From the NCBI RefSeq assembly GCF_002264395.1, contig NZ_NFVA01000002.1, forward strand, positions 1-64,000: 64,000 bases of DNA. The letters are read 5' to 3'. Below are positions 1-64,000 of the stretch, piece by piece (positions within the stretch are counted from its first letter, which is position 1; every line of letters starts with the position of its first letter). The notes beneath the pieces are model-generated. The model was not told the origin of the DNA. It was given only the letters and a program-made list of their open reading frames with translations, and did no database searches. The stretch is from Paenibacillus sp. VTT E-133291. Lineage in GTDB: Bacteria; Bacillota; Bacilli; Paenibacillales; Paenibacillaceae. A program made the position numbers and the translations under genes.

Positions 1-27
1 GTGGAGGTTCGAGTCCTCTCGACCGCA
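1..27 (+). tRNA. tRNA 3' end, partial (probably tRNA-Leu)
   Basis: The window opens inside a tRNA. A 5-bp T-stem (positions 3-7 with 15-19) encloses the TTCGAGT T-loop at 8-14. The 3' acceptor strand CGACCGC (20-26) and discriminator A27 follow, and CCA is not encoded (TCA follows). The acceptor strand and T-arm resemble Bacillus-group tRNA-Leu genes. The anticodon is outside the window, so the amino acid is an inference. Confidence 0.75.
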
Positions 28-34
28 TCACTAG

Positions 35-65
35 AAACTCCCTTGAGAAATCAAGGGAGTTTTCT
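35..65 (+). terminator. intrinsic terminator of the tRNA transcript
   Basis: A 12-bp stem (35-46 with 51-62) closed by a GAAA loop is followed by a T-rich run. It sits directly behind the tRNA. Confidence 0.85.
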
Positions 66-231
66 TTACGTGCATATAAGGTTGACTAACCAGTAACCCT
101 AGATAAGGGAGTATCATTTTCATTGTGGATGGAGCCTAGGTTCATAAGAGTTTTGTATAATACAGTGAACTTACAGGTATATAAATAGGTGTGTATCTGA
201 GGGAAAGTCAGGGAGCATTGGAGTTGGATTT

Positions 232-437
232 ATTAAAGGAGAATTCAAGATTATAGGGAATTTCTCCCTATAATTATTAGAATTCAGTTATTTTCAATAA
301 GTATAAGGAATTACTCCCTATAAATTCGGATAAAACCCCAAATACGATAAAATCCAATGAATTAAAGGGAGGTTTTCCCTATATCCATCGATTTATGGAC
401 AAAAGCGTAAATTTAAAGGGAGGAATTCCCTATATCC
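232..437. repeat. cluster of palindromic repeats in both orientations
   Basis: Copies at 251-274 and 302-326 are in one orientation. Copies at 362-386 and 413-437 are in the other and differ from each other at only 2 of 25 bases. Each copy carries GGGA and TCCC arms around an AT-rich centre; the first has a perfect 9-bp inverted repeat (251-259 with 265-273). A degenerate fifth copy lies near 233-246. Centre-to-centre spacing is about 50, 61 and 50 bases. The stretch from 66 to 798 contains no gene I can support; the rest of it (440-798) shows nothing recognisable. Confidence 0.7.
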
Positions 438-798
438 GTGATTGAGACTGAGAAAAAGTAGAAAGTGAGGCATATATGCACCAGAATTACCCCCGGAAAT
501 TCCCATAGTCGCCTCAGCCTACAAAATTACATTTATAAATAATACGGGGTGGCTAACACCTTGATTTCTGCAAATTTGCATTAATTCTTACTTCAGAAGA
601 AATCTTCGAGCCATCCGTGAGGATATACCTGTACATTCTCAGTTTTTGAACTTAATGAGGAAGATATCATGTACAAAAAGCTGATCATTTGCAGGCTTTT
701 TCTAGTTCGGTGAAGAGTATGGGTGAATAAAGGTATATCATTTTGATTCTGAGATGTGAACGGATGGTTCATGAAAGTTCTGATGATCATGGTATGAC

Positions 799-1329
799 TT
801 AGCTTAATAAATATCGAATTAACCCTAATAAAGCGAAGGCGAACAAAACTGTCCCAGCACCAATGCCTGTAATTGCACTGTTTGCGACCTTAAGTTTTTT
901 AGATATGAATAGTGATACGATAGAGATTGCAACAAGAAGTGCTGCTAAAAGGTATAAACTGAAATCGTTAAACACACTTTTTAAGCCAATAAAATGAATC
1001 CCTACTATAAAAGAAATCCAAGGAGCAACGTAATCATTATACTTACATTTCATCAATATAGAAGCGCCAGCGCCAGCCAAAAATAATTCAACATAGACAG
1101 AAATTAGATAATTATCAAAAGAGGTCTTGTCATTTAATACGGAGGGAGCATCCCAGTTCGTCACACTTAAATAGACACCAATCAAGCAGATGAGAAGGGA
1201 TACACCAGAAGCTACGCCAATATATTTTCGCCAGCTGGATCTGGGATTTTCTTGTGCCCAACCAAACCAACTAAAACTAAACATACCGAATATAGAAGCA
1301 TACATGGCGTAATCCCTCACATAATCCAT
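799..1329 (-). CDS. multi-pass membrane protein of unknown function
   Basis: A 176-residue hydrophobic protein with about five predicted membrane segments and a C-terminal pair of glycine/alanine-rich helices. I place the start at the ATG at 1329 because an AGGAGG site sits just upstream; the reading frame runs further but without such a site. It lies 40 bases behind the ABC membrane subunit on the same strand and is probably the last gene of the ytrA-type operon. I recognise no family motif. It could be an extra membrane subunit of the exporter or an unrelated passenger. Confidence 0.75.
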   Translation of the reverse strand: MDYVRDYAMYASIFGMFSFSWFGWAQENPRSSWRKYIGVASGVSLLICLIGVYLSVTNWDAPSVLNDKTSFDNYLISVYVELFLAGAGASILMKCKYNDYVAPWISFIVGIHFIGLKSVFNDFSLYLLAALLVAISIVSLFISKKLKVANSAITGIGAGTVLFAFALLGLIRYLLS

Positions 1330-1369
1330 ACAGTACCTCCTATAATGTTTAGATATTCGAGGCAGTGCC

Positions 1370-2053
1370 TTATACTGTAGACTTCCGAAGCATCCAAAAC
1401 GATAAGAGTGCATACAAGACCGTCAAAGGCATGCTCCACAAGGCAATTTCAAATGCGGTATGGCTAACGAACCAATTAAATAGATCTCCCCACCAATGAT
1501 AATACGTCATTAACAATCCAGCGACGCTGTACACAATAAACATGACTGCTGCGAAAATGAATAGGCCACTTCTGCCGAATCTGCGGAAGATACTGGAGAT
1601 AACAAATCCCCAATAAAACATATGCAACATGATCACGAAATAGATCCACAGCTGCTCTAGGACAGTACCGTCATTCAAGTATGGCATATGAAAATAATGT
1701 AGCTGCACACCCCATCCAGGTGTTAATTTGGTTTCTACAATAGATAGCAGGAACAGAAGAAGTGAGAAGCCGGCACTTGTTATAACGGCCATTAAGGAGG
1801 TGCCGAAGAAATAATCTGTCCTCCGTATGCTTAAGCCCAAGGCAAAGGGGAAGGTCTGAACCAAAATGATGATACCTATGACAAACATATAAATAAAGAT
1901 AGAGACTAGGCCACCGGTATACATTGGTTCTTGCATGAAACAAGCTATGACGAGATTGACGAGAAAACTGGACAATAATATGATCCAAGGCATAAATAAC
2001 CAAAACCATTTATCCTTGTAGTGCATTTTTAATATCCCTGTCATATGGTTCAT
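1370..2053 (-). CDS. ABC exporter membrane subunit
   Basis: This 227-residue protein has six hydrophobic segments and short polar loops, as in ABC-2-type permeases of the YtrC/YtrD kind. Its start overlaps the stop of the ATPase gene by four bases (ATGA), so the two are translationally coupled. It should form the channel driven by that ATPase. The substrate cannot be read from the sequence. Relatives under YtrA-type GntR control respond to cell-wall-active agents in several Firmicutes, so a role in envelope stress is plausible but inferred. Confidence 0.75.
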   Translation of the reverse strand: MNHMTGILKMHYKDKWFWLFMPWIILLSSFLVNLVIACFMQEPMYTGGLVSIFIYMFVIGIIILVQTFPFALGLSIRRTDYFFGTSLMAVITSAGFSLLLFLLSIVETKLTPGWGVQLHYFHMPYLNDGTVLEQLWIYFVIMLHMFYWGFVISSIFRRFGRSGLFIFAAVMFIVYSVAGLLMTYYHWWGDLFNWFVSHTAFEIALWSMPLTVLYALLSFWMLRKSTV

Positions 2054-2943
2054 TGTGCTGCCACTTCCTTTCCTTGAGATCTTCTATTTGTGAGATGAAC
2101 AATTAACTGTTGTAAAGAGATAGGGGAGATCTCCAGACCTAGCATCTCAGCACGTGTTAGATCTGTTGAGTTTAAGCCAATAACAGTGGCAGAAAGTAAT
2201 CCGCCAAAGGATTCACGAGAGATAACCTCTTTACCGGAGATTAAATCTTCCACCTTCGCAGTCGCACCGATCACCTTAGCGGCTCGCCCGCGAAGCGCTT
2301 CAGCATCCTCATTGATAATCAGCTTACCGTTGTCGATAACAATGACATGCTCTAACAGCTGGCTTACCTCATCAATTAAATGGGTAGACAAGACAACTGT
2401 TCGTGGATATTCTGAATAATCCTCAATTAATCGATTGTAAAACAGGCTTCTAGCCACAGCATCCAGACCTAAATAGGGCTCGTCAAATATAGTTAGGGGA
2501 GCTCGGCTAGCTAGACCTACTACAATACCCACCGCCGAGAGCATACCTCTGGACAGCTTCTTTATTCTTCTTTTTAAGGGTAGATTGAAGTCTTTGATTA
2601 AAGAGTGGGCATAGTCCCGATCAAAGTTAGGGAAAAATAACGCAGAAACCTCTAGAACATCGATAATACGGTACGTATCTGGGTACTTTTGGCTTTCCTT
2701 AATGAAGCAAATCTGATTGAGTACGCGGTTATTCTCGTAGGGATGTTCCCCGAACACCTTCAGATCACCACTTGTAGCAAATAACTGTGCTGTAATCATG
2801 TGCATGATTGTTGTTTTCCCCGCACCATTTCTGCCAAGCAGACCATAGATTTTGTTCTTTTCTAAAGAAAAATTAATGTCTTGGATGACGGTTACCTTTC
2901 CGTACGACTTGGTCAGTCCCTTGATCTCAACGACTTCATTCAT
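2050..2943 (-). CDS. ABC transporter ATP-binding protein, YtrB-like
   Basis: A 297-residue ABC ATPase. Walker A is GRNGAGKT near residue 37, the signature is LSRGM (in place of LSGGQ), Walker B is LTIFDEP, and the H-loop is STH. The C-terminal ~80 residues are a regulatory extension typical of YtrB/BcrA-like exporter ATPases. The start overlaps the regulator's stop by four bases, and the membrane-subunit gene follows with a matching overlap. Function as an export ATPase is well supported; the cargo is unknown. Confidence 0.9.
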   Translation of the reverse strand: MNEVVEIKGLTKSYGKVTVIQDINFSLEKNKIYGLLGRNGAGKTTIMHMITAQLFATSGDLKVFGEHPYENNRVLNQICFIKESQKYPDTYRIIDVLEVSALFFPNFDRDYAHSLIKDFNLPLKRRIKKLSRGMLSAVGIVVGLASRAPLTIFDEPYLGLDAVARSLFYNRLIEDYSEYPRTVVLSTHLIDEVSQLLEHVIVIDNGKLIINEDAEALRGRAAKVIGATAKVEDLISGKEVISRESFGGLLSATVIGLNSTDLTRAEMLGLEISPISLQQLIVHLTNRRSQGKEVAAQ

Positions 2944-3311
2944 GACCGATTATCTCCCCTCTGAATCATCTTCGTTAATTGATCCAACGTAATTCCTAAT
3001 TTCTCTGCTTCACGGATCATAGTTACAACATATTGCTCATAAAATTGTTCTTTTCTCTTTTCCATCAATACTGTGCGCGCTCCAGAAGCTACAAACATGC
3101 CGATACCTCGCTTTTTGTATAAAATTCCTTGGTCGACAAGCAAATTCACACCTTTCGCAGCCGTAGCCGGATTGATCTGGTAAAAAACAGCAAATTGATT
3201 TGTAGAAGGAACCTGTGATTCCTCCAGGAGTGTTTCTTCGATGATGTCATTTTCTATCCGTTCGGCGATCTGCATAAATATTGGTCGAGTATCATCCATT
3301 AAGCTTCCCAT
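2940..3311 (-). CDS. GntR-family transcriptional regulator, YtrA subfamily
   Basis: At 123 residues this is the short YtrA type: a winged helix-turn-helix (roughly residues 8-75, including SQVPSTNQFAVFYQINPATAAKG split over two helices) followed by a small two-helix dimerisation tail rather than a large ligand domain. It is the first gene of a four-gene minus-strand operon with ABC exporter subunits. A 24-bp palindrome over its promoter (3333-3356) is a natural autoregulatory site. The start at 3311 has GGCGGTG upstream; an ATG four codons later with GGAAG is an alternative. Confidence 0.88.
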   Translation of the reverse strand: MGSLMDDTRPIFMQIAERIENDIIEETLLEESQVPSTNQFAVFYQINPATAAKGVNLLVDQGILYKKRGIGMFVASGARTVLMEKRKEQFYEQYVVTMIREAEKLGITLDQLTKMIQRGDNRS

Positions 3312-3332
3312 GTATTCACCGCCATGTTCATT

Positions 3333-3356
3333 GGTTAGTTAGTTATGTAATTAACC
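3333..3356 (-). promoter_or_regulatory. candidate YtrA-type operator
   Basis: A 24-base imperfect palindrome of the form GGTTAnTTAnnTAnnTAAnTAACC. It overlaps the -10 box of the minus-strand promoter feeding the GntR/ABC operon. Operator function is inferred from position and symmetry. Confidence 0.6.
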
Positions 3357-3382
3357 ATATATGTAATGGACTTATTTGTCAA
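3354..3382 (-). promoter_or_regulatory. sigma-A-type promoter of the ytrA-like operon
   Basis: On the minus strand TTGACA (3377-3382) is followed after 17 bases by TATGGT (3354-3359). The start codon of the GntR gene lies about 45 bases downstream. Confidence 0.6.
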
Positions 3383-3449
3383 TCATTTCTATGTGGATTT
3401 TTTGATCCTTTGAGCCCAAATCCAGCGAATTGCCGTATCAGCATAAATA

Positions 3450-3482
3450 AAAGGCAGTTCGGTCAAACCGAACTGCCTTTTA
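3450..3482 (+). terminator. strong hairpin with T tract between divergent genes
   Basis: A perfect 14-bp stem (3450-3463 with 3467-3480) with a CAA loop and flanking A and T runs, so it could work on either strand. It lies between a divergent promoter and the methyltransferase gene, where no upstream gene needs a terminator. Confidence 0.75.
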
Positions 3483-3541
3483 TTTTAGTTGGATGTCTGC
3501 TATGATTTTGTCCTATTAGAAAACAAGAGAAGGGTGAACCT

Positions 3542-4351
3542 ATGAATGGATATGGTCCGGATTTATTTAAAGGTACGGCAGTGTACTATTCAGAATATCG
3601 GCCGCAGTATCCTTCATCCCTTATTCGGTACTTAATTCAGAAGTTTTCGCTTAACGGAGAAGGCCGTCTGCTTGATTTAGGGTGTGGTACGGGTCAGCTG
3701 GGACTAAGATTTAGTGATTGGTTTGAAGAAATGATAGGTGTAGATACGGAAAGTGAAATGTTGGAAGAGGCTAATCGTCTATCAACACTCCATAGGGTAG
3801 ATAACGTTAGTTGGATACTTGGTAGAGCAGAAGAGTTGCAGAACGACTGGGGTTCCTTCCGTCTTACCATCCTGGCCAAAGCCTTTCATTGGATGGATAG
3901 GACAGCCCTTCTTGAAATTCTACATCATAGTTTGATCGATAATGGTGGATTAGCGATTATTGATACTTTTAATGTAGGGCATGAGCCATTATCTTGGCAG
4001 CTTAAGGTAAATGAAGTAGTAAAACGCTGGTTAGGTAACGAAAGAATAGCAGGAGACAGCATCTATACTCATCCTAAAGAAAGACATGAGGATATTGTTG
4101 CGCGATCTAGTTTTAAGGATGTGGAAAGATTGATTTTACCGAGTTATTCAGTGACATGGACGGTGGATTCTATTCTTGGAAATTTGTATTCCACATCCTA
4201 TGCTTCAAAGCGTTTATTTGGAGATCACTTAGAACAATTTGAAGCGGATTTGAAATCTTCTTTATTAGAAATTGAGCCTATGGGTAAATTTACTGAAGTG
4301 TTGTCAGTTTCTGTTATCACAGCTTTAAAGAAGGAAGCAAAATCACAATAA
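3542..4351 (+). CDS. class I SAM-dependent methyltransferase
   Basis: This 269-residue protein has a glycine-rich SAM motif LDLGCGTGQLG at residues 44-54, an acidic GVDTESEML ribose-binding loop, and a KAFHWMD segment typical of UbiE/Tam-like small-molecule methyltransferases. The C-terminal third probably shapes the acceptor pocket. AGAAGGGTG supports the start. The gene stands alone on the plus strand and its last nine bases overlap the end of the convergent protease gene. The methyl acceptor is unknown. Confidence 0.88.
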   Translation: MNGYGPDLFKGTAVYYSEYRPQYPSSLIRYLIQKFSLNGEGRLLDLGCGTGQLGLRFSDWFEEMIGVDTESEMLEEANRLSTLHRVDNVSWILGRAEELQNDWGSFRLTILAKAFHWMDRTALLEILHHSLIDNGGLAIIDTFNVGHEPLSWQLKVNEVVKRWLGNERIAGDSIYTHPKERHEDIVARSSFKDVERLILPSYSVTWTVDSILGNLYSTSYASKRLFGDHLEQFEADLKSSLLEIEPMGKFTEVLSVSVITALKKEAKSQ

Positions 4352-5590
4352 GAATCTCGCATTAATCTCACCAGAGCCGGCTGTGTTAGGTTTTAGTTTA
4401 AGAGAGAATATGTTCTTTTTCAGTATGCATTTTACTTGCTTAGGGGATAGAGATGGATTTCTCTGCAACAATTGAGCGATCACACCGGAGACTATTGGGG
4501 TTGAGACGCTGGTACCGGACAGTACAAAATAATTTTTAGCGATCCGCAAGTAAGGAAGCTCGCGATCTAGCTTGGAGTGAGGCGCACGAAGAGAAATAAT
4601 GGTCTCGCCAGGAGCTACGAGGTCTGGTTTCTTTCGCCCTCCAGGTGCAGGTCCGCGGCTTGAATATGAAGTAATCCGGTCGTCCTTTTGTGTGAGCGTG
4701 CGGCGATCATCCACTGCACCTACGGTAATTGCAGAAGGACTAATACTAGGAGATTCTATCGTCCTGCGTCCAGGGCCGCTATTTCCAGCTGCAATCACAA
4801 CAGTGAGTCCAGCCTTTATTGCTTTTTCTACGGCTTGGCACAGCGGATCGTCAGAACAAGGTAAATTTACCGTACCCCCTAATGACATCGAAAGGATACG
4901 TAGTTTTAGTCGCTTTCGATTCGCAATACACCACTCGATTCCTTTAATAATCGTGGAGTCATATCCGTCACCATTTTTATCGAGTACTTTAACACCGACG
5001 ACCCCTGCCTCTGGAGCAGGGCTTTTGTATTTTCCTTTGCTCATCCATCCGTTGCCTGCCGCATCGCCTGCGATATGTGTTCCATGACCGTTATCGTCGT
5101 AGGGAAGTTTTCTGTGATTGATAAAATCTTTAAAAGCTACGATACGGTTACAGGGCTGAATCAGATCAGGGTGTCTATACACTCCTGTGTCAAGAATGGC
5201 AATGTTGATTCCTTTTCCGGTAAGTCCCTGTTTCTTTTGGACGGATGTAGAACCGATGGATGGTGTCGCTATATAAAGTGATGTCTTTTTAATTCCGTCT
5301 ACATAGATTTTATCGATTCCATGCCAACTGCACATCTGTTTCAGACAGTTCATCGAAACTAGTGATGATACAGAATTTAGTATAGGAAGATGATGTTTGA
5401 TAGGAAAGTCGTGTGATTCTAGATGTTTTTGTAATGACTTCAGCTGTGCCGGGGTCATTTTTTGTTTGAATTTAATAATGATAGGGATTTTAGCGGATGT
5501 ACCGCGACGGACTTGGGAGTGTTGAATTCTTTTTCTTAGCGCCCTATGGATTCTTGAATTGTATTGCTCTAGCCACAATTGTCGGCTCAT
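4343..5590 (-). CDS. S8-family (subtilisin-like) serine protease
   Basis: A 415-residue protease with all catalytic parts: Asp134 in ILDTGV, His169 in DNGHGTHIAG, the oxyanion Asn270 in AAGNSGPG, and Ser361 in LSGTSVSTP. Residues 31-110 resemble a propeptide or inhibitor-I9-like region. There is no signal peptide, which points to an intracellular AprX-like enzyme. It is transcribed alone, convergent with the methyltransferase gene. The substrate is unknown. Confidence 0.92.
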   Translation of the reverse strand: MSRQLWLEQYNSRIHRALRKRIQHSQVRRGTSAKIPIIIKFKQKMTPAQLKSLQKHLESHDFPIKHHLPILNSVSSLVSMNCLKQMCSWHGIDKIYVDGIKKTSLYIATPSIGSTSVQKKQGLTGKGINIAILDTGVYRHPDLIQPCNRIVAFKDFINHRKLPYDDNGHGTHIAGDAAGNGWMSKGKYKSPAPEAGVVGVKVLDKNGDGYDSTIIKGIEWCIANRKRLKLRILSMSLGGTVNLPCSDDPLCQAVEKAIKAGLTVVIAAGNSGPGRRTIESPSISPSAITVGAVDDRRTLTQKDDRITSYSSRGPAPGGRKKPDLVAPGETIISLRAPHSKLDRELPYLRIAKNYFVLSGTSVSTPIVSGVIAQLLQRNPSLSPKQVKCILKKNIFSLKLKPNTAGSGEINARFLL

Positions 5591-5676
5591 TTATTAATGG
5601 ATCACCTCACAAGTGCATTATATGCACCACTGATCCAGTGGGTACGAATCTACGAATCTACGAAACTAGGAATAGA

Positions 5677-6340
5677 TCATGCAGATTTTAACAATACTTG
5701 AATCTCATAAACCCACTGAAACATTCCGGTGAAAATTACTGACTGGATGACGAATGGAATTTCCGTATATTCGGCTTTAGCATACGCAGTGATATTCTGC
5801 ATCGTTTCCATTCTCTGCTGCTCTGAGCAATAACCATTGAGATAAGTTCCTTTTGGTAAATCAAAAGTAAATGCATCTTTTGGCTCATCTCCAAGCTGTT
5901 GATTCAATGCATTCTGCAGTTGATGGAAACTTTCGAGGCTGGTTTTCTGTAGTGACGGAATTTTGACGATTGCTCTTTGTCCCGAGACTTTGGTTGAAAA
6001 ATGGGTAGAGGATAGGGGAACATCAGATAAATAAGCATGGTTTTCGTATTGTTCTCGTAAAATTCCAAGTTGTAATTTCGTCTTTTTGAGCTGCTTAATT
6101 TCCTGTTCTATTTCCTCGTCCTTTGTTTTTAGAAAACTATTCATATAATCAAGATTATCATTCGTAAAAACATCTTTAATCTTATGAAGTGGCATATTCT
6201 TTTTTTTTGCAGAAGTTAATGACATCCAGATAAATTAGCTCTATATCTGAATAATAGCGATAACCAGAGGAGGGATCTACTTTTGCAGGCTTCAGCAGGT
6301 CGATTCGGTCATAATGCCGCAAGGTCTCGATAGTTGTGTA
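5677..6340 (-). pseudogene. MerR-family regulator, frameshifted and N-terminally truncated
   Basis: From 6340 downwards the minus strand reads TIETLRHYDRIDLLKPAKVD, the second half of a MerR DNA-binding domain, then runs into a stop. The remainder (coiled coil and GyrI-like effector domain, ending at 5677) continues in another frame and could be read from an ATG at 6225. The shift coincides with a run of nine A residues (6200-6208, T on plus); eight would restore the frame. The first ~20 residues, including the start codon and first helix, are missing. Homopolymer slippage could restore the frame but not the N-terminus. Confidence 0.85.
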
Positions 6341-6743
6341 TCAGAACTGATAGCGGTAGCCATTAGAATAGTTACATTGGTTGGTGTGGTTTGCACTGCA
6401 ATACTGATTATTTTTAAATCTCCCTTTATTTCTCTTTTTGTAAAAGACAATCTTCAGGTCATGAATACATCCAGTGAGATCATCACATTTTATAGCGTTA
6501 ATTTTATCTTTGTGGGGGCCAATATTATTATTAACGCTCTGTATACAGCTATTAACAATCCTAGAACATCCGCGATTTTGGCGATTTTACGATATGTCTT
6601 GTTGATAGGGAATTTCTTTATCCTTCCTTTAATATTGGGTAATATCGGCTTATGGCTTTCTTTATGTAGTGGCAGAAATAATCTGCGTCGTGGTAAGCTA
6701 TGTTTGTTTGAACAAGACAAAGCAAAAGTGGAGTATCAACTAG
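6341..6743 (+). pseudogene. MATE-family efflux pump, 3' remnant
   Basis: The plus strand from about 6341 encodes only the last third of a MATE transporter (SELIAVAIRIVTLV onwards, with NIIINALYTAINNPRTS typical of the family). After LWLSL near 6672 the frame shifts: the current frame gives a polar nonsense tail, while another frame gives VVAEIICVVVSY and a plausible terminus ending at the TAG at 6741. A two-base loss in the usual LP codon pair would explain it. The 5' two thirds of the gene are absent. Confidence 0.85.
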
Positions 6744-6771
6744 TTATTCAGAGTGAAGAAGAGAGCAATAG

Positions 6772-6909
6772 ATGATCCTTGAATTACCGTATCATGCAGG
6801 AGAGCGACTAGTGTTACGTTCCTCCTGCTGCCTCTATTATTGCCTTGAGGATGGCGAGAAGTGTTATGTATGTCCAAGGCTAACGGAAGAAGAACGAGAA
6901 GAGAAATGA
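6772..6909 (+). pseudogene. C-terminal fragment of an FhuF-like siderophore-iron reductase
   Basis: This 45-codon open frame contains C-C-x10-C-x2-C (SSCCLYY...CYVC), exactly the [2Fe-2S] ligand spacing of FhuF-type ferric-siderophore reductases, which lies at the C-terminus of those proteins. A stop codon directly precedes the ATG and no FhuF-like sequence is found upstream, so it is most likely the tail of a deleted gene. It abuts a Fur-controlled uptake operon, which fits the iron theme. Confidence 0.7.
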
Positions 6910-6962
6910 GTGAAGATTCACTCCATTCTATAATTAAATATTTAGGTTTATTATGCATATTG

Positions 6963-6989
6963 ACCACGTCCTTTAGATGTGGTTTTTTT
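6963..6989 (+). terminator. intrinsic terminator
   Basis: An 8-bp stem (6963-6970 with 6976-6983, one GU pair) with a 5-base loop is followed by a T run. It separates the decayed genes from the iron operon. Between here and the promoter at 7112 I see nothing else. Confidence 0.8.
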
Positions 6990-7111
6990 GTTAATTTAAA
7001 AAAGTGAAAATTTCATTCAATACTGAATTCCTATTTATCTACAAGAAAGGTTGTCCTTTTTAATTGGGATGTTTAAGGCGTTTTTGCTGGTTTAAAATTT
7101 AAATAAAATTC

Positions 7112-7141
7112 TTGACACTTCCCAATGATAACCATTATCAT
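7112..7141 (+). promoter_or_regulatory. promoter of the haem/iron uptake operon with Fur box 1
   Basis: TTGACA (7112-7117) is followed after 18 bases by TATCAT (7136-7141). A near-perfect Fur box, TGATAACCATTATCA (7126-7140), covers the -10 region, so iron-loaded Fur should block RNA polymerase. Confidence 0.8.
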
Positions 7142-7159
7142 AGGAAAGGTAGATGAAAA

Positions 7160-7174
7160 TGAAAATCATTATCA
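7160..7174 (+). promoter_or_regulatory. Fur box 2
   Basis: TGAAAATCATTATCA matches the classic 15-base Fur consensus at 14 positions and lies downstream of the first box, before the ribosome site. Confidence 0.75.
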
Positions 7175-7216
7175 CTACATGAAACGTATAATTATACATA
7201 CTCGGAGGGATAGATT

Positions 7217-8254
7217 TTGAAGAAATTATTAGTACTTCTGGTGGTTGCAGCGCTTACTGCAATGACTGCATGTTCGTCCACCAATACAGCGGACAATCAA
7301 ACCAAGAATGAAGCTGTAACGAATACAGCTGCTAATGAAACGAAAGAAGCAAATGCAGCGAATGCAACAGAAGCAGCGAAAACAGCGGATGCTGGAAAGG
7401 TGTACAGTCTGGAGAATGATGGTGTAGATGAAGCATTGTTCAATGAAGCATTAAGCCAGTTTCCAGCCACAGCTCCACAGCGAATTGTAACTACATCTGT
7501 CCCATTAACAGAAATGCTCTATTTGCTTGGAATCACACCAGTTGGGGTGCCAACCTCCACCAATCCAATCCCTGCTGACTTTGAATCGATAGATAAAATT
7601 GGCTCGCCAATGGCACCGGATCTTGAAGTAGTAACAAAGCTTGAGCCAGACTTGCTGCTGGGGGCAGAATCGCTTCGAAGCACGCTGGATAAGACACTGG
7701 AAGGCATGGACTTGCAAAAAGCATATCTACGCACAGAATCCTTTGAGGATTTAAAGCTTAGCCTTAAAGTATTAGGCACTTATTTTAATAAAAAAGATGA
7801 AATGAATACGGCTTTGAGTAAGATTTTGGATAAAGAGAATGAGCTAAGCAAATTAGCCGAAGGAAAAGAACTGCCGAGCGTGATGCTCGTTATTGGAACC
7901 GCTGATTCCTTCATGGTTATGAGTGAGAAATCTTATCTGGGTAGCTTGGTTAAGAAGCTTGGCGCTGATAATATCGCTACTTCTGTACTTAAAGTTACAG
8001 ATACTTACTCTCCTATAAACATGGAAAACGTCGTAGCCGCTGATCCTGACGTTATTCTCGTATTGGCTTCAGGTGACCACGGAGCGACCAAGGATAAATT
8101 TAAAAAAGAAATAGAGAAAAATGAAACTTGGACGAAGCTGTCCGCTTATAAAAACGACAAAATCCAGATTTTAGATTACAGTGTGTTCGGTGTAACTTCG
8201 ATCATTAACGCAGAAACAGCCCTAACTGAAATCGCAAAATACTTCTATGAATAA
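7217..8254 (+). CDS. IsdE-like haem/iron ABC transporter lipoprotein
   Basis: A 345-residue substrate-binding protein with a lipoprotein signal (lipobox MTAC, Cys19), a low-complexity Asn/Ala/Thr linker to about residue 60, then a class III two-lobed binding fold. Met132 in GSPMAPD and His288 in SGDHG are 156 residues apart, close to the haem ligands Met78 and His229 of staphylococcal IsdE, so haem is the favoured ligand; a siderophore remains possible. The start is TTG with GGAGGGA seven bases upstream. It is the first gene of a Fur-controlled operon with permease, ATPase and a HugZ-like protein. Confidence 0.85.
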   Translation: MKKLLVLLVVAALTAMTACSSTNTADNQTKNEAVTNTAANETKEANAANATEAAKTADAGKVYSLENDGVDEALFNEALSQFPATAPQRIVTTSVPLTEMLYLLGITPVGVPTSTNPIPADFESIDKIGSPMAPDLEVVTKLEPDLLLGAESLRSTLDKTLEGMDLQKAYLRTESFEDLKLSLKVLGTYFNKKDEMNTALSKILDKENELSKLAEGKELPSVMLVIGTADSFMVMSEKSYLGSLVKKLGADNIATSVLKVTDTYSPINMENVVAADPDVILVLASGDHGATKDKFKKEIEKNETWTKLSAYKNDKIQILDYSVFGVTSIINAETALTEIAKYFYE

Positions 8255-8270
8255 TTAAAGGAGACAGCAA

Positions 8271-9260
8271 GTGATAAATACATCTCGTAGCAGAATAGTT
8301 GTTATTGTAACGGTTCTATTAGCGCTCGTAGCCGCGATTATTGCCATCGGATTAGGCTCTGTATTCATTCCGGTATCAGACATACTAAGTACGATCTTTG
8401 GTTCATCGTCTAAGGCGGTGAATGCCACCATCATTTGGGATATTCGATTGCCGCGTGTGTTACTGGCGATGATCATCGGAGCGAATATAGCGATCTCGGG
8501 CGCACTGCTGCAAGCTGTGATGGGTAACCCACTTGCTGATCCTGGATTGACGGGTGTAACTAGTGGCGCGGCTGCATGTGTTCTTGTCATAATGCTTGCT
8601 GCACCACAGTATACTGAGTTCATTCCGATTGCCGCTTTTGTTGGAGGGCTAATTGCTGCCGGTATTGTATATGCATTAGCGTGGAGACGAACCGGTATTT
8701 CACCGATTACTATTATTTTATCTGGCGTTGCTGTGAATGCACTTTGCGGAGGACTCATTGGGCTATTAACAATCATGTACAGTGATAGACTTCCTGCAGC
8801 GGTTCAATGGCTTAACGGCAGTCTTGCGGCAAAAGGGAATAATGCGTTGATGATGGTCTTCCCATATGCGATTGCAGGTTGGATCTTATCGTTCTTTGCC
8901 ATTCGTAAGGCAAATATCATTCGTCTGGGTGATCAGGTGGCTTCGAATCTGGGTGAAAATGTGAACCGAATTCGTATCCTGCTCTCCTTGCTGGCAGTAT
9001 TTCTAGCGGCTATTTCTGTAGCAGCCATTGGAATGATCGGATTTGTCGGTCTAGTTGTACCTCATATGGCGAGATTGCTCGTGGGTTCAGATTACAAATA
9101 TCTTTTGCCGATGAGTATGGCTCTTGGTGCGTTGGTTCTGTTAATTGCGGATACAGGTGGACGTACCCTGTTTGCACCCCTAGATATCCCTGCGGGTATC
9201 CTTATGGCTGTGATTGGCGGACCCTATTTTCTATACCTGATGAGAAAGAAGGCGTTCTAA
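8271..9260 (+). CDS. FecCD-family iron/haem ABC permease
   Basis: This 329-residue protein has about nine membrane helices and the FecCD signatures RLPRVLLAMIIGANIAISGALLQ (in part), NPLADPGLTG and GFVGLVVPHMAR. It forms the channel for the lipoprotein-delivered ligand. The start is GTG, with AAAGGAGA upstream, 16 bases after the lipoprotein gene. The ATPase gene begins one base after its stop, so the three products are made together. It probably acts as a homodimer, since there is only one permease gene. Confidence 0.93.
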   Translation: MINTSRSRIVVIVTVLLALVAAIIAIGLGSVFIPVSDILSTIFGSSSKAVNATIIWDIRLPRVLLAMIIGANIAISGALLQAVMGNPLADPGLTGVTSGAAACVLVIMLAAPQYTEFIPIAAFVGGLIAAGIVYALAWRRTGISPITIILSGVAVNALCGGLIGLLTIMYSDRLPAAVQWLNGSLAAKGNNALMMVFPYAIAGWILSFFAIRKANIIRLGDQVASNLGENVNRIRILLSLLAVFLAAISVAAIGMIGFVGLVVPHMARLLVGSDYKYLLPMSMALGALVLLIADTGGRTLFAPLDIPAGILMAVIGGPYFLYLMRKKAF

Positions 9261-9261
9261 C

Positions 9262-10041
9262 ATGTTTACTGTCGATTCCATTTCGATTCGGTATGAGCAG
9301 AAAAGCGTGATTAACAACTTCTCTTTTTCCGTAAAAAAAGGTGAGATCGTCTCCATTATAGGACCGAACGGCTCCGGTAAATCCACTTTGCTCAAAGCGG
9401 TATCACGGCTAATTCCTTATCACACGGGTACGGTCATACTCGATGGTACGGATCTGAAGACCATGAGCGCCAAACAAGTCGCACGAAAAATGTGCATGCT
9501 GAGCCAGAAAAATCAAGCACCGAGTGATATGACTGTGATCGATCTGGTCTCGTATGGCAGATATCCACACAAAAAGTGGTTTGAAAGATTAAACCAAGAG
9601 GATATGGACATTGTTCATTGGGCCCTTGAAAAGACACATTTGATAGAGTATAAGGACCGAGCAGTGGCTTCATTGTCAGGTGGAGAATCACAGCGAGCCT
9701 GGATTGCAATGGCTTTAGCACAACGCCCTTTGATCATGTTGCTTGATGAACCCACCACGTACTTGGATATCTCGCATCAGCATGAAGTGCTTGAGCTTGT
9801 TCGCGAGTTAAATCAAGATATGGGCATGACCGTAGTGATGGTGCTGCATGATCTCAATCAAGCTTCTGCTTATAGCGATAGTATTGTTGTAGTGCAGGCG
9901 GGTGAGAAGGCGATGTATGGCACACCCAATGAAGTCATGACAACCGATATGATAAGGGATATATACCGGATGGATGCGGAAGTCCAGTATGTGCCTACAG
10001 AGAAGAAACCTCGTATTCATTTGTTGAGTACCGTTCGATAG
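9262..10041 (+). CDS. iron/haem ABC transporter ATP-binding protein
   Basis: A 259-residue ATPase of the FecE/FhuC/HmuV type. It has Walker A GPNGSGKS, Q-loop in LSQKNQAPS, signature LSGGESQRAWIAMALAQ, Walker B LIMLLDEP and the switch His in VLHDLNQA. It energises the FecCD permease encoded immediately upstream. All catalytic residues are present. Confidence 0.95.
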   Translation: MFTVDSISIRYEQKSVINNFSFSVKKGEIVSIIGPNGSGKSTLLKAVSRLIPYHTGTVILDGTDLKTMSAKQVARKMCMLSQKNQAPSDMTVIDLVSYGRYPHKKWFERLNQEDMDIVHWALEKTHLIEYKDRAVASLSGGESQRAWIAMALAQRPLIMLLDEPTTYLDISHQHEVLELVRELNQDMGMTVVMVLHDLNQASAYSDSIVVVQAGEKAMYGTPNEVMTTDMIRDIYRMDAEVQYVPTEKKPRIHLLSTVR

Positions 10042-10085
10042 ATTCATAGTGTCATTACACAACCTATTCATGGAGGGATTTTTGT

Positions 10086-10613
10086 ATGAAGAAGCCAGTA
10101 GATGTAGAAAAAAATAAAGAAAACTACTTACAATTTATTAATAAACGCAAGAATCTGATTCTGAGTTTAATTGATGATGAAGGAAAGCCCTTTATTAGCT
10201 ATGCGCCTTTCGTAAAGAAAGACGGCAAGCTGTATATTTATATTAGTAAGATTGCAGAGCACTATGGCTATATGGAAAATAATGATTTTGTGGATGCTTT
10301 TCTAATTGCGGATGAGTCTGAAACAAACAATAAATTTGCAACTGAGCGTGTGCGCTGGAGCTGTACCTCAAACAATATCGGCAATGATGGACATGAGGAT
10401 ATCTTTGAATTGTTTAATGCTGATCATGGTGAAGCTATGCTGAAATTGCTGCGCGGACTGGATTTTTCCCTTTTCGAACTGAATCCGTTAAAGGGGCGTT
10501 ATGTTGTAGGTTTTGGATTGGCCTTCGATATTGATGTAGATGCAAATATATTTAATCACGTTGTTATTGATAAGAAGAAAGATGAAGAAGCAACAGTACA
10601 AGGGAGCAAATAG
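10086..10613 (+). CDS. HugZ-like haem-utilisation protein (PNPOx-like fold)
   Basis: At 175 residues this matches HugZ/HutZ-type split-barrel proteins related to pyridoxamine-phosphate oxidase: the N-terminal NLILSLIDDEGKPFISYAPFV strand pair and the GRYVVGFGLAFDID strand near the C-terminus are characteristic. Relatives bind haem and either degrade it or help use it as an iron source. It follows the ATPase gene by 44 bases with a GGAGG site, in the same iron-regulated unit, which supports haem as the imported substrate. Enzymatic haem cleavage is not shown by sequence. Confidence 0.82.
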   Translation: MKKPVDVEKNKENYLQFINKRKNLILSLIDDEGKPFISYAPFVKKDGKLYIYISKIAEHYGYMENNDFVDAFLIADESETNNKFATERVRWSCTSNNIGNDGHEDIFELFNADHGEAMLKLLRGLDFSLFELNPLKGRYVVGFGLAFDIDVDANIFNHVVIDKKKDEEATVQGSK

Positions 10614-10616
10614 CCG

Positions 10617-11045
10617 ATGACTATAACTTCAATACTGCCCATCTGGCAAGCGGTTCAAGAGCGGTTTCATAAAATGGTGAAGGCATTGCCGGAAGAAGAT
10701 TTAAATCTTAAATTAGGGAATTCATCCATCGGAGGATTGATTTCTCATAATGCCGAGGTAGAATTTATGTTTGCAGAGTGGTTCTTTGGCAGACCTAAAC
10801 CTCAAGCCGACGATGCAGCATATACTACATTAAGTGAGCTGGTGGACCTGCTGACGTCTTCTAATGAGAATCTAATTGCAGCGATGCGGGAGCTTCCGGA
10901 AGATGCTTGGCATGAAAGCGTAGAGTCGTCTTTTGGCACATCAACTCCGCTTGAAGCAATAGGCAGACTTATGTATCACACAGGTATTCATGCCGGACAG
11001 ATTTCTATGATTCAGAAAAATGCGGTTCGAAGTGAAGTGCTGTAA
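10617..11045 (+). CDS. DinB-family protein
   Basis: A 142-residue four-helix DinB/YfiT-like protein. The metal-site histidines are visible as His45 in ISHNAEVE and the MYHTGIHAGQ pair near residues 121-125. Members include thiol-dependent transferases such as BstA-type enzymes and many uncharacterised stress proteins. It starts three bases after the HugZ-like gene and ends just before a terminator, so it is the last gene of the iron operon. Its link to haem use is unexplained. Confidence 0.85.
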   Translation: MTITSILPIWQAVQERFHKMVKALPEEDLNLKLGNSSIGGLISHNAEVEFMFAEWFFGRPKPQADDAAYTTLSELVDLLTSSNENLIAAMRELPEDAWHESVESSFGTSTPLEAIGRLMYHTGIHAGQISMIQKNAVRSEVL

Positions 11046-11071
11046 GGTAAAAGAGTAGAGTAGACATCGGG

Positions 11072-11096
11072 AAACGGCAGAAATGCCGTTTTTTTG
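11072..11096 (+). terminator. terminator of the haem/iron operon
   Basis: An 8-bp stem (11072-11079 with 11084-11091) with a GAAA loop is followed by seven T residues. Confidence 0.88.
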
Positions 11097-11171
11097 TGTG
11101 TGATACCCTCTGTATGATCTGGATTATCTGGATTTTGGTATAATATAGGGAATTCCAAGGGGGCGTAGATC

Positions 11172-11579
11172 ATGACGGAGTACTTGCGAGGCCAAATGGC
11201 CAAGATGGCAAATGTGAATATGGAAACACTGAGGTATTATGAGGAACTCGGACTAATTAGATCACCTTTGCGTTCAGAAGCTGGATACCATCTTTATTCT
11301 GAAGAGGCGCTAAACCGACTAACGTTTATCCAAAATGCAAAGCTATGCGGGTTCACCCTAAAGGAAATTAAAAAGGCACTGTTAAAATCGGAAAGTAGTG
11401 GCATTAGCATAGATGATTTTGTAAACGTTGTAGATAAAAAAATAGAACGAGTCCGTAGTGAAATTGCAAAACAGGAAATAAAGCTCACCGCACTTGCAGA
11501 GTTGAGGAAAAATTTATTAGCCACGGATAAGCATCCAGGCGTGCAATCGACGCTAGAAATACTAAAAATGGAATCTTAA
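11172..11579 (+). CDS. MerR-family transcriptional regulator
   Basis: This 135-residue protein has the MerR winged helix at the N-terminus (MANVNMETLRYYEELGLI and GYHLYSEEALNRL) followed by a long dimerisation helix (residues 80-120). There is no metal-binding cysteine cluster at the C-terminus and no large effector domain, so the inducer is unknown. Between this gene and the downstream hydrolase lies a promoter with a 20-base spacer and an internal dyad (11581-11612), the type MerR proteins remodel. GGGGGCG supports the start. Confidence 0.9.
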   Translation: MTEYLRGQMAKMANVNMETLRYYEELGLIRSPLRSEAGYHLYSEEALNRLTFIQNAKLCGFTLKEIKKALLKSESSGISIDDFVNVVDKKIERVRSEIAKQEIKLTALAELRKNLLATDKHPGVQSTLEILKMES

Positions 11580-11580
11580 C

Positions 11581-11612
11581 TTGACCTTGTAGTCTCCTAC
11601 AGGCTTTACAAT
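11581..11612 (+). promoter_or_regulatory. MerR-type promoter with long spacer and dyad operator
   Basis: TTGACC (11581-11586) and TACAAT (11607-11612) are separated by 20 bases instead of 17. The dyad CTTGTAG/CTACAGG lies in the overlong spacer. This is the standard architecture of MerR-activated promoters and it feeds the hydrolase gene. Confidence 0.75.
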
Positions 11613-11641
11613 TCGAGAGGAAGAGATCTGTAGGAGGGATA

Positions 11642-12559
11642 ATGAATATGGACAAAACGAGTATAGAACAGCTTGCAGCGATCAAAGACTACCTGAAACA
11701 AACCAATCGGTTTGAAAGTAAGTCTGTAGAGCATATCCGGCAAGAAATGGTTGAGGCGGCTGCGAATATGCCTAGTCATACGGATGTTACAGTCGAGCGG
11801 GTCAAGGTTGGGCCATTAAGCGGAGAGTGGATCATTCCTGTGGAAGCAGGTCCACCTGATGATAAAGTGATTCTTTATTTTCATGGTGGTGGTTTGATTG
11901 CAGGCACTTGTGAATTTTATCGGGATCTGGTATCACGAATTGCAAAAGCTAGTGGTATGAAAGTACTAATGATTGAGTATCGTCTTGCACCCGAGTATAT
12001 CTATCCCGCTGCTAATGAAGATTGTATAGGGGCTTACCGGTGGTTGCTTGCGAATGGATATTCTGCCCGTGACATCCTGTTTGGGGGAGATTCTGTGGGA
12101 GCCAGCCTTGCGCTGATGACTCTGATTTCGTTGAGGGATGAGGGGAGGGAGTTACCAGCGGGTGCTTTTTTAATCTCACCTCATACGGATCTTGTCCATC
12201 TAGACGGAGAATCGTATCAGAGTCGTGCATCGCTTGATCCGACAGGTAGCTTAGAGGGAAATAAACGTATACTCGATGCATATGTAGGTAGTCGAACCGA
12301 GAGGGCTTCAATATTATCGCCGTTAAGAATGAATTTGCAGGGATTGCCTGATTTACTCGTTCAAGTAGGCGACCATGAGGTGCTTTTAAGTGATTCAACG
12401 AGATTGGCTGAACAGGCGAGAGTAGCGGGGGTTCATGTGGAACTGGAAATATGGGAGAAGATGTGGAGTGTTTTTCATTTCTTAGCGTACATGCTCCCAG
12501 AAGCAGAGCAGGCGATTTCGAAGATTGGCAAGTTTGTTAGGGCGAAGCTGGACGAGTGA
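11642..12559 (+). CDS. alpha/beta hydrolase of the hormone-sensitive lipase family
   Basis: A 305-residue cytoplasmic esterase. The HSL oxyanion motif is HGGGLIAG, the nucleophile motif GDSVGAS carries the catalytic Ser, the acid is likely Asp in QVGDHEVL, and the His lies in VFHFLAY near the end. Such enzymes hydrolyse short acyl esters or lactones. It follows the MerR gene and has its own MerR-type promoter, so the ester or a related toxic compound may be the inducer (inference). GGAGGG supports the ATG at 11642; a second ATG lies two codons on. Confidence 0.9.
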   Translation: MNMDKTSIEQLAAIKDYLKQTNRFESKSVEHIRQEMVEAAANMPSHTDVTVERVKVGPLSGEWIIPVEAGPPDDKVILYFHGGGLIAGTCEFYRDLVSRIAKASGMKVLMIEYRLAPEYIYPAANEDCIGAYRWLLANGYSARDILFGGDSVGASLALMTLISLRDEGRELPAGAFLISPHTDLVHLDGESYQSRASLDPTGSLEGNKRILDAYVGSRTERASILSPLRMNLQGLPDLLVQVGDHEVLLSDSTRLAEQARVAGVHVELEIWEKMWSVFHFLAYMLPEAEQAISKIGKFVRAKLDE

Positions 12560-12579
12560 GAAAGTAGATGAAAGTAATG

Positions 12580-12610
12580 AACCTTCTTGAGAAATCAGGG
12601 AGGTTTTTTG
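12580..12610 (+). terminator. terminator of the hydrolase gene
   Basis: An 11-bp stem with GU pairs (12580-12590 with 12595-12605) and a GAAA loop is followed by T residues. Confidence 0.85.
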
Positions 12611-12666
12611 TTGTTGGGATATGGTAGGTACTCAGCGGCTGATGAGAATTGGATTGATTCAACAAA

Positions 12667-12688
12667 TGACAAAGTAACGTTATTGTCA
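12667..12688 (+). promoter_or_regulatory. TetR operator copy 1 (TGACAA-N10-TTGTCA)
   Basis: Inverted 6-base half-sites separated by 10 bases, just upstream of the TetR gene. The same half-sites and spacing recur upstream of the SDR gene (13440-13461). Confidence 0.75.
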
Positions 12689-12752
12689 GTTCGTTTTTGA
12701 ATATTATATGCTATGATAAGTACCATCAGAAATAGAGCGAGGGGAAATACCA

Positions 12753-13343
12753 ATGTCGAATGATCTTCCATTATCTAAAGAAAACATTCTGGATGCGGCT
12801 GAACAAGTGCTCCGGCGTTTTGGCCCGGATAAGACTTCAGTTGTTGATGTAGCGAGGGTACTGAAGGTTAGTCATGGTACGCTATATAGACATTTTTCCA
12901 GTAAAGCAGCTTTGCGCGAATCGGTAACCGAAAGATGGTTGCATCAAAATATTTTAGCCCCATTGAAGGACGTTACGGAGCAATTTGATGGGAATGCCAA
13001 AGTGCAGCTACGTCTGTGGTTAGATACTTTAGTCCGCAGTAAACGAAGCTATGCTGTAGATGATTCCGAAATGTTTGCTATGTACGCCTCTGTAACTTTA
13101 GAAGCCGTAGATATGATTACCCAACACGTAGATCAATTAATTGGGCAACTCGCACGCATTCTTGAAAAAGGTATACAAACCGGGGAGTTTAAAGCATTGG
13201 AATCAGAGGTTACGGCAAGAGCTATTTTTAATGCAACATCACGATTTCATCATCCTGCTCACGCGAAAGAGTGGCAGTCGGGTTCGATTGATCAGGAGTT
13301 TGCCTCCGTTTGGGATTTGATGCTTTCCGGAATTTCGTCATAA
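12753..13343 (+). CDS. TetR-family transcriptional regulator
   Basis: This 196-residue repressor has an N-terminal TetR helix-turn-helix (DVARVLKVSHGTLYRHFSSK, near residues 27-46) and an all-helical ligand domain resembling the TetR_C YbjK/YxaF-like group. It is followed by its own terminator and then the SDR gene. The matching TGACAA-N10-TTGTCA elements before both genes indicate autoregulation and control of the SDR. The inducer is unknown. Confidence 0.92.
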   Translation: MSNDLPLSKENILDAAEQVLRRFGPDKTSVVDVARVLKVSHGTLYRHFSSKAALRESVTERWLHQNILAPLKDVTEQFDGNAKVQLRLWLDTLVRSKRSYAVDDSEMFAMYASVTLEAVDMITQHVDQLIGQLARILEKGIQTGEFKALESEVTARAIFNATSRFHHPAHAKEWQSGSIDQEFASVWDLMLSGISS

Positions 13344-13383
13344 ATTGTTATAGCATAATTCATAATAGAAAAATGATGGACTA

Positions 13384-13414
13384 AACCTTTTGATGAAGAT
13401 CGGAAGGTTTTTTT
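13384..13414 (+). terminator. terminator of the tetR gene
   Basis: An 11-bp stem (13384-13394 with 13399-13409) with a GAAG loop is followed by a T run. Confidence 0.85.
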
Positions 13415-13439
13415 GCGTCTGGAGAACAATTATATTGAA

Positions 13440-13461
13440 TGACAAAAAATAATAATTGTCA
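13440..13461 (+). promoter_or_regulatory. TetR operator copy 2 (TGACAA-N10-TTGTCA)
   Basis: The half-sites and 10-base spacing are identical to the site in front of the tetR gene, while the inner ten bases differ. It lies about 65 bases before the SDR start codon. Confidence 0.75.
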
Positions 13462-13527
13462 CTTGTTATTTGCGGGTGTTCGATTTATAATCAGACCAAC
13501 AAGAAAGACAAACAATAGGGGGAATAA

Positions 13528-14274
13528 ATGATGGAACAAAATTTGGTTGGAAAAGTTGCATTAGTGACTGGAGCTTCAAGAGGTATGGGACGAGAAATTG
13601 CGGTGAACTTGGCGTTGCATGGTGCGAAGGTTGTTGTTAATTATGCAAGCAGTTCAAGTAAGGCAGAGGAAGTTGTGAACGAAATTAAGCAAAAGGGTGG
13701 AGAAGCTATCGCTATCCGGGCGGATATCAGCCAAGTGACAGAGCTGGAACAATTATTCCAAGCCACATTGGAATCTTATGGACAAATCGATATTCTCGTT
13801 AACAACGCAGGCATTATGATCACAAAGCCGATTGCGAGTATGACGGAAGAAGACTTCGACAAACAGTTCGCCATCAATGTGAAGGGTACCTTTTTTGCTT
13901 GCCAGCAAGCGGCTAAACATATGGGTGAGAACGGACGGATCATTAATTTCTCGACATCAGTGACAGGTCAGATGTTCCCAACCTACAGCGTTTATGCGGG
14001 AACAAAGGGAGCTGTGGAACAATTCACTCGTCAGTTAGCTAAAGAATTTGGACGAAAAGGAATCACCATTAATGCGGTTTCACCAGGTCCTGTTAATACG
14101 GAACTTTTTACAGTAGGGAAGTCAGCTGAAGAGATTGCAAATGTTGGGAGTATGAATTCTTTTGGACGGTTGGGTGAGCCTGAGGATATTTCAAGTGTAG
14201 TGCTGTTTCTAGCCAGTAAAGAATCACAGTGGGTTACGGGCCAGACGATTCGTGTGAACGGGGGATTTATTTAA
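13528..14274 (+). CDS. short-chain dehydrogenase/reductase (FabG-like)
   Basis: A classical 248-residue SDR. The cofactor motif is TGASRGMG near residue 15, followed by NNAG at about residue 92 and the catalytic set Asn-Ser (STSVTG)-Tyr-x3-Lys (YAGTK). Basic residues after the second beta strand (YASSSSKAEE) fit NADPH preference. It resembles 3-oxoacyl-ACP reductases but stands alone with a dedicated TetR regulator, so it more likely reduces a small carbonyl compound than serves fatty-acid synthesis. GGGGG supports the start. Confidence 0.92.
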   Translation: MMEQNLVGKVALVTGASRGMGREIAVNLALHGAKVVVNYASSSSKAEEVVNEIKQKGGEAIAIRADISQVTELEQLFQATLESYGQIDILVNNAGIMITKPIASMTEEDFDKQFAINVKGTFFACQQAAKHMGENGRIINFSTSVTGQMFPTYSVYAGTKGAVEQFTRQLAKEFGRKGITINAVSPGPVNTELFTVGKSAEEIANVGSMNSFGRLGEPEDISSVVLFLASKESQWVTGQTIRVNGGFI

Positions 14275-14361
14275 GACAAAAGTCGATAGCATCTTTTTTT
14301 ATAGCCAGTCTGAAGCAACACTCCTTAGAATAAAAGAATATACAAAAAGAGGAGTGAAACC

Positions 14362-15447
14362 ATGACGCAGATCATATGTTCACCGACTAAATATATTCAG
14401 GGGTATGGCGAGATTCGTAAGCTGGGAGATTATTGTTTGCAGCTAGGATCGAACAGAGCTTTTGCGATTATAGATCCTTTTATTTTTTCCATGTACAAGG
14501 AGGATATCTTACACAGCTTTGAAGTGAACGATATTCCCCTTATGATGCGCGAATTCAAGGGTGAGTGCAGCCGTAATCAGGTGGATGAGATAGTGCTGGA
14601 ACTTGGCCTGAAGGACGCTGAAGTTATCTTAGGAATCGGTGGCGGCAAGACCTTAGATACGGCAAAAGCAGTAAGCCACATGGCGGATCTCCCGGTAGTT
14701 ATTGTACCCACAGTGGCCTCGACGGATGCACCTTGCAGCGCTATATCAGTGTTGTATACGGACGAAGGTGACTTCGACTGTTACCTTCCATTAAAAAGAA
14801 ATCCTGATATGGTGATCGCAGATATCGATATCATCGCTAAAGCTCCTGCAAGATTGCTGGTGGCTGGAATGGGTGATGCTTTGTCCACCTATTACGAAGC
14901 AAGAGCTTGCCGTCAATCAGGAGCGGTTACTCATGCAGGCGGGACTGGCACAATCGCATCGTTCTCTTTAGCACGTGCTTGTCTGGACACACTTCTTGCT
15001 GAAGGTGAATCCGCACTCCTGGATGTTAAACAGGGGATCATCTCTTCTGCAGTGGAACATATTGTTGAAGCTAATATTTACTTGAGCGGCGTTGGGTTTG
15101 AGAGTGGTGGGCTTGCTGCAGCCCATGCTATTCATAACGGACTGACCCTGCATGAGGAATGCAGGAATGTGCTACATGGTGAGAAGGTTGCCTTTGCTAC
15201 GATCGTGCAGTTGGTCTTGGAGAAGGCTTCAGAAGATGAGATCGCTCAGGTCATTGGTTTCTGCAAAAAAGTCGGCCTTCCCGTTACACTTAAGGAGCTT
15301 GGGATTACCAGTAGCGATATGGATAAATTAATGGTGGTGGCAGAAGCTAGCTGCTCCCAGGATAGCCCAATGAAGAATATGCCATTTGAAGTTCAATCTG
15401 TGGATGTGCTGGAAGCAATCCTTGCCACAGACAAGCGCGGGTATTAG
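14362..15447 (+). CDS. gldA: glycerol dehydrogenase
   Basis: This 361-residue member of the iron/zinc-dependent alcohol dehydrogenase family oxidises glycerol to dihydroxyacetone with NAD+. Visible marks are the nucleotide-binding GIGGGKTLDTAKAV, the VPTVASTDAPCS segment, and the metal ligands Asp in GMGDALSTYYEA, His in AAHAIHNG and His in VLHGEKVAF. Length and motifs match Bacillus GldA closely. It has its own GAGGAG site and is not obviously in an operon. Confidence 0.95.
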   Translation: MTQIICSPTKYIQGYGEIRKLGDYCLQLGSNRAFAIIDPFIFSMYKEDILHSFEVNDIPLMMREFKGECSRNQVDEIVLELGLKDAEVILGIGGGKTLDTAKAVSHMADLPVVIVPTVASTDAPCSAISVLYTDEGDFDCYLPLKRNPDMVIADIDIIAKAPARLLVAGMGDALSTYYEARACRQSGAVTHAGGTGTIASFSLARACLDTLLAEGESALLDVKQGIISSAVEHIVEANIYLSGVGFESGGLAAAHAIHNGLTLHEECRNVLHGEKVAFATIVQLVLEKASEDEIAQVIGFCKKVGLPVTLKELGITSSDMDKLMVVAEASCSQDSPMKNMPFEVQSVDVLEAILATDKRGY

Positions 15448-15552
15448 CAACAGCTCGATTGTAAATTTTTGCGAACCCTCCCCGTACATATTTAACCTTC
15501 GTGAACCAAACAATGAGAACAATTGTTTAAGACGAAGGAGGCGTTCCTCTTG

Positions 15553-16413
15553 ATGAAGGACAGTCGAAAGGTTAAACGTTACTTACTGAATTGGCTTGCT
15601 GTTGCTGCAGTATTAATTACCACAATTGTTCCGGCTACGCCGGCTGTCTCTGCTGCCACGTCTAAAGACAACGCTACAAATACGCAGCTTGAAGAGAGTG
15701 CACCAAAACGTGATAAGGTCGCTATCATTATTGACGATTTCGGCAATGGCATGAAGGGGACAGATGAAATGTTCTCGTTACCGATAAAGCTTACTGTAGC
15801 CGTCATGCCTTTTTTACCTACATCCGTAAAGGATGCCACCCGCGCCCATGAACGCGGAGATGATGTTCTGGTTCATTTGCCGATGGAGCCGCGCCAAGGT
15901 AATCCTAAATGGCTTGGACCAGGAGCCATATTGTCCAAAATGTCCGATGAGGAAGTGCGACAAAAGGTTGAGGCAGCACTCGATAATGTTCCTTATGCGA
16001 TCGGGATAAATAACCATATGGGTTCGAAAATTACCGGAGACGAGCGGATTATGGCAGTAATCTTATCTGTATGCAAAGAACGAGGATTATTTTTTGTAGA
16101 CAGCAAGACCAACTACCGTTCCGTTGCTGGCAATATGGCTTATCGTATGGGGTTGCCACGTGTAGAGAACCATATCTTTTTAGATGACACACATACAGCA
16201 AGTCATGTTCTGAAACAAATGGGTCTCGTCAAAGACATGGCGAAGGATCAACGATTTTGTGTAACGATTGGTCATGTTGGTGTATTTGGGAAAGAGACCG
16301 CCGCAGGAATCCGCAGCGGTATTGAACAGATGAAAGACAATGTTGAGTTTATAGGGATCTCTGATCTGGTTAAAAACGAGATGAAATGGAGCTCCCAACT
16401 TAAACTTCCATAA
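15553..16413 (+). CDS. divergent polysaccharide deacetylase family protein (YibQ-like), secreted
   Basis: A signal peptide (about residues 1-35) precedes a YibQ-type NodB-homology domain with VAIIIDDFGNG, VAVMPFLP, HLPMEP and NNHMGSKIT motifs. The Asp pair and His residues of metal-dependent deacetylases are partly conserved. The substrate is presumably an envelope polysaccharide. I chose the ATG at 15553; a TTG one codon earlier is better spaced from AAGGAGG. Its last 14 bases overlap the convergent amidase gene. A 7-bp inverted repeat (15508-15528) lies just upstream. Confidence 0.88.
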   Translation: MKDSRKVKRYLLNWLAVAAVLITTIVPATPAVSAATSKDNATNTQLEESAPKRDKVAIIIDDFGNGMKGTDEMFSLPIKLTVAVMPFLPTSVKDATRAHERGDDVLVHLPMEPRQGNPKWLGPGAILSKMSDEEVRQKVEAALDNVPYAIGINNHMGSKITGDERIMAVILSVCKERGLFFVDSKTNYRSVAGNMAYRMGLPRVENHIFLDDTHTASHVLKQMGLVKDMAKDQRFCVTIGHVGVFGKETAAGIRSGIEQMKDNVEFIGISDLVKNEMKWSSQLKLP

Positions 16414-17152
16414 GATAAGCTACAATACCATCAGCGATGGCTTCAGCGATTTGTTGCTGCCCTTTAGGGGTGCATAACTTTGCGCGGTCAGTCGGACTGC
16501 TTACAAAACCCGCCTCAACGATAACCGTTGTGGCGGTTATTTTGTTGAGTAAATAAAAGGGCTTACCTGGTCGTGGATGAGCTTCGACATCATAAAGATT
16601 ATTTAGCTGATGCTGAATGGACTTAGCAAGGATGAAGCTACGGCCCTCTTGACGGTACAATACAAGTGGACCATGTTTGGATGGGGAAGGCGCCCAGTTA
16701 ATATGGATGCTTACCACTACAGTAGCAGGTAATGTCTCAGCAAGTTCTTTACGCTGTGCAAGATCCCGCAGATGTCGAGATTTACTACGCAGCCAGCGGT
16801 TCTCATCACTTGGGGCATAATCTCCATTGCGGTTTAAAGCAACGTCAAAGCCATCGCTACCCAGAAGTAGAAATAATCGACGTGAGATATCTAACGTGAT
16901 ATCTTTTTCAAGAATATTACCGTAGGAAGTTCCACCGTCGATGCCTCCGTGTCCCGCATCAATTAGAATCATACGGTGACCGTGACCTAATAAATGCTGA
17001 CGGTCATCCTTCATCACGGGTTTCTCTGGTGTCGCAGAGGCTAAGGAGCCGCCCATAAACAACATTAGTAGTCCTAGGGTAGTTAAAGTGATTCGAAAGC
17101 CAAATATAGCAGCTGCTGTTCTGGGAAAGGGTTGTTTTCTCCAGTTGTTCAA
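16400..17152 (-). CDS. N-acetylmuramoyl-L-alanine amidase, CwlD-like
   Basis: This 250-residue Amidase_3 enzyme has one N-terminal membrane/signal segment (residues 20-40) and the zinc site: His in LIDAGHGGIDGG, Glu in LEKDITL, His in VVSIHIN, with catalytic Glu in VIVEAGFVSS. Length and lack of cell-wall-binding repeats match CwlD, which removes stem peptides to form muramic-delta-lactam in spore cortex. A vegetative amidase cannot be excluded. Confidence 0.9.
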   Translation of the reverse strand: MNNWRKQPFPRTAAAIFGFRITLTTLGLLMLFMGGSLASATPEKPVMKDDRQHLLGHGHRMILIDAGHGGIDGGTSYGNILEKDITLDISRRLFLLLGSDGFDVALNRNGDYAPSDENRWLRSKSRHLRDLAQRKELAETLPATVVVSIHINWAPSPSKHGPLVLYRQEGRSFILAKSIQHQLNNLYDVEAHPRPGKPFYLLNKITATTVIVEAGFVSSPTDRAKLCTPKGQQQIAEAIADGIVAYLMEV

Positions 17153-17334
17153 GTGAAACGCCTCCTTGCAAGTGAATAACGTCTTCTGGATTCTTTGTTA
17201 GATTGTGCTTTAAAAGGTAAACCTATTCGACAAATCAGAAGTCTGTAGTTTAGATCCAAGTGGAGTGGTGCACACTAAGACCATGGAACGGATGCTGATA
17301 ATCTGAATTTACGTACATTTTAGGAGGTGTTAAA

Positions 17335-17523
17335 ATGGCTTCCGGTGGCGATGAGCTTGTAAAGTATATAACGGAGAAGGTAGTCGTATATATCGAGGAT
17401 CCGCGTGCCATTCATGCTCGCAGAGCGGCTACGAAGCAGCCGTGGTCACAGAAATGGTTCGGCATGCTCCCGCTTGGGTGGTCTATCTGGCGAAGCAAGT
17501 GGAGTCATGGCAAAAAAGAATAA
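17335..17523 (+). CDS. yqzE: YqzE-family protein
   Basis: A 62-residue protein with the family pattern: LVKYITEKVVVYIEDP near the N-terminus, then a basic stretch and a WFGMLPLGW-like C-terminal hydrophobic segment. Its function is unknown; in Bacillus it lies near competence genes and not far from yqhG/yqhH. AGGAGGTG lies seven bases before the ATG. A strong terminator follows. Confidence 0.85.
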   Translation: MASGGDELVKYITEKVVVYIEDPRAIHARRAATKQPWSQKWFGMLPLGWSIWRSKWSHGKKE

Positions 17524-17534
17524 ACGTTTAAATA

Positions 17535-17590
17535 GCAAATAACCTTCCAGTGCCATTATTCATGGGTGGCAGTGGAAGGTTATTTGCGTT
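17535..17590 (+). terminator. long terminator hairpin after yqzE
   Basis: A 21-bp stem with one mismatch (17535-17555 with 17567-17587) is followed by GTTTG. Its length and symmetry allow action on both strands. Confidence 0.8.
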
Positions 17591-17695
17591 TGTTTAAATA
17601 TAAGAATTTATATGCTTACGTTATAAATTATCCTTCTATTTCTCGCATAAACACTTACCGTCCTCATAAGGACGCCGAAGGCGTTTATGCTTGTG

Positions 17696-18727
17696 TTAAC
17701 GATTATATCCGAGTGCTTTGGTCGTTCTGTCTGGCAGCTTATGCAGTGTTCCATTATTTTGTAGTGAAGCGAGTGGCAAGTATCGTTTTCCTTCAGGGCC
17801 TGAGGCCGCATATACGGTAGTTTTATTGTTCTCAGCTTGACCTTGAGAAGACTGCCAGCTCTGATAGCCTGTAATCATAAACGGTCCTCCGACTAGGTCA
17901 TTTCGTCCGGCAGCCTGATAAGCGATGCTTTCCTTGGGTCTAATCAGAAGCGCGATATTGTCGCCGCTCACTGTAGTTAGTTTAGGAGCCGTCAGCCATA
18001 GGATATCTTCGTAAGGATCATCTGACCCTCCACTATTGAAGGCCGATAGCGGTGATACGTCAGGATTAAGATTAGTAATTACATCTGTTGCAGGAGGCTG
18101 CTCTTTAAGAACTTCTTCCGCCTTGCTTAGTGTCCAAGGTAAAATTTGCGGCACGGAAGCATTAATGTAAACCGTCTTTTCGTCAATGGTTATTTTCCAG
18201 ACCGGTAGAAGCGGTGCATATAAAGCAGTAAGTTTTATTTGTCCTGAAAAAGATGATGTAATGAGACCCTTCTGCACCAAAAACTGGCGCAGATCATTTA
18301 AACTGTATGGGAGTCCATAAGTGCCGGCTCCATATTCACTTAGCATATATCCGCCTGTATCGGTGGCGGAAATGATCATGTATCCGATCCGCTCTTCGCC
18401 CTTCATCACATTTACAAGCCAGCCATGAGTACCTGGACCAAGGGGATAATATTCTATCCCTGCATCCTTCCAGGCTGTAAATGGAGCTTCTGCAGCGAGC
18501 TTGTTCAGTGTAGCCTTAGCGAATTCTTGGACCGTACTGGGAGAAGGTAAGGTACTCATCTTCAATACAGGAATTACATCCTGTGTGACTGACTGGATCA
18601 CACTTACTCTGGCCAGCGCCAGCGCTGAAGGGGAACCAGAACTGGATACAAACAGTCCAAAGCTTAGAAGCAGGAGGAGGCATCCTTGTCCCGCAAGTTT
18701 CAGCCTCCGCCGCAAACTTATTTTCAT
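17696..18727 (-). CDS. secreted or membrane-anchored protein of unknown function
   Basis: A 343-residue protein with a basic start and a hydrophobic export segment (KLAGQGCLLLLLSFGLF, residues 10-27), then a soluble region without recognisable catalytic motifs. The middle reads like repeated PepSY-like strand segments (GWLVNVMKGEERIGYMIIS), so a protein-interaction role outside the membrane is possible; this is weak. The ATG at 18727 is preferred because AAAGG lies upstream. A short inverted repeat at 17668-17680 may be its terminator. Confidence 0.72.
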   Translation of the reverse strand: MKISLRRRLKLAGQGCLLLLLSFGLFVSSSGSPSALALARVSVIQSVTQDVIPVLKMSTLPSPSTVQEFAKATLNKLAAEAPFTAWKDAGIEYYPLGPGTHGWLVNVMKGEERIGYMIISATDTGGYMLSEYGAGTYGLPYSLNDLRQFLVQKGLITSSFSGQIKLTALYAPLLPVWKITIDEKTVYINASVPQILPWTLSKAEEVLKEQPPATDVITNLNPDVSPLSAFNSGGSDDPYEDILWLTAPKLTTVSGDNIALLIRPKESIAYQAAGRNDLVGGPFMITGYQSWQSSQGQAENNKTTVYAASGPEGKRYLPLASLQNNGTLHKLPDRTTKALGYNR

Positions 18728-18882
18728 GGCGTCGATCACCTTTCTTTGTTAAGAAATGTCAGGAAAGTTAAGCTTTACTCTATTGTAGTGGACAGGCTAT
18801 AAAAAGGCTGTTGCTTGCTGTCGCGCCTCAAGGTAAAAGTTCTCTTGTTTTTTTGCCTGCTTTTAGCGAGTAGGGTCGCATT

Positions 18883-19947
18883 CTATAGGCTTCGCAGATG
18901 AAACAGTCCGTAGGTTATCGCAGAAACTGCAATTTGGGGCTCATATTGCCAGATGGTCTCCTGCCGACGACGGTTATACTGCTCCTGAGTGCCTAAACGC
19001 TTTTCTTCATCAGGCTCTTTCAGCAGCTCTCCGTAATAAATATCAATGATAGCCAGCTCGATTCTAAGACGCTCACGTGCCTGTTCTGCCCAAGTGTAAT
19101 CGAGTTCGGCCAGATGTGAGGTAAGATGAGCCTCTAATAAATCTGTAGCGGCTGTCACTGTTAATTCATAAGGCTGAATATGGACGTTTTCTGGTAAACG
19201 GGGGATCATCTCCAGAGAGGCTATCTTAGCGTTGAAGTCATCAATGATGGTCCCTTTTGTCAGAGAGATTCCAAGATAATGCAGTTCTTCCCGTTTCAAA
19301 TCGCAGCTCATCTCCACTTTATAGCAGACGCCGAGCCATGGTTCATAGGCTGCAGAGAAGAGTGTATTCCGCTGCCTGCTACCGGGATCTTCAAATAAGT
19401 AAAGGCATTTCCCTTCATCTTGGGCCGCACTCCAAATTTGCTGCAGGCGCTTGCTACCATAGATGATATCTTCACGTCTTATCATGCCAGGTCCAATGCG
19501 AGGCAGCGCTGGAACAATACCGAAGTAGCGGGCTAGGATGCTATCCTCTGGATTTGAGGAAGGGACATGAACCACATTATTTTCAGGTGTTGCTGAATCT
19601 AATAGATCCGCGCTGGCCTCAATATCGGTTGACGCATCTACCACTGGACTTCCGGTAATTGGCGGGTTCAATGCTCCGATGCTGCGATTTACCGCTGGAG
19701 GAACTTCTATAGCTGCCTGATTATCGTATTTTTCTGGATCAAAAACAAAGGTGAAAGAGAGTGTCTCCGGATCAACACCAGTACGCTCCACGAATCCCCA
19801 ATAATAAGGTCGATCTGTAAGCATTTTGTCAGCTCTTGGTGATAGCTTTACAGTTACGTGAATGGGCGATACTTCAATAATGGAACATTCTGTAGCCTCC
19901 AGATAATCCATTACATGTTTACGTACTTCCTGTGAGTTGAGGGTCAT
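18883..19947 (-). CDS. yqhG: YqhG-family protein
   Basis: At 354 residues this matches Bacillus YqhG: an N-terminal VMDYLEATECSIIE segment, the RPYYWGFVERTG motif and a C-terminal helical part. The start overlaps the helicase gene stop by four bases (ATGA), so it is co-translated with the SNF2 protein as in Bacillus yqhH-yqhG. A low-complexity acidic insert lies around residues 90-140. The function is unknown. Confidence 0.85.
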   Translation of the reverse strand: MTLNSQEVRKHVMDYLEATECSIIEVSPIHVTVKLSPRADKMLTDRPYYWGFVERTGVDPETLSFTFVFDPEKYDNQAAIEVPPAVNRSIGALNPPITGSPVVDASTDIEASADLLDSATPENNVVHVPSSNPEDSILARYFGIVPALPRIGPGMIRREDIIYGSKRLQQIWSAAQDEGKCLYLFEDPGSRQRNTLFSAAYEPWLGVCYKVEMSCDLKREELHYLGISLTKGTIIDDFNAKIASLEMIPRLPENVHIQPYELTVTAATDLLEAHLTSHLAELDYTWAEQARERLRIELAIIDIYYGELLKEPDEEKRLGTQEQYNRRRQETIWQYEPQIAVSAITYGLFHLRSL

Positions 19948-21689
19948 GTCGCAGTCTCACTTTCCTTTTTGATACCCTGAGTCAACTCACTTAGGGATTC
20001 ACCGATATGATCAAGCTCATTTCGCAGCTCTTCATCGGAGCGGGATTCGAGCATGATTTTGTATAAACTTTTCTCCAGCGATTCTTTCTTCTCAAAACGC
20101 TCCAGAATCACATCCAGCCCGCCAATGACCATTTCGAACATATTGATCTTCTCGTGTAGCAGATGAAGGATATGTTCTTCAATCGTACCTTGTGTGGATA
20201 AATTGTAGATAACCACGTCATTTTCCTGACCTAACCGGTGCACCCGCCCAATCCGTTGTTCTACTCTCATGGGATTCCAAGGCAGATCGAAGTTGATCAT
20301 ATGGTGACAGAACTGCAGGTTAATGCCCTCACCACCAGCCTCAGTAGCGATCATGACTTGAGCACGACCGCGGAAGAGGTCCATCATCCAGTCCTTTTTA
20401 CCACGATTCATCCCGCCGGAATAAGAAACACACATTAGCCCATGTTCGCGGAAATACTGAAGCAAATATTCTTGAGTCGCGCGATACTCCGTAAAAACGA
20501 TGACCTTTTCATTCATTTCTTGAATAAGAGATAGTGTTGTTTCGGCTTTGGTATTGGTCTTAACCGTACGAAGTGTCTGCAATAGCTCCATCATCCGATC
20601 GCGTTTCGGCGAATCAGCGGGCAGCTTCTTGATCAGATTAACTAAAGTGATGAAGACGGCATCCCTACTGCTGCACACCTCACGCTGAAGCGTTACCAAG
20701 GAAAGCATGCTGCTAAGATTGCCGCCTGATTCCTGATACTGATCTTTAACAAAAGAAGTGACAGCGTCATATAATACTCTCTCTTCCTGTGAAAGAACTA
20801 GCGGAATATTACGGACTTTTCGTTTCGTAAAGTTAACTGGACCTTCGCCACGCCGATTACGGATCATCACCTTCGATAGCTCGTCCCTTAGCTGACCTTC
20901 ATTCTTAGGTTGACGTTTATCAACGACGAAATTCGAAGCAAAATCACCCTGATTTCCTAATTGCCCCGGTTTCAGTAAAGTGATCAAATTAAATAGCTCG
21001 CCCAGATCATTCTGAACGGGAGTAGCGGTTAGGAGCAGGCAATATTTTTTACGTAATTGCTGCACAAATAGATAATTGGTCGATTTCTTATTCTTCAGCT
21101 TATGCGCTTCATCAATAATCAACATGTCATATTCATTTTCCAGCAGCATTTCTTTATGAGGATCGCGCTTCGCGGTATCCATAGATGCGACGACAATCGC
21201 ATTCCCCCAGGAATATGCTTTTTTCTGTGCAACAGCAGAGATGCCAAACTTGGCATTCAGCTCGCGGACCCACTGCAATACGAGGGAAGCAGGTACCAGA
21301 ATAAGTACTTTAGAGACTAGACCGCGGACAAGATATTCCTTGAGTACAAGTCCTGCTTCAATCGTCTTTCCTAGTCCAACCTCGTCTGCAAGAATCGCGC
21401 GGCCAGACATCTCAAACAGAACCTTATGCGCGGTATCGAGCTGATGAGGAAGCGGGGATAATCCGGATAAATGCTTCATGCATTGCAGCTCATCGAAGCT
21501 TGTTACTAGACCCGTTTGTTCACCCTGCAAGGCAAGCTTGGACAGACGGTAGTCTCCCCACGGACCACCTTTATCTAGTTTAAGTTCTAGATCCTGCAGC
21601 CAATTCCGGTCAAAAGAAAGAGGAACAGGCAGTATAGGCGCTGACTTTCCACCTTTGTGAGGTAGAGAATTACGGAATAATTGCGTCAT
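19944..21689 (-). CDS. yqhH: SNF2-family DEAD/DEAH helicase (YqhH-like)
   Basis: This 581-residue SF2 ATPase has motif I DEVGLGKTIEAG, motif II IIDEAHKLKN, motif III LLLTATPVQND, and in the second RecA lobe VMIATEAGGEGINLQ and QRIGRVHRLGQ. It is a double-stranded DNA translocase or helicase of the RapA/SNF2 type without a DNA-recognition extension. The gene pairing with yqhG is the evidence for calling it YqhH-like. GGAGG precedes the ATG. Confidence 0.92.
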   Translation of the reverse strand: MTQLFRNSLPHKGGKSAPILPVPLSFDRNWLQDLELKLDKGGPWGDYRLSKLALQGEQTGLVTSFDELQCMKHLSGLSPLPHQLDTAHKVLFEMSGRAILADEVGLGKTIEAGLVLKEYLVRGLVSKVLILVPASLVLQWVRELNAKFGISAVAQKKAYSWGNAIVVASMDTAKRDPHKEMLLENEYDMLIIDEAHKLKNKKSTNYLFVQQLRKKYCLLLTATPVQNDLGELFNLITLLKPGQLGNQGDFASNFVVDKRQPKNEGQLRDELSKVMIRNRRGEGPVNFTKRKVRNIPLVLSQEERVLYDAVTSFVKDQYQESGGNLSSMLSLVTLQREVCSSRDAVFITLVNLIKKLPADSPKRDRMMELLQTLRTVKTNTKAETTLSLIQEMNEKVIVFTEYRATQEYLLQYFREHGLMCVSYSGGMNRGKKDWMMDLFRGRAQVMIATEAGGEGINLQFCHHMINFDLPWNPMRVEQRIGRVHRLGQENDVVIYNLSTQGTIEEHILHLLHEKINMFEMVIGGLDVILERFEKKESLEKSLYKIMLESRSDEELRNELDHIGESLSELTQGIKKESETAT

Positions 21690-21871
21690 GGTACAGCCTC
21701 CTCAGGTGCTAATTTATATCATCATTCGTAGGAGTAGTATGCTCTTAAACAAGAGAATTCATAACCTTCTATTTTTCTTGATAGCCTTTAAAAAAGAGAG
21801 TAAAAGCGAGAAAACGCGGCAAGGTTTGCGATATTTCGGCTGCTTGACTCTATTTTCGAAAAAGACCTTCG

Positions 21872-21920
21872 ATACAATATGTGGTATAGTTTAAAAGCTG
21901 ACGCACACAATATATTGTGA
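21872..21920 (+). promoter_or_regulatory. tandem NrdR boxes upstream of the ribonucleotide reductase gene
   Basis: ACACAATATATTGTGA (21905-21920) is a near-consensus NrdR box. A weaker copy, ATACAATATGTGGTAT (21872-21887, 11 of 16 matching the first), lies 33 bases upstream start to start. Tandem boxes about three helical turns apart are the usual NrdR target. The weaker box overlaps a possible -10 TATAGT. Confidence 0.75.
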
Positions 21921-21978
21921 CAAAAGCATGAAAATGTGATTTTTTTAAAGTGCATAGCTGCTATTTGTTATTGACAAG

Positions 21979-22060
21979 ATGAACTTCCTACATACACCCG
22001 TAAGACGGAAGATAAGTGTAAGGAAGTTTTTGTTGTGGGTCACAAAATGTACGCCCACAC
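21979..22060 (+). promoter_or_regulatory. candidate attenuator leader of the ribonucleotide reductase gene
   Basis: AACTTCCTACA (21982-21992) pairs with TGTAAGGAAGTT (22018-22029, one bulge) and a T run follows. A nested CCGT/ACGG stem lies inside the loop. A second hairpin, GTGGG/CCCAC, follows near 22036-22058. A terminator-like structure between promoter and start codon implies conditional readthrough. No ligand motif is recognised. Confidence 0.5.
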
Positions 22061-22104
22061 CTGAACTGGAACTAATATTTACTACATTGCGGGAGGTTTT
22101 TCTA

Positions 22105-24750
22105 TTGGGTAAAGTGGAACGTAAGCAACGCCTTGAAGGGCTAAGTGAAAAAATATTTTTGGATCGTTATGCTTGGAAAGATGCCGACAGCAATAATGCT
22201 AAAGTGGGCGATGTTGTACTCGTTCTGACAAAAGATGATCCGAAGTTTCCCACGAAGGAAGTCGGAGAGATCGTAGAACGTAACGGCAGAATCGTAACCG
22301 TGAAGACACGGAGCGGCGAACTTGTAAAATCAGATGTTGAAAAGCTGACGCTTAATATAGAAAAAACACCAGAGGAAATGTGGGATCGTCTATCTACAGC
22401 TATGGCTTCTGTGGAGAAGACGCCTGAGCTTCAAGAAGAATGGGCGGGTAAATTCCGCTCGATTCTGGATGATTGGAAGCTCGTACCAGGTGGGCGGATT
22501 GCGGCTGGTGCAGGCACTAGTGAAGAATTAACATTGTTCAACTGTTATGTAATCCCTTCTCCAAAAGATAGCCGTGGCGGCATTATGGAGACGTTGGCTG
22601 AAATGACGGAGATTATGGCGCGAGGTGGCGGTGTAGGAATTAACCTATCCTCACTTCGTCCACGCCGTGCAATTGTGCGAGGTGTCAATGGCTCTTCTAG
22701 TGGTTCTGTATCTTGGGGCGGTCTGTTCAGCTATACCACTGGACTAATTGAACAAGGCGGCAGCCGCCGTGGTGCACTCATGCTAATGATTAATGACTGG
22801 CATCCAGATGTAGAGGATTTCATTACCGTGAAGCAAACGATGGGTCAAGTGACGAACGCCAACCTTTCGGTATGTGTGAGTAATAGCTTTATGAAGGCTG
22901 TAAAAGAAGATCTAGATTGGGATTTAGTGTTCCCGGATACCACAGACCCAGATTACAACGATGTGTGGGACGGCGATCTAGACAAGTGGAAGGCTGCGGG
23001 CAAAAATGTTATTCATTATCGCACCGTTAAAGCGCGTGATGTGTGGCGCACTATTATTGAATCCGCTTGGAAATCCGCTGAGCCAGGCGTTGTGTTCATG
23101 GAATACTATAATCAGATGTCCAACAGCTGGTATTTTAATCCGATCATTTGTACGAACCCGTGCGGGGAGCAAGGACTGCCAGGCTGGGGAGTTTGCAATT
23201 TGTCCGCTGTGAACCTGTCCAAATTCTACGATGAGAAGAATCATGATGTAGACTGGGAAGATCTCGCGACTACAACGCGTTATTCTGTACGTTTCTTGGA
23301 CAATGTTATTGATAAGACCCCTTATCATTTCCCGGAAAATGAAGCGAATCAGAAAAACGAACGCCGTGTGGGTCTTGGAACGATGGGTCTTGCTGAGCTG
23401 ATGATCAAATTGAACATCCGTTACGGTAGTCCGGAATCTTTGGCGTTTCTGGACAAGCTTTACGGCTTTATAGCTCGTGAAGCATACCTTGCTTCTGCAG
23501 AGATTGCTGGTGAGAAGGGAGCTTTCCTAGCTTTTGACACACAGAAATATTTAATGAGCGGGTTTATGAAAAATATGCTCGAATCGTATCCAGAGGTTGG
23601 TGAAGCGATTCGTAAACATGGCATGCGTAACGTTACAGTGATAACACAAGCACCTACAGGCAGCACAGGTACAATGGTAGGTACTTCGACAGGTATTGAG
23701 CCTTATTTCGCCTTCAAATATTTCCGTCAAAGCCGCCTTGGATACGATGAGCAGTTCGTTCCAATCGCTCAAGAATGGCTTGAAGCTCATCCAGGTGAAG
23801 AGCTGCCAGATTACTTCGTGACCTCGATGGATTTGTTAGCTAAGGATCATATCCGTGCGCAAGCAGCGATTCAACGCTGGGTGGATAGCTCGATTTCCAA
23901 AACTGCAAACTGCCCGTCTGACTTCACAGTAGAAGAGACGGCTGAGCTCTATGAAATGGCCTTCGATCTGGGTTGCAAAGGCGTTACGATCTACCGTGAT
24001 GGTAGCCGTGATGTGCAAGTTCTGCAAACCTCGAAGAAAGAAGACAAAAAAGAAGCCGCTCTGGTTGCAGCAGAGGAAGCTACAACTACTGTAGAAGCAA
24101 GCACAAGTGTTGTAGCAGCAAGTCCAACGTCTCAAGTGACTACAAAAGAGGCGGATAAACAATACAAAAAACGTCCGCAGGTTCTGCGCGGCGCTACCTA
24201 TAAAATTAACACACCATTTGGTATGGCATATATTACAATCAATGATCTTGATGGGATACCTGCTGAAATCTTCCTGAATGTAGGTAAAGCAGGTTCTGAC
24301 GTCTTTGCTATGGCAGAAGCATTAGGCCGTGTCTGCTCCTTGTTCCTCCGTTACGGAGATCATGGTGAGAAAGTGGAGCTGTTGATCAAACATCTGAAAG
24401 GCATTGGCGGATCAGGAGCTATCGGATTCGGAGCGAACCGAGTTGAATCCATTGCTGATGCTGTAGCTAAAGCACTAGAAACACACGTGCTGAACAACGC
24501 TCAGGATGATCATGTGCCTGCACCTATCGCAGCGACTTTGGAGCTGGAGGATTTCAATGAAGCGTTGAACGCGGAGTTGAAGGCGAGTGTTCCTCCGGCA
24601 GCTTCTATTGAAGATGGTCAAGGCGGACATGGCGCGCATAACCATACTTCTGCTTCCCGTGACCTTTGTCCTTCTTGTGGCGGTGCTTCGCTGATTAATA
24701 TTGAGGGTTGTAAGACTTGCGGAAATTGTGGGTATAGTCGTTGCGGGTAA
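22105..24750 (+). CDS. nrdJ: vitamin B12-dependent (class II) ribonucleotide reductase
   Basis: This 881-residue enzyme makes deoxyribonucleotides with adenosylcobalamin and needs no oxygen. Visible marks are FNCYVIPSP, the radical-site NPCGEQ and GVCNLSAVNL, TQAPTGSTGTM, and TANCPSDFTVEE. A variable linker near residues 650-690 (Glu/Ala/Thr/Val-rich) leads to a TSCPD domain (LRGATYKINTPFGMAYITIN) and a C-terminal Cys-rich tail (CPSC, CKTCGNCGYSRCG) that re-reduces the active site. The open frame runs 42 codons further upstream, but the TTG at 22105 has GGGAGG at the right distance, so I start there. No cobalamin riboswitch is visible. Confidence 0.95.
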   Translation: MGKVERKQRLEGLSEKIFLDRYAWKDADSNNAKVGDVVLVLTKDDPKFPTKEVGEIVERNGRIVTVKTRSGELVKSDVEKLTLNIEKTPEEMWDRLSTAMASVEKTPELQEEWAGKFRSILDDWKLVPGGRIAAGAGTSEELTLFNCYVIPSPKDSRGGIMETLAEMTEIMARGGGVGINLSSLRPRRAIVRGVNGSSSGSVSWGGLFSYTTGLIEQGGSRRGALMLMINDWHPDVEDFITVKQTMGQVTNANLSVCVSNSFMKAVKEDLDWDLVFPDTTDPDYNDVWDGDLDKWKAAGKNVIHYRTVKARDVWRTIIESAWKSAEPGVVFMEYYNQMSNSWYFNPIICTNPCGEQGLPGWGVCNLSAVNLSKFYDEKNHDVDWEDLATTTRYSVRFLDNVIDKTPYHFPENEANQKNERRVGLGTMGLAELMIKLNIRYGSPESLAFLDKLYGFIAREAYLASAEIAGEKGAFLAFDTQKYLMSGFMKNMLESYPEVGEAIRKHGMRNVTVITQAPTGSTGTMVGTSTGIEPYFAFKYFRQSRLGYDEQFVPIAQEWLEAHPGEELPDYFVTSMDLLAKDHIRAQAAIQRWVDSSISKTANCPSDFTVEETAELYEMAFDLGCKGVTIYRDGSRDVQVLQTSKKEDKKEAALVAAEEATTTVEASTSVVAASPTSQVTTKEADKQYKKRPQVLRGATYKINTPFGMAYITINDLDGIPAEIFLNVGKAGSDVFAMAEALGRVCSLFLRYGDHGEKVELLIKHLKGIGGSGAIGFGANRVESIADAVAKALETHVLNNAQDDHVPAPIAATLELEDFNEALNAELKASVPPAASIEDGQGGHGAHNHTSASRDLCPSCGGASLINIEGCKTCGNCGYSRCG

Positions 24751-24879
24751 GTAATTGACATAGAATAATTTGAATAACTTAGTGTGATTTTTTATTTTAA
24801 ATGAGAAAAATTCGTTTTAAACGAGAAAAATCATTGATATTCAAGCATTTGCATATTTTTGCATTAGAACTAAGTTTTT

Positions 24880-24920
24880 AAGCCGGTAAGCCTTTCTGTT
24901 AAGGTTTATCGGCTTTTTTA
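24880..24920 (+). terminator. terminator of nrdJ (member of a repeated terminator type)
   Basis: A 15-bp stem with two GU pairs (24880-24894 with 24901-24915), loop TCTGTT, then T residues. A near copy lies at 28791-28826. Just upstream (24798-24829) TTTTAAAYGAGAAAAAT occurs twice in tandem. Confidence 0.85.
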
Positions 24921-25016
24921 TAATAAGCCAAACAGAAACATGAGTTGTTGTTGGTTTGTCACTGAATATAAAGTACGAAACGGATAACCTGCTCTTAGTT
25001 GCAAGATTTAATACAT

Positions 25017-25349
25017 CTAGCATAATATTTGGAGAATTGCTTTTGAAAGACCTTCTAATGGCAATCCCTTTGCCAATGGTGAAAAGGCTATGGATACTAT
25101 TCCTTCCTCCTTCAATACATCCTGCAACCCATTTTCTATCCATCTATCGAGCATTTCTACATTACTGACCGAGCCAACCTCGTCACTGCCATATTTAGCC
25201 GTACAGATGAGGATCGGAGCCGTCATAAATTGGCCGGAGGTACCATTATTAAAGATTTTTTCTGTACGAATGTCGATAAAATGAATATCATCCCATACGC
25301 CATTCCCTTGGTCATGATCCACGCTGTCACCCCGATAGTCCTGAATCAC
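25017..25349 (-). pseudogene. remnant containing an aldo/keto reductase fragment
   Basis: Within this 110-codon minus-strand frame, residues 64-96 (LDRWIENGLQDVLKEEG and IAFSPLAKGL) match the segment of YghZ-like aldo/keto reductases before the cofactor loop. The preceding 60 residues are not aldo/keto reductase-like and I do not recognise them, and the sequence leaves the family right after SPLAKGL. It is therefore a scrap joined to other DNA rather than a working gene. Confidence 0.55.
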
Positions 25350-25414
25350 GTCAATATTGATAAATCAATATCGCTGACCGCAGCTCGTCCTTGTGTGCCT
25401 ACCTAGCTACTCTT

Positions 25415-25822
25415 TCAAAAGGTCTCTGCACGAACCGCGTGACCACTACCATGAAGATTAGAGGTTATGCTTCGTGCAGCACCTACTCTTGCGGCCATTC
25501 CCGTTAGCTCCCAGCCCCCTTGCCCATTCTTCTAAACAAGCATACGGTAATCATGAAAACATCCGCCAAGTAATTGCAGTGGAATGCCCTGCTGAATGAG
25601 GAAGCTTCCTCCGATACAACATTGACGAATAATCGATTCCAGTCGTGAGGCTGAGACCTTCCGAGGGGCTATGATACGGCGATCCTGCCGACTGCCTTGG
25701 ATATCAAAGACGCCTTGTTTATCCTTCATTTTCTCGATTCTAAGAATACCACGTCCATCCGTACCGTTAGCCGGTTTGATATAGACTACTGGTGTCTGTT
25801 TAAGCGGTACTATATAGATGTG
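25415..25822 (-). pseudogene. YheC/YheD-family (spore coat-associated) gene, decayed
   Basis: The minus strand from 25822 reads PVVYIKPANGTDGRGILRI, the ATP-grasp motif of YheC/YheD proteins, and continues to HDYRMLV. An in-frame TAG (25532-25534) follows where relatives have a Gln codon. The frame then goes on with KNGQGGWELTGMAARVG and SITSNLHGSGHAV, again typical, before TGA at 25415. The N-terminal part and the C-terminal third are missing. An intact family member lies at 60268-61056. Confidence 0.82.
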
Positions 25823-26227
25823 GAAAAATATTCAAAAGATTCTCACCGCAGTAATAACCAAACTATCGTGTTGTTTATTACATGTGTTTGTAACCAGCTT
25901 TACGATCTATACAGCTTTTCTAAGTAATTTGAACTCAAAAGGTCTAATGAAAAGGGTTGTACTTAACTTCTACTTTGTTCTTTGGTCATAAACTTTAAAT
26001 CAGTTCAAATAAATTATCTAATCTTGACTTGGAAGAGGGGTTTTCTATTAGTTTTCGCCTTGAAATTCCCGATGATTACATTATAAGGATATTTAGTGTT
26101 TTAATTTAAATTAATCTACATAATTTCAGGGGTGGAATATAGGTGCTTGAAGTAAGAAGAAAATCTCGATGAAGGGTGATGATACCATTAGAGCATTAAG
26201 TGAACGAATGGAAAAGGGGGACGAAAG
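25823..26227. other. non-coding stretch
   Basis: AT-rich DNA with no supported gene, terminator or RNA. GGGGGACGAAAG at its end is the ribosome site of the following gene. Confidence 0.5.
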
Positions 26228-26683
26228 ATGAAGTCATTCAAGACAGGACTACAAGCCATTCTTTATGTACTACTGGTGGTTGGACTGCATCTGATCTTAA
26301 TCTATTTTTTAAAGATAAGAATAGAGGGATGGGGAACGGAGTTATTAAATATCTCATTTAAGGTATACTTCATACCTCTTTTATTATGTTTAATTAATTC
26401 TTTTTTATTTATAAGGACTCAGAGGATAAAGTACAATACCATTTGGTTTTTGGTAACTATGTTATCCAGCCTCTTACTTCTTTTATTATTCAATGCAATG
26501 CAAGATGACAGTGATAGTGAAGATGGAGTTGTCGTTTCTATTGAATGGTTTCCAAAATATCAAGTGGAAATGCTCTTTCTGCTTCCTTGGAGTATTTCTA
26601 TTATACAATGTATCTTAACTCTATATTATCTAATCAAAATAAGAAAAAATCTAATCGTTAGAAATAAAAAAGGGGGAATGTAA
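26228..26683 (+). CDS. small multi-pass membrane protein, unknown function
   Basis: A 151-residue protein with four hydrophobic helices (about residues 10-30, 42-62, 73-92 and 112-135) and an acidic DDSDSEDG loop between the third and fourth. A good ribosome site precedes the ATG. Base composition is clearly more AT-rich than the flanking housekeeping genes, which suggests acquired DNA. It is directly followed by a signal-peptide-like frame lacking a start. I recognise no family; a bacteriocin-immunity-like role would be speculation. Confidence 0.65.
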   Translation: MKSFKTGLQAILYVLLVVGLHLILIYFLKIRIEGWGTELLNISFKVYFIPLLLCLINSFLFIRTQRIKYNTIWFLVTMLSSLLLLLLFNAMQDDSDSEDGVVVSIEWFPKYQVEMLFLLPWSISIIQCILTLYYLIKIRKNLIVRNKKGGM

Positions 26684-26828
26684 TAGGAAAAGAATATTTT
26701 CATTAAGTATAATTATTACAGTTTTTGTTTCTTTATTTAGTCCAACTGGAAAGCTCCAAAACTATACATATGCTAATTCAGTTCATGAATCTGTATACAG
26801 CAATAATTCAGTTCCTCCAAGAATGTAG
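26682..26828 (+). pseudogene. secreted-peptide-like frame without a usable start
   Basis: A 48-codon frame reads NRKRIFSLSIIITVFVSLFS then a polar tail, like an exported peptide. No ATG, GTG or TTG opens it. An ATG at 26678 would do so if the single T at 26681 were removed, so a one-base insertion may have broken the start. That ATG is also the last sense codon of the membrane-protein gene. Support is modest. Confidence 0.35.
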
Positions 26829-27004
26829 AGATAAATATTAATGGTGAAGTGAATGACTTCCTATTCATTTTAATGCATTAAACTAATCAGCTTTAACTAC
26901 ATTTAAACGAATGTATATTATACATAAATGATGTATGAACCACAAAAGTGCCTTTTCTCGCCTAAAATGAAATATTTGTGGTGTTCGACTAAGCTTTTAA
27001 ACAC

Positions 27005-27045
27005 AAAAACACGCGTACTTGTCTAACACAGGTACGCGTGTTTTT
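27005..27045. terminator. bidirectional terminator
   Basis: An 18-bp stem with one GU pair (27005-27022 with 27028-27045) has A residues on one flank and T on the other. It ends the minus-strand cytidine deaminase gene and any plus-strand transcript from the left. Confidence 0.88.
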
Positions 27046-27072
27046 GATATTCCACTATGATAGGTATTATTT

Positions 27073-27471
27073 TTACATATCTAAATTTTTGAATGCGTAA
27101 GGCAATAAATCCCTTAAACTCAGCTCTAAGATTTCTTTTTTCTCATTGGTTAAATAGACAGGCATGTCGGGCAAACAGAATTCCGATAATACTTGTCTGC
27201 AGATACTGCATGGCGGCAGAAAATCCATTGTGTCACCTGCTACAGCTATAGCCTGAAAATCACCTTTAGTATAGCCCTTTGTAATAGCTGTGAAGATTGC
27301 TGTTCTCTCTGCACAATTAGTAGCACCAAAAGATACATTTTCTACGTTGACTCCATTAATAATATTTCCATCTTTAAGTAATAAGGCTGCTCCAACTGGA
27401 AATTTAGAATAAGGGGCATAAGCAGCTTTCTTTGTGTTACGTGCGCTTTCCATTAATTCTTCTTTATTCAT
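27073..27471 (-). CDS. cdd: cytidine deaminase
   Basis: This 132-residue enzyme deaminates cytidine and deoxycytidine to uridine forms in pyrimidine salvage. It has the zinc site of homotetrameric deaminases: CAERTA with the catalytic Glu, and PPCSICRQVL with two Cys ligands. Substrate contacts FPVGAAL and NVENVSFG are present. The ATG at 27471 has AAAGGGTGA upstream. Its leader (about 27490-27555) has two stable hairpins. Confidence 0.94.
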   Translation of the reverse strand: MNKEELMESARNTKKAAYAPYSKFPVGAALLLKDGNIINGVNVENVSFGATNCAERTAIFTAITKGYTKGDFQAIAVAGDTMDFLPPCSICRQVLSEFCLPDMPVYLTNEKKEILELSLRDLLPYAFKNLDM

Positions 27472-27489
27472 AATACTCACCCTTTTTAA

Positions 27490-27587
27490 ATAAGAATGAA
27501 CCTTTCGGTCCCCTTATCGCCAACTTTAAGGTTGGCAGGACTTCTAATATTATAGTCAGACCCAATGGTTGTCAACATTAAAATCTA
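27490..27587 (-). promoter_or_regulatory. promoter and structured leader of cdd
   Basis: On the minus strand TTGACA is followed after 17 bases by TAATAT. The leader then forms GCCAAC/GUUGGC with loop CUUAAA, then GGACC-GAAA-GGUUC. The first loop could pair with UAAG just downstream, giving a small pseudoknot. No known riboswitch class is recognised. Confidence 0.4.
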
Positions 27588-27738
27588 GAAGTTCCGCCTC
27601 CATGATGTACTACTCGATAAGTACCAATAGGGAATCATAGCTTTAAAATATAACTAGATATAGTAAATATAAGTTATACATATTAAGCCTGCCATGGTAG
27701 CCTTAACTTAAAAGAGACGTGTAGAGGAGTTTTTTAAT

Positions 27739-28698
27739 TTGGGAGCGGCAGGGAGTACATTTAAACAAAAAATATTGAGCAAGAAACCTGGTATTTTAAC
27801 ATATGGGATGACACCACCGAAGGCAAGCCATTCACCAGAAAAGATATCAGAAATTGCACAGAAACAGGTTGAAAGACTTCAAAACGTTGATTTAGATGCT
27901 TTAATTCTTTACGACGTCCAGGAGGAAGCAGAAAGAGTTGATCATGAAAGACCTTACCCATATTTACCAACGATTGATCCGGCTATCTATGGTGATAAAT
28001 ATCTAAGACAAGTAGAGGTCCCAAAAATAATTTATCGGTGCGTCGGTAATGATACAAGAGCTTCGTTCGCGGATTGGATTAAGACTGACGAAAGTGAAGA
28101 CAGATTTTCCGTGTATGTGGGCGCTTCATCAAGTAAGCAAGAGGTGAAATTGAATTTACCAGATGCTTATAAGCTAAGCAAACAGTTAAATAGTAATTTG
28201 AATTTTGGAGGAGTTGTCATTCCTGAAAGACATATAAAAAAGAATGATGAGCATATACGGGTTGTCGAAAAGATTAACAATGGATGCAACTTTTTTATCA
28301 CTCAGGCAACTTATAATGTAGAGGCATCAAAGAATTTATTGTCTGATTTATATTATTACTATACAAATAAGGGTTTTGAAATGGTTCCTATTTTATTTAA
28401 TCTTGCACCATGTGGCACAGCGAAAACATTACAATTTATGAAATGGTTGGGGATCAGTATCCCGGGATGGTTAGAAAACGAGTTGAAATACTCGAACGAC
28501 ATTTTGGATAAATCCATTCAGCTATCTCAAAAAATATTTGAAGAACTATTTGAGTTCGGGCTGGAGAAGGGAATTCCAATTGGATGCAGCATTGAAAGTG
28601 TTTCAACAACTAAGTTGGAAATTGAAGCATCCATTCAGCTTGCTAAAGATGTAAAGGCATTTCTAGATAAAAAGCTGTTGAGTCCAGAGAGTAGATGA
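27739..28698 (+). CDS. methylenetetrahydrofolate reductase-like protein
   Basis: A 319-residue TIM-barrel protein with MTHFR features: an N-terminal YGMTPPK strand, ALILYDVQEE, a YVGASS segment, NFFITQATYNVEASKNLL near residue 190, and PILFNLAPCGT. It differs from MetF in several active-site strands, so it may belong to the MTHFR-like side family with another role in one-carbon metabolism. The start is TTG with GAGGAG nine bases upstream. It stands alone and is AT-rich compared with its neighbours. Confidence 0.75.
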   Translation: MGAAGSTFKQKILSKKPGILTYGMTPPKASHSPEKISEIAQKQVERLQNVDLDALILYDVQEEAERVDHERPYPYLPTIDPAIYGDKYLRQVEVPKIIYRCVGNDTRASFADWIKTDESEDRFSVYVGASSSKQEVKLNLPDAYKLSKQLNSNLNFGGVVIPERHIKKNDEHIRVVEKINNGCNFFITQATYNVEASKNLLSDLYYYYTNKGFEMVPILFNLAPCGTAKTLQFMKWLGISIPGWLENELKYSNDILDKSIQLSQKIFEELFEFGLEKGIPIGCSIESVSTTKLEIEASIQLAKDVKAFLDKKLLSPESR

Positions 28699-28790
28699 TT
28701 TATTGTTTTAAGGAAATTAGAAATATTAACGTTATCGCATTGAATAAACTACTAATGAGGAGCTTACGAAGGGTTTTTAACTATTCATTG

Positions 28791-28826
28791 AGCCGGTAAT
28801 CCTTTCTGTTAAGGGTTACCGGTTTT
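28791..28826 (+). terminator. terminator, near copy of the one at 24880
   Basis: Stem AGCCGGTAAtCCTT with AAGGgTTACCGGTT around the same TCTGTT loop, followed by T residues. It ends the MTHFR-like gene. Confidence 0.85.
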
Positions 28827-28979
28827 TTATAAGTTAATAGGGACATAATCATCATCTCAATAGCTAGTCTAGTGCCTTTCTTGCATTATTGTACTGTCGG
28901 TGGTGAGAGATTCTGTACAAGCTACTAGATTTCGGCTACGATTCTTATATAACAGACTGACTGAATGGATGGTAGAAAT

Positions 28980-30968
28980 ATGTATTATAAACTGTCAGAA
29001 GCATCACCAATCACCATCGGACTGCTAGCACATGTTGATGCCGGCAAAACCACCTTCGCAGAGCAGCTCCTATACCATGCTTCCGGAATTAAGACTCGGG
29101 GGAGAGTCGATCATCAGGATGCCTTTTTGGATAGTCATGAGATGGAGCGGGCACGGGGCATAACGATTTTTGCTGACCAGGCGGTGATGAAATATAACGA
29201 ACAATCGTATCAGCTCATTGACACACCGGGGCATGTCGATTTTTCAGCTGAGATGGAGCGCGCTTTACAGGTCATGGATTATGCGGTAGTCATCTTAAGT
29301 GCTGTGGAGGGTATTGAAGGGCATACCGAAACGGTCTGGCAATTGCTACAGGAATATGGCATACCCACTTTTATATTTATTAACAAAATAGATCGTACCG
29401 GTGCTGACGTCCAGCGTGTACTAAAAGCGTTAAGGCAGCAATTTTCGCCGGATATGTTGTATTTGGCAAAAGGTCTAGAACAGAGCATGCTGCCTGAAGA
29501 GGTCATTACCGCCGTTGCTGAGCGAGATGAAGCCTTGATGGAGGCATATCTCGAAGACAACATTTATCCTGAGCAGGTATTGGCTACGCTGAAACAAATG
29601 GTTAAAGAACGGGTGGTTTTTCCCGTTATGAGTGGAGCAGCTCTATTGGATCAGGGGATTGCGGAATGGATGCAGACGATGCAACTACTAATGGAATCGA
29701 CTTATGAAGTTAACGCAGTGTTCGGGGCACGAGTATATAAGGTGCGTCATGAGCTGCAAGGCACGCGACTGACTTTTATGAAGATATTAGCTGGAAAGTT
29801 ACGGGTACGGGAGGATCTCTGCTATAGAACTTCAGAACATGAGGAGTTAAGCCAGAAAATCACTTCTATTCGTATCTATCATGGGGGGAAATATACTTCA
29901 TGCGATGAAGCCTCCGCGGGACAGCTTGTTGCCGTTACGGGCCTAACTGATGCAGCCATTGGACTGGGTATAGGTAATCATTCAGATCAAGTAGAATCCC
30001 GTCTTGTGTCAGCGTTGAAATCCAAAGTTGTATTCAATTTGGGGATATCATCCAGAGAAGTGCTGCGCTATTTCATGATCCTGCAAGCCGAAGACCCTAC
30101 GCTGCAAGTGACATGGGAGGACAAGCTGGAGGAGATTCATGTTCATGTGATGGGAATGATCCAGCTAGAGGTACTTCAGCAGGTGGTGTTAGACCGTTTC
30201 CAGTTCAAGGTATCGTTCTCCAAGCCAGAGATATTATACAAAGAGACGATCGCAGACATTGTGATTGGTTGTGGGCATTTCGAACCTCTTAAGCATTATG
30301 CAGAGGTGCATCTCCGGCTTGCGCCTGCGAAACGTGGTGAGGGAATTACCTATCGCAGTACATGCCATGTTGAGCAGCTCAGCACAGGGTATCAGCATCT
30401 CGTCGGTCAGCATTTACTTGAAAAGGACCATCGTGGAGTTCTTACCGGCTCTCCCGTCACCGATCTGCATGTAACGCTTTTAACCGGGGCAGCGCATCAG
30501 AAGCATACGCATGGCGGTGACTTTCGGGAGGCGACACTGCGGGCACTGCGGCAGGGATTGGAGCATGCGAACAAGATTCTACTGGAACCTTATTATCAAT
30601 TCAAAATCAAAGTCGATGCGGAGCTTATCGGACGCGTAATGTCTGATATACAGCTGGCTCATGGTGAATTTGACCCGCCAGAAATGCTAGGTGAATCGAT
30701 GTTTATTCAGGGACGTGCGCCTGTCGCGACGTTCATGCATTATGCAGTAGAGCTTGCTTCATTCACGAAGGGCAAGGGAGCAATCTCGATGAAGTTAGGC
30801 GGTTATCAGCCATGTCATAACCCAGAACAGGTCATCGCAAGAATTGGATACGACCGCAGCGCTGATCCTGAGTACACCTCCAGCTCTATGTTCTGTGCAA
30901 AGGGAGCGGGATATAGCGTTCCTTGGGATGAAGCGCCTTCGTATATGCATTTGGAGATTCAGGAATAG
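28980..30968 (+). CDS. Tet(M)/EF-G-like translational GTPase
   Basis: About 660 residues, laid out like ribosomal protection proteins: G1 AHVDAGKTT, G2 RGIT, G3 DTPGHVDF and G4 NKID, then domains II-V. It matches the Tet(M)-type group that removes tetracycline from the ribosome, but it is distant from the classic resistance genes as far as I can judge and could be a housekeeping relative. The ATG at 28980 has a weak GGATGG site; an ATG five codons earlier is possible. Resistance is not demonstrable from sequence. Confidence 0.8.
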   Translation: MYYKLSEASPITIGLLAHVDAGKTTFAEQLLYHASGIKTRGRVDHQDAFLDSHEMERARGITIFADQAVMKYNEQSYQLIDTPGHVDFSAEMERALQVMDYAVVILSAVEGIEGHTETVWQLLQEYGIPTFIFINKIDRTGADVQRVLKALRQQFSPDMLYLAKGLEQSMLPEEVITAVAERDEALMEAYLEDNIYPEQVLATLKQMVKERVVFPVMSGAALLDQGIAEWMQTMQLLMESTYEVNAVFGARVYKVRHELQGTRLTFMKILAGKLRVREDLCYRTSEHEELSQKITSIRIYHGGKYTSCDEASAGQLVAVTGLTDAAIGLGIGNHSDQVESRLVSALKSKVVFNLGISSREVLRYFMILQAEDPTLQVTWEDKLEEIHVHVMGMIQLEVLQQVVLDRFQFKVSFSKPEILYKETIADIVIGCGHFEPLKHYAEVHLRLAPAKRGEGITYRSTCHVEQLSTGYQHLVGQHLLEKDHRGVLTGSPVTDLHVTLLTGAAHQKHTHGGDFREATLRALRQGLEHANKILLEPYYQFKIKVDAELIGRVMSDIQLAHGEFDPPEMLGESMFIQGRAPVATFMHYAVELASFTKGKGAISMKLGGYQPCHNPEQVIARIGYDRSADPEYTSSSMFCAKGAGYSVPWDEAPSYMHLEIQE

Positions 30969-30979
30969 GAATGCGCAGT

Positions 30980-31318
30980 CTAGGAATTATCCTTCATCCC
31001 AATATTTCTTTGTCCCCATTCAACAACGGATTCAATTAAAGGCACTAATTCTCTTCCAGATGAAGTCAGAGAATACTCAACTCTTGGTGGCACTTCGTTA
31101 TACTGCTCCCGATGAATGATTCTATATTCTATAAGATCCCTCAGTGCGTTGGTTAAGGTAGTCCCTGTTATTCCATGCAGTCTTCTTTTTAACTCGTTAT
31201 AGCGTATGTTGTCGTTCTCACTAAGAATGGCTAGTATCGGGAGGTTCCACTTTCCGCTGATTACATGGAATGCGAAGGTTGCAGGACATAATTGATCAAT
31301 TCTAAATTCGTATTTCAT
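30980..31318 (-). CDS. HxlR-family transcriptional regulator
   Basis: A 112-residue winged-helix protein with the HxlR pattern: CPATFAFHVISGKWNLPIL, RYNELKRRLHGITGTTLTNALRDL and YSLTSSGRELVPLI. Cys11 sits where several redox- or aldehyde-sensing members carry the reactive Cys. It is divergent from the DsbA-family gene across a 150-base region with palindromes, the usual layout for an HxlR regulator and its target. AGGAGAG supports the start. Confidence 0.92.
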   Translation of the reverse strand: MKYEFRIDQLCPATFAFHVISGKWNLPILAILSENDNIRYNELKRRLHGITGTTLTNALRDLIEYRIIHREQYNEVPPRVEYSLTSSGRELVPLIESVVEWGQRNIGMKDNS

Positions 31319-31375
31319 ACATAACTCCTCTCCAATAGTATTATTTAAGATACTTAGTATTAAAAATGAACGTAC

Positions 31376-31405
31376 TTGTTTGAATTTGTATTGGTATTAT
31401 AATAC
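31376..31405 (+). promoter_or_regulatory. promoter with palindrome, candidate HxlR operator
   Basis: TTGTTT (31376-31381) and TATAAT (31398-31403) are 16 bases apart. The perfect 12-base palindrome GTATTATAATAC (31394-31405) covers the -10 box. AGTATTA also occurs twice nearer the HxlR gene (about 31337 and 31356). Confidence 0.6.
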
Positions 31406-31470
31406 TCCCATACAAAGAACTTCTACAAGAGGGCACTTTCTTTGATTCTCCAGCGAAAGGTGATTGATAT

Positions 31471-32382
31471 ATGAATAATTCAAATATGATGTGTGACCTT
31501 AAAACCGGTGTCTGTGGGCCAGGGGATGAAGAGCAAATGGAAATGATCGACTTTAATCTACAGTCCCCCAAAATCACACTTTACTATGCAACAGATCCGA
31601 TCTGTTCCCACTGTTGGGCGCTTGAGCCGGTACTCAATCGTTTTATTCTGCAGTATGGTCAATATTTTAACGTGAAGACGATTATGGGTGGTTTGCTTTC
31701 TAGCTGGCATGGTTTTACAGATGTCTCCAATGGCATTCAACAGCCTTCAGATGTTGCGGAGCATTGGAGAGAAGTCGGTTTACATTCACGTATGCCTATC
31801 GATGGTTCTTTGTGGAAAAACAATCCGATTCTTTCTTCGTATCCGCCATCTAGAGTATACAAGGTTATACAAAATATATATCCGGGTAAAGAAAATGAGT
31901 TTTTGCGTCAGGCAAGAGAAGCTGTATTCGCCTTTAATCAGAATATTGGAGAGGAGAAAACATTAGTTGATATAGTCAACAACATTGGGCTAAATGGCGA
32001 AGAAATAGTGGCGGATGCTGCTCTTGGATCGGCACAAGATTTGTTAGAGCAGGATTTTGAGTTAGCAGGCAGACTTGGTGTACGTGGATTTCCAACCATT
32101 ATCATGGTGAATGAAGAAAATAAAGGTGTTAAAATTGTGGGGGCACGATCATTAGAAGCCTATGTCGAAGGACTTCAACAAGTTTACAATGGAGATGTAA
32201 AAGCTGAAAATGTTCCATCTCTCTCTGAACTTATCAAAGAAGGAAACATTTTGTTCTATAAGGAAATTGAAGTGTTGTATGATATTGAATCTGGTGATAT
32301 GGAGTCATTTATAGCCACGGATATGATAGAGGGGTCATACTGTATTAAGCATATTTTAGGTGAATCATACGTTGTATCTTGA
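31471..32382 (+). CDS. DsbA-family thioredoxin-fold protein (SpxH/FrnE-like)
   Basis: This 303-residue cytoplasmic protein has a CxxC active site, Cys45-Ser-His-Cys48 in DPICSHCWALEP, a long helical insert and a cis-proline strand GVRGFPTIIMV, as in FrnE and the Spx adaptor SpxH/YjbH. A Cys-rich N-terminus (Cys8, Cys15) and Cys292 may add redox chemistry. Control by the divergent HxlR regulator suggests a thiol or electrophile stress role. SpxH-type adaptor function is possible but the C-terminus is longer than usual. Confidence 0.85.
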   Translation: MNNSNMMCDLKTGVCGPGDEEQMEMIDFNLQSPKITLYYATDPICSHCWALEPVLNRFILQYGQYFNVKTIMGGLLSSWHGFTDVSNGIQQPSDVAEHWREVGLHSRMPIDGSLWKNNPILSSYPPSRVYKVIQNIYPGKENEFLRQAREAVFAFNQNIGEEKTLVDIVNNIGLNGEEIVADAALGSAQDLLEQDFELAGRLGVRGFPTIIMVNEENKGVKIVGARSLEAYVEGLQQVYNGDVKAENVPSLSELIKEGNILFYKEIEVLYDIESGDMESFIATDMIEGSYCIKHILGESYVVS

Positions 32383-32390
32383 TTATAATG

Positions 32391-32437
32391 AAAGAAGCCA
32401 GTAAGCCAAAGGTTACTTTGGAATTACTGGCTTCTTT
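32391..32437 (+). terminator. terminator-like hairpin after the DsbA-family gene
   Basis: A 14-bp outer stem (32391-32404 with 32424-32437) continues into an inner CCAAAG/CTTTGG stem. The T run lies within the stem arm. Confidence 0.7.
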
Positions 32438-32540
32438 GGCATTCGAGAGGGTGGATTTGAGATTGCGAGTGCCAAACCGAAAAATAAGCTATTACAACAT
32501 AAAAAATAGAATTTGATAAACCAAATAGGAGGATAAAATA

Positions 32541-32558
32541 ATGGAAAATGATAAATAA
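32541..32558 (+). pseudogene. start of a lost gene: ribosome site plus five codons
   Basis: AGGAGGATAAAATA precedes ATG and four further codons (MENDK), then TAA. A strong ribosome site in front of a five-codon frame, next to the 3' end of a convergent gene, suggests the rest of the gene was deleted. A regulatory minigene is less likely. Confidence 0.3.
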
Positions 32559-32595
32559 AATAACGGAATTATATTGGGAAGCACCCGTCAACAAG

Positions 32596-33486
32596 CTAAT
32601 GGGAAGGTATTCGAGATTTCTTCCGGTAATTCTGAGGCGTCAATCCAGTCTCATTACGAAAAACTGATGAAAAATAGCTCGCACTTTGAAATCCGCAGTT
32701 CATTGCAATTTCACTAATCGATCGATTAGTTCCCATCAGCATCTCGGAGCTCTTTTGAATACGATATCGCATCAGATAAGTATTAGGCGTTTGGCCAATG
32801 TACGTGCCAAACAACTCGCAACATTTGCTCCTGCAAACAGACCCAGCGGTAGCGATGTCATTCAGGGTCACTTTAAGGTCAAAATGATGATGAATAAATC
32901 CCGTCATTTTCCAAACGGCAATCCATGACTGGTCATCATTTATCTGCCCAGGAACCCTCTGTATATGATCTCCGACGTCTGCACAAAGTGAAGTAGCCAG
33001 TGAAAGAAGACGTAGTGGCTTGCAAGGAGTGCTGTTCATTTCTTCATAAATCCGATGTAAGGAATGCAGGATTTCCTTTCCCCACGTGCTTTGTGGAGTA
33101 ATCATAATATAGTCTTCAGTATTAGAACCGAATTTCTCATCCCAATATACTTTGCCTACATGTGTGCTTATTCCGAGTAGTGAAGGATGGACAGCAACGA
33201 CTATGAATGTACAATCCAATTTTTTAGTGGAAAAACCGTAATGCATACGCTTGCTATTAACGAATATTCCGTTACCACGTTCAATCAGCACAATTTCTCC
33301 GTTTACAAAATACTCCATCTTCCCATCTAGCACTAAAATAAATTCCAGGTCCGGATGCCAATGGCATGCTGCTGCATATTTATCGAAATGATTCAGTGCT
33401 CCTTTTCGTACGTATAGCGGAAAATCAGGAAGATTATAATTTAGTTCTTCCGATAAATCGGAGAATACTTCCAGTTCTACACTCAC
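32596..33486 (-). CDS. AraC-family transcriptional regulator
   Basis: A 296-residue protein with an N-terminal cupin-like sensor domain (WHPDLEFILVLDGKMEYFVNGE) and two C-terminal helix-turn-helices (LNDIATAGSVCRSKCCELF; ISEIAMNCGFQSASYFSSVFRNETGLTP split around a turn). I start at GTG 33486, which is nine bases from GGGAG. It is divergent from the acetyltransferase-MATE gene set, its probable target. Confidence 0.9.
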   Translation of the reverse strand: MSVELEVFSDLSEELNYNLPDFPLYVRKGALNHFDKYAAACHWHPDLEFILVLDGKMEYFVNGEIVLIERGNGIFVNSKRMHYGFSTKKLDCTFIVVAVHPSLLGISTHVGKVYWDEKFGSNTEDYIMITPQSTWGKEILHSLHRIYEEMNSTPCKPLRLLSLATSLCADVGDHIQRVPGQINDDQSWIAVWKMTGFIHHHFDLKVTLNDIATAGSVCRSKCCELFGTYIGQTPNTYLMRYRIQKSSEMLMGTNRSISEIAMNCGFQSASYFSSVFRNETGLTPQNYRKKSRIPSH

Positions 33487-33627
33487 AATCACATCTCCCT
33501 CAAACAAAATACGATTTTAATAGAATTATATTTGATTTCGGTGGATAGGACTATATAGAAAATATACAATTTTGATATTGCTCGACAATAACACAAAATC
33601 CAATAGATTTTATAAGGAGCCAGAAAC

Positions 33628-34248
33628 ATGACAATGAGAGAACGTATTGCCTCCGGGAAACTATTTACTGATTACTGTGAAGGACTGCCTGAAGACAGAT
33701 TACAGGCAAAAAGAAAAATGCATGCCTTTAATTTAACAACGCCAGATGATCTAGATAAGCGTACACAACTCATGCAAGAGATATTTGGAAGAGAAACGAA
33801 GGCGTGGATCGAACCACCCTTTTATTTTTGCTATGGTACAAACATTGAGATTGGTGATGGAACGTACATTAATTTTAATTGTAACTTTGTGGACGACACT
33901 AAAATTATTATCGGAAAAAATGTTATGTTCGGTCCATCTGTAACCATTGCTACAGTGGGACATCCAATCCATCCAGACTACAGAGGATATATGTATGCTG
34001 ATCCGGTGAAAATTGAGAATAATTGTTGGATCGGGGCGAATGTTACAATTTGTCCTGGGGTCACGATTGGAGAAAATACCGTTATTGGTGCCGGCAGTGT
34101 TGTGACAAAAGATATTCCGGCTAACTCCATTGCAGTGGGCAATCCATGCAGGGTGATGCGTACCATTAATGAACATGACCTAAAATACTATTACAAGGAC
34201 AAAGAGATCACTAAAGAAGATCTGGATGAAGAAGCACGCTTGAGATGA
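33628..34248 (+). CDS. LacA/Maa-type sugar O-acetyltransferase
   Basis: At 206 residues this has the Mac N-terminal helical segment (MRERIASGKLFTDYCEGLPEDR) and a left-handed beta helix of hexapeptide repeats (INFNCNFVDDTKIIIGKN; WIGANVTICPGVTIGENTVIGAG). The catalytic His is in TVGHPIHPD. It transfers acetyl from acetyl-CoA to a sugar or related hydroxyl. AAGGAG supports the start, and its last four bases overlap the MATE gene. A related gene lies three genes further on. Confidence 0.9.
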   Translation: MTMRERIASGKLFTDYCEGLPEDRLQAKRKMHAFNLTTPDDLDKRTQLMQEIFGRETKAWIEPPFYFCYGTNIEIGDGTYINFNCNFVDDTKIIIGKNVMFGPSVTIATVGHPIHPDYRGYMYADPVKIENNCWIGANVTICPGVTIGENTVIGAGSVVTKDIPANSIAVGNPCRVMRTINEHDLKYYYKDKEITKEDLDEEARLR

Positions 34249-35597
34249 GAGATAAGCAATTCAATCGCCAATTGCTAAATTTGGTCATTCCGATTGCTTT
34301 ACAAAACCTCATTTCATCGTTAGCCGTGACAATAGATATATTCATGTTAGGTTTTGTAAACCAGTCTACAATGTCTGCCGTATCGCTGGCTGGGCAAATT
34401 ACATTTGTTTTGACACTGTTTTATATGGGATTGGCTGCAGGAGTGGGGATTTTGACTGCTCAGTATTGGGGAAAGAAAGATTTGATGACCATTGAACGGG
34501 TTTTTAATATCGGATGTACGATGTCTATTATTATATCCGCTATCTTTTTTGGGATATCACTGTTGGTGCCGGATCAATTAATGAGTTTTTTCACAAATGA
34601 CGACATGTTAATTCGATATGGATCGAGTTTCTTGCGAGTGATCTCGTTCTCCTATCTGATAAGCGGAATATCCCAAATGTACTTTAGTGTAATTAGAAGC
34701 ATGGAAAATGCCCGTGTGAGTGCCTGGATCAGTTCTATGTGCCTTATATTGAACATTCTCTTGAATGTAATAAGTATTTTCATACTTTATCCGGGTAATT
34801 CAGAAAAGGCTATAGTGGCAGTTGCTTTCTCTACAGTTTTGGCACGTATCGTTGAATTTGGTTGCTGTATCATCCACTCGATCAAATCAAATATAAAGTT
34901 TAGGTTACCTTTTCGTGACATGGTTCAGCGTAATTTGATTAAGGATTTTTTGAGGTATACACTACCTGTCCAAGGAAATTATATGGTTTGGGGATGCGCA
35001 TTAACTGTGACATCTGCAATTATTGGACATGTTAATGCAGATATGGTCGCTGCAAATTCAGTTGCCTCGGTCGTCAAGAATCTGGTTATTGTATTATGTG
35101 GAGGTATTGCAAGTGGTGGTTCCGTGCTTGTTGGTAAATATCTAGGCAATGGCGAAATTGAAATGGCTAAAAAAGCTGGGAAAATATTAAATGTATATGC
35201 TATCTTGTTTGGTATCGTTGCAGGTATCACTTTGCTAATACTGAAGCCTATAGTGTTTCTGCTTGTCAATTTGGATGATCAAGCACAAATTTATTTGAGT
35301 GGAATGCTTCTTGTCTGTGCTTATTGTTGTCTTCCGAAATCGATAAACTCCACGACAATTGGAGGAATATTTGTTGCTGGAGGGGATTCTAGATTTGGCT
35401 TTTGGTGTGACACGATTGTAATGTGGGGCATCATATTACCATTAGGATATATGAGTGCGTTTGTGTGGCATCTCTCCCCTATAACGATATTTATTATCCT
35501 CAATTTAGACGAGGTTATTAAAGCCCCGATTGCCTTAATGCGTTATTTTAAATTTAAATGGCTTAACGATATTACGAGGGATTATGTTCGAAACTAA
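34245..35597 (+). CDS. MATE-family multidrug/metabolite efflux transporter
   Basis: A 450-residue transporter with twelve hydrophobic helices in two MATE halves; LVIPIALQNLISSLAVTIDIFMLG opens the first. It exports cationic drugs or metabolites using Na+ or H+ gradients. The ATGA overlap with the acetyltransferase gene shows coupled translation, so acetylation and export may act on the same compound (inference). The VOC gene begins 28 bases after its stop. Confidence 0.92.
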   Translation: MRDKQFNRQLLNLVIPIALQNLISSLAVTIDIFMLGFVNQSTMSAVSLAGQITFVLTLFYMGLAAGVGILTAQYWGKKDLMTIERVFNIGCTMSIIISAIFFGISLLVPDQLMSFFTNDDMLIRYGSSFLRVISFSYLISGISQMYFSVIRSMENARVSAWISSMCLILNILLNVISIFILYPGNSEKAIVAVAFSTVLARIVEFGCCIIHSIKSNIKFRLPFRDMVQRNLIKDFLRYTLPVQGNYMVWGCALTVTSAIIGHVNADMVAANSVASVVKNLVIVLCGGIASGGSVLVGKYLGNGEIEMAKKAGKILNVYAILFGIVAGITLLILKPIVFLLVNLDDQAQIYLSGMLLVCAYCCLPKSINSTTIGGIFVAGGDSRFGFWCDTIVMWGIILPLGYMSAFVWHLSPITIFIILNLDEVIKAPIALMRYFKFKWLNDITRDYVRN

Positions 35598-35625
35598 AAC
35601 ATATAGTGACGGAAGGGAGATTTAT

Positions 35626-36009
35626 ATGAAAATTGAACATATTGCTATGTATGTACAAGATTTAGAGAGCTGTAGACAATTTTATAGTCAATTTTTTAAT
35701 GCTGAGTCAAATAGACAATATCTTAATCCCAAAACGGGATTAAGAACCTATTTCCTCACGTTTGAGGGCGGCGCGAGATTGGAGATTATGAGCAGACCGG
35801 ATATGGTAGAAGGAGTTCATGATCTCTTGCGGACGGGCTTAACTCATTTAGCTTTCAGCTTAGGCAGTAAGGAACAAGTAGATCTGCTAACCAAGCATTT
35901 GGCAGAAGCGGGCTTTAGAACGTTAAGTGGGCCGCGGACCACAGGTGACGGATATTATGAAAGCAGTATTTTAGGGCCGGAAAACATTCAAATTGAACTT
36001 ACTGTCTAA
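35626..36009 (+). CDS. VOC-family (glyoxalase/bleomycin-resistance fold) protein
   Basis: A 127-residue two-module VOC protein: IEHIAMYVQDLESCRQFYSQFF, FLTFEGGARLEIM and LTHLAFSLGSKEQVDLL. The potential metal ligands are His4, Glu in RLEIM, His in LTHLAF and the C-terminal Glu in IQIELTV. I use the ATG at 35626 because GGAAGGGAG precedes it. Its place between a MATE pump and acetyltransferases favours a resistance or detoxification role over glyoxalase I. Confidence 0.85.
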   Translation: MKIEHIAMYVQDLESCRQFYSQFFNAESNRQYLNPKTGLRTYFLTFEGGARLEIMSRPDMVEGVHDLLRTGLTHLAFSLGSKEQVDLLTKHLAEAGFRTLSGPRTTGDGYYESSILGPENIQIELTV

Positions 36010-36030
36010 AAACTAAAAGAGGTGAACCTT

Positions 36031-36669
36031 TTGACAGAAGAAGAGCGAATATTCAAAGGGATATTATACAATCCAGGTAACACAGAACTAAAGCGTATAA
36101 AGCTTCTCGCCCACAATTTGAGCAGCCAATATAGTCGAACATTTGAGGATGAGACAGAGGAGCGGGAAGCGATATTGTCACGGTTACTTGATAGCATAGG
36201 TGAGCATAGTTTTATCCAGGGTCCCATTTTTTTTCATTATGGTGTTCATACAAAAATTGGTGATCATTTTTTTGGAAACTATAACCTTACAGTCCAGGAT
36301 GATGCACAGGTTACGATAGGTGATCATGTGAGTTTTGGACCTAATGTAACCATCGTTACACCTATTCACCCATTCGTTGCCTCCGAGCGCAGGCAAATGC
36401 TTGATCAAAATGGTGATGCTGCGTCTTTATGCTATGCTAAGCCAGTTAGCATTGGTAACGATGTTTGGCTCTCAGCAAATGTAACGGTATGTGGAGGTGT
36501 TACGATTGGTGATCGATGCGTAATCGGTGCAGGTAGTGTCGTGACCCAGGACATCCCAGAAAATTCTTTTGCTGCAGGTGTACCGTGTAAAGTAATCCGT
36601 AAAATAACCAATTTGGATAGCATGCGCCATAAACCGGAAATACTTTCAGATTGCGATATAATCGAGTAG
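36031..36669 (+). CDS. second LacA/Maa-like O-acetyltransferase
   Basis: A 212-residue hexapeptide-repeat protein related to the one at 33628. Catalytic His lies in VTPIHPF and the repeats include VWLSANVTVCGGVTIGDRCVIG. The start appears to be TTG with AGAGGTG six bases upstream; a GTG three codons earlier is possible. Two paralogues in one gene set may acetylate two positions of one substrate or two substrates. Confidence 0.87.
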   Translation: MTEEERIFKGILYNPGNTELKRIKLLAHNLSSQYSRTFEDETEEREAILSRLLDSIGEHSFIQGPIFFHYGVHTKIGDHFFGNYNLTVQDDAQVTIGDHVSFGPNVTIVTPIHPFVASERRQMLDQNGDAASLCYAKPVSIGNDVWLSANVTVCGGVTIGDRCVIGAGSVVTQDIPENSFAAGVPCKVIRKITNLDSMRHKPEILSDCDIIE

Positions 36670-36792
36670 AAATGTAACATCCTGAACCATAGACCAGATT
36701 TTTGATTATTTGTAACAAGACATGTGACAGGTTATAATTTAATTGGTATGACTAAGTAATCGTTGCTTAACGACTAATAAAGGAGTTTTAAA

Positions 36793-37275
36793 ATGTACAG
36801 AACAGTTCAAGATTTTCTAGGAGATTGGGCAAGTGCTTCTGCAGGGACAATTCGTGTTCTTGAATCGCTTACCGATGATAAATTAGATCAGGTAATTGTG
36901 GAAGGTCACAGCTCATTGGGATGGTTAGGTTGGCATTTGGCAACCTGTCCGATGTTCTTTGGGGGTCAGGTAGGATTAACACTTACTCCAGTAGGTAATC
37001 CGAAGGAAGTTCCAGCTCAAGCGAGTGTGATTGTTGAGGCTTATAAGAACATTGCGGCTAATATTGCTTCTGAAGTAGAGAAATTAACGGACGAACAAAT
37101 GGTTGAGAGTGTGCAGACCTTTGCTGGATTAACGCCTCGTGGTGCTATGCTTAGATCGCTGATTGATCATCAGACACATCATCGTGGTCAAATGACAGTT
37201 CTCTTACGTCAAGCAGGTCTTCCTGTACCAGGCGTAATTGGTCCTACTAGAGAAGAACAAGCTCAAATGAAATAA
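36793..37275 (+). CDS. DinB-family protein
   Basis: This 160-residue four-helix protein has the metal-site His residues in SSLGWLGWHLA and DHQTHHRGQMTVLLRQAG, the DinB signature. It has its own AGGAG site and is followed by a terminator, so it may be monocistronic. It is a different DinB subgroup from the one at 10617. The function is unknown. Confidence 0.88.
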   Translation: MYRTVQDFLGDWASASAGTIRVLESLTDDKLDQVIVEGHSSLGWLGWHLATCPMFFGGQVGLTLTPVGNPKEVPAQASVIVEAYKNIAANIASEVEKLTDEQMVESVQTFAGLTPRGAMLRSLIDHQTHHRGQMTVLLRQAGLPVPGVIGPTREEQAQMK

Positions 37276-37329
37276 TTACGGGTACTTGCCTCTGGTGATA
37301 GCTTACCGAATAGGGCTGGTATTACGAAC

Positions 37330-37375
37330 AAAAAATCTCGTTCCCCAGACCTTTGTCTCGGAAACGAGATTTTTT
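37330..37375 (+). terminator. terminator between the convergent DinB and yesN-like genes
   Basis: A 13-bp stem (37330-37342 with 37363-37375) flanked by A and T runs, with a CAGAC/GTCT stem inside the loop. It could work in both directions. Confidence 0.8.
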
Positions 37376-37443
37376 GTTGCCGGATGGAGTCGTATCTATT
37401 ATTGCGTAGGATTGCAGCTTCCTTTGCTGGGTTCGGTGATCAC

Positions 37444-39057
37444 TTAGTGACCTGTTTCAATTTGTTGCATATATTCTCTGGGAGAACTCCCCGTCACTTT
37501 CTTGAAGACCTTACTGAAATAGAAGGCACTTTCATAACCAAGTTTTTGTGAAATTTCGTAAATACGCCCATCTCCTCGTGCCATCATTTCCTTGGCTGCA
37601 GTGATTTTGGTTTCCGTGATATATTCCACATAGTTGACCTTAGCGACTTTGGAGAACAGATGGCTCAAATAGTTGGGACTGAAATTAAAGACATCTGCCA
37701 CTTGGTTCAGTGAAAGCTTAGTGCCGAGATTTCTTTTGATGTATTCCTGGACATTTTTGACGATTTGTTCTTTATAGCTTTGTCTTCGAGTAGAGAGAAT
37801 TTCCGAGCAGCCGTCACGGAACTTAACCAACCAGCCGGCGATTTCTTCAATTGTATGCATCTGATAGATGGACCGGTAACCTTCCGGCTCATTTTCGAAG
37901 ATATGCTCGACAATGTTTTCTCCATCCGCAAGAAGCGAAGTAGCCATATATAGAATATTGCAGGCAGCATCGGTAGCGGTTACCAATAAGTCAGGCCGGT
38001 CTTCGAAGATTTCGATCATTTTGGAGATGATGGTGTACAAAGCAAGGGTATCTAGTTCTTCAAAAGCACGGCGGATCTCCGAACGAGATTCGGAGAAATC
38101 AAAGAGTGAATGCTCCTGCTCAAGTGATTCACCTTCTGCAAAGAAAACAAAAGACCGTTTTTTCACGGCAATCGGCAATGCCTTTCGGGCTGCTAGATAG
38201 CTCTCCCGCAGCAAATAAGGGTCTTCGACTGCAAACCCTATGGCACCAATAATCGTTACATTGAAATAGTTATGTAGTACAGATGCCATGTCTTTAAGTT
38301 GCTTCTCAATGTCAGACATCCAGTTACGGGGATCTACTCCGGGGACAGGCAGAGCAACGGCAAAATTGCGCAAGTCCAGACTGGTTACATAGCAGGGCTT
38401 TATAGAAGCCAGTGTGTCCTTTGCCATTTGTACTGTACTTGAACATAAGGCGACCAGCTTATCCCCACGGGGTGGGACAGTGTCCGGTCCTAGAATCCGG
38501 CAAGTGCATACGAGGTAGGCGGGCTCGGACAAATCTAACGCCAAATCCTCAATCTGCAGAAGGTACTGGTTCTTATTCTCGAACAGGTTGTTGAATAGAC
38601 GAATGAAGAATTTATCACGCTGCGCCTGAAGATTGCTGCGGTGAACAAGTTTAGGGTAGCTTTCCATCGTCTGGTAGCTTTCAAGAAAGGAGATCGCCTT
38701 TCGAATGGATTCGGCCAGTGCTTCCGGTGTGAGTTCCAGCTTTACCAGATAATCGGTGGCCTGTACCTCTATGGCTGCGCGCGCGTATGGAAATTCTTCA
38801 TAACTGGTCAACATAATGAACAATGGAAGACGACCATATTTTTGGCGTACTGAAGCGGCAACCTCCAAACCGCTTTTTATTGGCATTTTAATATCGCTGA
38901 TTACAATGTCCGGGCGGAGGGTGTCAATCATTTCTTCTTCTTGGGCACCATTGTGCGCGATGCCTACAATCTCTATATGATATTGCTCCCATTTCAGCAT
39001 AGACTGCAAGCCGATACAGACTAGAGCTTCGTCGTCGGCGATTAATAATTTGATCAA
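37444..39057 (-). CDS. YesN-type response regulator (receiver plus AraC output)
   Basis: A 537-residue regulator. The receiver domain covers residues 1-120 (ADDE acidic pair, phospho-Asp in PDIVISDIKMP, Thr in LTSYEE, Lys in LVKLE). A central domain of about 280 residues and a C-terminal AraC pair of helix-turn-helices (LSLNQVADVFNFSPNYLSHLF; IYEISQKLGYESAFYF) follow. It pairs with the sensor kinase upstream and most likely activates the adjacent sugar-transport operon. I start at TTG 39057, nine bases from AAGGAT. Confidence 0.92.
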   Translation of the reverse strand: MIKLLIADDEALVCIGLQSMLKWEQYHIEIVGIAHNGAQEEEMIDTLRPDIVISDIKMPIKSGLEVAASVRQKYGRLPLFIMLTSYEEFPYARAAIEVQATDYLVKLELTPEALAESIRKAISFLESYQTMESYPKLVHRSNLQAQRDKFFIRLFNNLFENKNQYLLQIEDLALDLSEPAYLVCTCRILGPDTVPPRGDKLVALCSSTVQMAKDTLASIKPCYVTSLDLRNFAVALPVPGVDPRNWMSDIEKQLKDMASVLHNYFNVTIIGAIGFAVEDPYLLRESYLAARKALPIAVKKRSFVFFAEGESLEQEHSLFDFSESRSEIRRAFEELDTLALYTIISKMIEIFEDRPDLLVTATDAACNILYMATSLLADGENIVEHIFENEPEGYRSIYQMHTIEEIAGWLVKFRDGCSEILSTRRQSYKEQIVKNVQEYIKRNLGTKLSLNQVADVFNFSPNYLSHLFSKVAKVNYVEYITETKITAAKEMMARGDGRIYEISQKLGYESAFYFSKVFKKVTGSSPREYMQQIETGH

Positions 39058-39087
39058 TATGACCACATCCTTGCTAGATTTGACAAT

Positions 39088-40926
39088 CTACTCTTTTTGC
39101 ATATAGGGTAGAAGGATTTTCATTCGGGTATATCGGCCCAACGCACTCTCAATCGAAAGACCGTAATTCTCCCCAAAGGCTAGCCGTAAACGCTCATTTA
39201 CACTACGGAGTCCAACGTTCTCGAACACACCCTTAGCTTCATCCTCCGCATCACACAGAATGGTAGAGATTTGTTCTTCCTTCATGCCAATACCGTTGTC
39301 TTCAATTGTGACCAGGATATCGGCAAAACCGCTTTTCTTCACCGTGATCAGTATATCTCCTCTACCTTTGGGCTCGATGCCATGGAAGATAGCATTCTCA
39401 ACCAGGGGCTGTAGCGTGAAACGGGGAATCAGGCCGGAGAGCAGTCCCTCATTCTCAATTTCCTTCACCATCGAGACCGTACTGCCATACCGGTATTTTT
39501 GAATCAGAAAATAGTCATCAAGCAGGCTTAGCTCATCTTTTAACGGCATTAGCCTCCGGTTGTCTTTGGCAATGCTGCGCAGCAATCTGGAGAGTGAGGT
39601 AGTCATTTCTGCAATGCCGGTTGCATTCTGAATCGTAGCCATCCATTTGATCGAATTCAGTGTATTGTATAAAAAGTGGGGATTAATCTGACTCTGTAAC
39701 ATCCGGTATTCCAACTCCTGTTTCTGCTTCTCGTCTGCAAGTTGACTATCCATGAGTGCAACAATGTCCTGAGACAGTCGGTTGATCCCCCGTCCGACAT
39801 CACCGAGCTCACTATTCCATTCAATATTGCGGTCCAGTAGGAAATTGCCCTGGGCAATCTTATCAATTCGCTTCTTTAATTTCTCTACCGGGAGACTGAT
39901 GGTACGGGTTAAGTACAAGGTAATAATGCCGCTTAAGACGATAACCAATAAACAAACGCCGAGCATGACTAGAATCCATATATTTGTTTTGGGTGCGAAC
40001 AAGTCATTAGGTAATGTCTGAGACAGAATCACACCGCTGCGTACGGGATAAGAGACCAGGATTTGGCTTTCTTCCTCCTCCAGCTTAATCATGGACAGCT
40101 CGGTTTGTGGTCCAACAGGTTTCTCATTGGTATAGGATACCGGTTCATAAGGTTGTGTAATGGAAATTACTTTATCGCCAATGATCTGATAATGATGGTT
40201 GCCGAGCGTTAGCAGCATTCGGGAATTCTCTGGCAGGGAATAACCCTTCAGTTTGTCGGTAATTAAGGAAGTATTAGCGAGTAAATAAACCGTTCCAATC
40301 CGGGCAGCACCATCTCCGTAAATCGGTAGAATAAATGGGATTCCGTTCGTGGTGGAGAGCGGGTCCTTGATCACTTGTTCCCACTGCTCCACAGCATCTT
40401 TGTTAAGACCGGGAATTTGACCGATATTGTGAACAGTAAGTGGAATAGAAGTACTGACGGAATTATCCAACTGGAGGAACTTTCCGTTGTTACCCGTCAC
40501 AATCAAGCGGCGGACATAGCTATTGGAGCGGTTGATCCGAAAATCCTCCTGCATGGCGTTAAAGACATTAACAGCATCCTTGGCACTTGCCTTTGGAGAT
40601 ACAAAATAATCAGTAAGTAATGTATTGGTGGACGAGTTGGTGCTGCTGGTCATCGCCAAAGAGGACAGATTAATCAAATCTTGTTCAATAATATGGGAAA
40701 CCAGCTGAAGGTTGAACTCGGTCGCCTGAATGGTTGTTTTACGCTGATAATAGGTGATCAATTCATAGCTGAAAAAAGACAGCAGAGCGGCGATTAGTAG
40801 CGCGAATAGAGTCATGATGAGAATAATACGGCTTTTAATAGTGGATTTTCTTACCGTTGTGAACACTCCTCTACGAAATGCGGAAATATATAAAGCGGTT
40901 TCAAAAATATCCTTGAATAAATGCAT
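39088..40926 (-). CDS. YesM-type sensor histidine kinase
   Basis: A 612-residue membrane kinase with two membrane segments (about residues 35-55 and 305-325) bracketing a large extracellular sensor domain, then HAMP, the His_kinase box LQSQINPHFLYNTLNSI (phospho-His) and an HATPase domain (LVENAIFHG; IEDNGIGM). YesM kinases sense extracellular carbohydrates, sometimes through the binding lipoprotein. It forms an operon with the response regulator. The N-terminal 25 residues lack a clear ribosome site, so the start is uncertain. Confidence 0.92.
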   Translation of the reverse strand: MHLFKDIFETALYISAFRRGVFTTVRKSTIKSRIILIMTLFALLIAALLSFFSYELITYYQRKTTIQATEFNLQLVSHIIEQDLINLSSLAMTSSTNSSTNTLLTDYFVSPKASAKDAVNVFNAMQEDFRINRSNSYVRRLIVTGNNGKFLQLDNSVSTSIPLTVHNIGQIPGLNKDAVEQWEQVIKDPLSTTNGIPFILPIYGDGAARIGTVYLLANTSLITDKLKGYSLPENSRMLLTLGNHHYQIIGDKVISITQPYEPVSYTNEKPVGPQTELSMIKLEEEESQILVSYPVRSGVILSQTLPNDLFAPKTNIWILVMLGVCLLVIVLSGIITLYLTRTISLPVEKLKKRIDKIAQGNFLLDRNIEWNSELGDVGRGINRLSQDIVALMDSQLADEKQKQELEYRMLQSQINPHFLYNTLNSIKWMATIQNATGIAEMTTSLSRLLRSIAKDNRRLMPLKDELSLLDDYFLIQKYRYGSTVSMVKEIENEGLLSGLIPRFTLQPLVENAIFHGIEPKGRGDILITVKKSGFADILVTIEDNGIGMKEEQISTILCDAEDEAKGVFENVGLRSVNERLRLAFGENYGLSIESALGRYTRMKILLPYMQKE

Positions 40927-41172
40927 GTGTAAAGTGAATCTTCTATTTATAATTTATAATATGCTTAACTAGTTTACCGATATCCATATTAACAACATAG
41001 CATATTCCTGCAATTCCATACAGTGGACGGCAGAGGAGCTGAGAAATTTACATGTTTTAAATAGGATTTTACAGGTTTGAAGCAAGGAGGAAAAGAAGAA
41101 CAAAGAAAAGTGAATGAACTGAGTTTGAAAATACATGCCATTCTAGATGGGAAAGTCTTAAACTTTGAAATA

Positions 41173-41189
41173 GATCGGATGAGCCGATC
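41173..41189 (+). promoter_or_regulatory. inverted repeat upstream of the sugar transporter operon
   Basis: GATCGG and CCGATC are separated by five bases, 36 bases before the lipoprotein start. It could be an operator or an mRNA 5' stem. Nothing else stands out in 40927-41224. Confidence 0.4.
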
Positions 41190-41224
41190 AGTGTAAACAA
41201 TCAGAAGGAAAAGGGGATTTTTAT

Positions 41225-42568
41225 ATGAAATTGAAAAGATTCTATGGCATGACTTTCGCCACAATACTCTCCCTAAGTGCGCTGGCCGGATGTTCCGGTA
41301 ATAACAACAACGAAGGTAGTGCTGCAACAGCTGCTCCACAAAAGAGCAATTCTGCAAACGCTTCCGCTGAACCGAAACAGGATCCTGTGACCTTGAAATG
41401 GGCATTGTGGGATTGGGAAGCCACAGCATACTACCAGCCGTTGATCGAAGCCTATAAAGCTGAGCATCCGAATGTAACAATCGAATATGTCGATCTTGGT
41501 TCCACGGACTATATGACCATGCTAAGTACACAGTTGTCCGGCGGTGCCGATCTGGATGTTCTTACGATTAAGGATATTCCTGGATACTCAAACCTCGTGA
41601 AACAAAATCACTTGGAGCCGCTCAAGGGCTTTATGGGCGACAAAAGCATTGATCCATCCGTTTACGGCGGTACTGTAGAACAGATCGAAGTGAACGACGA
41701 AGTGTATGCGCTTCCTTTCCGTAGTGATTTCTGGGTCGTTTACTACAATAAGGATTTGTTCGACAAAGCAGGAGTGGAGTACCCGAGCAACGATATGACA
41801 TTTGACCAATATGATGAACTAGCTAGAAAAATGACCTCCGGCAGTGGTGCTGAAAAAGTATATGGAGCCCACTACCATACTTGGCGGAGTGCAGTTCAAT
41901 TGTTCGGTATTCTAGACGGCAAGAACAACGTTGTTGGTGGCAACTATGATTTCCTGAAGCCAACCTATGAACGGATCTTGAAAGAACAGGAAGATGGAAT
42001 CGTTATGGATTACGCCACACTGAAGACTTCAAGTACGCATTATTCTGGTGTATTCTACAACAATTCCGTTGCCATGATGAATATGGGTAGCTGGTTTATA
42101 GCGACACAAATTGAAAAGGTGAAGAGCGGCGAGTCCCAATCAACCCACTGGGGAATTGTGAAATATCCTCACCCGGATGGTGTAGAAGCAGGCACAACCC
42201 TAGGTACAATTACTTCCCTGGCTGTAAATCAGAAATCTAAAAATAAAGAAGCTGCCCTTGATTTCATGAACTTTGTGACGGGTGAAGAAGGTGCCAAAGT
42301 TATTGCTTCCACCGGAACCATTCCAGCGATTAAGAACGATGAAGTTATCCAATCCATCACATCCATTGACGGTTTCCCTGCGGATGAGAACAGTAAGGCA
42401 GCACTGACTACGGTTCAGACGTATCTGGAAATGCCAATGCATGAAAAGAGTGCAGATATTGAAGTCATCCTGAACGAAGCCCACGATAACATTATGACCA
42501 AAAACGCTTCGATCGACGAAGGTTTGAAGGATATGAATACGCGCGTACAGCAGCTCTTGAACAATTAA
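41225..42568 (+). CDS. sugar ABC transporter substrate-binding lipoprotein
   Basis: This 447-residue lipoprotein (lipobox LAGC, Cys22) has a short Ser/Ala/Asn linker and the extracellular solute-binding family 1 fold (VTLKWALWDWEATAYYQPLIEAY; DFMNFVTGEEGAKV). Proteins of this size in YesMN-linked loci bind oligosaccharides. It is followed by an intercistronic hairpin and two permease genes. No ATPase gene is nearby, so a shared MsmX-type ATPase elsewhere is expected. AAGGGGA supports the start. Confidence 0.93.
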   Translation: MKLKRFYGMTFATILSLSALAGCSGNNNNEGSAATAAPQKSNSANASAEPKQDPVTLKWALWDWEATAYYQPLIEAYKAEHPNVTIEYVDLGSTDYMTMLSTQLSGGADLDVLTIKDIPGYSNLVKQNHLEPLKGFMGDKSIDPSVYGGTVEQIEVNDEVYALPFRSDFWVVYYNKDLFDKAGVEYPSNDMTFDQYDELARKMTSGSGAEKVYGAHYHTWRSAVQLFGILDGKNNVVGGNYDFLKPTYERILKEQEDGIVMDYATLKTSSTHYSGVFYNNSVAMMNMGSWFIATQIEKVKSGESQSTHWGIVKYPHPDGVEAGTTLGTITSLAVNQKSKNKEAALDFMNFVTGEEGAKVIASTGTIPAIKNDEVIQSITSIDGFPADENSKAALTTVQTYLEMPMHEKSADIEVILNEAHDNIMTKNASIDEGLKDMNTRVQQLLNN

Positions 42569-42591
42569 CCTGAAGAGAGTTGGTGAATTCT

Positions 42592-42618
42592 AAGGGCGGG
42601 TGTATGCCCGCCTTTTAT
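42592..42618 (+). terminator. intercistronic hairpin after the binding-protein gene
   Basis: A 9-bp GC-rich stem (42592-42600 with 42607-42615), a 6-base loop and TTTTA. It probably acts as a partial terminator or mRNA stabiliser, so that binding protein is made in excess of permease. Confidence 0.75.
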
Positions 42619-42639
42619 AGAAGGTTTGGAGGAGAAAGC

Positions 42640-43578
42640 ATGCAGAACGAAACCATATTGGGTACAAAAAAGATCCCTAAACGACATTTGTCTAAAGGTG
42701 TCCGGGAAAACCTGGTAGCTTACAGCTTCATTGCGCCAAACTTTATCGGATTTGCCGTGTTTACGCTGGTACCCATGTTCTTTGCCTTTATTCTTGCTTT
42801 TGTGAAATGGGACGGGGCCAATCCAATGAAGTATATCGGACTGGACAATTTCACCCGGCTTATCAAAGATACAACATTTCACAAAGCATTATGGAATACC
42901 ATTGTTTACACTATTGGCGTAGTACCGTTCACTATGATTGTGGCGCTCGCGCTGGCCATTCTGCTTAATCAGAAGATAATGGCCCGCAATTTCATGAGAA
43001 CCGTATTCTTTTTCCCATATGTAGCTTCATTGGTAGCTGTTGCTGCCGTATGGAACTTTATCTTTAGCCCTACGATGGGTCCGATCAACAATATTCTGCA
43101 TACCCTTACCGGCATCCCACTGGAGGAGCTTCCCCGCTGGGCAGCGGATAAACACTGGGCGATGTTCACCGTAATACTGTTTACGGTATGGAAAAACATG
43201 GGGTATTACATGGTCATTTACTTGGCAGGTCTTCAGGGGATCAACCCTGAATTGTACGAGGCTGCTGAACTTGATGGAGCCAATGCATGGAGAAGATTCC
43301 GCAATGTGACGGTCCCTCAGCTGGCGCCTACCTCCTTCTTTGTGCTGATGATTCTAGTCATCAATTCATTCAAAGTCTACGATATCTTTATCAACCTATT
43401 TGCCGGCGCTGATAACCAGCTGAACGATTCTACAAGGGTTATGGTTTATCAAATCTACAATACGGCGTTCCGTTCGCTTGATTACGGATATGCCAGCGCC
43501 ATGGCCATTGTATTGTTTCTGCTGGTACTTGGCATCACCATCGTCCAGTTCCGCGGCGAGAAGAAATACGGACAATAG
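42640..43578 (+). CDS. sugar ABC transporter permease, MalF/LplB type
   Basis: A 312-residue permease with six membrane helices and the EAA loop ELYEAAELDGANAWRRFRNVTVPQLAP that docks the ATPase. It forms a heterodimer with the next gene product. The ATG at 42640 has GGAGGAG upstream; the frame extends further but through the hairpin region. Its spacing to the second permease is 15 bases. Confidence 0.94.
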   Translation: MQNETILGTKKIPKRHLSKGVRENLVAYSFIAPNFIGFAVFTLVPMFFAFILAFVKWDGANPMKYIGLDNFTRLIKDTTFHKALWNTIVYTIGVVPFTMIVALALAILLNQKIMARNFMRTVFFFPYVASLVAVAAVWNFIFSPTMGPINNILHTLTGIPLEELPRWAADKHWAMFTVILFTVWKNMGYYMVIYLAGLQGINPELYEAAELDGANAWRRFRNVTVPQLAPTSFFVLMILVINSFKVYDIFINLFAGADNQLNDSTRVMVYQIYNTAFRSLDYGYASAMAIVLFLLVLGITIVQFRGEKKYGQ

Positions 43579-43593
43579 GAGGATTCAAAAGAT

Positions 43594-44433
43594 ATGGTGG
43601 GTACAAATAAAGGAATTAGAATCGGCACAATGGTGCTAGTGTATATTTTGTTATTTGCGACAGTGCTCTGTATGCTTGTTCCATATATATGGATGTTGTC
43701 TTCTTCACTCAAGCTGAACAAGGATGTGTTCTCGTTTCCGATGCAATGGATTCCGGCAAATCCGCGCTGGGAGAATTTCGTGGATATCTGGACCCGAATT
43801 CCGCTGGACCGCTTCATTTATAACACAGCGAAATTATCAATTATCGTAACGATATTGCAGCTACTGACTTCAAGCTTTGCTGCTTATGCGTTCTCCAAAC
43901 TGCAATTCAGAGGGAAAAATGTATTATTCCTTGGATATATCGCTACGATTGCGATTCCTTGGCAGGCATATATGGTGCCGCAATTTATCTTGATGCGTTA
44001 CATGGGACTTAATAATACCCATCTGGCAATCATTCTATTGCAGGCATTCTCGGCTTTCGGAGTATTTCTGATGCGCCAGTTCTATCAGGGAGTCCCAGAT
44101 GAATTATGCGAGGCGGCCCGAATCGATGGCTTGAGCGAATATGGGATTTGGGCGAGAATCATGCTGCCGTTATCTAAGCCAGCCTTGTCCACATTGACGA
44201 TCTTCACCTTTGTTGCCACATGGAATGACTTTTTGGGACCAATGATTTATTTGACGGATACAAAGCTTAAGACCATTCAAATTGGACTCCGAATGTTCAT
44301 TTCGCAATATTCCGCCGAATACGGTCTAATTATGGCTGCAAGTGTGGTTTCCATTATTCCGGTTGTGATTGTTTTCTTGGCACTTCAGAAGTACTTCGTG
44401 CAAGGCGTCGCAGCATCTGGTATTAAAGGCTAG
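43594..44433 (+). CDS. sugar ABC transporter permease, MalG/AraQ type
   Basis: This 279-residue partner permease has six helices and an EAA loop ELCEAARIDGLSEYGIWARIMLPLSKPA. It completes the importer of the locus. AGGAGG precedes its ATG. A terminator follows, so the transport operon ends here. Confidence 0.94.
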   Translation: MVGTNKGIRIGTMVLVYILLFATVLCMLVPYIWMLSSSLKLNKDVFSFPMQWIPANPRWENFVDIWTRIPLDRFIYNTAKLSIIVTILQLLTSSFAAYAFSKLQFRGKNVLFLGYIATIAIPWQAYMVPQFILMRYMGLNNTHLAIILLQAFSAFGVFLMRQFYQGVPDELCEAARIDGLSEYGIWARIMLPLSKPALSTLTIFTFVATWNDFLGPMIYLTDTKLKTIQIGLRMFISQYSAEYGLIMAASVVSIIPVVIVFLALQKYFVQGVAASGIKG

Positions 44434-44441
44434 ATAGGTTG

Positions 44442-44482
44442 AACCTGGCAGTTGCAGTCTTCGCATGCTGCCAGTTTTTTTA
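44442..44482 (+). terminator. terminator of the sugar transporter operon
   Basis: CTGGCAG (44445-44451) pairs with CTGCCAG (44468-44474) around an inner TGC/GCA stem, followed by seven T residues. Confidence 0.85.
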
Positions 44483-44496
44483 GCTTACCTATGAAA

Positions 44497-44510
44497 TGAA
44501 TGCGCTTTCT
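44497..44510 (+). promoter_or_regulatory. weak catabolite-responsive element (cre) candidate
   Basis: TGAATGCGCTTTCT fits the CcpA site pattern with two deviations. It lies about 80 bases before the giant glycosidase gene, with TTGACA close downstream (about 44526). Confidence 0.35.
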
Positions 44511-44586
44511 TGTTGTCTTTGCCGTTGACAAATTCCAGCATGGAGCATACCGAAAAGCTATTTGCAGCAAAAAGGAGGATTAGAGA

Positions 44587-47500
44587 ATGAACAGAAAGTA
44601 CGCCATTGGAAAAAAGTTAATCTCAATAATGATGACCACTGCGCTCGTAGTAGGAATGTTTCCGGCATTCCATATGCCAACTGTATTTGCGGCAACAATG
44701 GATCCGATCTTCGCAGCTGCCCATATGGGCGTGCAGACATCTGCAGAAACTACTTTGCCTGCTAGCATTGATATTGGAGGCCAGTCTGCAACTGTGAAAT
44801 GGAATATTGGCGAAGATACCTTTGCCGTACCTTATGACACAGTGTCAGTAACTGGTACAGCGAACGGAGAACCGGTTGTTGCCAGCGTAGAAGTTATCCC
44901 ATCTTCAAACCATCCATTGGTTTACTTTGTGGATAGCGGCAGGGGGGGAGATTCCGTAGGAAATGTCCCTACTGCTTCGCCGTTGTACGAAGCAGTCAAA
45001 ACGCTGACAGGTAGCTTGCTAATCAACCAGTCACCGGATCAGAAATATGTCAGCGGAACGACAATCTGGGGATTTGATGATTCCATAAACAAAGTGAAAA
45101 ACTCCAAAGACGGGGGACTTGCCGATCCTGCAACTGATCCATCTATATGGACAGTAGGACTTCGTGCCGACCCTACTAGCAATCATATTGTATATAAATT
45201 AATGGCTCCAGAAGCTGGAACCTATACACTCAGTAGTGGTTTTCATGATTGGTATGGTAGCCGCACTCGAGTAATACAGCCTCAGATCGAATATAAGGAT
45301 ACAAATGGGGTAACAAAGACGATATCGTTTGCACCATTCAATACTAATGTCACTCAGCTTATTTCCGGCGAATTCACTATTCCCGGTGATATCGACGCTA
45401 GCAGTCCTATGACATTAACCTATGCCTATGTTTCCGGTGAGAAATCTATCTTGAGCTGGTTCGCCATTGCTAAGGGCGGGATTCAGAAAGAGATCGAAGA
45501 GGCTCGGCAGACCGCAGCTTCTATGGTCAAGGTTCTGCTCGACGGCAACGATATTAAAGCAGACAATGTCAACGGCCTCACGTTCAAGGGATTTGGCGTA
45601 CTGAGTGCCAACAGCACCAGTGCCCTATTGATGGATTATAAGGCAGAGCATCCGGATGCATACATGGAGATGCTGCGGATTCTGTTCGGTGGAGATCATC
45701 CCATTATGACGCATGTAAAAATCGAGATGGGCAATGACCGCAACAATTCTACCGGTCCGGACCCGGCTACCATGCGTACGGCCGATGAAGAAGCCAATGT
45801 CACCCGGCATCCCGGATTCCAGCTTGCGGCAGACGCCAAGGCTACTAATCCGAGTCTCAAGGTCAGCATTCTGCGATGGAGTGCTCCGGCCTGGGCAAGC
45901 AACAACGATAAAATCTATACCTGGTATAAAAAGACGATTCTTGCCGCTTACCGAGAGTATGGTTATATGGTCGACTACGTGAATCCTCATATCAACGAGC
46001 ATTCGCCGGATTTGACATGGACCAAACAGTACGCTGAGCGAGTTAAAACAGATAACGAAGGTTTTGCAAGTCCAGAGGAGCAAGCGCTCTATAACCAGAT
46101 CAAGGTTGTGATCTCTGATGAAGTAGGGATCGGTTCCTTTGGCGGCAGTATGGTAAGCGACGCTTCACTAAGGGATGCGGCTCCGATCGCCGGATATCAC
46201 TATAACACTGACGACGACAGCGCAGGGAATTTCAAAAAGCTCGCGGAACAATATGATATTGAAGTATGGAACAGTGAGGCGCAGTCAACCTTCAGTAACT
46301 CTGCTTTCCGTCCCAACAATAATGTGAAAGACCCTACAGTGGAAGGAACCGGCATCGGCGGTGTTGGCAGTCCGCTGGAGATGAGCAATACGATTATTAA
46401 AGGATTCGTCAATTCCCGCCGGACGCATTTTATTTATCAGCCAGCCATCGGTTCATTCTACGAGGGTGGACAATATTCATTTAAGGAACTAGTTAGCGCA
46501 CGTGATCCGTGGTCGGGCTGGATTCACTATGATGCAGGTCTTGTTACACTGCAGCATTACAGCTGGTTCGCAAATCTGGGCTGGGAGAACGAGAATAATA
46601 CGGCAGGGATTTGGAGAGCGGTTCCTAAGGCTAGCTCTACGGGGGCAACAGGCACTAACCCTGTCAGCGGCCGCAACGGTTCTCCTAGCTATATGACTCT
46701 TGCTGCACCTGATAAGAGTGATTTCTCGACCGTTATCGTAAATGACAGCGAGTATGCTAAAACCTACAAGCTACAGACAGTCAATATGGGTTATACGGAC
46801 AATCCATCACTGGAAGTGTGGGAGACTCGTGCGGCAGACGCGGGAAAAGCTTTTAACAGCAATTATATGAAATATCTCGGGGATATCGTTGCTGATGGCA
46901 GCGGGGTTTATACCATTCATGTCAAACCATATTCGACAGTGACTGTGACCACTTTGGAGAATAAGGATAATGAGGCATTTCAGACGCCGATACCTGTAGA
47001 AGGCGACCGCACCGTGCTTGATACCGATGCAACGGGCAGGGTGCAAAATACCACAGACAATATCCTGTATGCGGATGATTTTGACTATTCCAATCAATCC
47101 GTTGTGAAAATCGGGGCAGGCGGGCAGAGTGTGGGCACCCAAAGCTATATAGAATCCCGTGGCGGCTCTAAAAGTGTGATACCGCGCTATACGCATGACC
47201 GTAACGGCGCCTTCGAGGCTTATCTTCCGGACGGGACGGACAACTATGTTCTGCGCCAACAGCTGGATACCGAAATGATGGGGCTAGGTGGCACTTGGAA
47301 CGGTGGAGACCCCGTAACAGCTATCGGTGATAACCGATGGACGAATTACAAGGCTAGTGTTGATGTTTCGTTCGAGACGAACAGTACGCAGGAAGGAGAC
47401 AATTATGCTGCGATTGGTGCACGGTATCAAGGAGGTGGCAGCTCTCACACTATAAACGGCACACCTTATGTGCTGAAATTCTGGTTTGACGGAGGCTGGC

Positions 47501-50500
47501 AGCTGCTGGTCAATAATAGTGCAGTAGCGAGTGGGAATGTAGTGAGCGGTTCCGGTGGAGTTAAGCTGGCTGGATTCAACGCCGCACATGATGCTTGGCA
47601 TAACATAGCCGTTCAAGTTGCAGGCGATAAAGTGACTGCTTATCTGGATGATGTGAAACTGGCCGCTTATGCAGATCCAAATCCAGAATTGTCTGGACGG
47701 GTAGATTTAGCCAGCGGATATTATCATGTTCGCTTCGACAATTTGAAAGTTGAGACGGTTGACGGCTATGCGCCGTACTATTCCGAACTACTGGATAATC
47801 TTGAAATGTATGACCTGGCAGCTACACCTAACCCTAAATTGCAATACAACGGATTGTGGAGTCATCAAAATGGTGCCGGTATGTATATTTACCAACGTTC
47901 CTTATCCACTAGTCAAGGTGCGGATGCAACGATGGAATATTCTTTTGAAGGCACTGGGCTAGATATTCTGGGACCGAATAATGGCTCGGCTAAGTTAGAA
48001 GTGACTGTTGATGATGAAATTGTCATGCTGTCAGCCGATACGATGGCCTCTAAAGAACTTTACCAAACGTACACGCTTCGCGGACTTAAATATGGACAGC
48101 ATAACGTTCAGATAAGGGTATTAAGCGGCACTTTGGTTGTGGACGCGGTGGCAGTTGTTTCCGGTGAAGTAAAAGGTGCTGTGGATACAGCAACGCTGCA
48201 AGCCGCAGTAACCGCTGCAAAAGAAATTAACAAGCTGGATGAGTATTCTGAGAGAGATTGGCTGCTTTTTGCCACCGCACAGCGTGCCGCAGAGGAAGCG
48301 CTGGAGAATGCGGCTGACTACAGATTGGATCAAGAAGGAGCCATTCATCTTGCGGGACGTCTCACTTCCGCTCAGAACCAGTTGACTACAGGGGATGTAA
48401 GGGAGCTTGCGGCTCCTCAGGATACTGCCACTTCTGTCGGTAAACTGCCGACTCTTCCTGATAAGCTGGAGGCTACCCGTGAAGACGGATCTAAATTACT
48501 TGTGCCAGTGAAGTGGAATGTAGGTGCAGTTAGCTTCAACACGCCGTATGAAAGGGTAGCTGTAACTGGTACTTATGGCAATCTAAAAACCACTGCTTAT
48601 GTAGAAGTGGTGCCAGAAGGTCTCGTATACTTTTTGGATGTTGGTGTTTCGGCGGATGGTGTCACACCACCCTATACGGTGATCAAAAATTTCGTGGGCG
48701 ACAGCCTCCTGAACAGCACTGCGGATCAACTATCAACAGGTGCTATGTGGGGTCATACCAATACAGGAGCAAATTATAATCTCAAGGGGCTCGGAGGTGC
48801 CGTGGTTATTACGGATAAAACTCAGACAGGTGTCTACAGCTCGAATACAAAGAATACACCTCTGATCTACACCCTCCCACTAAACGCAGGGAAGTACACG
48901 ATTACATCATTCCATCGGGACTGGTGGAATATGAGCAACCGCACGATGGATATTACGCTTAGCTATATGGATGCTGAAGGGAAAACGGTGAACGAAACGG
49001 TCAAGACCGGTGTACTCGCAGGTCCTAATGGCATCACGATCACTCATAACTTTACGCTGCCGGTGAGCGGCGTCGTGAAATATTCGATAAACAATACGAA
49101 TACTCAGGCATCTGTGATCAGTTACTTAGCAGTGGCGAAGGACAGGTTCAGCATTGTCAATGAGCAGGCTGTAAACGAGGCTAAAAGTATTATAGAAGGT
49201 GCTGCATATAGCGTGCAGAAGGAAACAGCTAACAGCGAAGACGGAGTCCGGACCTGGCTGCTCCAAACGATGAACGGTTTAATCGGGTTCAGTGATACGG
49301 GGGTTACGATGGGTGATATCACCCTATCTTCGTTCCAGGAAGCCACGGATGATACAGCCGGCAGCTTCAGCTTCACAGTATCGCTGAGCAAGGGCGAGGC
49401 GAAGGCGGAAGCTGCTGCCAGCGGAACGATTAAGCTGCCGGAGCCGGATCGTCTTCAACCGGTGATTACCCTGAATGGTGAGACTACTGTTAATCTGCCG
49501 ATAGGATCTGAATATACAGATGCCGGAGCCTCAGCGTATGACGACGAGGACGGTGACATCACAGACCGCATCACTACAACGGTCAGCAGTGAAGTGTATG
49601 GTCTAACTGAATTAGATACGGCGAAAGCGGATATCTACACTTTCCATTACAATGTCAGCGATGCTGCAGGCAACGCGGCTACTGAAGTTACCCGAAAAGT
49701 AATCGTATCGGAAGATCCGGATGTATTGAAGCCGATCATTACCCTGCTTGGTGAACCATCTGTTCAACTGGATAATGGTGCTAGCTATACAGATGCTGGA
49801 GCCACAGCAGTAGATGACCGCGATGGCGACATCACAGAACGTATTACAGCTACGATTACGAAGGATGGAAACAGTATCGAAACGCTAGATACTACAGTGG
49901 AGGGTACTTACATTTATCATTATAATGTGAGCGATTCCGTAGGCAACGCGGCAGCAGAAGTCACTAGAACAGTTACAATTGCCGAAGCTCAGCAACCGCC
50001 GACTTCAACACCAACGGCAGAACCAACACCGACAGTTGAACCCACAGCAAGTCCGGCGCCAACACCTGCACCTGCAGTGACCCCGGGCCCAGTGTCAACA
50101 ACAGCGCCGACGATATTACCAACATCAACACCGCTGACGCAAACCACACGGATTCTTGACAGAGATGATTTTACCGCTCCGGTTGGAGGGGTTATAACGG
50201 TTCAGCTTAACGAAACTACAGATTCCGTACTGCTTCCTGAGGGGTTATCAGAACTCATCGGGGTAAATACGCTACGTCTCGTATGGCCTACGTTAACTAT
50301 TCAGCTGACTCCGGAAGCGCTGAAGAGCATCCAAGAGAAAGCTGGGGGAGATCAAGCAGATGGGGCACGCCTCAAGCTCTCGGCCGGGAAGGTATCAAGA
50401 GCTGTCGTGGAACAGCTTATGAATAACCCGGCTGTCAACCGTTCGGTTCAGTTAACTGCTGCAAGCGATGTAATTAACTTCAGCTTGGAAGGTATAGGTG

Positions 50501-51249
50501 TGGACGGTACTGCCATTCCGATCCCCCGTTTTGACAAGCCATTGACGATTACCTTCACCGTCGATTCGGATGCCAATACCGATTTGCTCGGCCTCTACTA
50601 TATCGCCGGGGACGGAGCTCTTGAGTTTATGGGTGGAACGCTAACTGCTGGAAAATGGAATGCGGAAATACAGCATTTTAGCCAGTTTGCGGTCCTGGAA
50701 TATGACAAGGTTTTCTCGGATGTCAGTGCAGATAGTTGGGCTAGTAATGTTATTAAGACCATGGCTGCCAAACATATTATTCAAGGCATTTCTAATACCG
50801 AATTTAATCCACAGGGGAAAGTGACAAGAGCACAATTCGCGACCATGATTGCAAGAGCGTTAGGGTTAGAGGCAGGAGGTCATTCGACGTTCGTTGACGT
50901 GGACTCCAAAGCCTGGTATGCCGAAGCCGTTGCAGCTGTAAGCGAAGCGGGCATTGTATTTGGCCGCAGTTCGGATACTTTCGCACCGGATCACAGCATC
51001 ACCCGTGAGGAAATGGCTGTGATGATCGTCAGGGCTTATGAATATTTACATGGCAGCAAGGTAGAAGAAGTTTCTGCGGGCTCGTTCAGTGATTATTCCC
51101 AGATTCATGACTGGGCACAGAAGTCAGCAAGGATTGCTGAGCAGACGGAGCTCATTAAGGGACGCGGCAATAAGCAATTCGCGCCTCAAGAGCTGATGAC
51201 CCGTGCCGAAAGTGCACAAGTCATTGCCAATCTGCTGGGGCATTTGTAA
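44587..51249 (+). CDS. giant secreted GH59-like glycosidase with SLH anchor
   Basis: A 2220-residue surface enzyme. It has a signal peptide (1-37), a Big_4-like domain with a following beta domain (about 50-305), and a catalytic domain (about 325-815) resembling galactocerebrosidase GH59: acid/base Glu471 in INEHSPD, nucleophile Glu564 in WNSEAQSTF, and ARDPWSGW. The laminin-G-like domain of GALC follows (827-1057; YADDFDYS, NRWTNYKASVDV), then another beta domain (1064-1193), a helical segment (1200-1270), a second Big_4 plus beta unit (1274-1520), two DUF5011/HYR-like repeats (1622-1708, 1710-1798), a Pro/Thr linker (1800-1845) and three SLH domains (2041-2220). AAAGGAGG supports the start. 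Galactoside cleavage is inferred. Confidence 0.9.
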   Translation: MNRKYAIGKKLISIMMTTALVVGMFPAFHMPTVFAATMDPIFAAAHMGVQTSAETTLPASIDIGGQSATVKWNIGEDTFAVPYDTVSVTGTANGEPVVASVEVIPSSNHPLVYFVDSGRGGDSVGNVPTASPLYEAVKTLTGSLLINQSPDQKYVSGTTIWGFDDSINKVKNSKDGGLADPATDPSIWTVGLRADPTSNHIVYKLMAPEAGTYTLSSGFHDWYGSRTRVIQPQIEYKDTNGVTKTISFAPFNTNVTQLISGEFTIPGDIDASSPMTLTYAYVSGEKSILSWFAIAKGGIQKEIEEARQTAASMVKVLLDGNDIKADNVNGLTFKGFGVLSANSTSALLMDYKAEHPDAYMEMLRILFGGDHPIMTHVKIEMGNDRNNSTGPDPATMRTADEEANVTRHPGFQLAADAKATNPSLKVSILRWSAPAWASNNDKIYTWYKKTILAAYREYGYMVDYVNPHINEHSPDLTWTKQYAERVKTDNEGFASPEEQALYNQIKVVISDEVGIGSFGGSMVSDASLRDAAPIAGYHYNTDDDSAGNFKKLAEQYDIEVWNSEAQSTFSNSAFRPNNNVKDPTVEGTGIGGVGSPLEMSNTIIKGFVNSRRTHFIYQPAIGSFYEGGQYSFKELVSARDPWSGWIHYDAGLVTLQHYSWFANLGWENENNTAGIWRAVPKASSTGATGTNPVSGRNGSPSYMTLAAPDKSDFSTVIVNDSEYAKTYKLQTVNMGYTDNPSLEVWETRAADAGKAFNSNYMKYLGDIVADGSGVYTIHVKPYSTVTVTTLENKDNEAFQTPIPVEGDRTVLDTDATGRVQNTTDNILYADDFDYSNQSVVKIGAGGQSVGTQSYIESRGGSKSVIPRYTHDRNGAFEAYLPDGTDNYVLRQQLDTEMMGLGGTWNGGDPVTAIGDNRWTNYKASVDVSFETNSTQEGDNYAAIGARYQGGGSSHTINGTPYVLKFWFDGGWQLLVNNSAVASGNVVSGSGGVKLAGFNAAHDAWHNIAVQVAGDKVTAYLDDVKLAAYADPNPELSGRVDLASGYYHVRFDNLKVETVDGYAPYYSELLDNLEMYDLAATPNPKLQYNGLWSHQNGAGMYIYQRSLSTSQGADATMEYSFEGTGLDILGPNNGSAKLEVTVDDEIVMLSADTMASKELYQTYTLRGLKYGQHNVQIRVLSGTLVVDAVAVVSGEVKGAVDTATLQAAVTAAKEINKLDEYSERDWLLFATAQRAAEEALENAADYRLDQEGAIHLAGRLTSAQNQLTTGDVRELAAPQDTATSVGKLPTLPDKLEATREDGSKLLVPVKWNVGAVSFNTPYERVAVTGTYGNLKTTAYVEVVPEGLVYFLDVGVSADGVTPPYTVIKNFVGDSLLNSTADQLSTGAMWGHTNTGANYNLKGLGGAVVITDKTQTGVYSSNTKNTPLIYTLPLNAGKYTITSFHRDWWNMSNRTMDITLSYMDAEGKTVNETVKTGVLAGPNGITITHNFTLPVSGVVKYSINNTNTQASVISYLAVAKDRFSIVNEQAVNEAKSIIEGAAYSVQKETANSEDGVRTWLLQTMNGLIGFSDTGVTMGDITLSSFQEATDDTAGSFSFTVSLSKGEAKAEAAASGTIKLPEPDRLQPVITLNGETTVNLPIGSEYTDAGASAYDDEDGDITDRITTTVSSEVYGLTELDTAKADIYTFHYNVSDAAGNAATEVTRKVIVSEDPDVLKPIITLLGEPSVQLDNGASYTDAGATAVDDRDGDITERITATITKDGNSIETLDTTVEGTYIYHYNVSDSVGNAAAEVTRTVTIAEAQQPPTSTPTAEPTPTVEPTASPAPTPAPAVTPGPVSTTAPTILPTSTPLTQTTRILDRDDFTAPVGGVITVQLNETTDSVLLPEGLSELIGVNTLRLVWPTLTIQLTPEALKSIQEKAGGDQADGARLKLSAGKVSRAVVEQLMNNPAVNRSVQLTAASDVINFSLEGIGVDGTAIPIPRFDKPLTITFTVDSDANTDLLGLYYIAGDGALEFMGGTLTAGKWNAEIQHFSQFAVLEYDKVFSDVSADSWASNVIKTMAAKHIIQGISNTEFNPQGKVTRAQFATMIARALGLEAGGHSTFVDVDSKAWYAEAVAAVSEAGIVFGRSSDTFAPDHSITREEMAVMIVRAYEYLHGSKVEEVSAGSFSDYSQIHDWAQKSARIAEQTELIKGRGNKQFAPQELMTRAESAQVIANLLGHL

Positions 51250-51265
51250 GGCCCGTACTTCAATG

Positions 51266-51303
51266 AACCTGGCAGCTGCTGTAGCGGGCTGTCAGGTTCT
51301 TTA
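51266..51303 (+). terminator. terminator of the giant glycosidase gene
   Basis: AACCTGGCAGC pairs with GCTGTCAGGTT (one GT), followed by TCTTTAT. The 5' arm is almost the same as that of the terminator at 44442. Confidence 0.8.
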
Positions 51304-51345
51304 TAGCTTCAGAGTACAATTGCGGAGCGTTGATAAGTGGCAAGA

Positions 51346-52182
51346 TCAGCTTTTTTTGCCGTATTTTCCAGGTGGAATGCCCGTGATGTTCTTGAAGGTA
51401 CGAATGAAATTGGCATAGTCATTGAAGCCGGATAGATAACAGGTATCGGAAACGGAGTTTCCAGCGGTTAAGAGCTGTTTGGATAACGCGATCTTTTTCA
51501 GCAGGACGTAACGGTAGATTGTTCCTCCGGTCTGTTGCTTGAACAGGTGACTAAGATAATATTTATCGACGTTCAACTCCCCGGCGATCTGCTCAAGCGA
51601 TAGATTCAGATGGAGATGGTTATCAATATAGCTCATGGCTGTTTGAATATGTGAGGAAATAATGCTAGGTATAGTGGAAACGGTACGGCTATATAGCTCA
51701 TTAATGAGGATAAGGATCTGAATCAGATATGTAAGGGCCAAAACCTCGCTGCCGTATTGAGGGTTCTCCAAGGATGCAATCAGGCAGGAAGCAAGCGCCA
51801 TAAACTCTGCAAGCAGCGCTTCATCCATTTGAGCCAGATTATACTCTCCGTTCTGACGGTTCTGGAAGCAGGCGAGCAGATTTGTAGTTGCAGTACAGAA
51901 GGGATATACAAGTGGAGCTTTGAAATGAATAGTTAAACGTTCGTAAGGCTCCGGAGATAGATTAATGATTTTATGAATCTCGTGATTGTTGAATAAGAGC
52001 ACATTGCCCCGCTGAAGCGGATAGCTATATTGATCCACAAATCCGTTCACCGTGCCGCCTAAAAATAGAAAGATTTCAAAGTGATCATGAATATGAAAAT
52101 CTTTGGTGGGTGAGATCGGTGAATTGCCGATGCCCGCCAGTATGTCGCCTTCGAACGGCTGATAATACTGGGCATGTTTCAT
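51346..52182 (-). CDS. AraC-family transcriptional regulator with cupin sensor
   Basis: A 278-residue regulator: an N-terminal cupin (HDHFEIFLFLGGTVNGFVDQ; LLFNNHEIHKI) and two C-terminal helix-turn-helices (LSLEQIAGELNVDKYYLSHLF; VSDTCYLSGFNDYANFIRTF). It is divergent from the four-enzyme operon at 52367-58450, and five CGCAA/GCAA motifs lie in the shared region, so it probably activates that operon in response to an intracellular sugar or uronate. I start at the ATG at 52182, with AAAGGGG upstream. Confidence 0.92.
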   Translation of the reverse strand: MKHAQYYQPFEGDILAGIGNSPISPTKDFHIHDHFEIFLFLGGTVNGFVDQYSYPLQRGNVLLFNNHEIHKIINLSPEPYERLTIHFKAPLVYPFCTATTNLLACFQNRQNGEYNLAQMDEALLAEFMALASCLIASLENPQYGSEVLALTYLIQILILINELYSRTVSTIPSIISSHIQTAMSYIDNHLHLNLSLEQIAGELNVDKYYLSHLFKQQTGGTIYRYVLLKKIALSKQLLTAGNSVSDTCYLSGFNDYANFIRTFKNITGIPPGKYGKKS

Positions 52183-52206
52183 CGAGAGAGCCCCTTTCAA
52201 ATTGAT

Positions 52207-52287
52207 CGCAAGATACGCAATAAATGATCATAAATCGCAAAGACATTGCAATAACATAACACTAAACTATAGAAGAAGATTACGCAA
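52207..52287 (+). promoter_or_regulatory. promoter with CGCAA repeats, candidate AraC sites
   Basis: CGCAA occurs at 52207, 52216, 52236 and 52283, and GCAA at 52248. A promoter TTGCAA (52246-52251), 16-base spacer, TATAGA (52268-52273) lies among them, with three repeats upstream of the -35 box as expected for an AraC activator. Confidence 0.55.
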
Positions 52288-52366
52288 TCAACCAAGTATA
52301 TAGCTGGTCAGAACAAGAGTAACGGGAACCTGCATCTGCTGAATAGACGCAACTGGAAGGGCGGTA

Positions 52367-53518
52367 TTGTGTATGAATGGTACGAAACAGCGTAAATATT
52401 GGCTGGACACGATGCTAAAGATCGGGGACCCAGTGCTTGACGCTTTGTCGCAGAGAAAATTAAAGGAACGGCTACCTACGGAGTTTAACAGTGACAGGAG
52501 TTCATTTGCGCACTTGGAAGCATTCTCTAGGTTATCCTGTGGAATGGCTCCCTGGCTAGAGCTTAAAGGGCTGGAGGGTGAAGAAGAAGTGCTCAGGGCT
52601 CGTTATGTCATATTGATGCTGGAATGCATCGATGCTGCTGTTGATCCATCATCGCCTGACTATATGGATTTTAAGTCCGAAGGCCAACCGTTGGTCGATG
52701 CGGCATTCCTCGCTCATGCTTTGGTGCGTGCACCGAAGCGGCTTGCAGGGCAGCTGAATGAGCGGGTGAAAGGTAATTTAATAACAGCTTTGAAGCAAAC
52801 GCGCCGGACAGCGCCTAGCGGTAGCAACTGGCTGTTATTTAGCGCAATGGTCGAAGCAGCTTTATATATCCTCGGCGATTCAGAATATGACCGGATGCGC
52901 GTGGGATATGCGATCCATATGTTTATGGATTGGTACAAAGGGGATGGCATATACGGGGACGGTAAGGATTTCCACTGGGATTATTACAATAGCTTTGTCA
53001 TTCAGCCGATGCTTGTGGATGTGGTTACACTCTTTGAACGGGAATCGGAGCAATATTCCGAATTGAAGCTCTTGATTGTAGAGCGGGCACAACGATACGC
53101 AACGGTTCTGGAACGAATGATTGCGCCAGACGGTACGTATCCGTTCATCGGGCGTTCCATCGTTTACCGTTTTGGTGCATTTCAACTGCTATCCCAAGCG
53201 GCGCTGCAGCATTTTCTGGAGGATGCGCTATTCCCCTCACAGGTACGCTGCGCCTTGACTGCTTTAATTACACGGACTATGGGATTTACGGGGACATTGG
53301 ATGAGGCCGGATGGCTACGTCCAGGGGTATACGGCTACCAGCCGGAGCTTGCTGAGAGCTACATCAATACGGGAAGTCTTTATTTATGCGCTTCGGTATT
53401 CCTTCCACTGGGGCTACTGCCTGCAGATCCTTTCTGGGCAGGGACAGAATTGAAATGGACCGCACAAAGAATTGCAGCCGGTGAGGATGTTATGAGAGAT
53501 CATGCCTTGAGTAGATAG
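52367..53518 (+). CDS. DUF2264 (GH154-like) protein, short form
   Basis: This 383-residue protein is an alpha/alpha-toroid of the DUF2264 family, some members of which are beta-glucuronidases (GH154). Marks are SSFAHLEAFSRLSCGMAPWLEL, SNWLLFSAMVEAAL, DWYKGDGIYGDG and PFIGRSIVYRFG. It lacks the C-terminal beta domain seen in the 627-residue paralogue at 56567, so it is either a natural short form or truncated but stable. No signal peptide. GTG at 52367 and ATG at 52373 are both possible starts; AAGGGCGG lies upstream. First gene of a four-gene operon. Confidence 0.82.
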   Translation: MCMNGTKQRKYWLDTMLKIGDPVLDALSQRKLKERLPTEFNSDRSSFAHLEAFSRLSCGMAPWLELKGLEGEEEVLRARYVILMLECIDAAVDPSSPDYMDFKSEGQPLVDAAFLAHALVRAPKRLAGQLNERVKGNLITALKQTRRTAPSGSNWLLFSAMVEAALYILGDSEYDRMRVGYAIHMFMDWYKGDGIYGDGKDFHWDYYNSFVIQPMLVDVVTLFERESEQYSELKLLIVERAQRYATVLERMIAPDGTYPFIGRSIVYRFGAFQLLSQAALQHFLEDALFPSQVRCALTALITRTMGFTGTLDEAGWLRPGVYGYQPELAESYINTGSLYLCASVFLPLGLLPADPFWAGTELKWTAQRIAAGEDVMRDHALSR

Positions 53519-53558
53519 AGGTGGATCTGATCTAACTGGGCAAAGGGAGGAAGAAAGC

Positions 53559-55376
53559 ATGAACAGACAGGAGCTTTTCGAAATTGTCCAAGTGCTGAAG
53601 CCGGCAAATCTGAGCTTGTATTATCCGAATGGAGCTTCGGATGCTTTTTGGAAACAGGCAGCCTCTTCAGAGACGTTAAAGGAAGATATCAGCGAAATCC
53701 GTGCAGAGGCTCTAAGAATAGACGGGCAGCCTATAGCGGAGCTGACGGATACGCTATTTTCAATTTTTGCGCGCACGGGTTCGAGGTTGGAGTATGAACG
53801 GGTATATTTTGAACGGAGAAGAAGGCTGAACACATATGTGTTTATGAGCTTGCTTGAGCCGGATGATCTCAGACTTCTGGAGAATCTGGAAAACATCCTG
53901 TGGTCTATATGCGAAGAGTACACATGGTGCCTGCCAGCCCATCTTCCTTTAGATCATCATTCAGTGAATATCAATCAGTTTATTGATCTGTTCTCCTCAG
54001 AGACCGCTTTTACCCTTAGTGAAGTTTTACTTCTACTGGGAGAACGACTTCCGCTGCTTCTTCAATCCCGAATCAGACATGAAGTAGAGCAGAGAATACT
54101 TCGACCTTTTATAGAACATGGTCCTTATGAATGGGAGACCGCACGTCATAACTGGGCAGCAGTGTGCGCAGGGTCGATCGGGGCAGCCGCCTTATTGATG
54201 TTGGATGATCCTGCTGCGCTGACGAATATCCTGCTGAAGACAGAGCGCAGCATGAGCTACTATCTGGAAGGCTTCGGGGAAGATGGGGCCTGCCTTGAAG
54301 GTCTGAGTTACTGGAACTACGGATTTGGCTATTTCACGTATTACAGCGATCTTCTCCGGGTTAGAAGTGAGGGAAGAGCAGACTGGTTTGCAACGGACAA
54401 AGTGCGGAGCATTGCTCAATTCCAGCAGAAATGTTTTCTTGGGAGCAGCTTTGTCGCTAATTTCTCTGACTCTGAGCCTCAAATTCACATTCATATGGGA
54501 CTGTCTCATTATTTAGCTGATATCTATCCAGATGTCGAATGTCCACCTTCTGAGCTGCGTGCTCCTTTCACAGAGGATCACTGTAGTCGCTGGGCCCCGG
54601 CCTTTCGAAATCTGATTTGGAGAAAGACCAGTGATCTGGAAGAGAACCAGGATTGGAAAGCGGCCAGCTATTATCTTCCTGATGCGGCATGGCTCGTTTC
54701 ACGATATATATCCGGAGGAAGCTCGTTCGGCTTCGCGGCGAAGGGAGGGCATAACGCTGAACCTCATAATCATAATGATCTGGGACAGTTCATTCTGTTA
54801 GGTGGAGGCGAAATCTATGCAGCTGATCTCGGCAGTGGAGAGTATACGGCTGAATATTTTGGGGCTGGCCGTTATCAATATGATTGTAACGGCTCGCAGG
54901 GACATTCGGTTCCGATCATCGACGGCCAGTATCAACTGGCTGGCAGGAAGCATAGTGCTACAGTTCTGTATGCGTCGGCTGGGGTGGAGCGGGACGAGTT
55001 GAAGCTAGAGCTGTCTCAGGCATACGAAGCGGAAGATCTCCAATCCCTGATCCGCTCTATGGTTTGGTATAAAGAGCAGCGTCCTCGTTTGGAGTTAGTC
55101 GACGAGTACCAGTATAACGGTAAGTCAGTGAGCTGGACAGAGCGGTTCGTAACCTGGCGTCGTCCGAAGATCCTTCGTTCTGGTGTCGTGCTGCTGCCCG
55201 GAACTGGAGTAGGCGGAGTGGAAGTGACTTATGATGTCCAGATCGTAGAGCCAGAGATTATCACACGTGAGTACCGCGATCATTTTGGCAGGGATACGGT
55301 CTGGCATACGCTCGACTTTCATGCTCTTCAGCCCGGTTCTGAAGGGAAATTGACATTCACCTTTCAATTTATATAA
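53559..55376 (+). CDS. heparinase II/III-like polysaccharide lyase
   Basis: A 605-residue protein with an N-terminal alpha/alpha toroid and a C-terminal heparinase II/III beta domain (FGFAAKGGHNAEPHNHNDLGQF; GSQGHSVPIIDG; AGRKHSATVLYA). Such lyases cleave uronate-containing chains by beta-elimination, leaving an unsaturated uronate that GH88 enzymes remove; a GH88-like gene follows immediately. No signal peptide, so it acts on imported oligosaccharides. AAGGGAGG supports the start. The exact PL family cannot be assigned by eye. Confidence 0.87.
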   Translation: MNRQELFEIVQVLKPANLSLYYPNGASDAFWKQAASSETLKEDISEIRAEALRIDGQPIAELTDTLFSIFARTGSRLEYERVYFERRRRLNTYVFMSLLEPDDLRLLENLENILWSICEEYTWCLPAHLPLDHHSVNINQFIDLFSSETAFTLSEVLLLLGERLPLLLQSRIRHEVEQRILRPFIEHGPYEWETARHNWAAVCAGSIGAAALLMLDDPAALTNILLKTERSMSYYLEGFGEDGACLEGLSYWNYGFGYFTYYSDLLRVRSEGRADWFATDKVRSIAQFQQKCFLGSSFVANFSDSEPQIHIHMGLSHYLADIYPDVECPPSELRAPFTEDHCSRWAPAFRNLIWRKTSDLEENQDWKAASYYLPDAAWLVSRYISGGSSFGFAAKGGHNAEPHNHNDLGQFILLGGGEIYAADLGSGEYTAEYFGAGRYQYDCNGSQGHSVPIIDGQYQLAGRKHSATVLYASAGVERDELKLELSQAYEAEDLQSLIRSMVWYKEQRPRLELVDEYQYNGKSVSWTERFVTWRRPKILRSGVVLLPGTGVGGVEVTYDVQIVEPEIITREYRDHFGRDTVWHTLDFHALQPGSEGKLTFTFQFI

Positions 55377-55421
55377 ATGATGAAAGAAATAGAGAACTAT
55401 TCGAAGAAGGCGGTGTTTGAA

Positions 55422-56558
55422 ATGAATATAGCGGAAAAACAAACTTGGCTGGATGAAGCATGGAACAAGGCACTTGAAAAGACAAGAAGTAACAGTCGGA
55501 AAATCGGCGCAGAATTTCCACATGCCAGTCAAGGTGGTAAATACTTGCTTGAAGCGCCGAACTGGTGGACAGCAGGGTTCTGGCCGGGAATGCTCTGGCA
55601 GTTTTATTCTGAGAGTGGAGACGAAAGTCTTAAAATGATCGCGGAGCGCTGCGAAGAGAGACTCGACGAGGTACTGGACGGCTACGTTAAGCTGGACCAC
55701 GATTTAGGCTTCATGTGGATTCTTACCAGTGTGGCGAATTACAAATTGACGGGTAGCGAGGAATCACGAATTCGAGCATTAAAGGCAGCCAACTACCTGG
55801 CAGCCCGCTTCAATCTGAAAGGGCATTATATTCGGGCTTGGAATCCATGGAGTGTAGGGAAGGACAATAGTGGAGTTGCTATAATCGACTGCTGCATGAA
55901 CACCAGCCTGTTGTTCTGGGCTTCCGAGACAACGGGTGATCCCCGCTATCGTCATATCGCAGAGGCGCATATGGATACTGTGCTGGAGCATTTTATCCGA
56001 CCGGACGGCTCCGTGTACCACATCGTCAAATTCAACCCGGAGACGGGTGAAGTGGTGGAGAAGCTTGGTGGGCAAGGCTTTGCGCCCGAATCGGCTTGGT
56101 CACGCGGCACGGCTTGGGCTATTTACGGCCTAGCGCTTGCCTATCATCATACGGGAAAGCAAAGCTACTTGGATGGAGCCAAGCAGGTAGCGCATTTCTT
56201 CTTGACCCGACTGCCGGAGGATCACGTTCCACATTGGGATTTCCGCGCTCCCGGTGAAGTCGGCGAGATACGTGATAGCTCCGCTGGTTCCTGCGCAGCG
56301 AGTGGATTGCTGCTGCTAGCCGTCCAGGTGGATGATTCGGAGTCCCATGTGTACCGGAACGGGGCTATAAGAATAGTGGAATCTCTCTACAGGAATTATG
56401 GCAGTTGGGACAATGCGGACGAGGAAGGGTTGCTGCTTCATGGTACAAGTAACTACCCTGAGAACCGGAATATAGATGTTCCTCTTATCTACGGTGATTT
56501 TTTCTATGTCGAAGCACTGGCTCGGCTTAAAGCAGCAGGACCCTTCTATTGGGAGTAG
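55422..56558 (+). CDS. GH88-like unsaturated glucuronyl hydrolase
   Basis: A 378-residue (alpha/alpha)6-barrel enzyme with the GH88 motifs: Asp in LDHDLGFMW, Asp in IIDCCMNTSLLFW, SAWSRGTAWAIYGLA, and WDFRAP with DSSAGSCAASGLL. It hydrates and releases 4,5-unsaturated uronic acid from lyase products. It is cytoplasmic. The frame opens at 55377, directly after the lyase stop, but GGCGGTG favours the ATG at 55422. Its end overlaps the long DUF2264 frame region, indicating one operon. Confidence 0.9.
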   Translation: MNIAEKQTWLDEAWNKALEKTRSNSRKIGAEFPHASQGGKYLLEAPNWWTAGFWPGMLWQFYSESGDESLKMIAERCEERLDEVLDGYVKLDHDLGFMWILTSVANYKLTGSEESRIRALKAANYLAARFNLKGHYIRAWNPWSVGKDNSGVAIIDCCMNTSLLFWASETTGDPRYRHIAEAHMDTVLEHFIRPDGSVYHIVKFNPETGEVVEKLGGQGFAPESAWSRGTAWAIYGLALAYHHTGKQSYLDGAKQVAHFFLTRLPEDHVPHWDFRAPGEVGEIRDSSAGSCAASGLLLLAVQVDDSESHVYRNGAIRIVESLYRNYGSWDNADEEGLLLHGTSNYPENRNIDVPLIYGDFFYVEALARLKAAGPFYWE

Positions 56559-56566
56559 GGGGGATT

Positions 56567-58450
56567 ATGATGAACAATGAGAAATCTTTTTCTCGTATTG
56601 GCGATAATCCGCTAAAGACCCGTGAGAATCTGGTAATCGCTCTTGAGCAGCTGACGGATCCGCTTCGGCCGCACTACAGCAAAGGCAGCGCACGACTTAA
56701 AATCGGTAGAACAGGGGCGAGCTATTCGGCAGCAAATGCTGAAATGGAAGGTTTCTCGCGGGTGTTGTGGGGTTTGGTACCCTTGCTCATTGGTGGTGGG
56801 GACAGCGAACTCTGGGACATCGTGCTGGATGGCATTCGGCATGGCACCGATCCTTCTCATGAAGAATATTGGGGAGAGGTGAAGGATTACGACCAGCGTT
56901 TGGTTGAAATGGCGGTTTTCGGCTTCGCATTGGCAGCCATTCCGGAACGGATTTGGTTGCCGCTTGCTCCGAAGGAGCAGGATCAATTATACCGCTGGCT
57001 GAATCAAATAAATGCCCATCCTTGCTATGACTGCAATTGGCTGTTCTTCAACGTTCTAGTCAATGTCGGATTCCGTAAAATCGGCCGTTCCTACGACGCA
57101 AGGCAGCTAGAAAACAATTTGAAGCGCATGGATGATTTCTATTTGGGAGAGGGCTGGTACAGCGACGGAATTAATGGCCACAGCGATTATTATGTACCTT
57201 TTGCTATACATTACTATGCGCTGCTGTACGCAAAGCTGATGAAGCAGGAAGACCCCGAACGTTCCCGTGTGTTCAAAGAACGGGCTCGATTGTTTGCTGT
57301 CGATTTCATCGGCTGGTTCGCACCCGACGGCTCCACACTTCCTTATGGACGTAGCTTGACTTACCGCTTTGCCCAGTCGGCATTTTGGAGCGCCGTTGCC
57401 TATGCAGATGTTGAAGGATTTCCGGCTGGCGTGGTGAAAGGTCTGGTGCTGCGAAATCTGCGTTGGTGGTTCAGCCAGCCGATTGTTGACGCCGATGGCG
57501 TACTGACCATCGGATATACTTACCCGAATCTGGTCATGGCGGAGAATTACAATGCTCCCGGTTCTCCGTATTGGGCGTTAAAGACTTTCCTGCCGCTGGC
57601 TCTAGGGGCGGATCATCCGTTCTGGAAGGAAGAGGAACTGCCGCTACCGGCCATTCCGGCTGTCATGGTTCAGAAGCCTGCACATCTTGTCATCGTCCGC
57701 GAGCCCGCTTCCGGTCATGTGGCAGCCTTCAACAGCGGACATTTATACACGAATGAACATACCCATACCTCGGCCAAATACGAGAAATTCGTGTATTCAA
57801 CAGGCTTCGGCTTCAGCGTGCCCCGCTCCGAATGGGGGCTCTCCCAAGGAGCGTTCGACTCTATGCTTGCGCTGAGTGAGCGCGGAGACAACTTATACCG
57901 GGTACGACGCCAGAATATAGAGTCTGAGATTATAGACAACGTCCTTCGTTCCGTCTGGAGGCCGTGGGCCAATGTCGAGGTTCAGACTTGGGTTGTCGCC
58001 GGACTTCCTTGGCATATTCGGATTCATCGAGTCGAAACTGGACGGTCGCTGGATACCGCAGAGGGTGGATTCGCACTTGGGCAAGAGAATGAAATGTTAT
58101 CGAAGATCGATGTGGCTGGTGCGATGGCCTCCACTGCTTGGGGAACCAGTGGAATCAAGGATTTGCTAGGCTGCCGGAAGGGTGAGCTGGTTTGGCCGAA
58201 TGCCAATACGAATCTCCTTCGCCCTCGGACGGTCCTGCCGATGCTGACGACCACCCTTCTGCCGGGCATTCATTGGCTCGCGTCGGCTATATTTGGTTCA
58301 CCTTCAGAGGAGGCTTTGGATATTCAGGCTGATCAAGCTGATGACGTCTTCAAGCATTCACCTGAGCAAGATTTGAAAGTTAAGCTCAGCGATGGAGCGT
58401 TAACCATTGTCACTCTTTCTGGGAGAGAAATTGTCCTTAATTTACAATAA
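56567..58450 (+). CDS. DUF2264 (GH154-like) protein, full-length form
   Basis: A 627-residue cytoplasmic enzyme with the DUF2264 toroid (GFSRVLWGLVPLL; CNWLFFNVLVNVG; GWYSDGINGHSDYYVPFAIHYY; PYGRSLTYRFAQ) and a C-terminal beta-sandwich (AGHVAAFNSGHLYTNEHTH is replaced here by SGHVAAFNSGHLYTNEHTH). GH154 members studied elsewhere remove beta-glucuronic acid. As last gene of the operon it could act on saturated uronate ends while GH88 handles unsaturated ones. AGGGGGGATT precedes two consecutive ATG codons. Confidence 0.87.
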   Translation: MMNNEKSFSRIGDNPLKTRENLVIALEQLTDPLRPHYSKGSARLKIGRTGASYSAANAEMEGFSRVLWGLVPLLIGGGDSELWDIVLDGIRHGTDPSHEEYWGEVKDYDQRLVEMAVFGFALAAIPERIWLPLAPKEQDQLYRWLNQINAHPCYDCNWLFFNVLVNVGFRKIGRSYDARQLENNLKRMDDFYLGEGWYSDGINGHSDYYVPFAIHYYALLYAKLMKQEDPERSRVFKERARLFAVDFIGWFAPDGSTLPYGRSLTYRFAQSAFWSAVAYADVEGFPAGVVKGLVLRNLRWWFSQPIVDADGVLTIGYTYPNLVMAENYNAPGSPYWALKTFLPLALGADHPFWKEEELPLPAIPAVMVQKPAHLVIVREPASGHVAAFNSGHLYTNEHTHTSAKYEKFVYSTGFGFSVPRSEWGLSQGAFDSMLALSERGDNLYRVRRQNIESEIIDNVLRSVWRPWANVEVQTWVVAGLPWHIRIHRVETGRSLDTAEGGFALGQENEMLSKIDVAGAMASTAWGTSGIKDLLGCRKGELVWPNANTNLLRPRTVLPMLTTTLLPGIHWLASAIFGSPSEEALDIQADQADDVFKHSPEQDLKVKLSDGALTIVTLSGREIVLNLQ

Positions 58451-58481
58451 ATTGTTTAAATATTTCTCAAATTAAAAAGTC

Positions 58482-58527
58482 ACAACAGCTCTGATGCAGA
58501 ACTACTGCATTAGGGCTGTTGTTTTTA
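58482..58527 (+). terminator. terminator of the polysaccharide-degradation operon
   Basis: Stem ACAACAGC...ATGCAG with CTGCAT...GCTGTTGT (58482-58522), with small mismatches, followed by TTTTAT. Confidence 0.85.
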
Positions 58528-58720
58528 TGTGAATTTTTATGATTTTATCTTTTAATTTTTGAGTTTTTTATCAAATGTTTTCTTAGATGGACAATTATGC
58601 TATAGTACTCTATCTAGTCATTTACAGAAGTATTGATTTATCAGACGATGGATAAACTGTCTTTTGGCAAAACTAGAAATACCGGCATCTATAGAAAGAT
58701 AAGAAAGGCAGGAACTCCTA

Positions 58721-60175
58721 ATGGACAACAGCAGTCTGGTCACGTGGATACTTTCTTTTGTTATGATTATAAACATATTGCTTTCTGCAGGTTTTTTATT
58801 TTTCGAGAGGAGAGATATTGGTTATACGTGGGCGTGGCTTATGGTGTTTTATTTCATTCCCATTTTGGGCTTTATTGTTTATCTGTTTCTTGGCCGTAAT
58901 TTAGCAAAAAAGAATTTTTTTGGCCTTTCAGTGGAAGAAAGCAATTATCTGCAATCAACTGTAGACCATCAATTGGCTACATTAAAGGATCAACGCAAGG
59001 ATCAGAGCTCTTTGTTAACGAAGTATGCTGATTTAATTCATATGAACCTTGTTTCATCGAATGCGCTAATGACAACAGATAACGAGATAGCTATTTTTAA
59101 CGATGGTAAACAAAAGTTTGATTCTTTATTTAATGATATTAGAAATGCCAAAAAAGAGGTCAACATTCAATATTACATCATCCAGCCTGACGATTTAGGA
59201 ACAAAATTAAGAGATGAATTAACTAAAAAAGCCAAAGAAGGCGTAAAAGTGAGGGTTCTCTATGACGAAATCGGCTCCAAGAGACTTTCTCTTAAGTTCT
59301 TTAGAGAACTACTTTCTGCGGGTGGAGAAGTAGAGGTGTTTTTCCCATCACTGCTTAGACCGATAAATTTTCGAATGAATAATCGAAATCATAGAAAACT
59401 ATGTATTATCGATGGAGAAATTGCTTATATTGGTGGATTTAATGTGGGAAATGAGTATTTAGGGATAGTTAAAAAGTTTGGCTATTGGCGGGATACGCAT
59501 TTTAGAATGAAGGGAAATTCTGTTAATCAAATTCAAGGCAGATTTATTCTGGATTGGAAGCATGCCCGGAAACAGCATCAGGTAAGCTTCGATCAATTTT
59601 CCTTTACCACTGAAGGAAGTGTCGGATCAAGTCCTGTTCAAATTGTGTCTAGTGGTCCCAACTCGCTAGTTGAACATCTTAAAAACATGTATATTAAGCT
59701 TATTTTAAATGCCAAACGGAGTGTATATATTCAGACGCCATATTTCATTCCGGATAGCAGTTTTATGGATGCATGTAAAATTGCACTCCTATCCGGTGTG
59801 GATGTACGGATTATGATTCCAAATAAGCCTGACCACCCTTTTGTTTACTGGGCAACTTGGGCGTATGCAGGTGAATTATTGAATTATGGGGCAAAAATTC
59901 TATTATATGAAAATGGTTTTTTGCATGCTAAGACGATTGTAGTTGATGAAGAAGTAGCATCTGTTGGGACAATGAATATTGATTCCCGGAGCTTTAGACT
60001 TAATTTCGAAGTTAATGCGATTGTATATGATGAGCAAGTGGCTAAACAGCTTCAAGAATTGTTTGTTGAAGATAGCCAGTTAAGTACAGAACTTACCCCT
60101 GAACGTTATAAAGAAAGATCCTTATTGATCAAATTTAAAGAGGGCGTTTCTCGTCTATTCTCATCTATCTTATAA
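58721..60175 (+). CDS. cls: cardiolipin synthase (phospholipase D family)
   Basis: A 484-residue membrane enzyme with two N-terminal membrane helices (about 8-30 and 38-58) and two HKD motifs, HRKLCIIDGEIAYIGGFN near residue 224 and HAKTIVVDEEVASVGTMN near 404. It condenses two phosphatidylglycerols into cardiolipin and glycerol. Length and layout match Bacillus ClsA-type enzymes. GCAGGA supports the start. The gene is monocistronic. Confidence 0.95.
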   Translation: MDNSSLVTWILSFVMIINILLSAGFLFFERRDIGYTWAWLMVFYFIPILGFIVYLFLGRNLAKKNFFGLSVEESNYLQSTVDHQLATLKDQRKDQSSLLTKYADLIHMNLVSSNALMTTDNEIAIFNDGKQKFDSLFNDIRNAKKEVNIQYYIIQPDDLGTKLRDELTKKAKEGVKVRVLYDEIGSKRLSLKFFRELLSAGGEVEVFFPSLLRPINFRMNNRNHRKLCIIDGEIAYIGGFNVGNEYLGIVKKFGYWRDTHFRMKGNSVNQIQGRFILDWKHARKQHQVSFDQFSFTTEGSVGSSPVQIVSSGPNSLVEHLKNMYIKLILNAKRSVYIQTPYFIPDSSFMDACKIALLSGVDVRIMIPNKPDHPFVYWATWAYAGELLNYGAKILLYENGFLHAKTIVVDEEVASVGTMNIDSRSFRLNFEVNAIVYDEQVAKQLQELFVEDSQLSTELTPERYKERSLLIKFKEGVSRLFSSIL

Positions 60176-60203
60176 ACTCCCGAAACATACCTCTGTACAA
60201 AAA

Positions 60204-60237
60204 GGCGAATTGTAGTTTTGAGGATTCACAGTTCGCC
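60204..60237. terminator. hairpin between convergent cls and yheC/D genes
   Basis: A 10-bp stem with one GU pair (60204-60213 with 60228-60237). No T run follows on plus, so its role as a terminator is uncertain. Confidence 0.45.
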
Positions 60238-60267
60238 GCGGCCCATGGATTCTCTAATCTCTATGCT

Positions 60268-61056
60268 TCACACGACACCCTGTTTTGATTTCATGCACTT
60301 AAGATTGTATGTGCGACCGTATACTTTTGCATATCTGACAATTCGGTCAATCATACGGGTGTCTTTCAGCTTAGTAAACGGGCATGGATCAGGAGCGGTA
60401 TTCACTTCCAAGATCCATGGCTTGAGACGTTGATCTAAGGCAATATCCACACCGATTTCCTGAAGGCCGGGATAGACAGTGCTAAGCTGCCGGGCAGACT
60501 TGACTCCAATTTGCTTCAGGGATCGGATTAATATTTTACAATTCTCTGCGCTTGTGTAGCCTTTCAATAATTCCTCTATCGGATAAATCGTTCCTCCCTG
60601 ACTTCCGTTTGTAACCACTTTGCGGGGATGCGCCACGCGTCCTGCAACCCCTGTTGCTTCCCACCCACCCTTAGAATTGCGCTGCACCATCACCCGGATA
60701 TCGAAGGGGCGGCCATCGTAAACCAACAGCCTGATCCCCTTCTGTACTAAATAGGACTTTCCTTGGGTCTCTCGTAAGATAGCTCGATAGGCCGTGTCGT
60801 AATCAGAAAATTTGTGTACTTGGGTACCGGATTGATAGCTGTATTGTGCGCGTGCAAGATCAACCCGTATCACGCCCTGTCCTAAAGATCCGCAGCAAGG
60901 CTTAATGTACACCATCTTATATTTTTGTAGCATCTCATAGAGCGTGTTCTTATCCATTTTTCTTGTAAGCGGGACATGTTTGTTTAACTCTTGATTTCTA
61001 ACCAGCACCCTCGTCTTCGTTAGCTTATTAGATATACGACTGATCTGATTCATCAT
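60268..61056 (-). CDS. YheC/YheD-family ATP-grasp, spore coat-associated protein
   Basis: A 262-residue ATP-grasp protein: MVYIKPCCGSLGQGVIRVD (nucleotide loop), YLVQKGIRLLVYDGRPFDIRVMVQ, and a C-terminal metal site EIGVDIALDQ with WILEVNTAPDP. YheC/YheD proteins localise to the developing Bacillus spore; their ligation reaction is unknown. I start at the ATG at 61056 with GGAGGGG upstream. A decayed relative is at 25415-25822. Confidence 0.9.
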   Translation of the reverse strand: MMNQISRISNKLTKTRVLVRNQELNKHVPLTRKMDKNTLYEMLQKYKMVYIKPCCGSLGQGVIRVDLARAQYSYQSGTQVHKFSDYDTAYRAILRETQGKSYLVQKGIRLLVYDGRPFDIRVMVQRNSKGGWEATGVAGRVAHPRKVVTNGSQGGTIYPIEELLKGYTSAENCKILIRSLKQIGVKSARQLSTVYPGLQEIGVDIALDQRLKPWILEVNTAPDPCPFTKLKDTRMIDRIVRYAKVYGRTYNLKCMKSKQGVV

Positions 61057-61220
61057 TCTGCCCCTCCGTCTTAAAAGATCCATAGGCTATATTACGGAAA
61101 TGCCTTAGCTTTTGATTGGGCAACTACCAAATCGTAGAACACACTGAAAGAATTCGACATATGATTATGGTAGGTATTTATCTATGGGCTGCGGCATGCG
61201 GTCAACAGGAGGCGGCCATC

Positions 61221-63434
61221 ATGCTGCTCGACAAAGAAAAATTACAGGATAAGTTGCTTAAAGTAATTGAGGCATTTCCCTGGTATAGGGGGCTGATCGG
61301 CGGCGAAAGAACGAATTATAGCTTAGAGACACTTCCACTTATGACGTCGACAACGCTAGATACCTATTATTATAATCAACCCTTTGATCCTTCTTTGACC
61401 GTTTATAGGACGTCGGGTACAAGCACTGGCCGTCGAAAAGCCATTCTTTACTCTAAGGAAGACGATAAGCACTATATAGATATTAAAACGAAGCTGTACG
61501 GTGATCTTATTGCGGGAAGTGGATGCGTTAGCGCTTTGGCGGACATGGGTACTGGGCATGCGGCGAACACTGCGTTGTCCATTTTTGAGCGGTTAGGATT
61601 GCAACATTGTTCAATTGCCTTTGAATTGCCAATCGAGCAGCATATTGAACAACTTCAAACCTTCAAGCCTGACCTGCTTTACACTATGCCTTCCATCCTT
61701 GATCATATCGTTCATGCTACTAAAGATCTGCAGGCTTTTGGAATCCGTAAGATTATTTTGGTTGGGGAAATCGCCTCATTAGGGTGGCAGCGGAATATGG
61801 CCCGTCTGTTCGGTCTTGAACCGCGCGACATCATTGATACGTATGGCTCTATTGAAATAGGCACGATTGCTTATTATTCACATGATCTTGGCAGGTATAT
61901 TTTTGCTGATGGGATTTTTGCAGAAGCGATCGGGGCGCAGGAGATTGGCGAAGAACTAAGTCCGCTTAGTAATGATGAAAGTGTTCTTGTTCTTACTTCT
62001 ATGGTTCGCACAATGCTGCCAGCTATTCGTTTTGTTACCTATGACGTTGTAAGGGACTTTAGGTCTGTGATGGTAGATGGTGTGGAGAAACAGAGCTTTA
62101 GTTCCATCGTCAAACGGGTGGGTCGGGAGCTGAAGCATGGGGAGAAAATCAGCCTGTACGATATCGAACAGGTCGTATACCGACATATCGAAGATGCGAT
62201 CATTCGGGTCAAAGTGAGGAAGAACGCGCTGAGCGTTTATATCAAAAGTAAATCTGCGGATAACACCATTGTCCCGAAGATCAAAGAGGAAATTAGGGAA
62301 TGCATTCCGGAAATCGGCATGATGATTCGAAACCATCTGCTGGATGATATTGAGGTCATTATAGTAGGGAAAGACGAGCCGATGGACAGTGGAAAGGTTA
62401 AGAACAAAAAGCTATATTACCAGAAAGATAAAGATCGCGCAGAGATGGACGTCACTGACGGTATTTTGTCGACGATCGGAAATACACCCTTAATCAAGCT
62501 GAAGAGCTTGTTCTATAAAAGTGAGTTTGACGTCTATGCAAAAATGGAGCTGATGAACCCGGGAGGAAGCGCCAAAGATCGTCCCGCCCTGCGGATGATC
62601 CAAGAGGCGTGGAAGGAAGGAACAATAGGTCCGGGAACCACGATCATTGAATCGAGCTCTGGAAATATGGCGATCAGCCTGGCCATGATTTGTAAGTATT
62701 TGGGGATGCGTTTTATCAGCGTTATTGATCCTAGAACCACGGAAACGAATCTACAAATTCTGAAGGCGTTGGATGCCAAAATCGACTATGTCACTGATCC
62801 CGATCCAGTAACAGGGGAGTTTCTTCCTGCTAGATTGAAACGTGTGCAGCAGCTTTTGGCGGAAATATCAGGCAGCTACTGGCCGAATCAGTATGCGAAC
62901 GTAAATAATTTTTTAGCCCACTACCATACGACAATGAAAGAAATCGTGACTGATCTTGAACAAGTGGATTATTTATTTTGCAGCGTTAGTACATGCGGAA
63001 CCATACGGGGTCTTGCGGAATACGCAAGGGATAGCGGACTTCGGACCAAGATCGTGGCTGTCGATGCAGAGGGAAGCGCGATTTTTGGAGGGAATAAGAG
63101 TACACGGCGCTTTCCGGGACTAGGTGCCGGCATCGTGCCACCTTTCTGCAGAACAGATCTAATCGACCATATCGTGCATGTCTCGGATTCAGATATCGTA
63201 AAAGGTTGCCGGATGTTGGCGCAGAACGAATCCATCCTGGCTGGCGCATCGTCCGGGGGAGTCATTGCCGCCGTTAAGCAAATGGAGCCAGAATTGACTC
63301 CGGGAGCTGTCTGCGCAGTCATTCTGCATGATAAGGGAGAGCGTTACCTCGATACCGTATATTCTGACTCATGGATTCTGAACCAATTCGGTCAGGAGCT
63401 TTTGGCTGAATGTGGCGATTGCCCAGAGATGTAA
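61221..63434 (+). CDS. adenylate-forming domain fused to SbnA-type 2,3-diaminopropionate biosynthesis enzyme
   Basis: A 737-residue fusion. Residues 1-405 form an adenylate-forming enzyme like phenylacetate-CoA ligases (YRTSGTSTGRRKAI phosphate loop; DTYGSIEIGTI; C-terminal SGKVKNKKL with catalytic Lys). Residues about 411-737 are a PLP enzyme of the cysteine synthase fold resembling SbnA (ILSTIGNTPLIKL; Lys452 in GGSAKDRPA; ESSSGNMAISLA; GASSGGVIAAV). SbnA condenses O-phosphoserine with glutamate. SbnB follows 31 bases later. AGGAGGCGG supports the ATG at 61221. Standalone SbnA is about 325 residues, so the fusion is notable. Confidence 0.88.
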   Translation: MLLDKEKLQDKLLKVIEAFPWYRGLIGGERTNYSLETLPLMTSTTLDTYYYNQPFDPSLTVYRTSGTSTGRRKAILYSKEDDKHYIDIKTKLYGDLIAGSGCVSALADMGTGHAANTALSIFERLGLQHCSIAFELPIEQHIEQLQTFKPDLLYTMPSILDHIVHATKDLQAFGIRKIILVGEIASLGWQRNMARLFGLEPRDIIDTYGSIEIGTIAYYSHDLGRYIFADGIFAEAIGAQEIGEELSPLSNDESVLVLTSMVRTMLPAIRFVTYDVVRDFRSVMVDGVEKQSFSSIVKRVGRELKHGEKISLYDIEQVVYRHIEDAIIRVKVRKNALSVYIKSKSADNTIVPKIKEEIRECIPEIGMMIRNHLLDDIEVIIVGKDEPMDSGKVKNKKLYYQKDKDRAEMDVTDGILSTIGNTPLIKLKSLFYKSEFDVYAKMELMNPGGSAKDRPALRMIQEAWKEGTIGPGTTIIESSSGNMAISLAMICKYLGMRFISVIDPRTTETNLQILKALDAKIDYVTDPDPVTGEFLPARLKRVQQLLAEISGSYWPNQYANVNNFLAHYHTTMKEIVTDLEQVDYLFCSVSTCGTIRGLAEYARDSGLRTKIVAVDAEGSAIFGGNKSTRRFPGLGAGIVPPFCRTDLIDHIVHVSDSDIVKGCRMLAQNESILAGASSGGVIAAVKQMEPELTPGAVCAVILHDKGERYLDTVYSDSWILNQFGQELLAECGDCPEM

Positions 63435-63465
63435 GAAAGGATATGTTTCATAAGGAGGTCACGGT

Positions 63466-64000
63466 ATGCTGTACTTAAATGATCGAGATATACGGGCAGT
63501 AGGTGTTGATTGGCCTATTCTTGTGGAGGCGATAGAAACTGCTGTGGGTATCATCGATTCAGGTGATTATGTGCAGCCGATAAAGCCTTACCTAAGGTAT
63601 AAGAGTCCACAAAACCGGATTATTGCAATGCCCGCTTTCGTAGGGGGAGAGGTGAACGCAGCAGGGATAAAGTGGATTTCCAGTTTCCCGGATAATATTC
63701 AGGCTGATCTTCCTCGTGCGCATAGCATCATTGTTTTGAATGAACCAAGTACAGGCCAGCCTGCAGCCGTCTTGAACTCTCCGCTTCCCAGAATCATTAG
63801 GACGGCTTCCATCAGCGGACTGATGATTCGTTCCTTTTTGCTGGCGCGTTCAGTGGAGCGGATTCATCTAGGCATTATCGGCTGGGGACCGGTTGGGCAG
63901 TATCATTGTCAAATGGTTACGGCTCTGTATGGGGACCAAGTCGAGCGTATCCGGATTTTCGATATCAAGGGAGTAGACTTATCAGGAATCTCATCTCTCT
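63466..64000 (+). CDS. sbnB: SbnB-type dehydrogenase (ornithine cyclodeaminase family), 5' part
   Basis: 178 residues are visible before the window ends. The start MLYLNDRDIRAVGVDW, AGIKWISSFPDN, the LNSPLPRIIRTASISGLMIRSFL segment and the NAD-binding GIIGWGPVGQYH match the ornithine cyclodeaminase/mu-crystallin family and SbnB, which oxidatively splits the SbnA product into L-2,3-diaminopropionate and 2-oxoglutarate. AAGGAGG lies eight bases before the ATG. Confidence 0.88.
   Translation, partial: MLYLNDRDIRAVGVDWPILVEAIETAVGIIDSGDYVQPIKPYLRYKSPQNRIIAMPAFVGGEVNAAGIKWISSFPDNIQADLPRAHSIIVLNEPSTGQPAAVLNSPLPRIIRTASISGLMIRSFLLARSVERIHLGIIGWGPVGQYHCQMVTALYGDQVERIRIFDIKGVDLSGISSL

Follow-up and report, generated by a model that had tools for sequence, protein, structure and literature searches.

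A conserved Paenibacillus locus with a PL33-type lyase, GH88 and two DUF2264 proteins, probably serving the utilisation of glucuronic-acid-containing oligosaccharides

Which glycan is served by a Paenibacillus locus in which a giant surface protein of family GH59 stands beside an importer and an operon of predicted cytoplasmic enzymes, and by what reactions? The locus lies in the window (here, the whole stretch of 64,000 nucleotides from Paenibacillus sp. VTT E-133291 that was analysed), where an earlier note had described a sensor pair, an importer, an SLH-anchored GH59 enzyme, an AraC regulator and a cytoplasmic set of lyase, GH88 and two DUF2264 (GH154-like) enzymes. All of these lie where that note placed them and their Pfam families agree, the lyase being recognised through solved PL33 structures (Table 1). 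Families, active-site residues, conservation, linkage and a conserved operator-like site were computed here, and the locus is probably a polysaccharide-utilisation locus of Gram-positive type that serves oligosaccharides containing glucuronic acid. The proposed separation of an exported giant enzyme from four operon enzymes without signal peptides also agrees with N-terminal hydrophobicity, a simple measure rather than a signal-peptide predictor: it points to export of the GH59 protein and the binding protein but of none of the four operon enzymes. The reading frames of the short (52367) and long (56549) DUF2264 proteins open with TTG; an in-frame ATG, 6 bases further on in the first and 18 in the second, is at least as likely to be the start.

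Table 1. Features of the locus (positions in the window).
Feature	Position	Strand	Basis
YesN-type response regulator, receiver and AraC-type HTH	37444..39066	-	Pfam PF00072, PF12833
YesM-type sensor histidine kinase, HAMP, His_kinase and HATPase	39088..40926	-	Pfam
Sugar-type lipoprotein solute-binding protein of ABC importer	41225..42568	+	PF01547; lipobox-like N-terminus LSALAGCSG
ABC permease 1	42580..43578	+	PF00528 (BPD_transp_1)
ABC permease 2	43594..44433	+	PF00528 (BPD_transp_1)
2220-aa SLH-anchored GH59 protein, predicted exported	44587..51249	+	PF02057, PF21708, SLHx3, Ig-like
AraC-family regulator, divergent from lyase operon	51346..52200	-	PF12833, PF02311 (cupin-like sensor domain)
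Operator-like sites CGCAAGATACGCAATA (52207-52222) and TCGCAAAGACATTGCAATAA (52235-52254)	52207..52254	+	Intergenic alignment
Short single-domain beta-glucuronate dehydratase-like protein (DUF2264, 'GH154')	52367..53518	+	PF10022
PL33-type lyase, predicted cytoplasmic	53559..55376	+	Match to solved PL33 structures
GH88 unsaturated uronyl hydrolase	55377..56558	+	1vd5, E 2e-75
Long two-domain beta-glucuronate dehydratase-like protein, DUF2264 and DUF2264_C	56549..58450	+	PF10022, PF20938
18-pair terminator-like hairpin, operon end	58482..58522	+	Pattern scan; consensus match only

The lyase has no Pfam match at E<=0.001 (Hepar_II_III_C is sub-threshold, E 0.046) and is assigned by its similarity to the PL33 structures 8r73, 8r75, 8r6z and 8r70 (E 9e-36 to 4e-34). 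In the 8r6z alignment the PL33 catalytic residues Asn238, Tyr291 and His444 (BtPL33-HA numbering) correspond to N198, Y251 and H403, the substrate residues Arg103, His154, Leu174 and Trp239 to R76, H128, L144 and W199, and the loop residues Tyr470 and Phe475 to Y429 and F434; all nine are invariant in an alignment of 16 rows, and the platform residue Trp224 falls in an alignment gap. The same rows invariably hold Val (V202) in place of Trp242, as in PL33_2. The covarying His-to-Tyr change of that subfamily is only suggestive here: the lyase has Tyr254 against a His three residues past Tyr291, and the covarying His is numbered 301 in PMC11848413, a position that by count is not His in the compared chain. 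What had been called a heparinase-type enzyme is a predicted lyase of PL33 type instead, by the nine tested residues and the PL33_2-type Val. With BtPL33-HA, ObPL33-CS and ObPL33-gellan, as described in PMC11848413, it has in common a significant match to solved PL33_1 structures and the nine residues; it differs in its distant sequence, its predicted cytoplasmic location and its Paenibacillus operon.

The two proteins labelled GH154-like do belong to that family (DUF2264 scores of 355 and 433 bits, with DUF2264_C in one), for which dehydration of terminal glucuronate was demonstrated in 2025 (PMC12269599). The short protein matches 8oi4 (E 1e-87) and the chondroitin dehydratase BcGDH (9o4u, E 6e-81), and the long one 8oi4, 9o4u and 9nwf (E 3e-26 to 2e-24). 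Nine of ten probed active-site residues are kept in each: BcGDH E74, R78, N177, W178, F181, Y229, R285, Y289 and Y354 appear as E51, R55, N154, W155, F158, Y207, R263, Y267 and Y332 in the short protein (invariant in 19 rows) and as E67, R71, N163, W164, F167, Y215, R268, Y272 and Y334 in the long one (invariant in 24 rows). The tenth, Asn176, is S153 and C162, respectively; its replacement by Ala inactivates BcGDH (PMC12269599), and the position varies within the family, since it is Thr in 8oi4. On these residues both proteins are best read as dehydratases rather than glucuronidases. They might instead be true hydrolases (beta-1,6-glucuronidase or beta-1,6-galactosidase), with the lyase and GH88 acting on residues other than theirs, as the original GH154 reports on BT3677 and BD-beta-Gal (cited in PMC12269599) would suggest and as would fit the deposition of 8oi4, the solved structure nearest to the short protein, as a beta-galactosidase, a published assignment disputed by PMC12269599. 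This is quite improbable, given that the proposed dehydration residues Y229, R285 and Y289 are kept in both proteins, that BT3677 itself shows dehydratase activity (PMC12269599), and that a GH88-family gene, which a hydrolase would not need, adjoins DUF2264 or lies one gene away in 18/20 regions (adjoining in 13/15 examined regions outside lyase loci; adjoining or one gene away in 5/5 lyase loci). BT3677, the founding 'GH154' of Bacteroides thetaiotaomicron, is likened to the long protein through the description in PMC12269599, both belonging to the dehydratase family and carrying one domain in addition to the catalytic domain. A further DUF2264-GH88 pair occurs elsewhere in the genome. Profile comparisons of shallow alignments gave no support for a relationship of DUF2264_C to the lyase or of DUF2264 to GH88.

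The Pfam match of the GH88 protein is weak, yet above the cut-off (31.8 bits vs 26.6). Its D109 and D171 are invariant in 15 rows and correspond to Asp88 and Asp149 of UGL, which we take, in number and role, to be the catalytic aspartates of GH88; a chain with Asp changed to Asn at the first of these positions is visible among the structure matches. A GH88 survey of the genome collection, comprising the strongest rows only, was left out of the counts because ranking by E-value puts weak members like that of the locus far down. For the step after GH88, a candidate is the one gene of the KduI family (PF04962) in the genome; this family also includes IolB. Family membership and active-site residues support a predicted specificity of the locus enzymes for glucuronate.

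The 2220-aa surface protein contains a Glyco_hydro_59 domain (262 bits) and three SLH repeats, and matches galactocerebrosidase with E 2e-13. Its candidate catalytic residues, Glu471 (acid/base) and Glu564 (nucleophile), are invariant in a 22-row alignment that includes a GH59 protein of 30% identity; their roles are presumably those of the galactocerebrosidase residues, the phmmer alignment pairing Glu564 but not Glu471, which was located through the N-E motif. A stretch of ~210 aa is duplicated (about residues 99-310 and 1337-1532, 28% identity). It is membership of GH59 that suggests galactose as a substrate component. A giant SLH-GH59 protein is already in print as 4665 of Paenibacillus sp. 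JDR-2 (PMC4765114).

Co-occurrence in other genomes, on which the earlier note had let its proposal depend, was found. Among 100 genomes of the genus, its own included, the giant GH59 protein occurs in 26, and in 26/26 the contig with GH59 also carries an orthologous lyase, at a distance of 8-32 kb; congeners share the gene order, with GH59 directly after the importer in the carriers examined, so that the arrangement is more than chance. Of 38 congener regions, 36 have GH88 no more than 1.5 kb from the lyase and 35 have DUF2264 no more than 3 kb from it, on the same strand. The binding protein and the response regulator each have a match of at least 60% identity in 25 of these regions; among the orthologs listed, binding proteins are 89-97% identical. 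Sensor, importer and degradative enzymes are thereby linked and conserved together, as required of a Gram-positive polysaccharide-utilisation locus. The lyase-GH88-DUF2264 core is widespread: one collection scan gave 436 lyase relatives, and near the best 80 of these GH88 is found in 71 and DUF2264 in 63, on the same strand. One or both are absent from 18 of these 80 named loci, five of which have the lyase without any other window gene beside it. GH59 is absent from 13/39 genomes with an orthologous lyase and is patchy on the lyase tree; it is therefore not essential to the route, and the substrate need not contain a galactoside. Of the single logical route proposed earlier, then, the conserved locus stands and the dependence on GH59 does not.

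The locus might also consist of two independent neighbours, a galactoside system of importer and GH59 next to an AraC-controlled operon for glucuronides. The regulators differ, GH59 is patchy, other genes lie between GH59 and araC in 10/20 fetched GH59-carrying congener regions, and the GH59-lyase spacing reaches 15-32 kb in 11/26 genomes. The intervening genes, which in some species encode tandem proteins of ~385 aa that contain a repeated motif, as well as a second importer, are judged from their sequences probably to be a separate insertion. Regulation bears on the same point. Two operator-like sites between araC and the lyase operon are conserved with few substitutions in 29 aligned intergenic regions, and TCGCAAAGACATTGCAATAA has one exact copy in the genome (matches at three mismatches, 1 vs 2 for the reversed control); in the window the conserved site is found only ahead of the lyase operon, and nothing convincing turned up upstream of the importer or GH59 genes, the second pattern having 3 matches vs 1.7 expected. 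Cre-like sites gave no match in the four intergenic stretches scanned. Separate systems nevertheless seem unlikely in view of the 26/26 carriers with the lyase on the GH59 contig and of the persistence of this importer type next to the lyase module where a species lacks GH59 or araC: a binding protein at least 60% identical occurs in 19/80 named loci (best 80 of 436), and the gene maps of most of these 19 show neither araC nor GH59.

For the locus as one system, we infer the reactions, the direction of regulation and the substrate as follows. In species having GH59, the SLH-anchored enzyme would trim or cut a galactoside-containing glycan at the cell surface. The two-component system would sense acidic oligosaccharides and the ABC importer would take them in, energised by an ATPase coded elsewhere (no gene of the locus gives a Pfam match to an ABC ATPase). 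Inside the cell, the PL33-type lyase would act by beta-elimination at 4-substituted glucuronate and the two DUF2264 dehydratases would remove water from terminal, unsubstituted glucuronate, both converging on 4,5-unsaturated glucuronate, to be removed by the one GH88. AraC, acting at an operator of its own, would control the lyase operon.

Arabinogalactan-type glucuronides are our best guess for the substrate, a tentative one; GAG-like or bacterial exopolysaccharide chains are possible and rank after them. A fuller version, a cytoplasmic arabinogalactan-glucuronide route of Paenibacillus, Cohnella and relatives, is rather doubtful as a whole: PL33 would act on capped glucuronate (e.g. Rha-1,4-), the two dehydratases on bare glucuronate of different linkages and GH88 would finish both, with SLH-GH59, of a family known for galactocerebrosidase, active on arabinogalactan. 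Somewhat unlikely, too, is a target of GAG-like chains (unsulfated chondroitin or hyaluronan) or of a gellan- or xanthan-like polysaccharide, with GH59 incidental and the oligosaccharides made by an extracellular PL8 enzyme from elsewhere. The genome does encode elsewhere an SLH-anchored protein carrying two PL8 domains, a possible source of GAG- or xanthan-like oligosaccharides for the importer; chondroitin sulfate and gellan are the known substrates of PL33_2 members, one tested PL33_2 enzyme and others having been inactive on the substrate panel (PMC11848413); and the strong similarity of the short DUF2264 protein to BcGDH and the two systems described below point the same way. Against such a target, the locus itself encodes no Pfam-recognised hexosaminidase or sulfatase, the carriers examined have GH59 immediately after the importer, and no association of PL8 with the lyase is visible in 13 scanned genomes of the genus, since PL8 occurs in 5/10 with a lyase match vs 2/3 without.

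The exact combination including GH59 was not found in the literature searched, and no paper was found there under the name DUF2264. The earlier note had not recognised the combination, which stands for the set with GH59; lyase, GH88 and dehydratase together are published for the chondroitin PUL25 of Bacteroides caccae (BcPL35, BcGH88, BcGDH; PMC12269599), where a GAG-type lyase and a dehydratase likewise feed one unsaturated uronyl hydrolase. PUL25 has PL35, one dehydratase and a GH109 hexosaminidase, whereas the present locus has PL33 and two predicted dehydratases; neither GH59 nor AraC appears in the description of PUL25 (PMC12269599). The set of GAG lyase, GH88, GH154 and ABC oligosaccharide transporter was likewise already in print, for haloarchaeal GAG loci; these are on archaeal plasmids, with a different lyase and sulfatases, and GH59 is not mentioned in that description (PMC13260240). 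The aldouronate cluster of Paenibacillus sp. JDR-2 also combines a surface SLH enzyme (a xylanase) with an ABC importer and with uronate enzymes of the cytoplasm, but is directed to xylan, with GH67, GH10 and GH43 (PMC4765114). PL33 occurs with GH88 in a Bacteroides GAG locus (BT4410; PMC12877422), and a Vibrio locus is a further literature match for the pair (PMC8222515).

With the present locus, the reinterpretation of 'GH154' as a dehydratase family, made in 2025, would reach Gram-positive soil bacteria, in an operon of clear logic, and a function is suggested for many DUF2264, PL33-type and GH88 genes. Its four cytoplasmic enzymes are a simple test set for the glycan served and for the linkage specificity of the two DUF2264 layouts. 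Some further neighbours of the lyase relatives, single or few cases not used as proof of substrate, were seen: a GH43 gene follows GH88 in locus L176 (Pfam), with L169 and L170 similar at the N-terminus, L191 has GH127 close to the lyase, L180 a sulfatase and L194 GH95, and genome G081 has GH42 and a Hepar_II_III lyase.

The locus is a real, conserved Gram-positive polysaccharide-utilisation locus (PUL). To judge from sequence, elimination and dehydration most likely form its core chemistry. Each of its parts belongs to a known family, and the gene set described in the earlier note (sensor pair, importer, SLH-anchored GH59 protein, AraC regulator and lyase operon) lies where it was placed, with the families borne out by ORF check and family search. 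The division proposed there between an exported giant enzyme and a cytoplasmic operon set also holds on a simple hydrophobicity measure: the GH59 protein, with three SLH repeats, has an export-type N-terminus and the four operon enzymes carry no comparable hydrophobic N-terminus. The operon genes are separated by 40 bp, 0 bp and a 10-bp overlap (the last counted with a TTG start). The pattern scan that gave the hairpin listed in the table returned more terminator-like sites than shuffles (27 vs 14.6); promoter-like sites in the same scan were not above shuffles (18 vs 27.1). The source genome comprises 7.08 Mb in 285 contigs, the window lying on contig C213.

Recurrence in other genomes, suggested earlier as a check, was found. 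Among 100 genus genomes, source genome included, the giant GH59 occurs in 26 and a lyase of at least 65% identity in 39 (counts that take in the source genome, the GH59 and lyase of G063 and the lyase of G029, split over two frames), and all 26 GH59 carriers have both on one contig, with match starts 8.0–31.5 kb apart (<11 kb in 15); the Fisher p of 1e-14 for co-occurrence is overstated owing to shared ancestry. Some lyase match occurs in 67 of the 100. In the regions taken from 38 other genomes (20 with and 18 without GH59), the lyase has, on its own strand, a GH88 gene no more than 1.5 kb away in 36 and a DUF2264 gene no more than 3 kb away in 35. Lyase relatives are encoded in 436 stretches of the named-contig collection, the closest coming mainly from Paenibacillus, followed by Cohnella and a small number of other genera. 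Of the 80 best, 71 show this linkage for GH88 and 63 for DUF2264; the locus includes a binding protein at least 60% identical in 19, AraC in 15 and GH59 in 7. Contig ends interrupt some of these 80 loci. Against universal linkage, 18 of the 80 are without GH88, DUF2264 or both, and five have no other window gene. The two samples are not independent because their species overlap.

Pfam yields nothing for the 605-aa lyase at E<=0.001, but the protein matches PL33 structures (8r73, E 9.3e-36; BtPL33-HA 8r6z, E 2.4e-35). In the alignment to 8r6z it retains N238, Y291, H444, R103, H154, L174, W239, Y470 and F475 and has Val at the W242 position, as in PL33_2, all invariant across 16 aligned relatives; Trp224 falls in a gap. 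The residues compared and the Val mark are those given in PMC11848413. The 393-aa protein is a GH88 (1vd5, E 1.7e-75).

Both DUF2264 proteins match 8oi4 and the Bacteroides caccae beta-glucuronate dehydratase BcGDH (9o4u/9nwf). According to PMC12269599, BcGDH dehydrates the terminal GlcA of chondrosine, the product being removed by its GH88, and BT3677 dehydrates methyl beta-glucuronide; of ten residues mutated there in BcGDH, nine are retained in both window proteins, N176 being Ser or Cys, and the longer protein has a second domain, like BT3677 as described there. As a test of the dehydratase reading, pairing was assessed in 20 hand-picked regions, most of them not from the orthologous locus; they were drawn from 76 DUF2264 rows found across 61 genomes. 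A GH88-family gene adjoins DUF2264 in 13 of the 15 lyase-free regions, the two exceptions being near-identical loci, and is adjacent or one gene off in all five with the lyase. The source genome has another importer-sensor-DUF2264-GH88 locus, so that each of the three DUF2264 genes it carries has a GH88-family gene next to it or close by. Similar lyase, GH88 and dehydratase sets are published for B. caccae (PMC12269599) and, with ABC transporters, for haloarchaea (PMC13260240); a version with a PL33-type lyase, two dehydratases and an SLH-GH59 protein was not found in the literature searches made.

By family, the substrate would contain terminal or 4-substituted beta-GlcA and perhaps also beta-galactosides. 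Arabinogalactan-type chains would explain the need for a lyase, for capped GlcA, alongside dehydratases, for bare GlcA, and fit first reports on BT3677 and BD-beta-Gal; against them stand the PL33_2 precedents, chondroitin sulfate and gellan (PMC11848413), and an SLH-anchored protein with two PL8 domains encoded elsewhere in the source genome. Among 13 same-genus genomes, PL8 occurs in 5 of 10 with a lyase match vs 2 of 3 without, and so neither argues for a link nor rules one out.

In the GH59 domain, which can be aligned to galactocerebrosidase (E 2e-13), Glu471 (HINE) and Glu564 (WNSE) are invariant in 22 rows. GH59 is probably an addition to the locus. On the lyase tree (39 rows, 21 labelled) its presence requires 5 changes vs 13.2 in shuffles, 3 of them forced by well-supported branches; the tree is rooted at its midpoint, so that reading these changes as gain or as loss is inference. 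The near relative G078 keeps every other gene, with a ~100 bp permease-araC gap where others carry GH59, showing that the rest persists without it.

In the GH59 protein, a ~210-aa stretch without Pfam match occurs twice, the second copy after a Big_4 match and the first after a stretch similar by eye. At the place beside araC occupied in G026 by a phosphatase-like protein, G030, G047 and G052 have ORFs of 1292, 1284 and 956 aa. Several species (L090/L091, L102/L103 and L098/L099) carry, between GH59 and araC, some four to seven similar ~385-aa proteins in tandem, with a repeated 'YVAVIDP' start and beta-propeller-like by eye.

Two GCAA-repeat sites in the araC-lyase operon gap are conserved, apart from a few substitutions, in 29 aligned regions. 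The stronger has one exact copy in the genome and one further 3-mismatch match, vs 2 matches for the reversed control. A window search did not find it before the importer/GH59 operon, which we therefore infer to be left to the two-component system.

Positions of individual features in and near the locus and in related contigs
Feature	Position	Remark
GH59 protein	window 44587-51249	repeat at residues ~99-310 and ~1337-1532
Terminator-like hairpin	window 58482-58522	after lyase operon
PALP protein	window 61116-63434	sub-cut-off AMP-binding match
Ornithine-cyclodeaminase-family gene	L209:5466-6431	follows PALP gene
GH115-family protein	C213 66526-69402 (L209:8526-11402)	just past window, ~8 kb downstream of locus
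GH38 gene	C213	~5 kb beyond GH115-family gene
PL8 open frame	G000:C240 35070-41006	2671 aa; two PL8 lyase and three SLH matches
Purple-acid-phosphatase-like protein	L110:4823-8701 (G026)	1292 aa, SLH-anchored; beside araC, at the GH59 site of other species

GH115 is an alpha-glucuronidase family; no ORF of its length was found in the fetched parts of G056 and G057, which stop shortly beyond that distance. The pairing of PALP and ornithine-cyclodeaminase-family genes near the locus is reminiscent of diaminopropionate synthesis.
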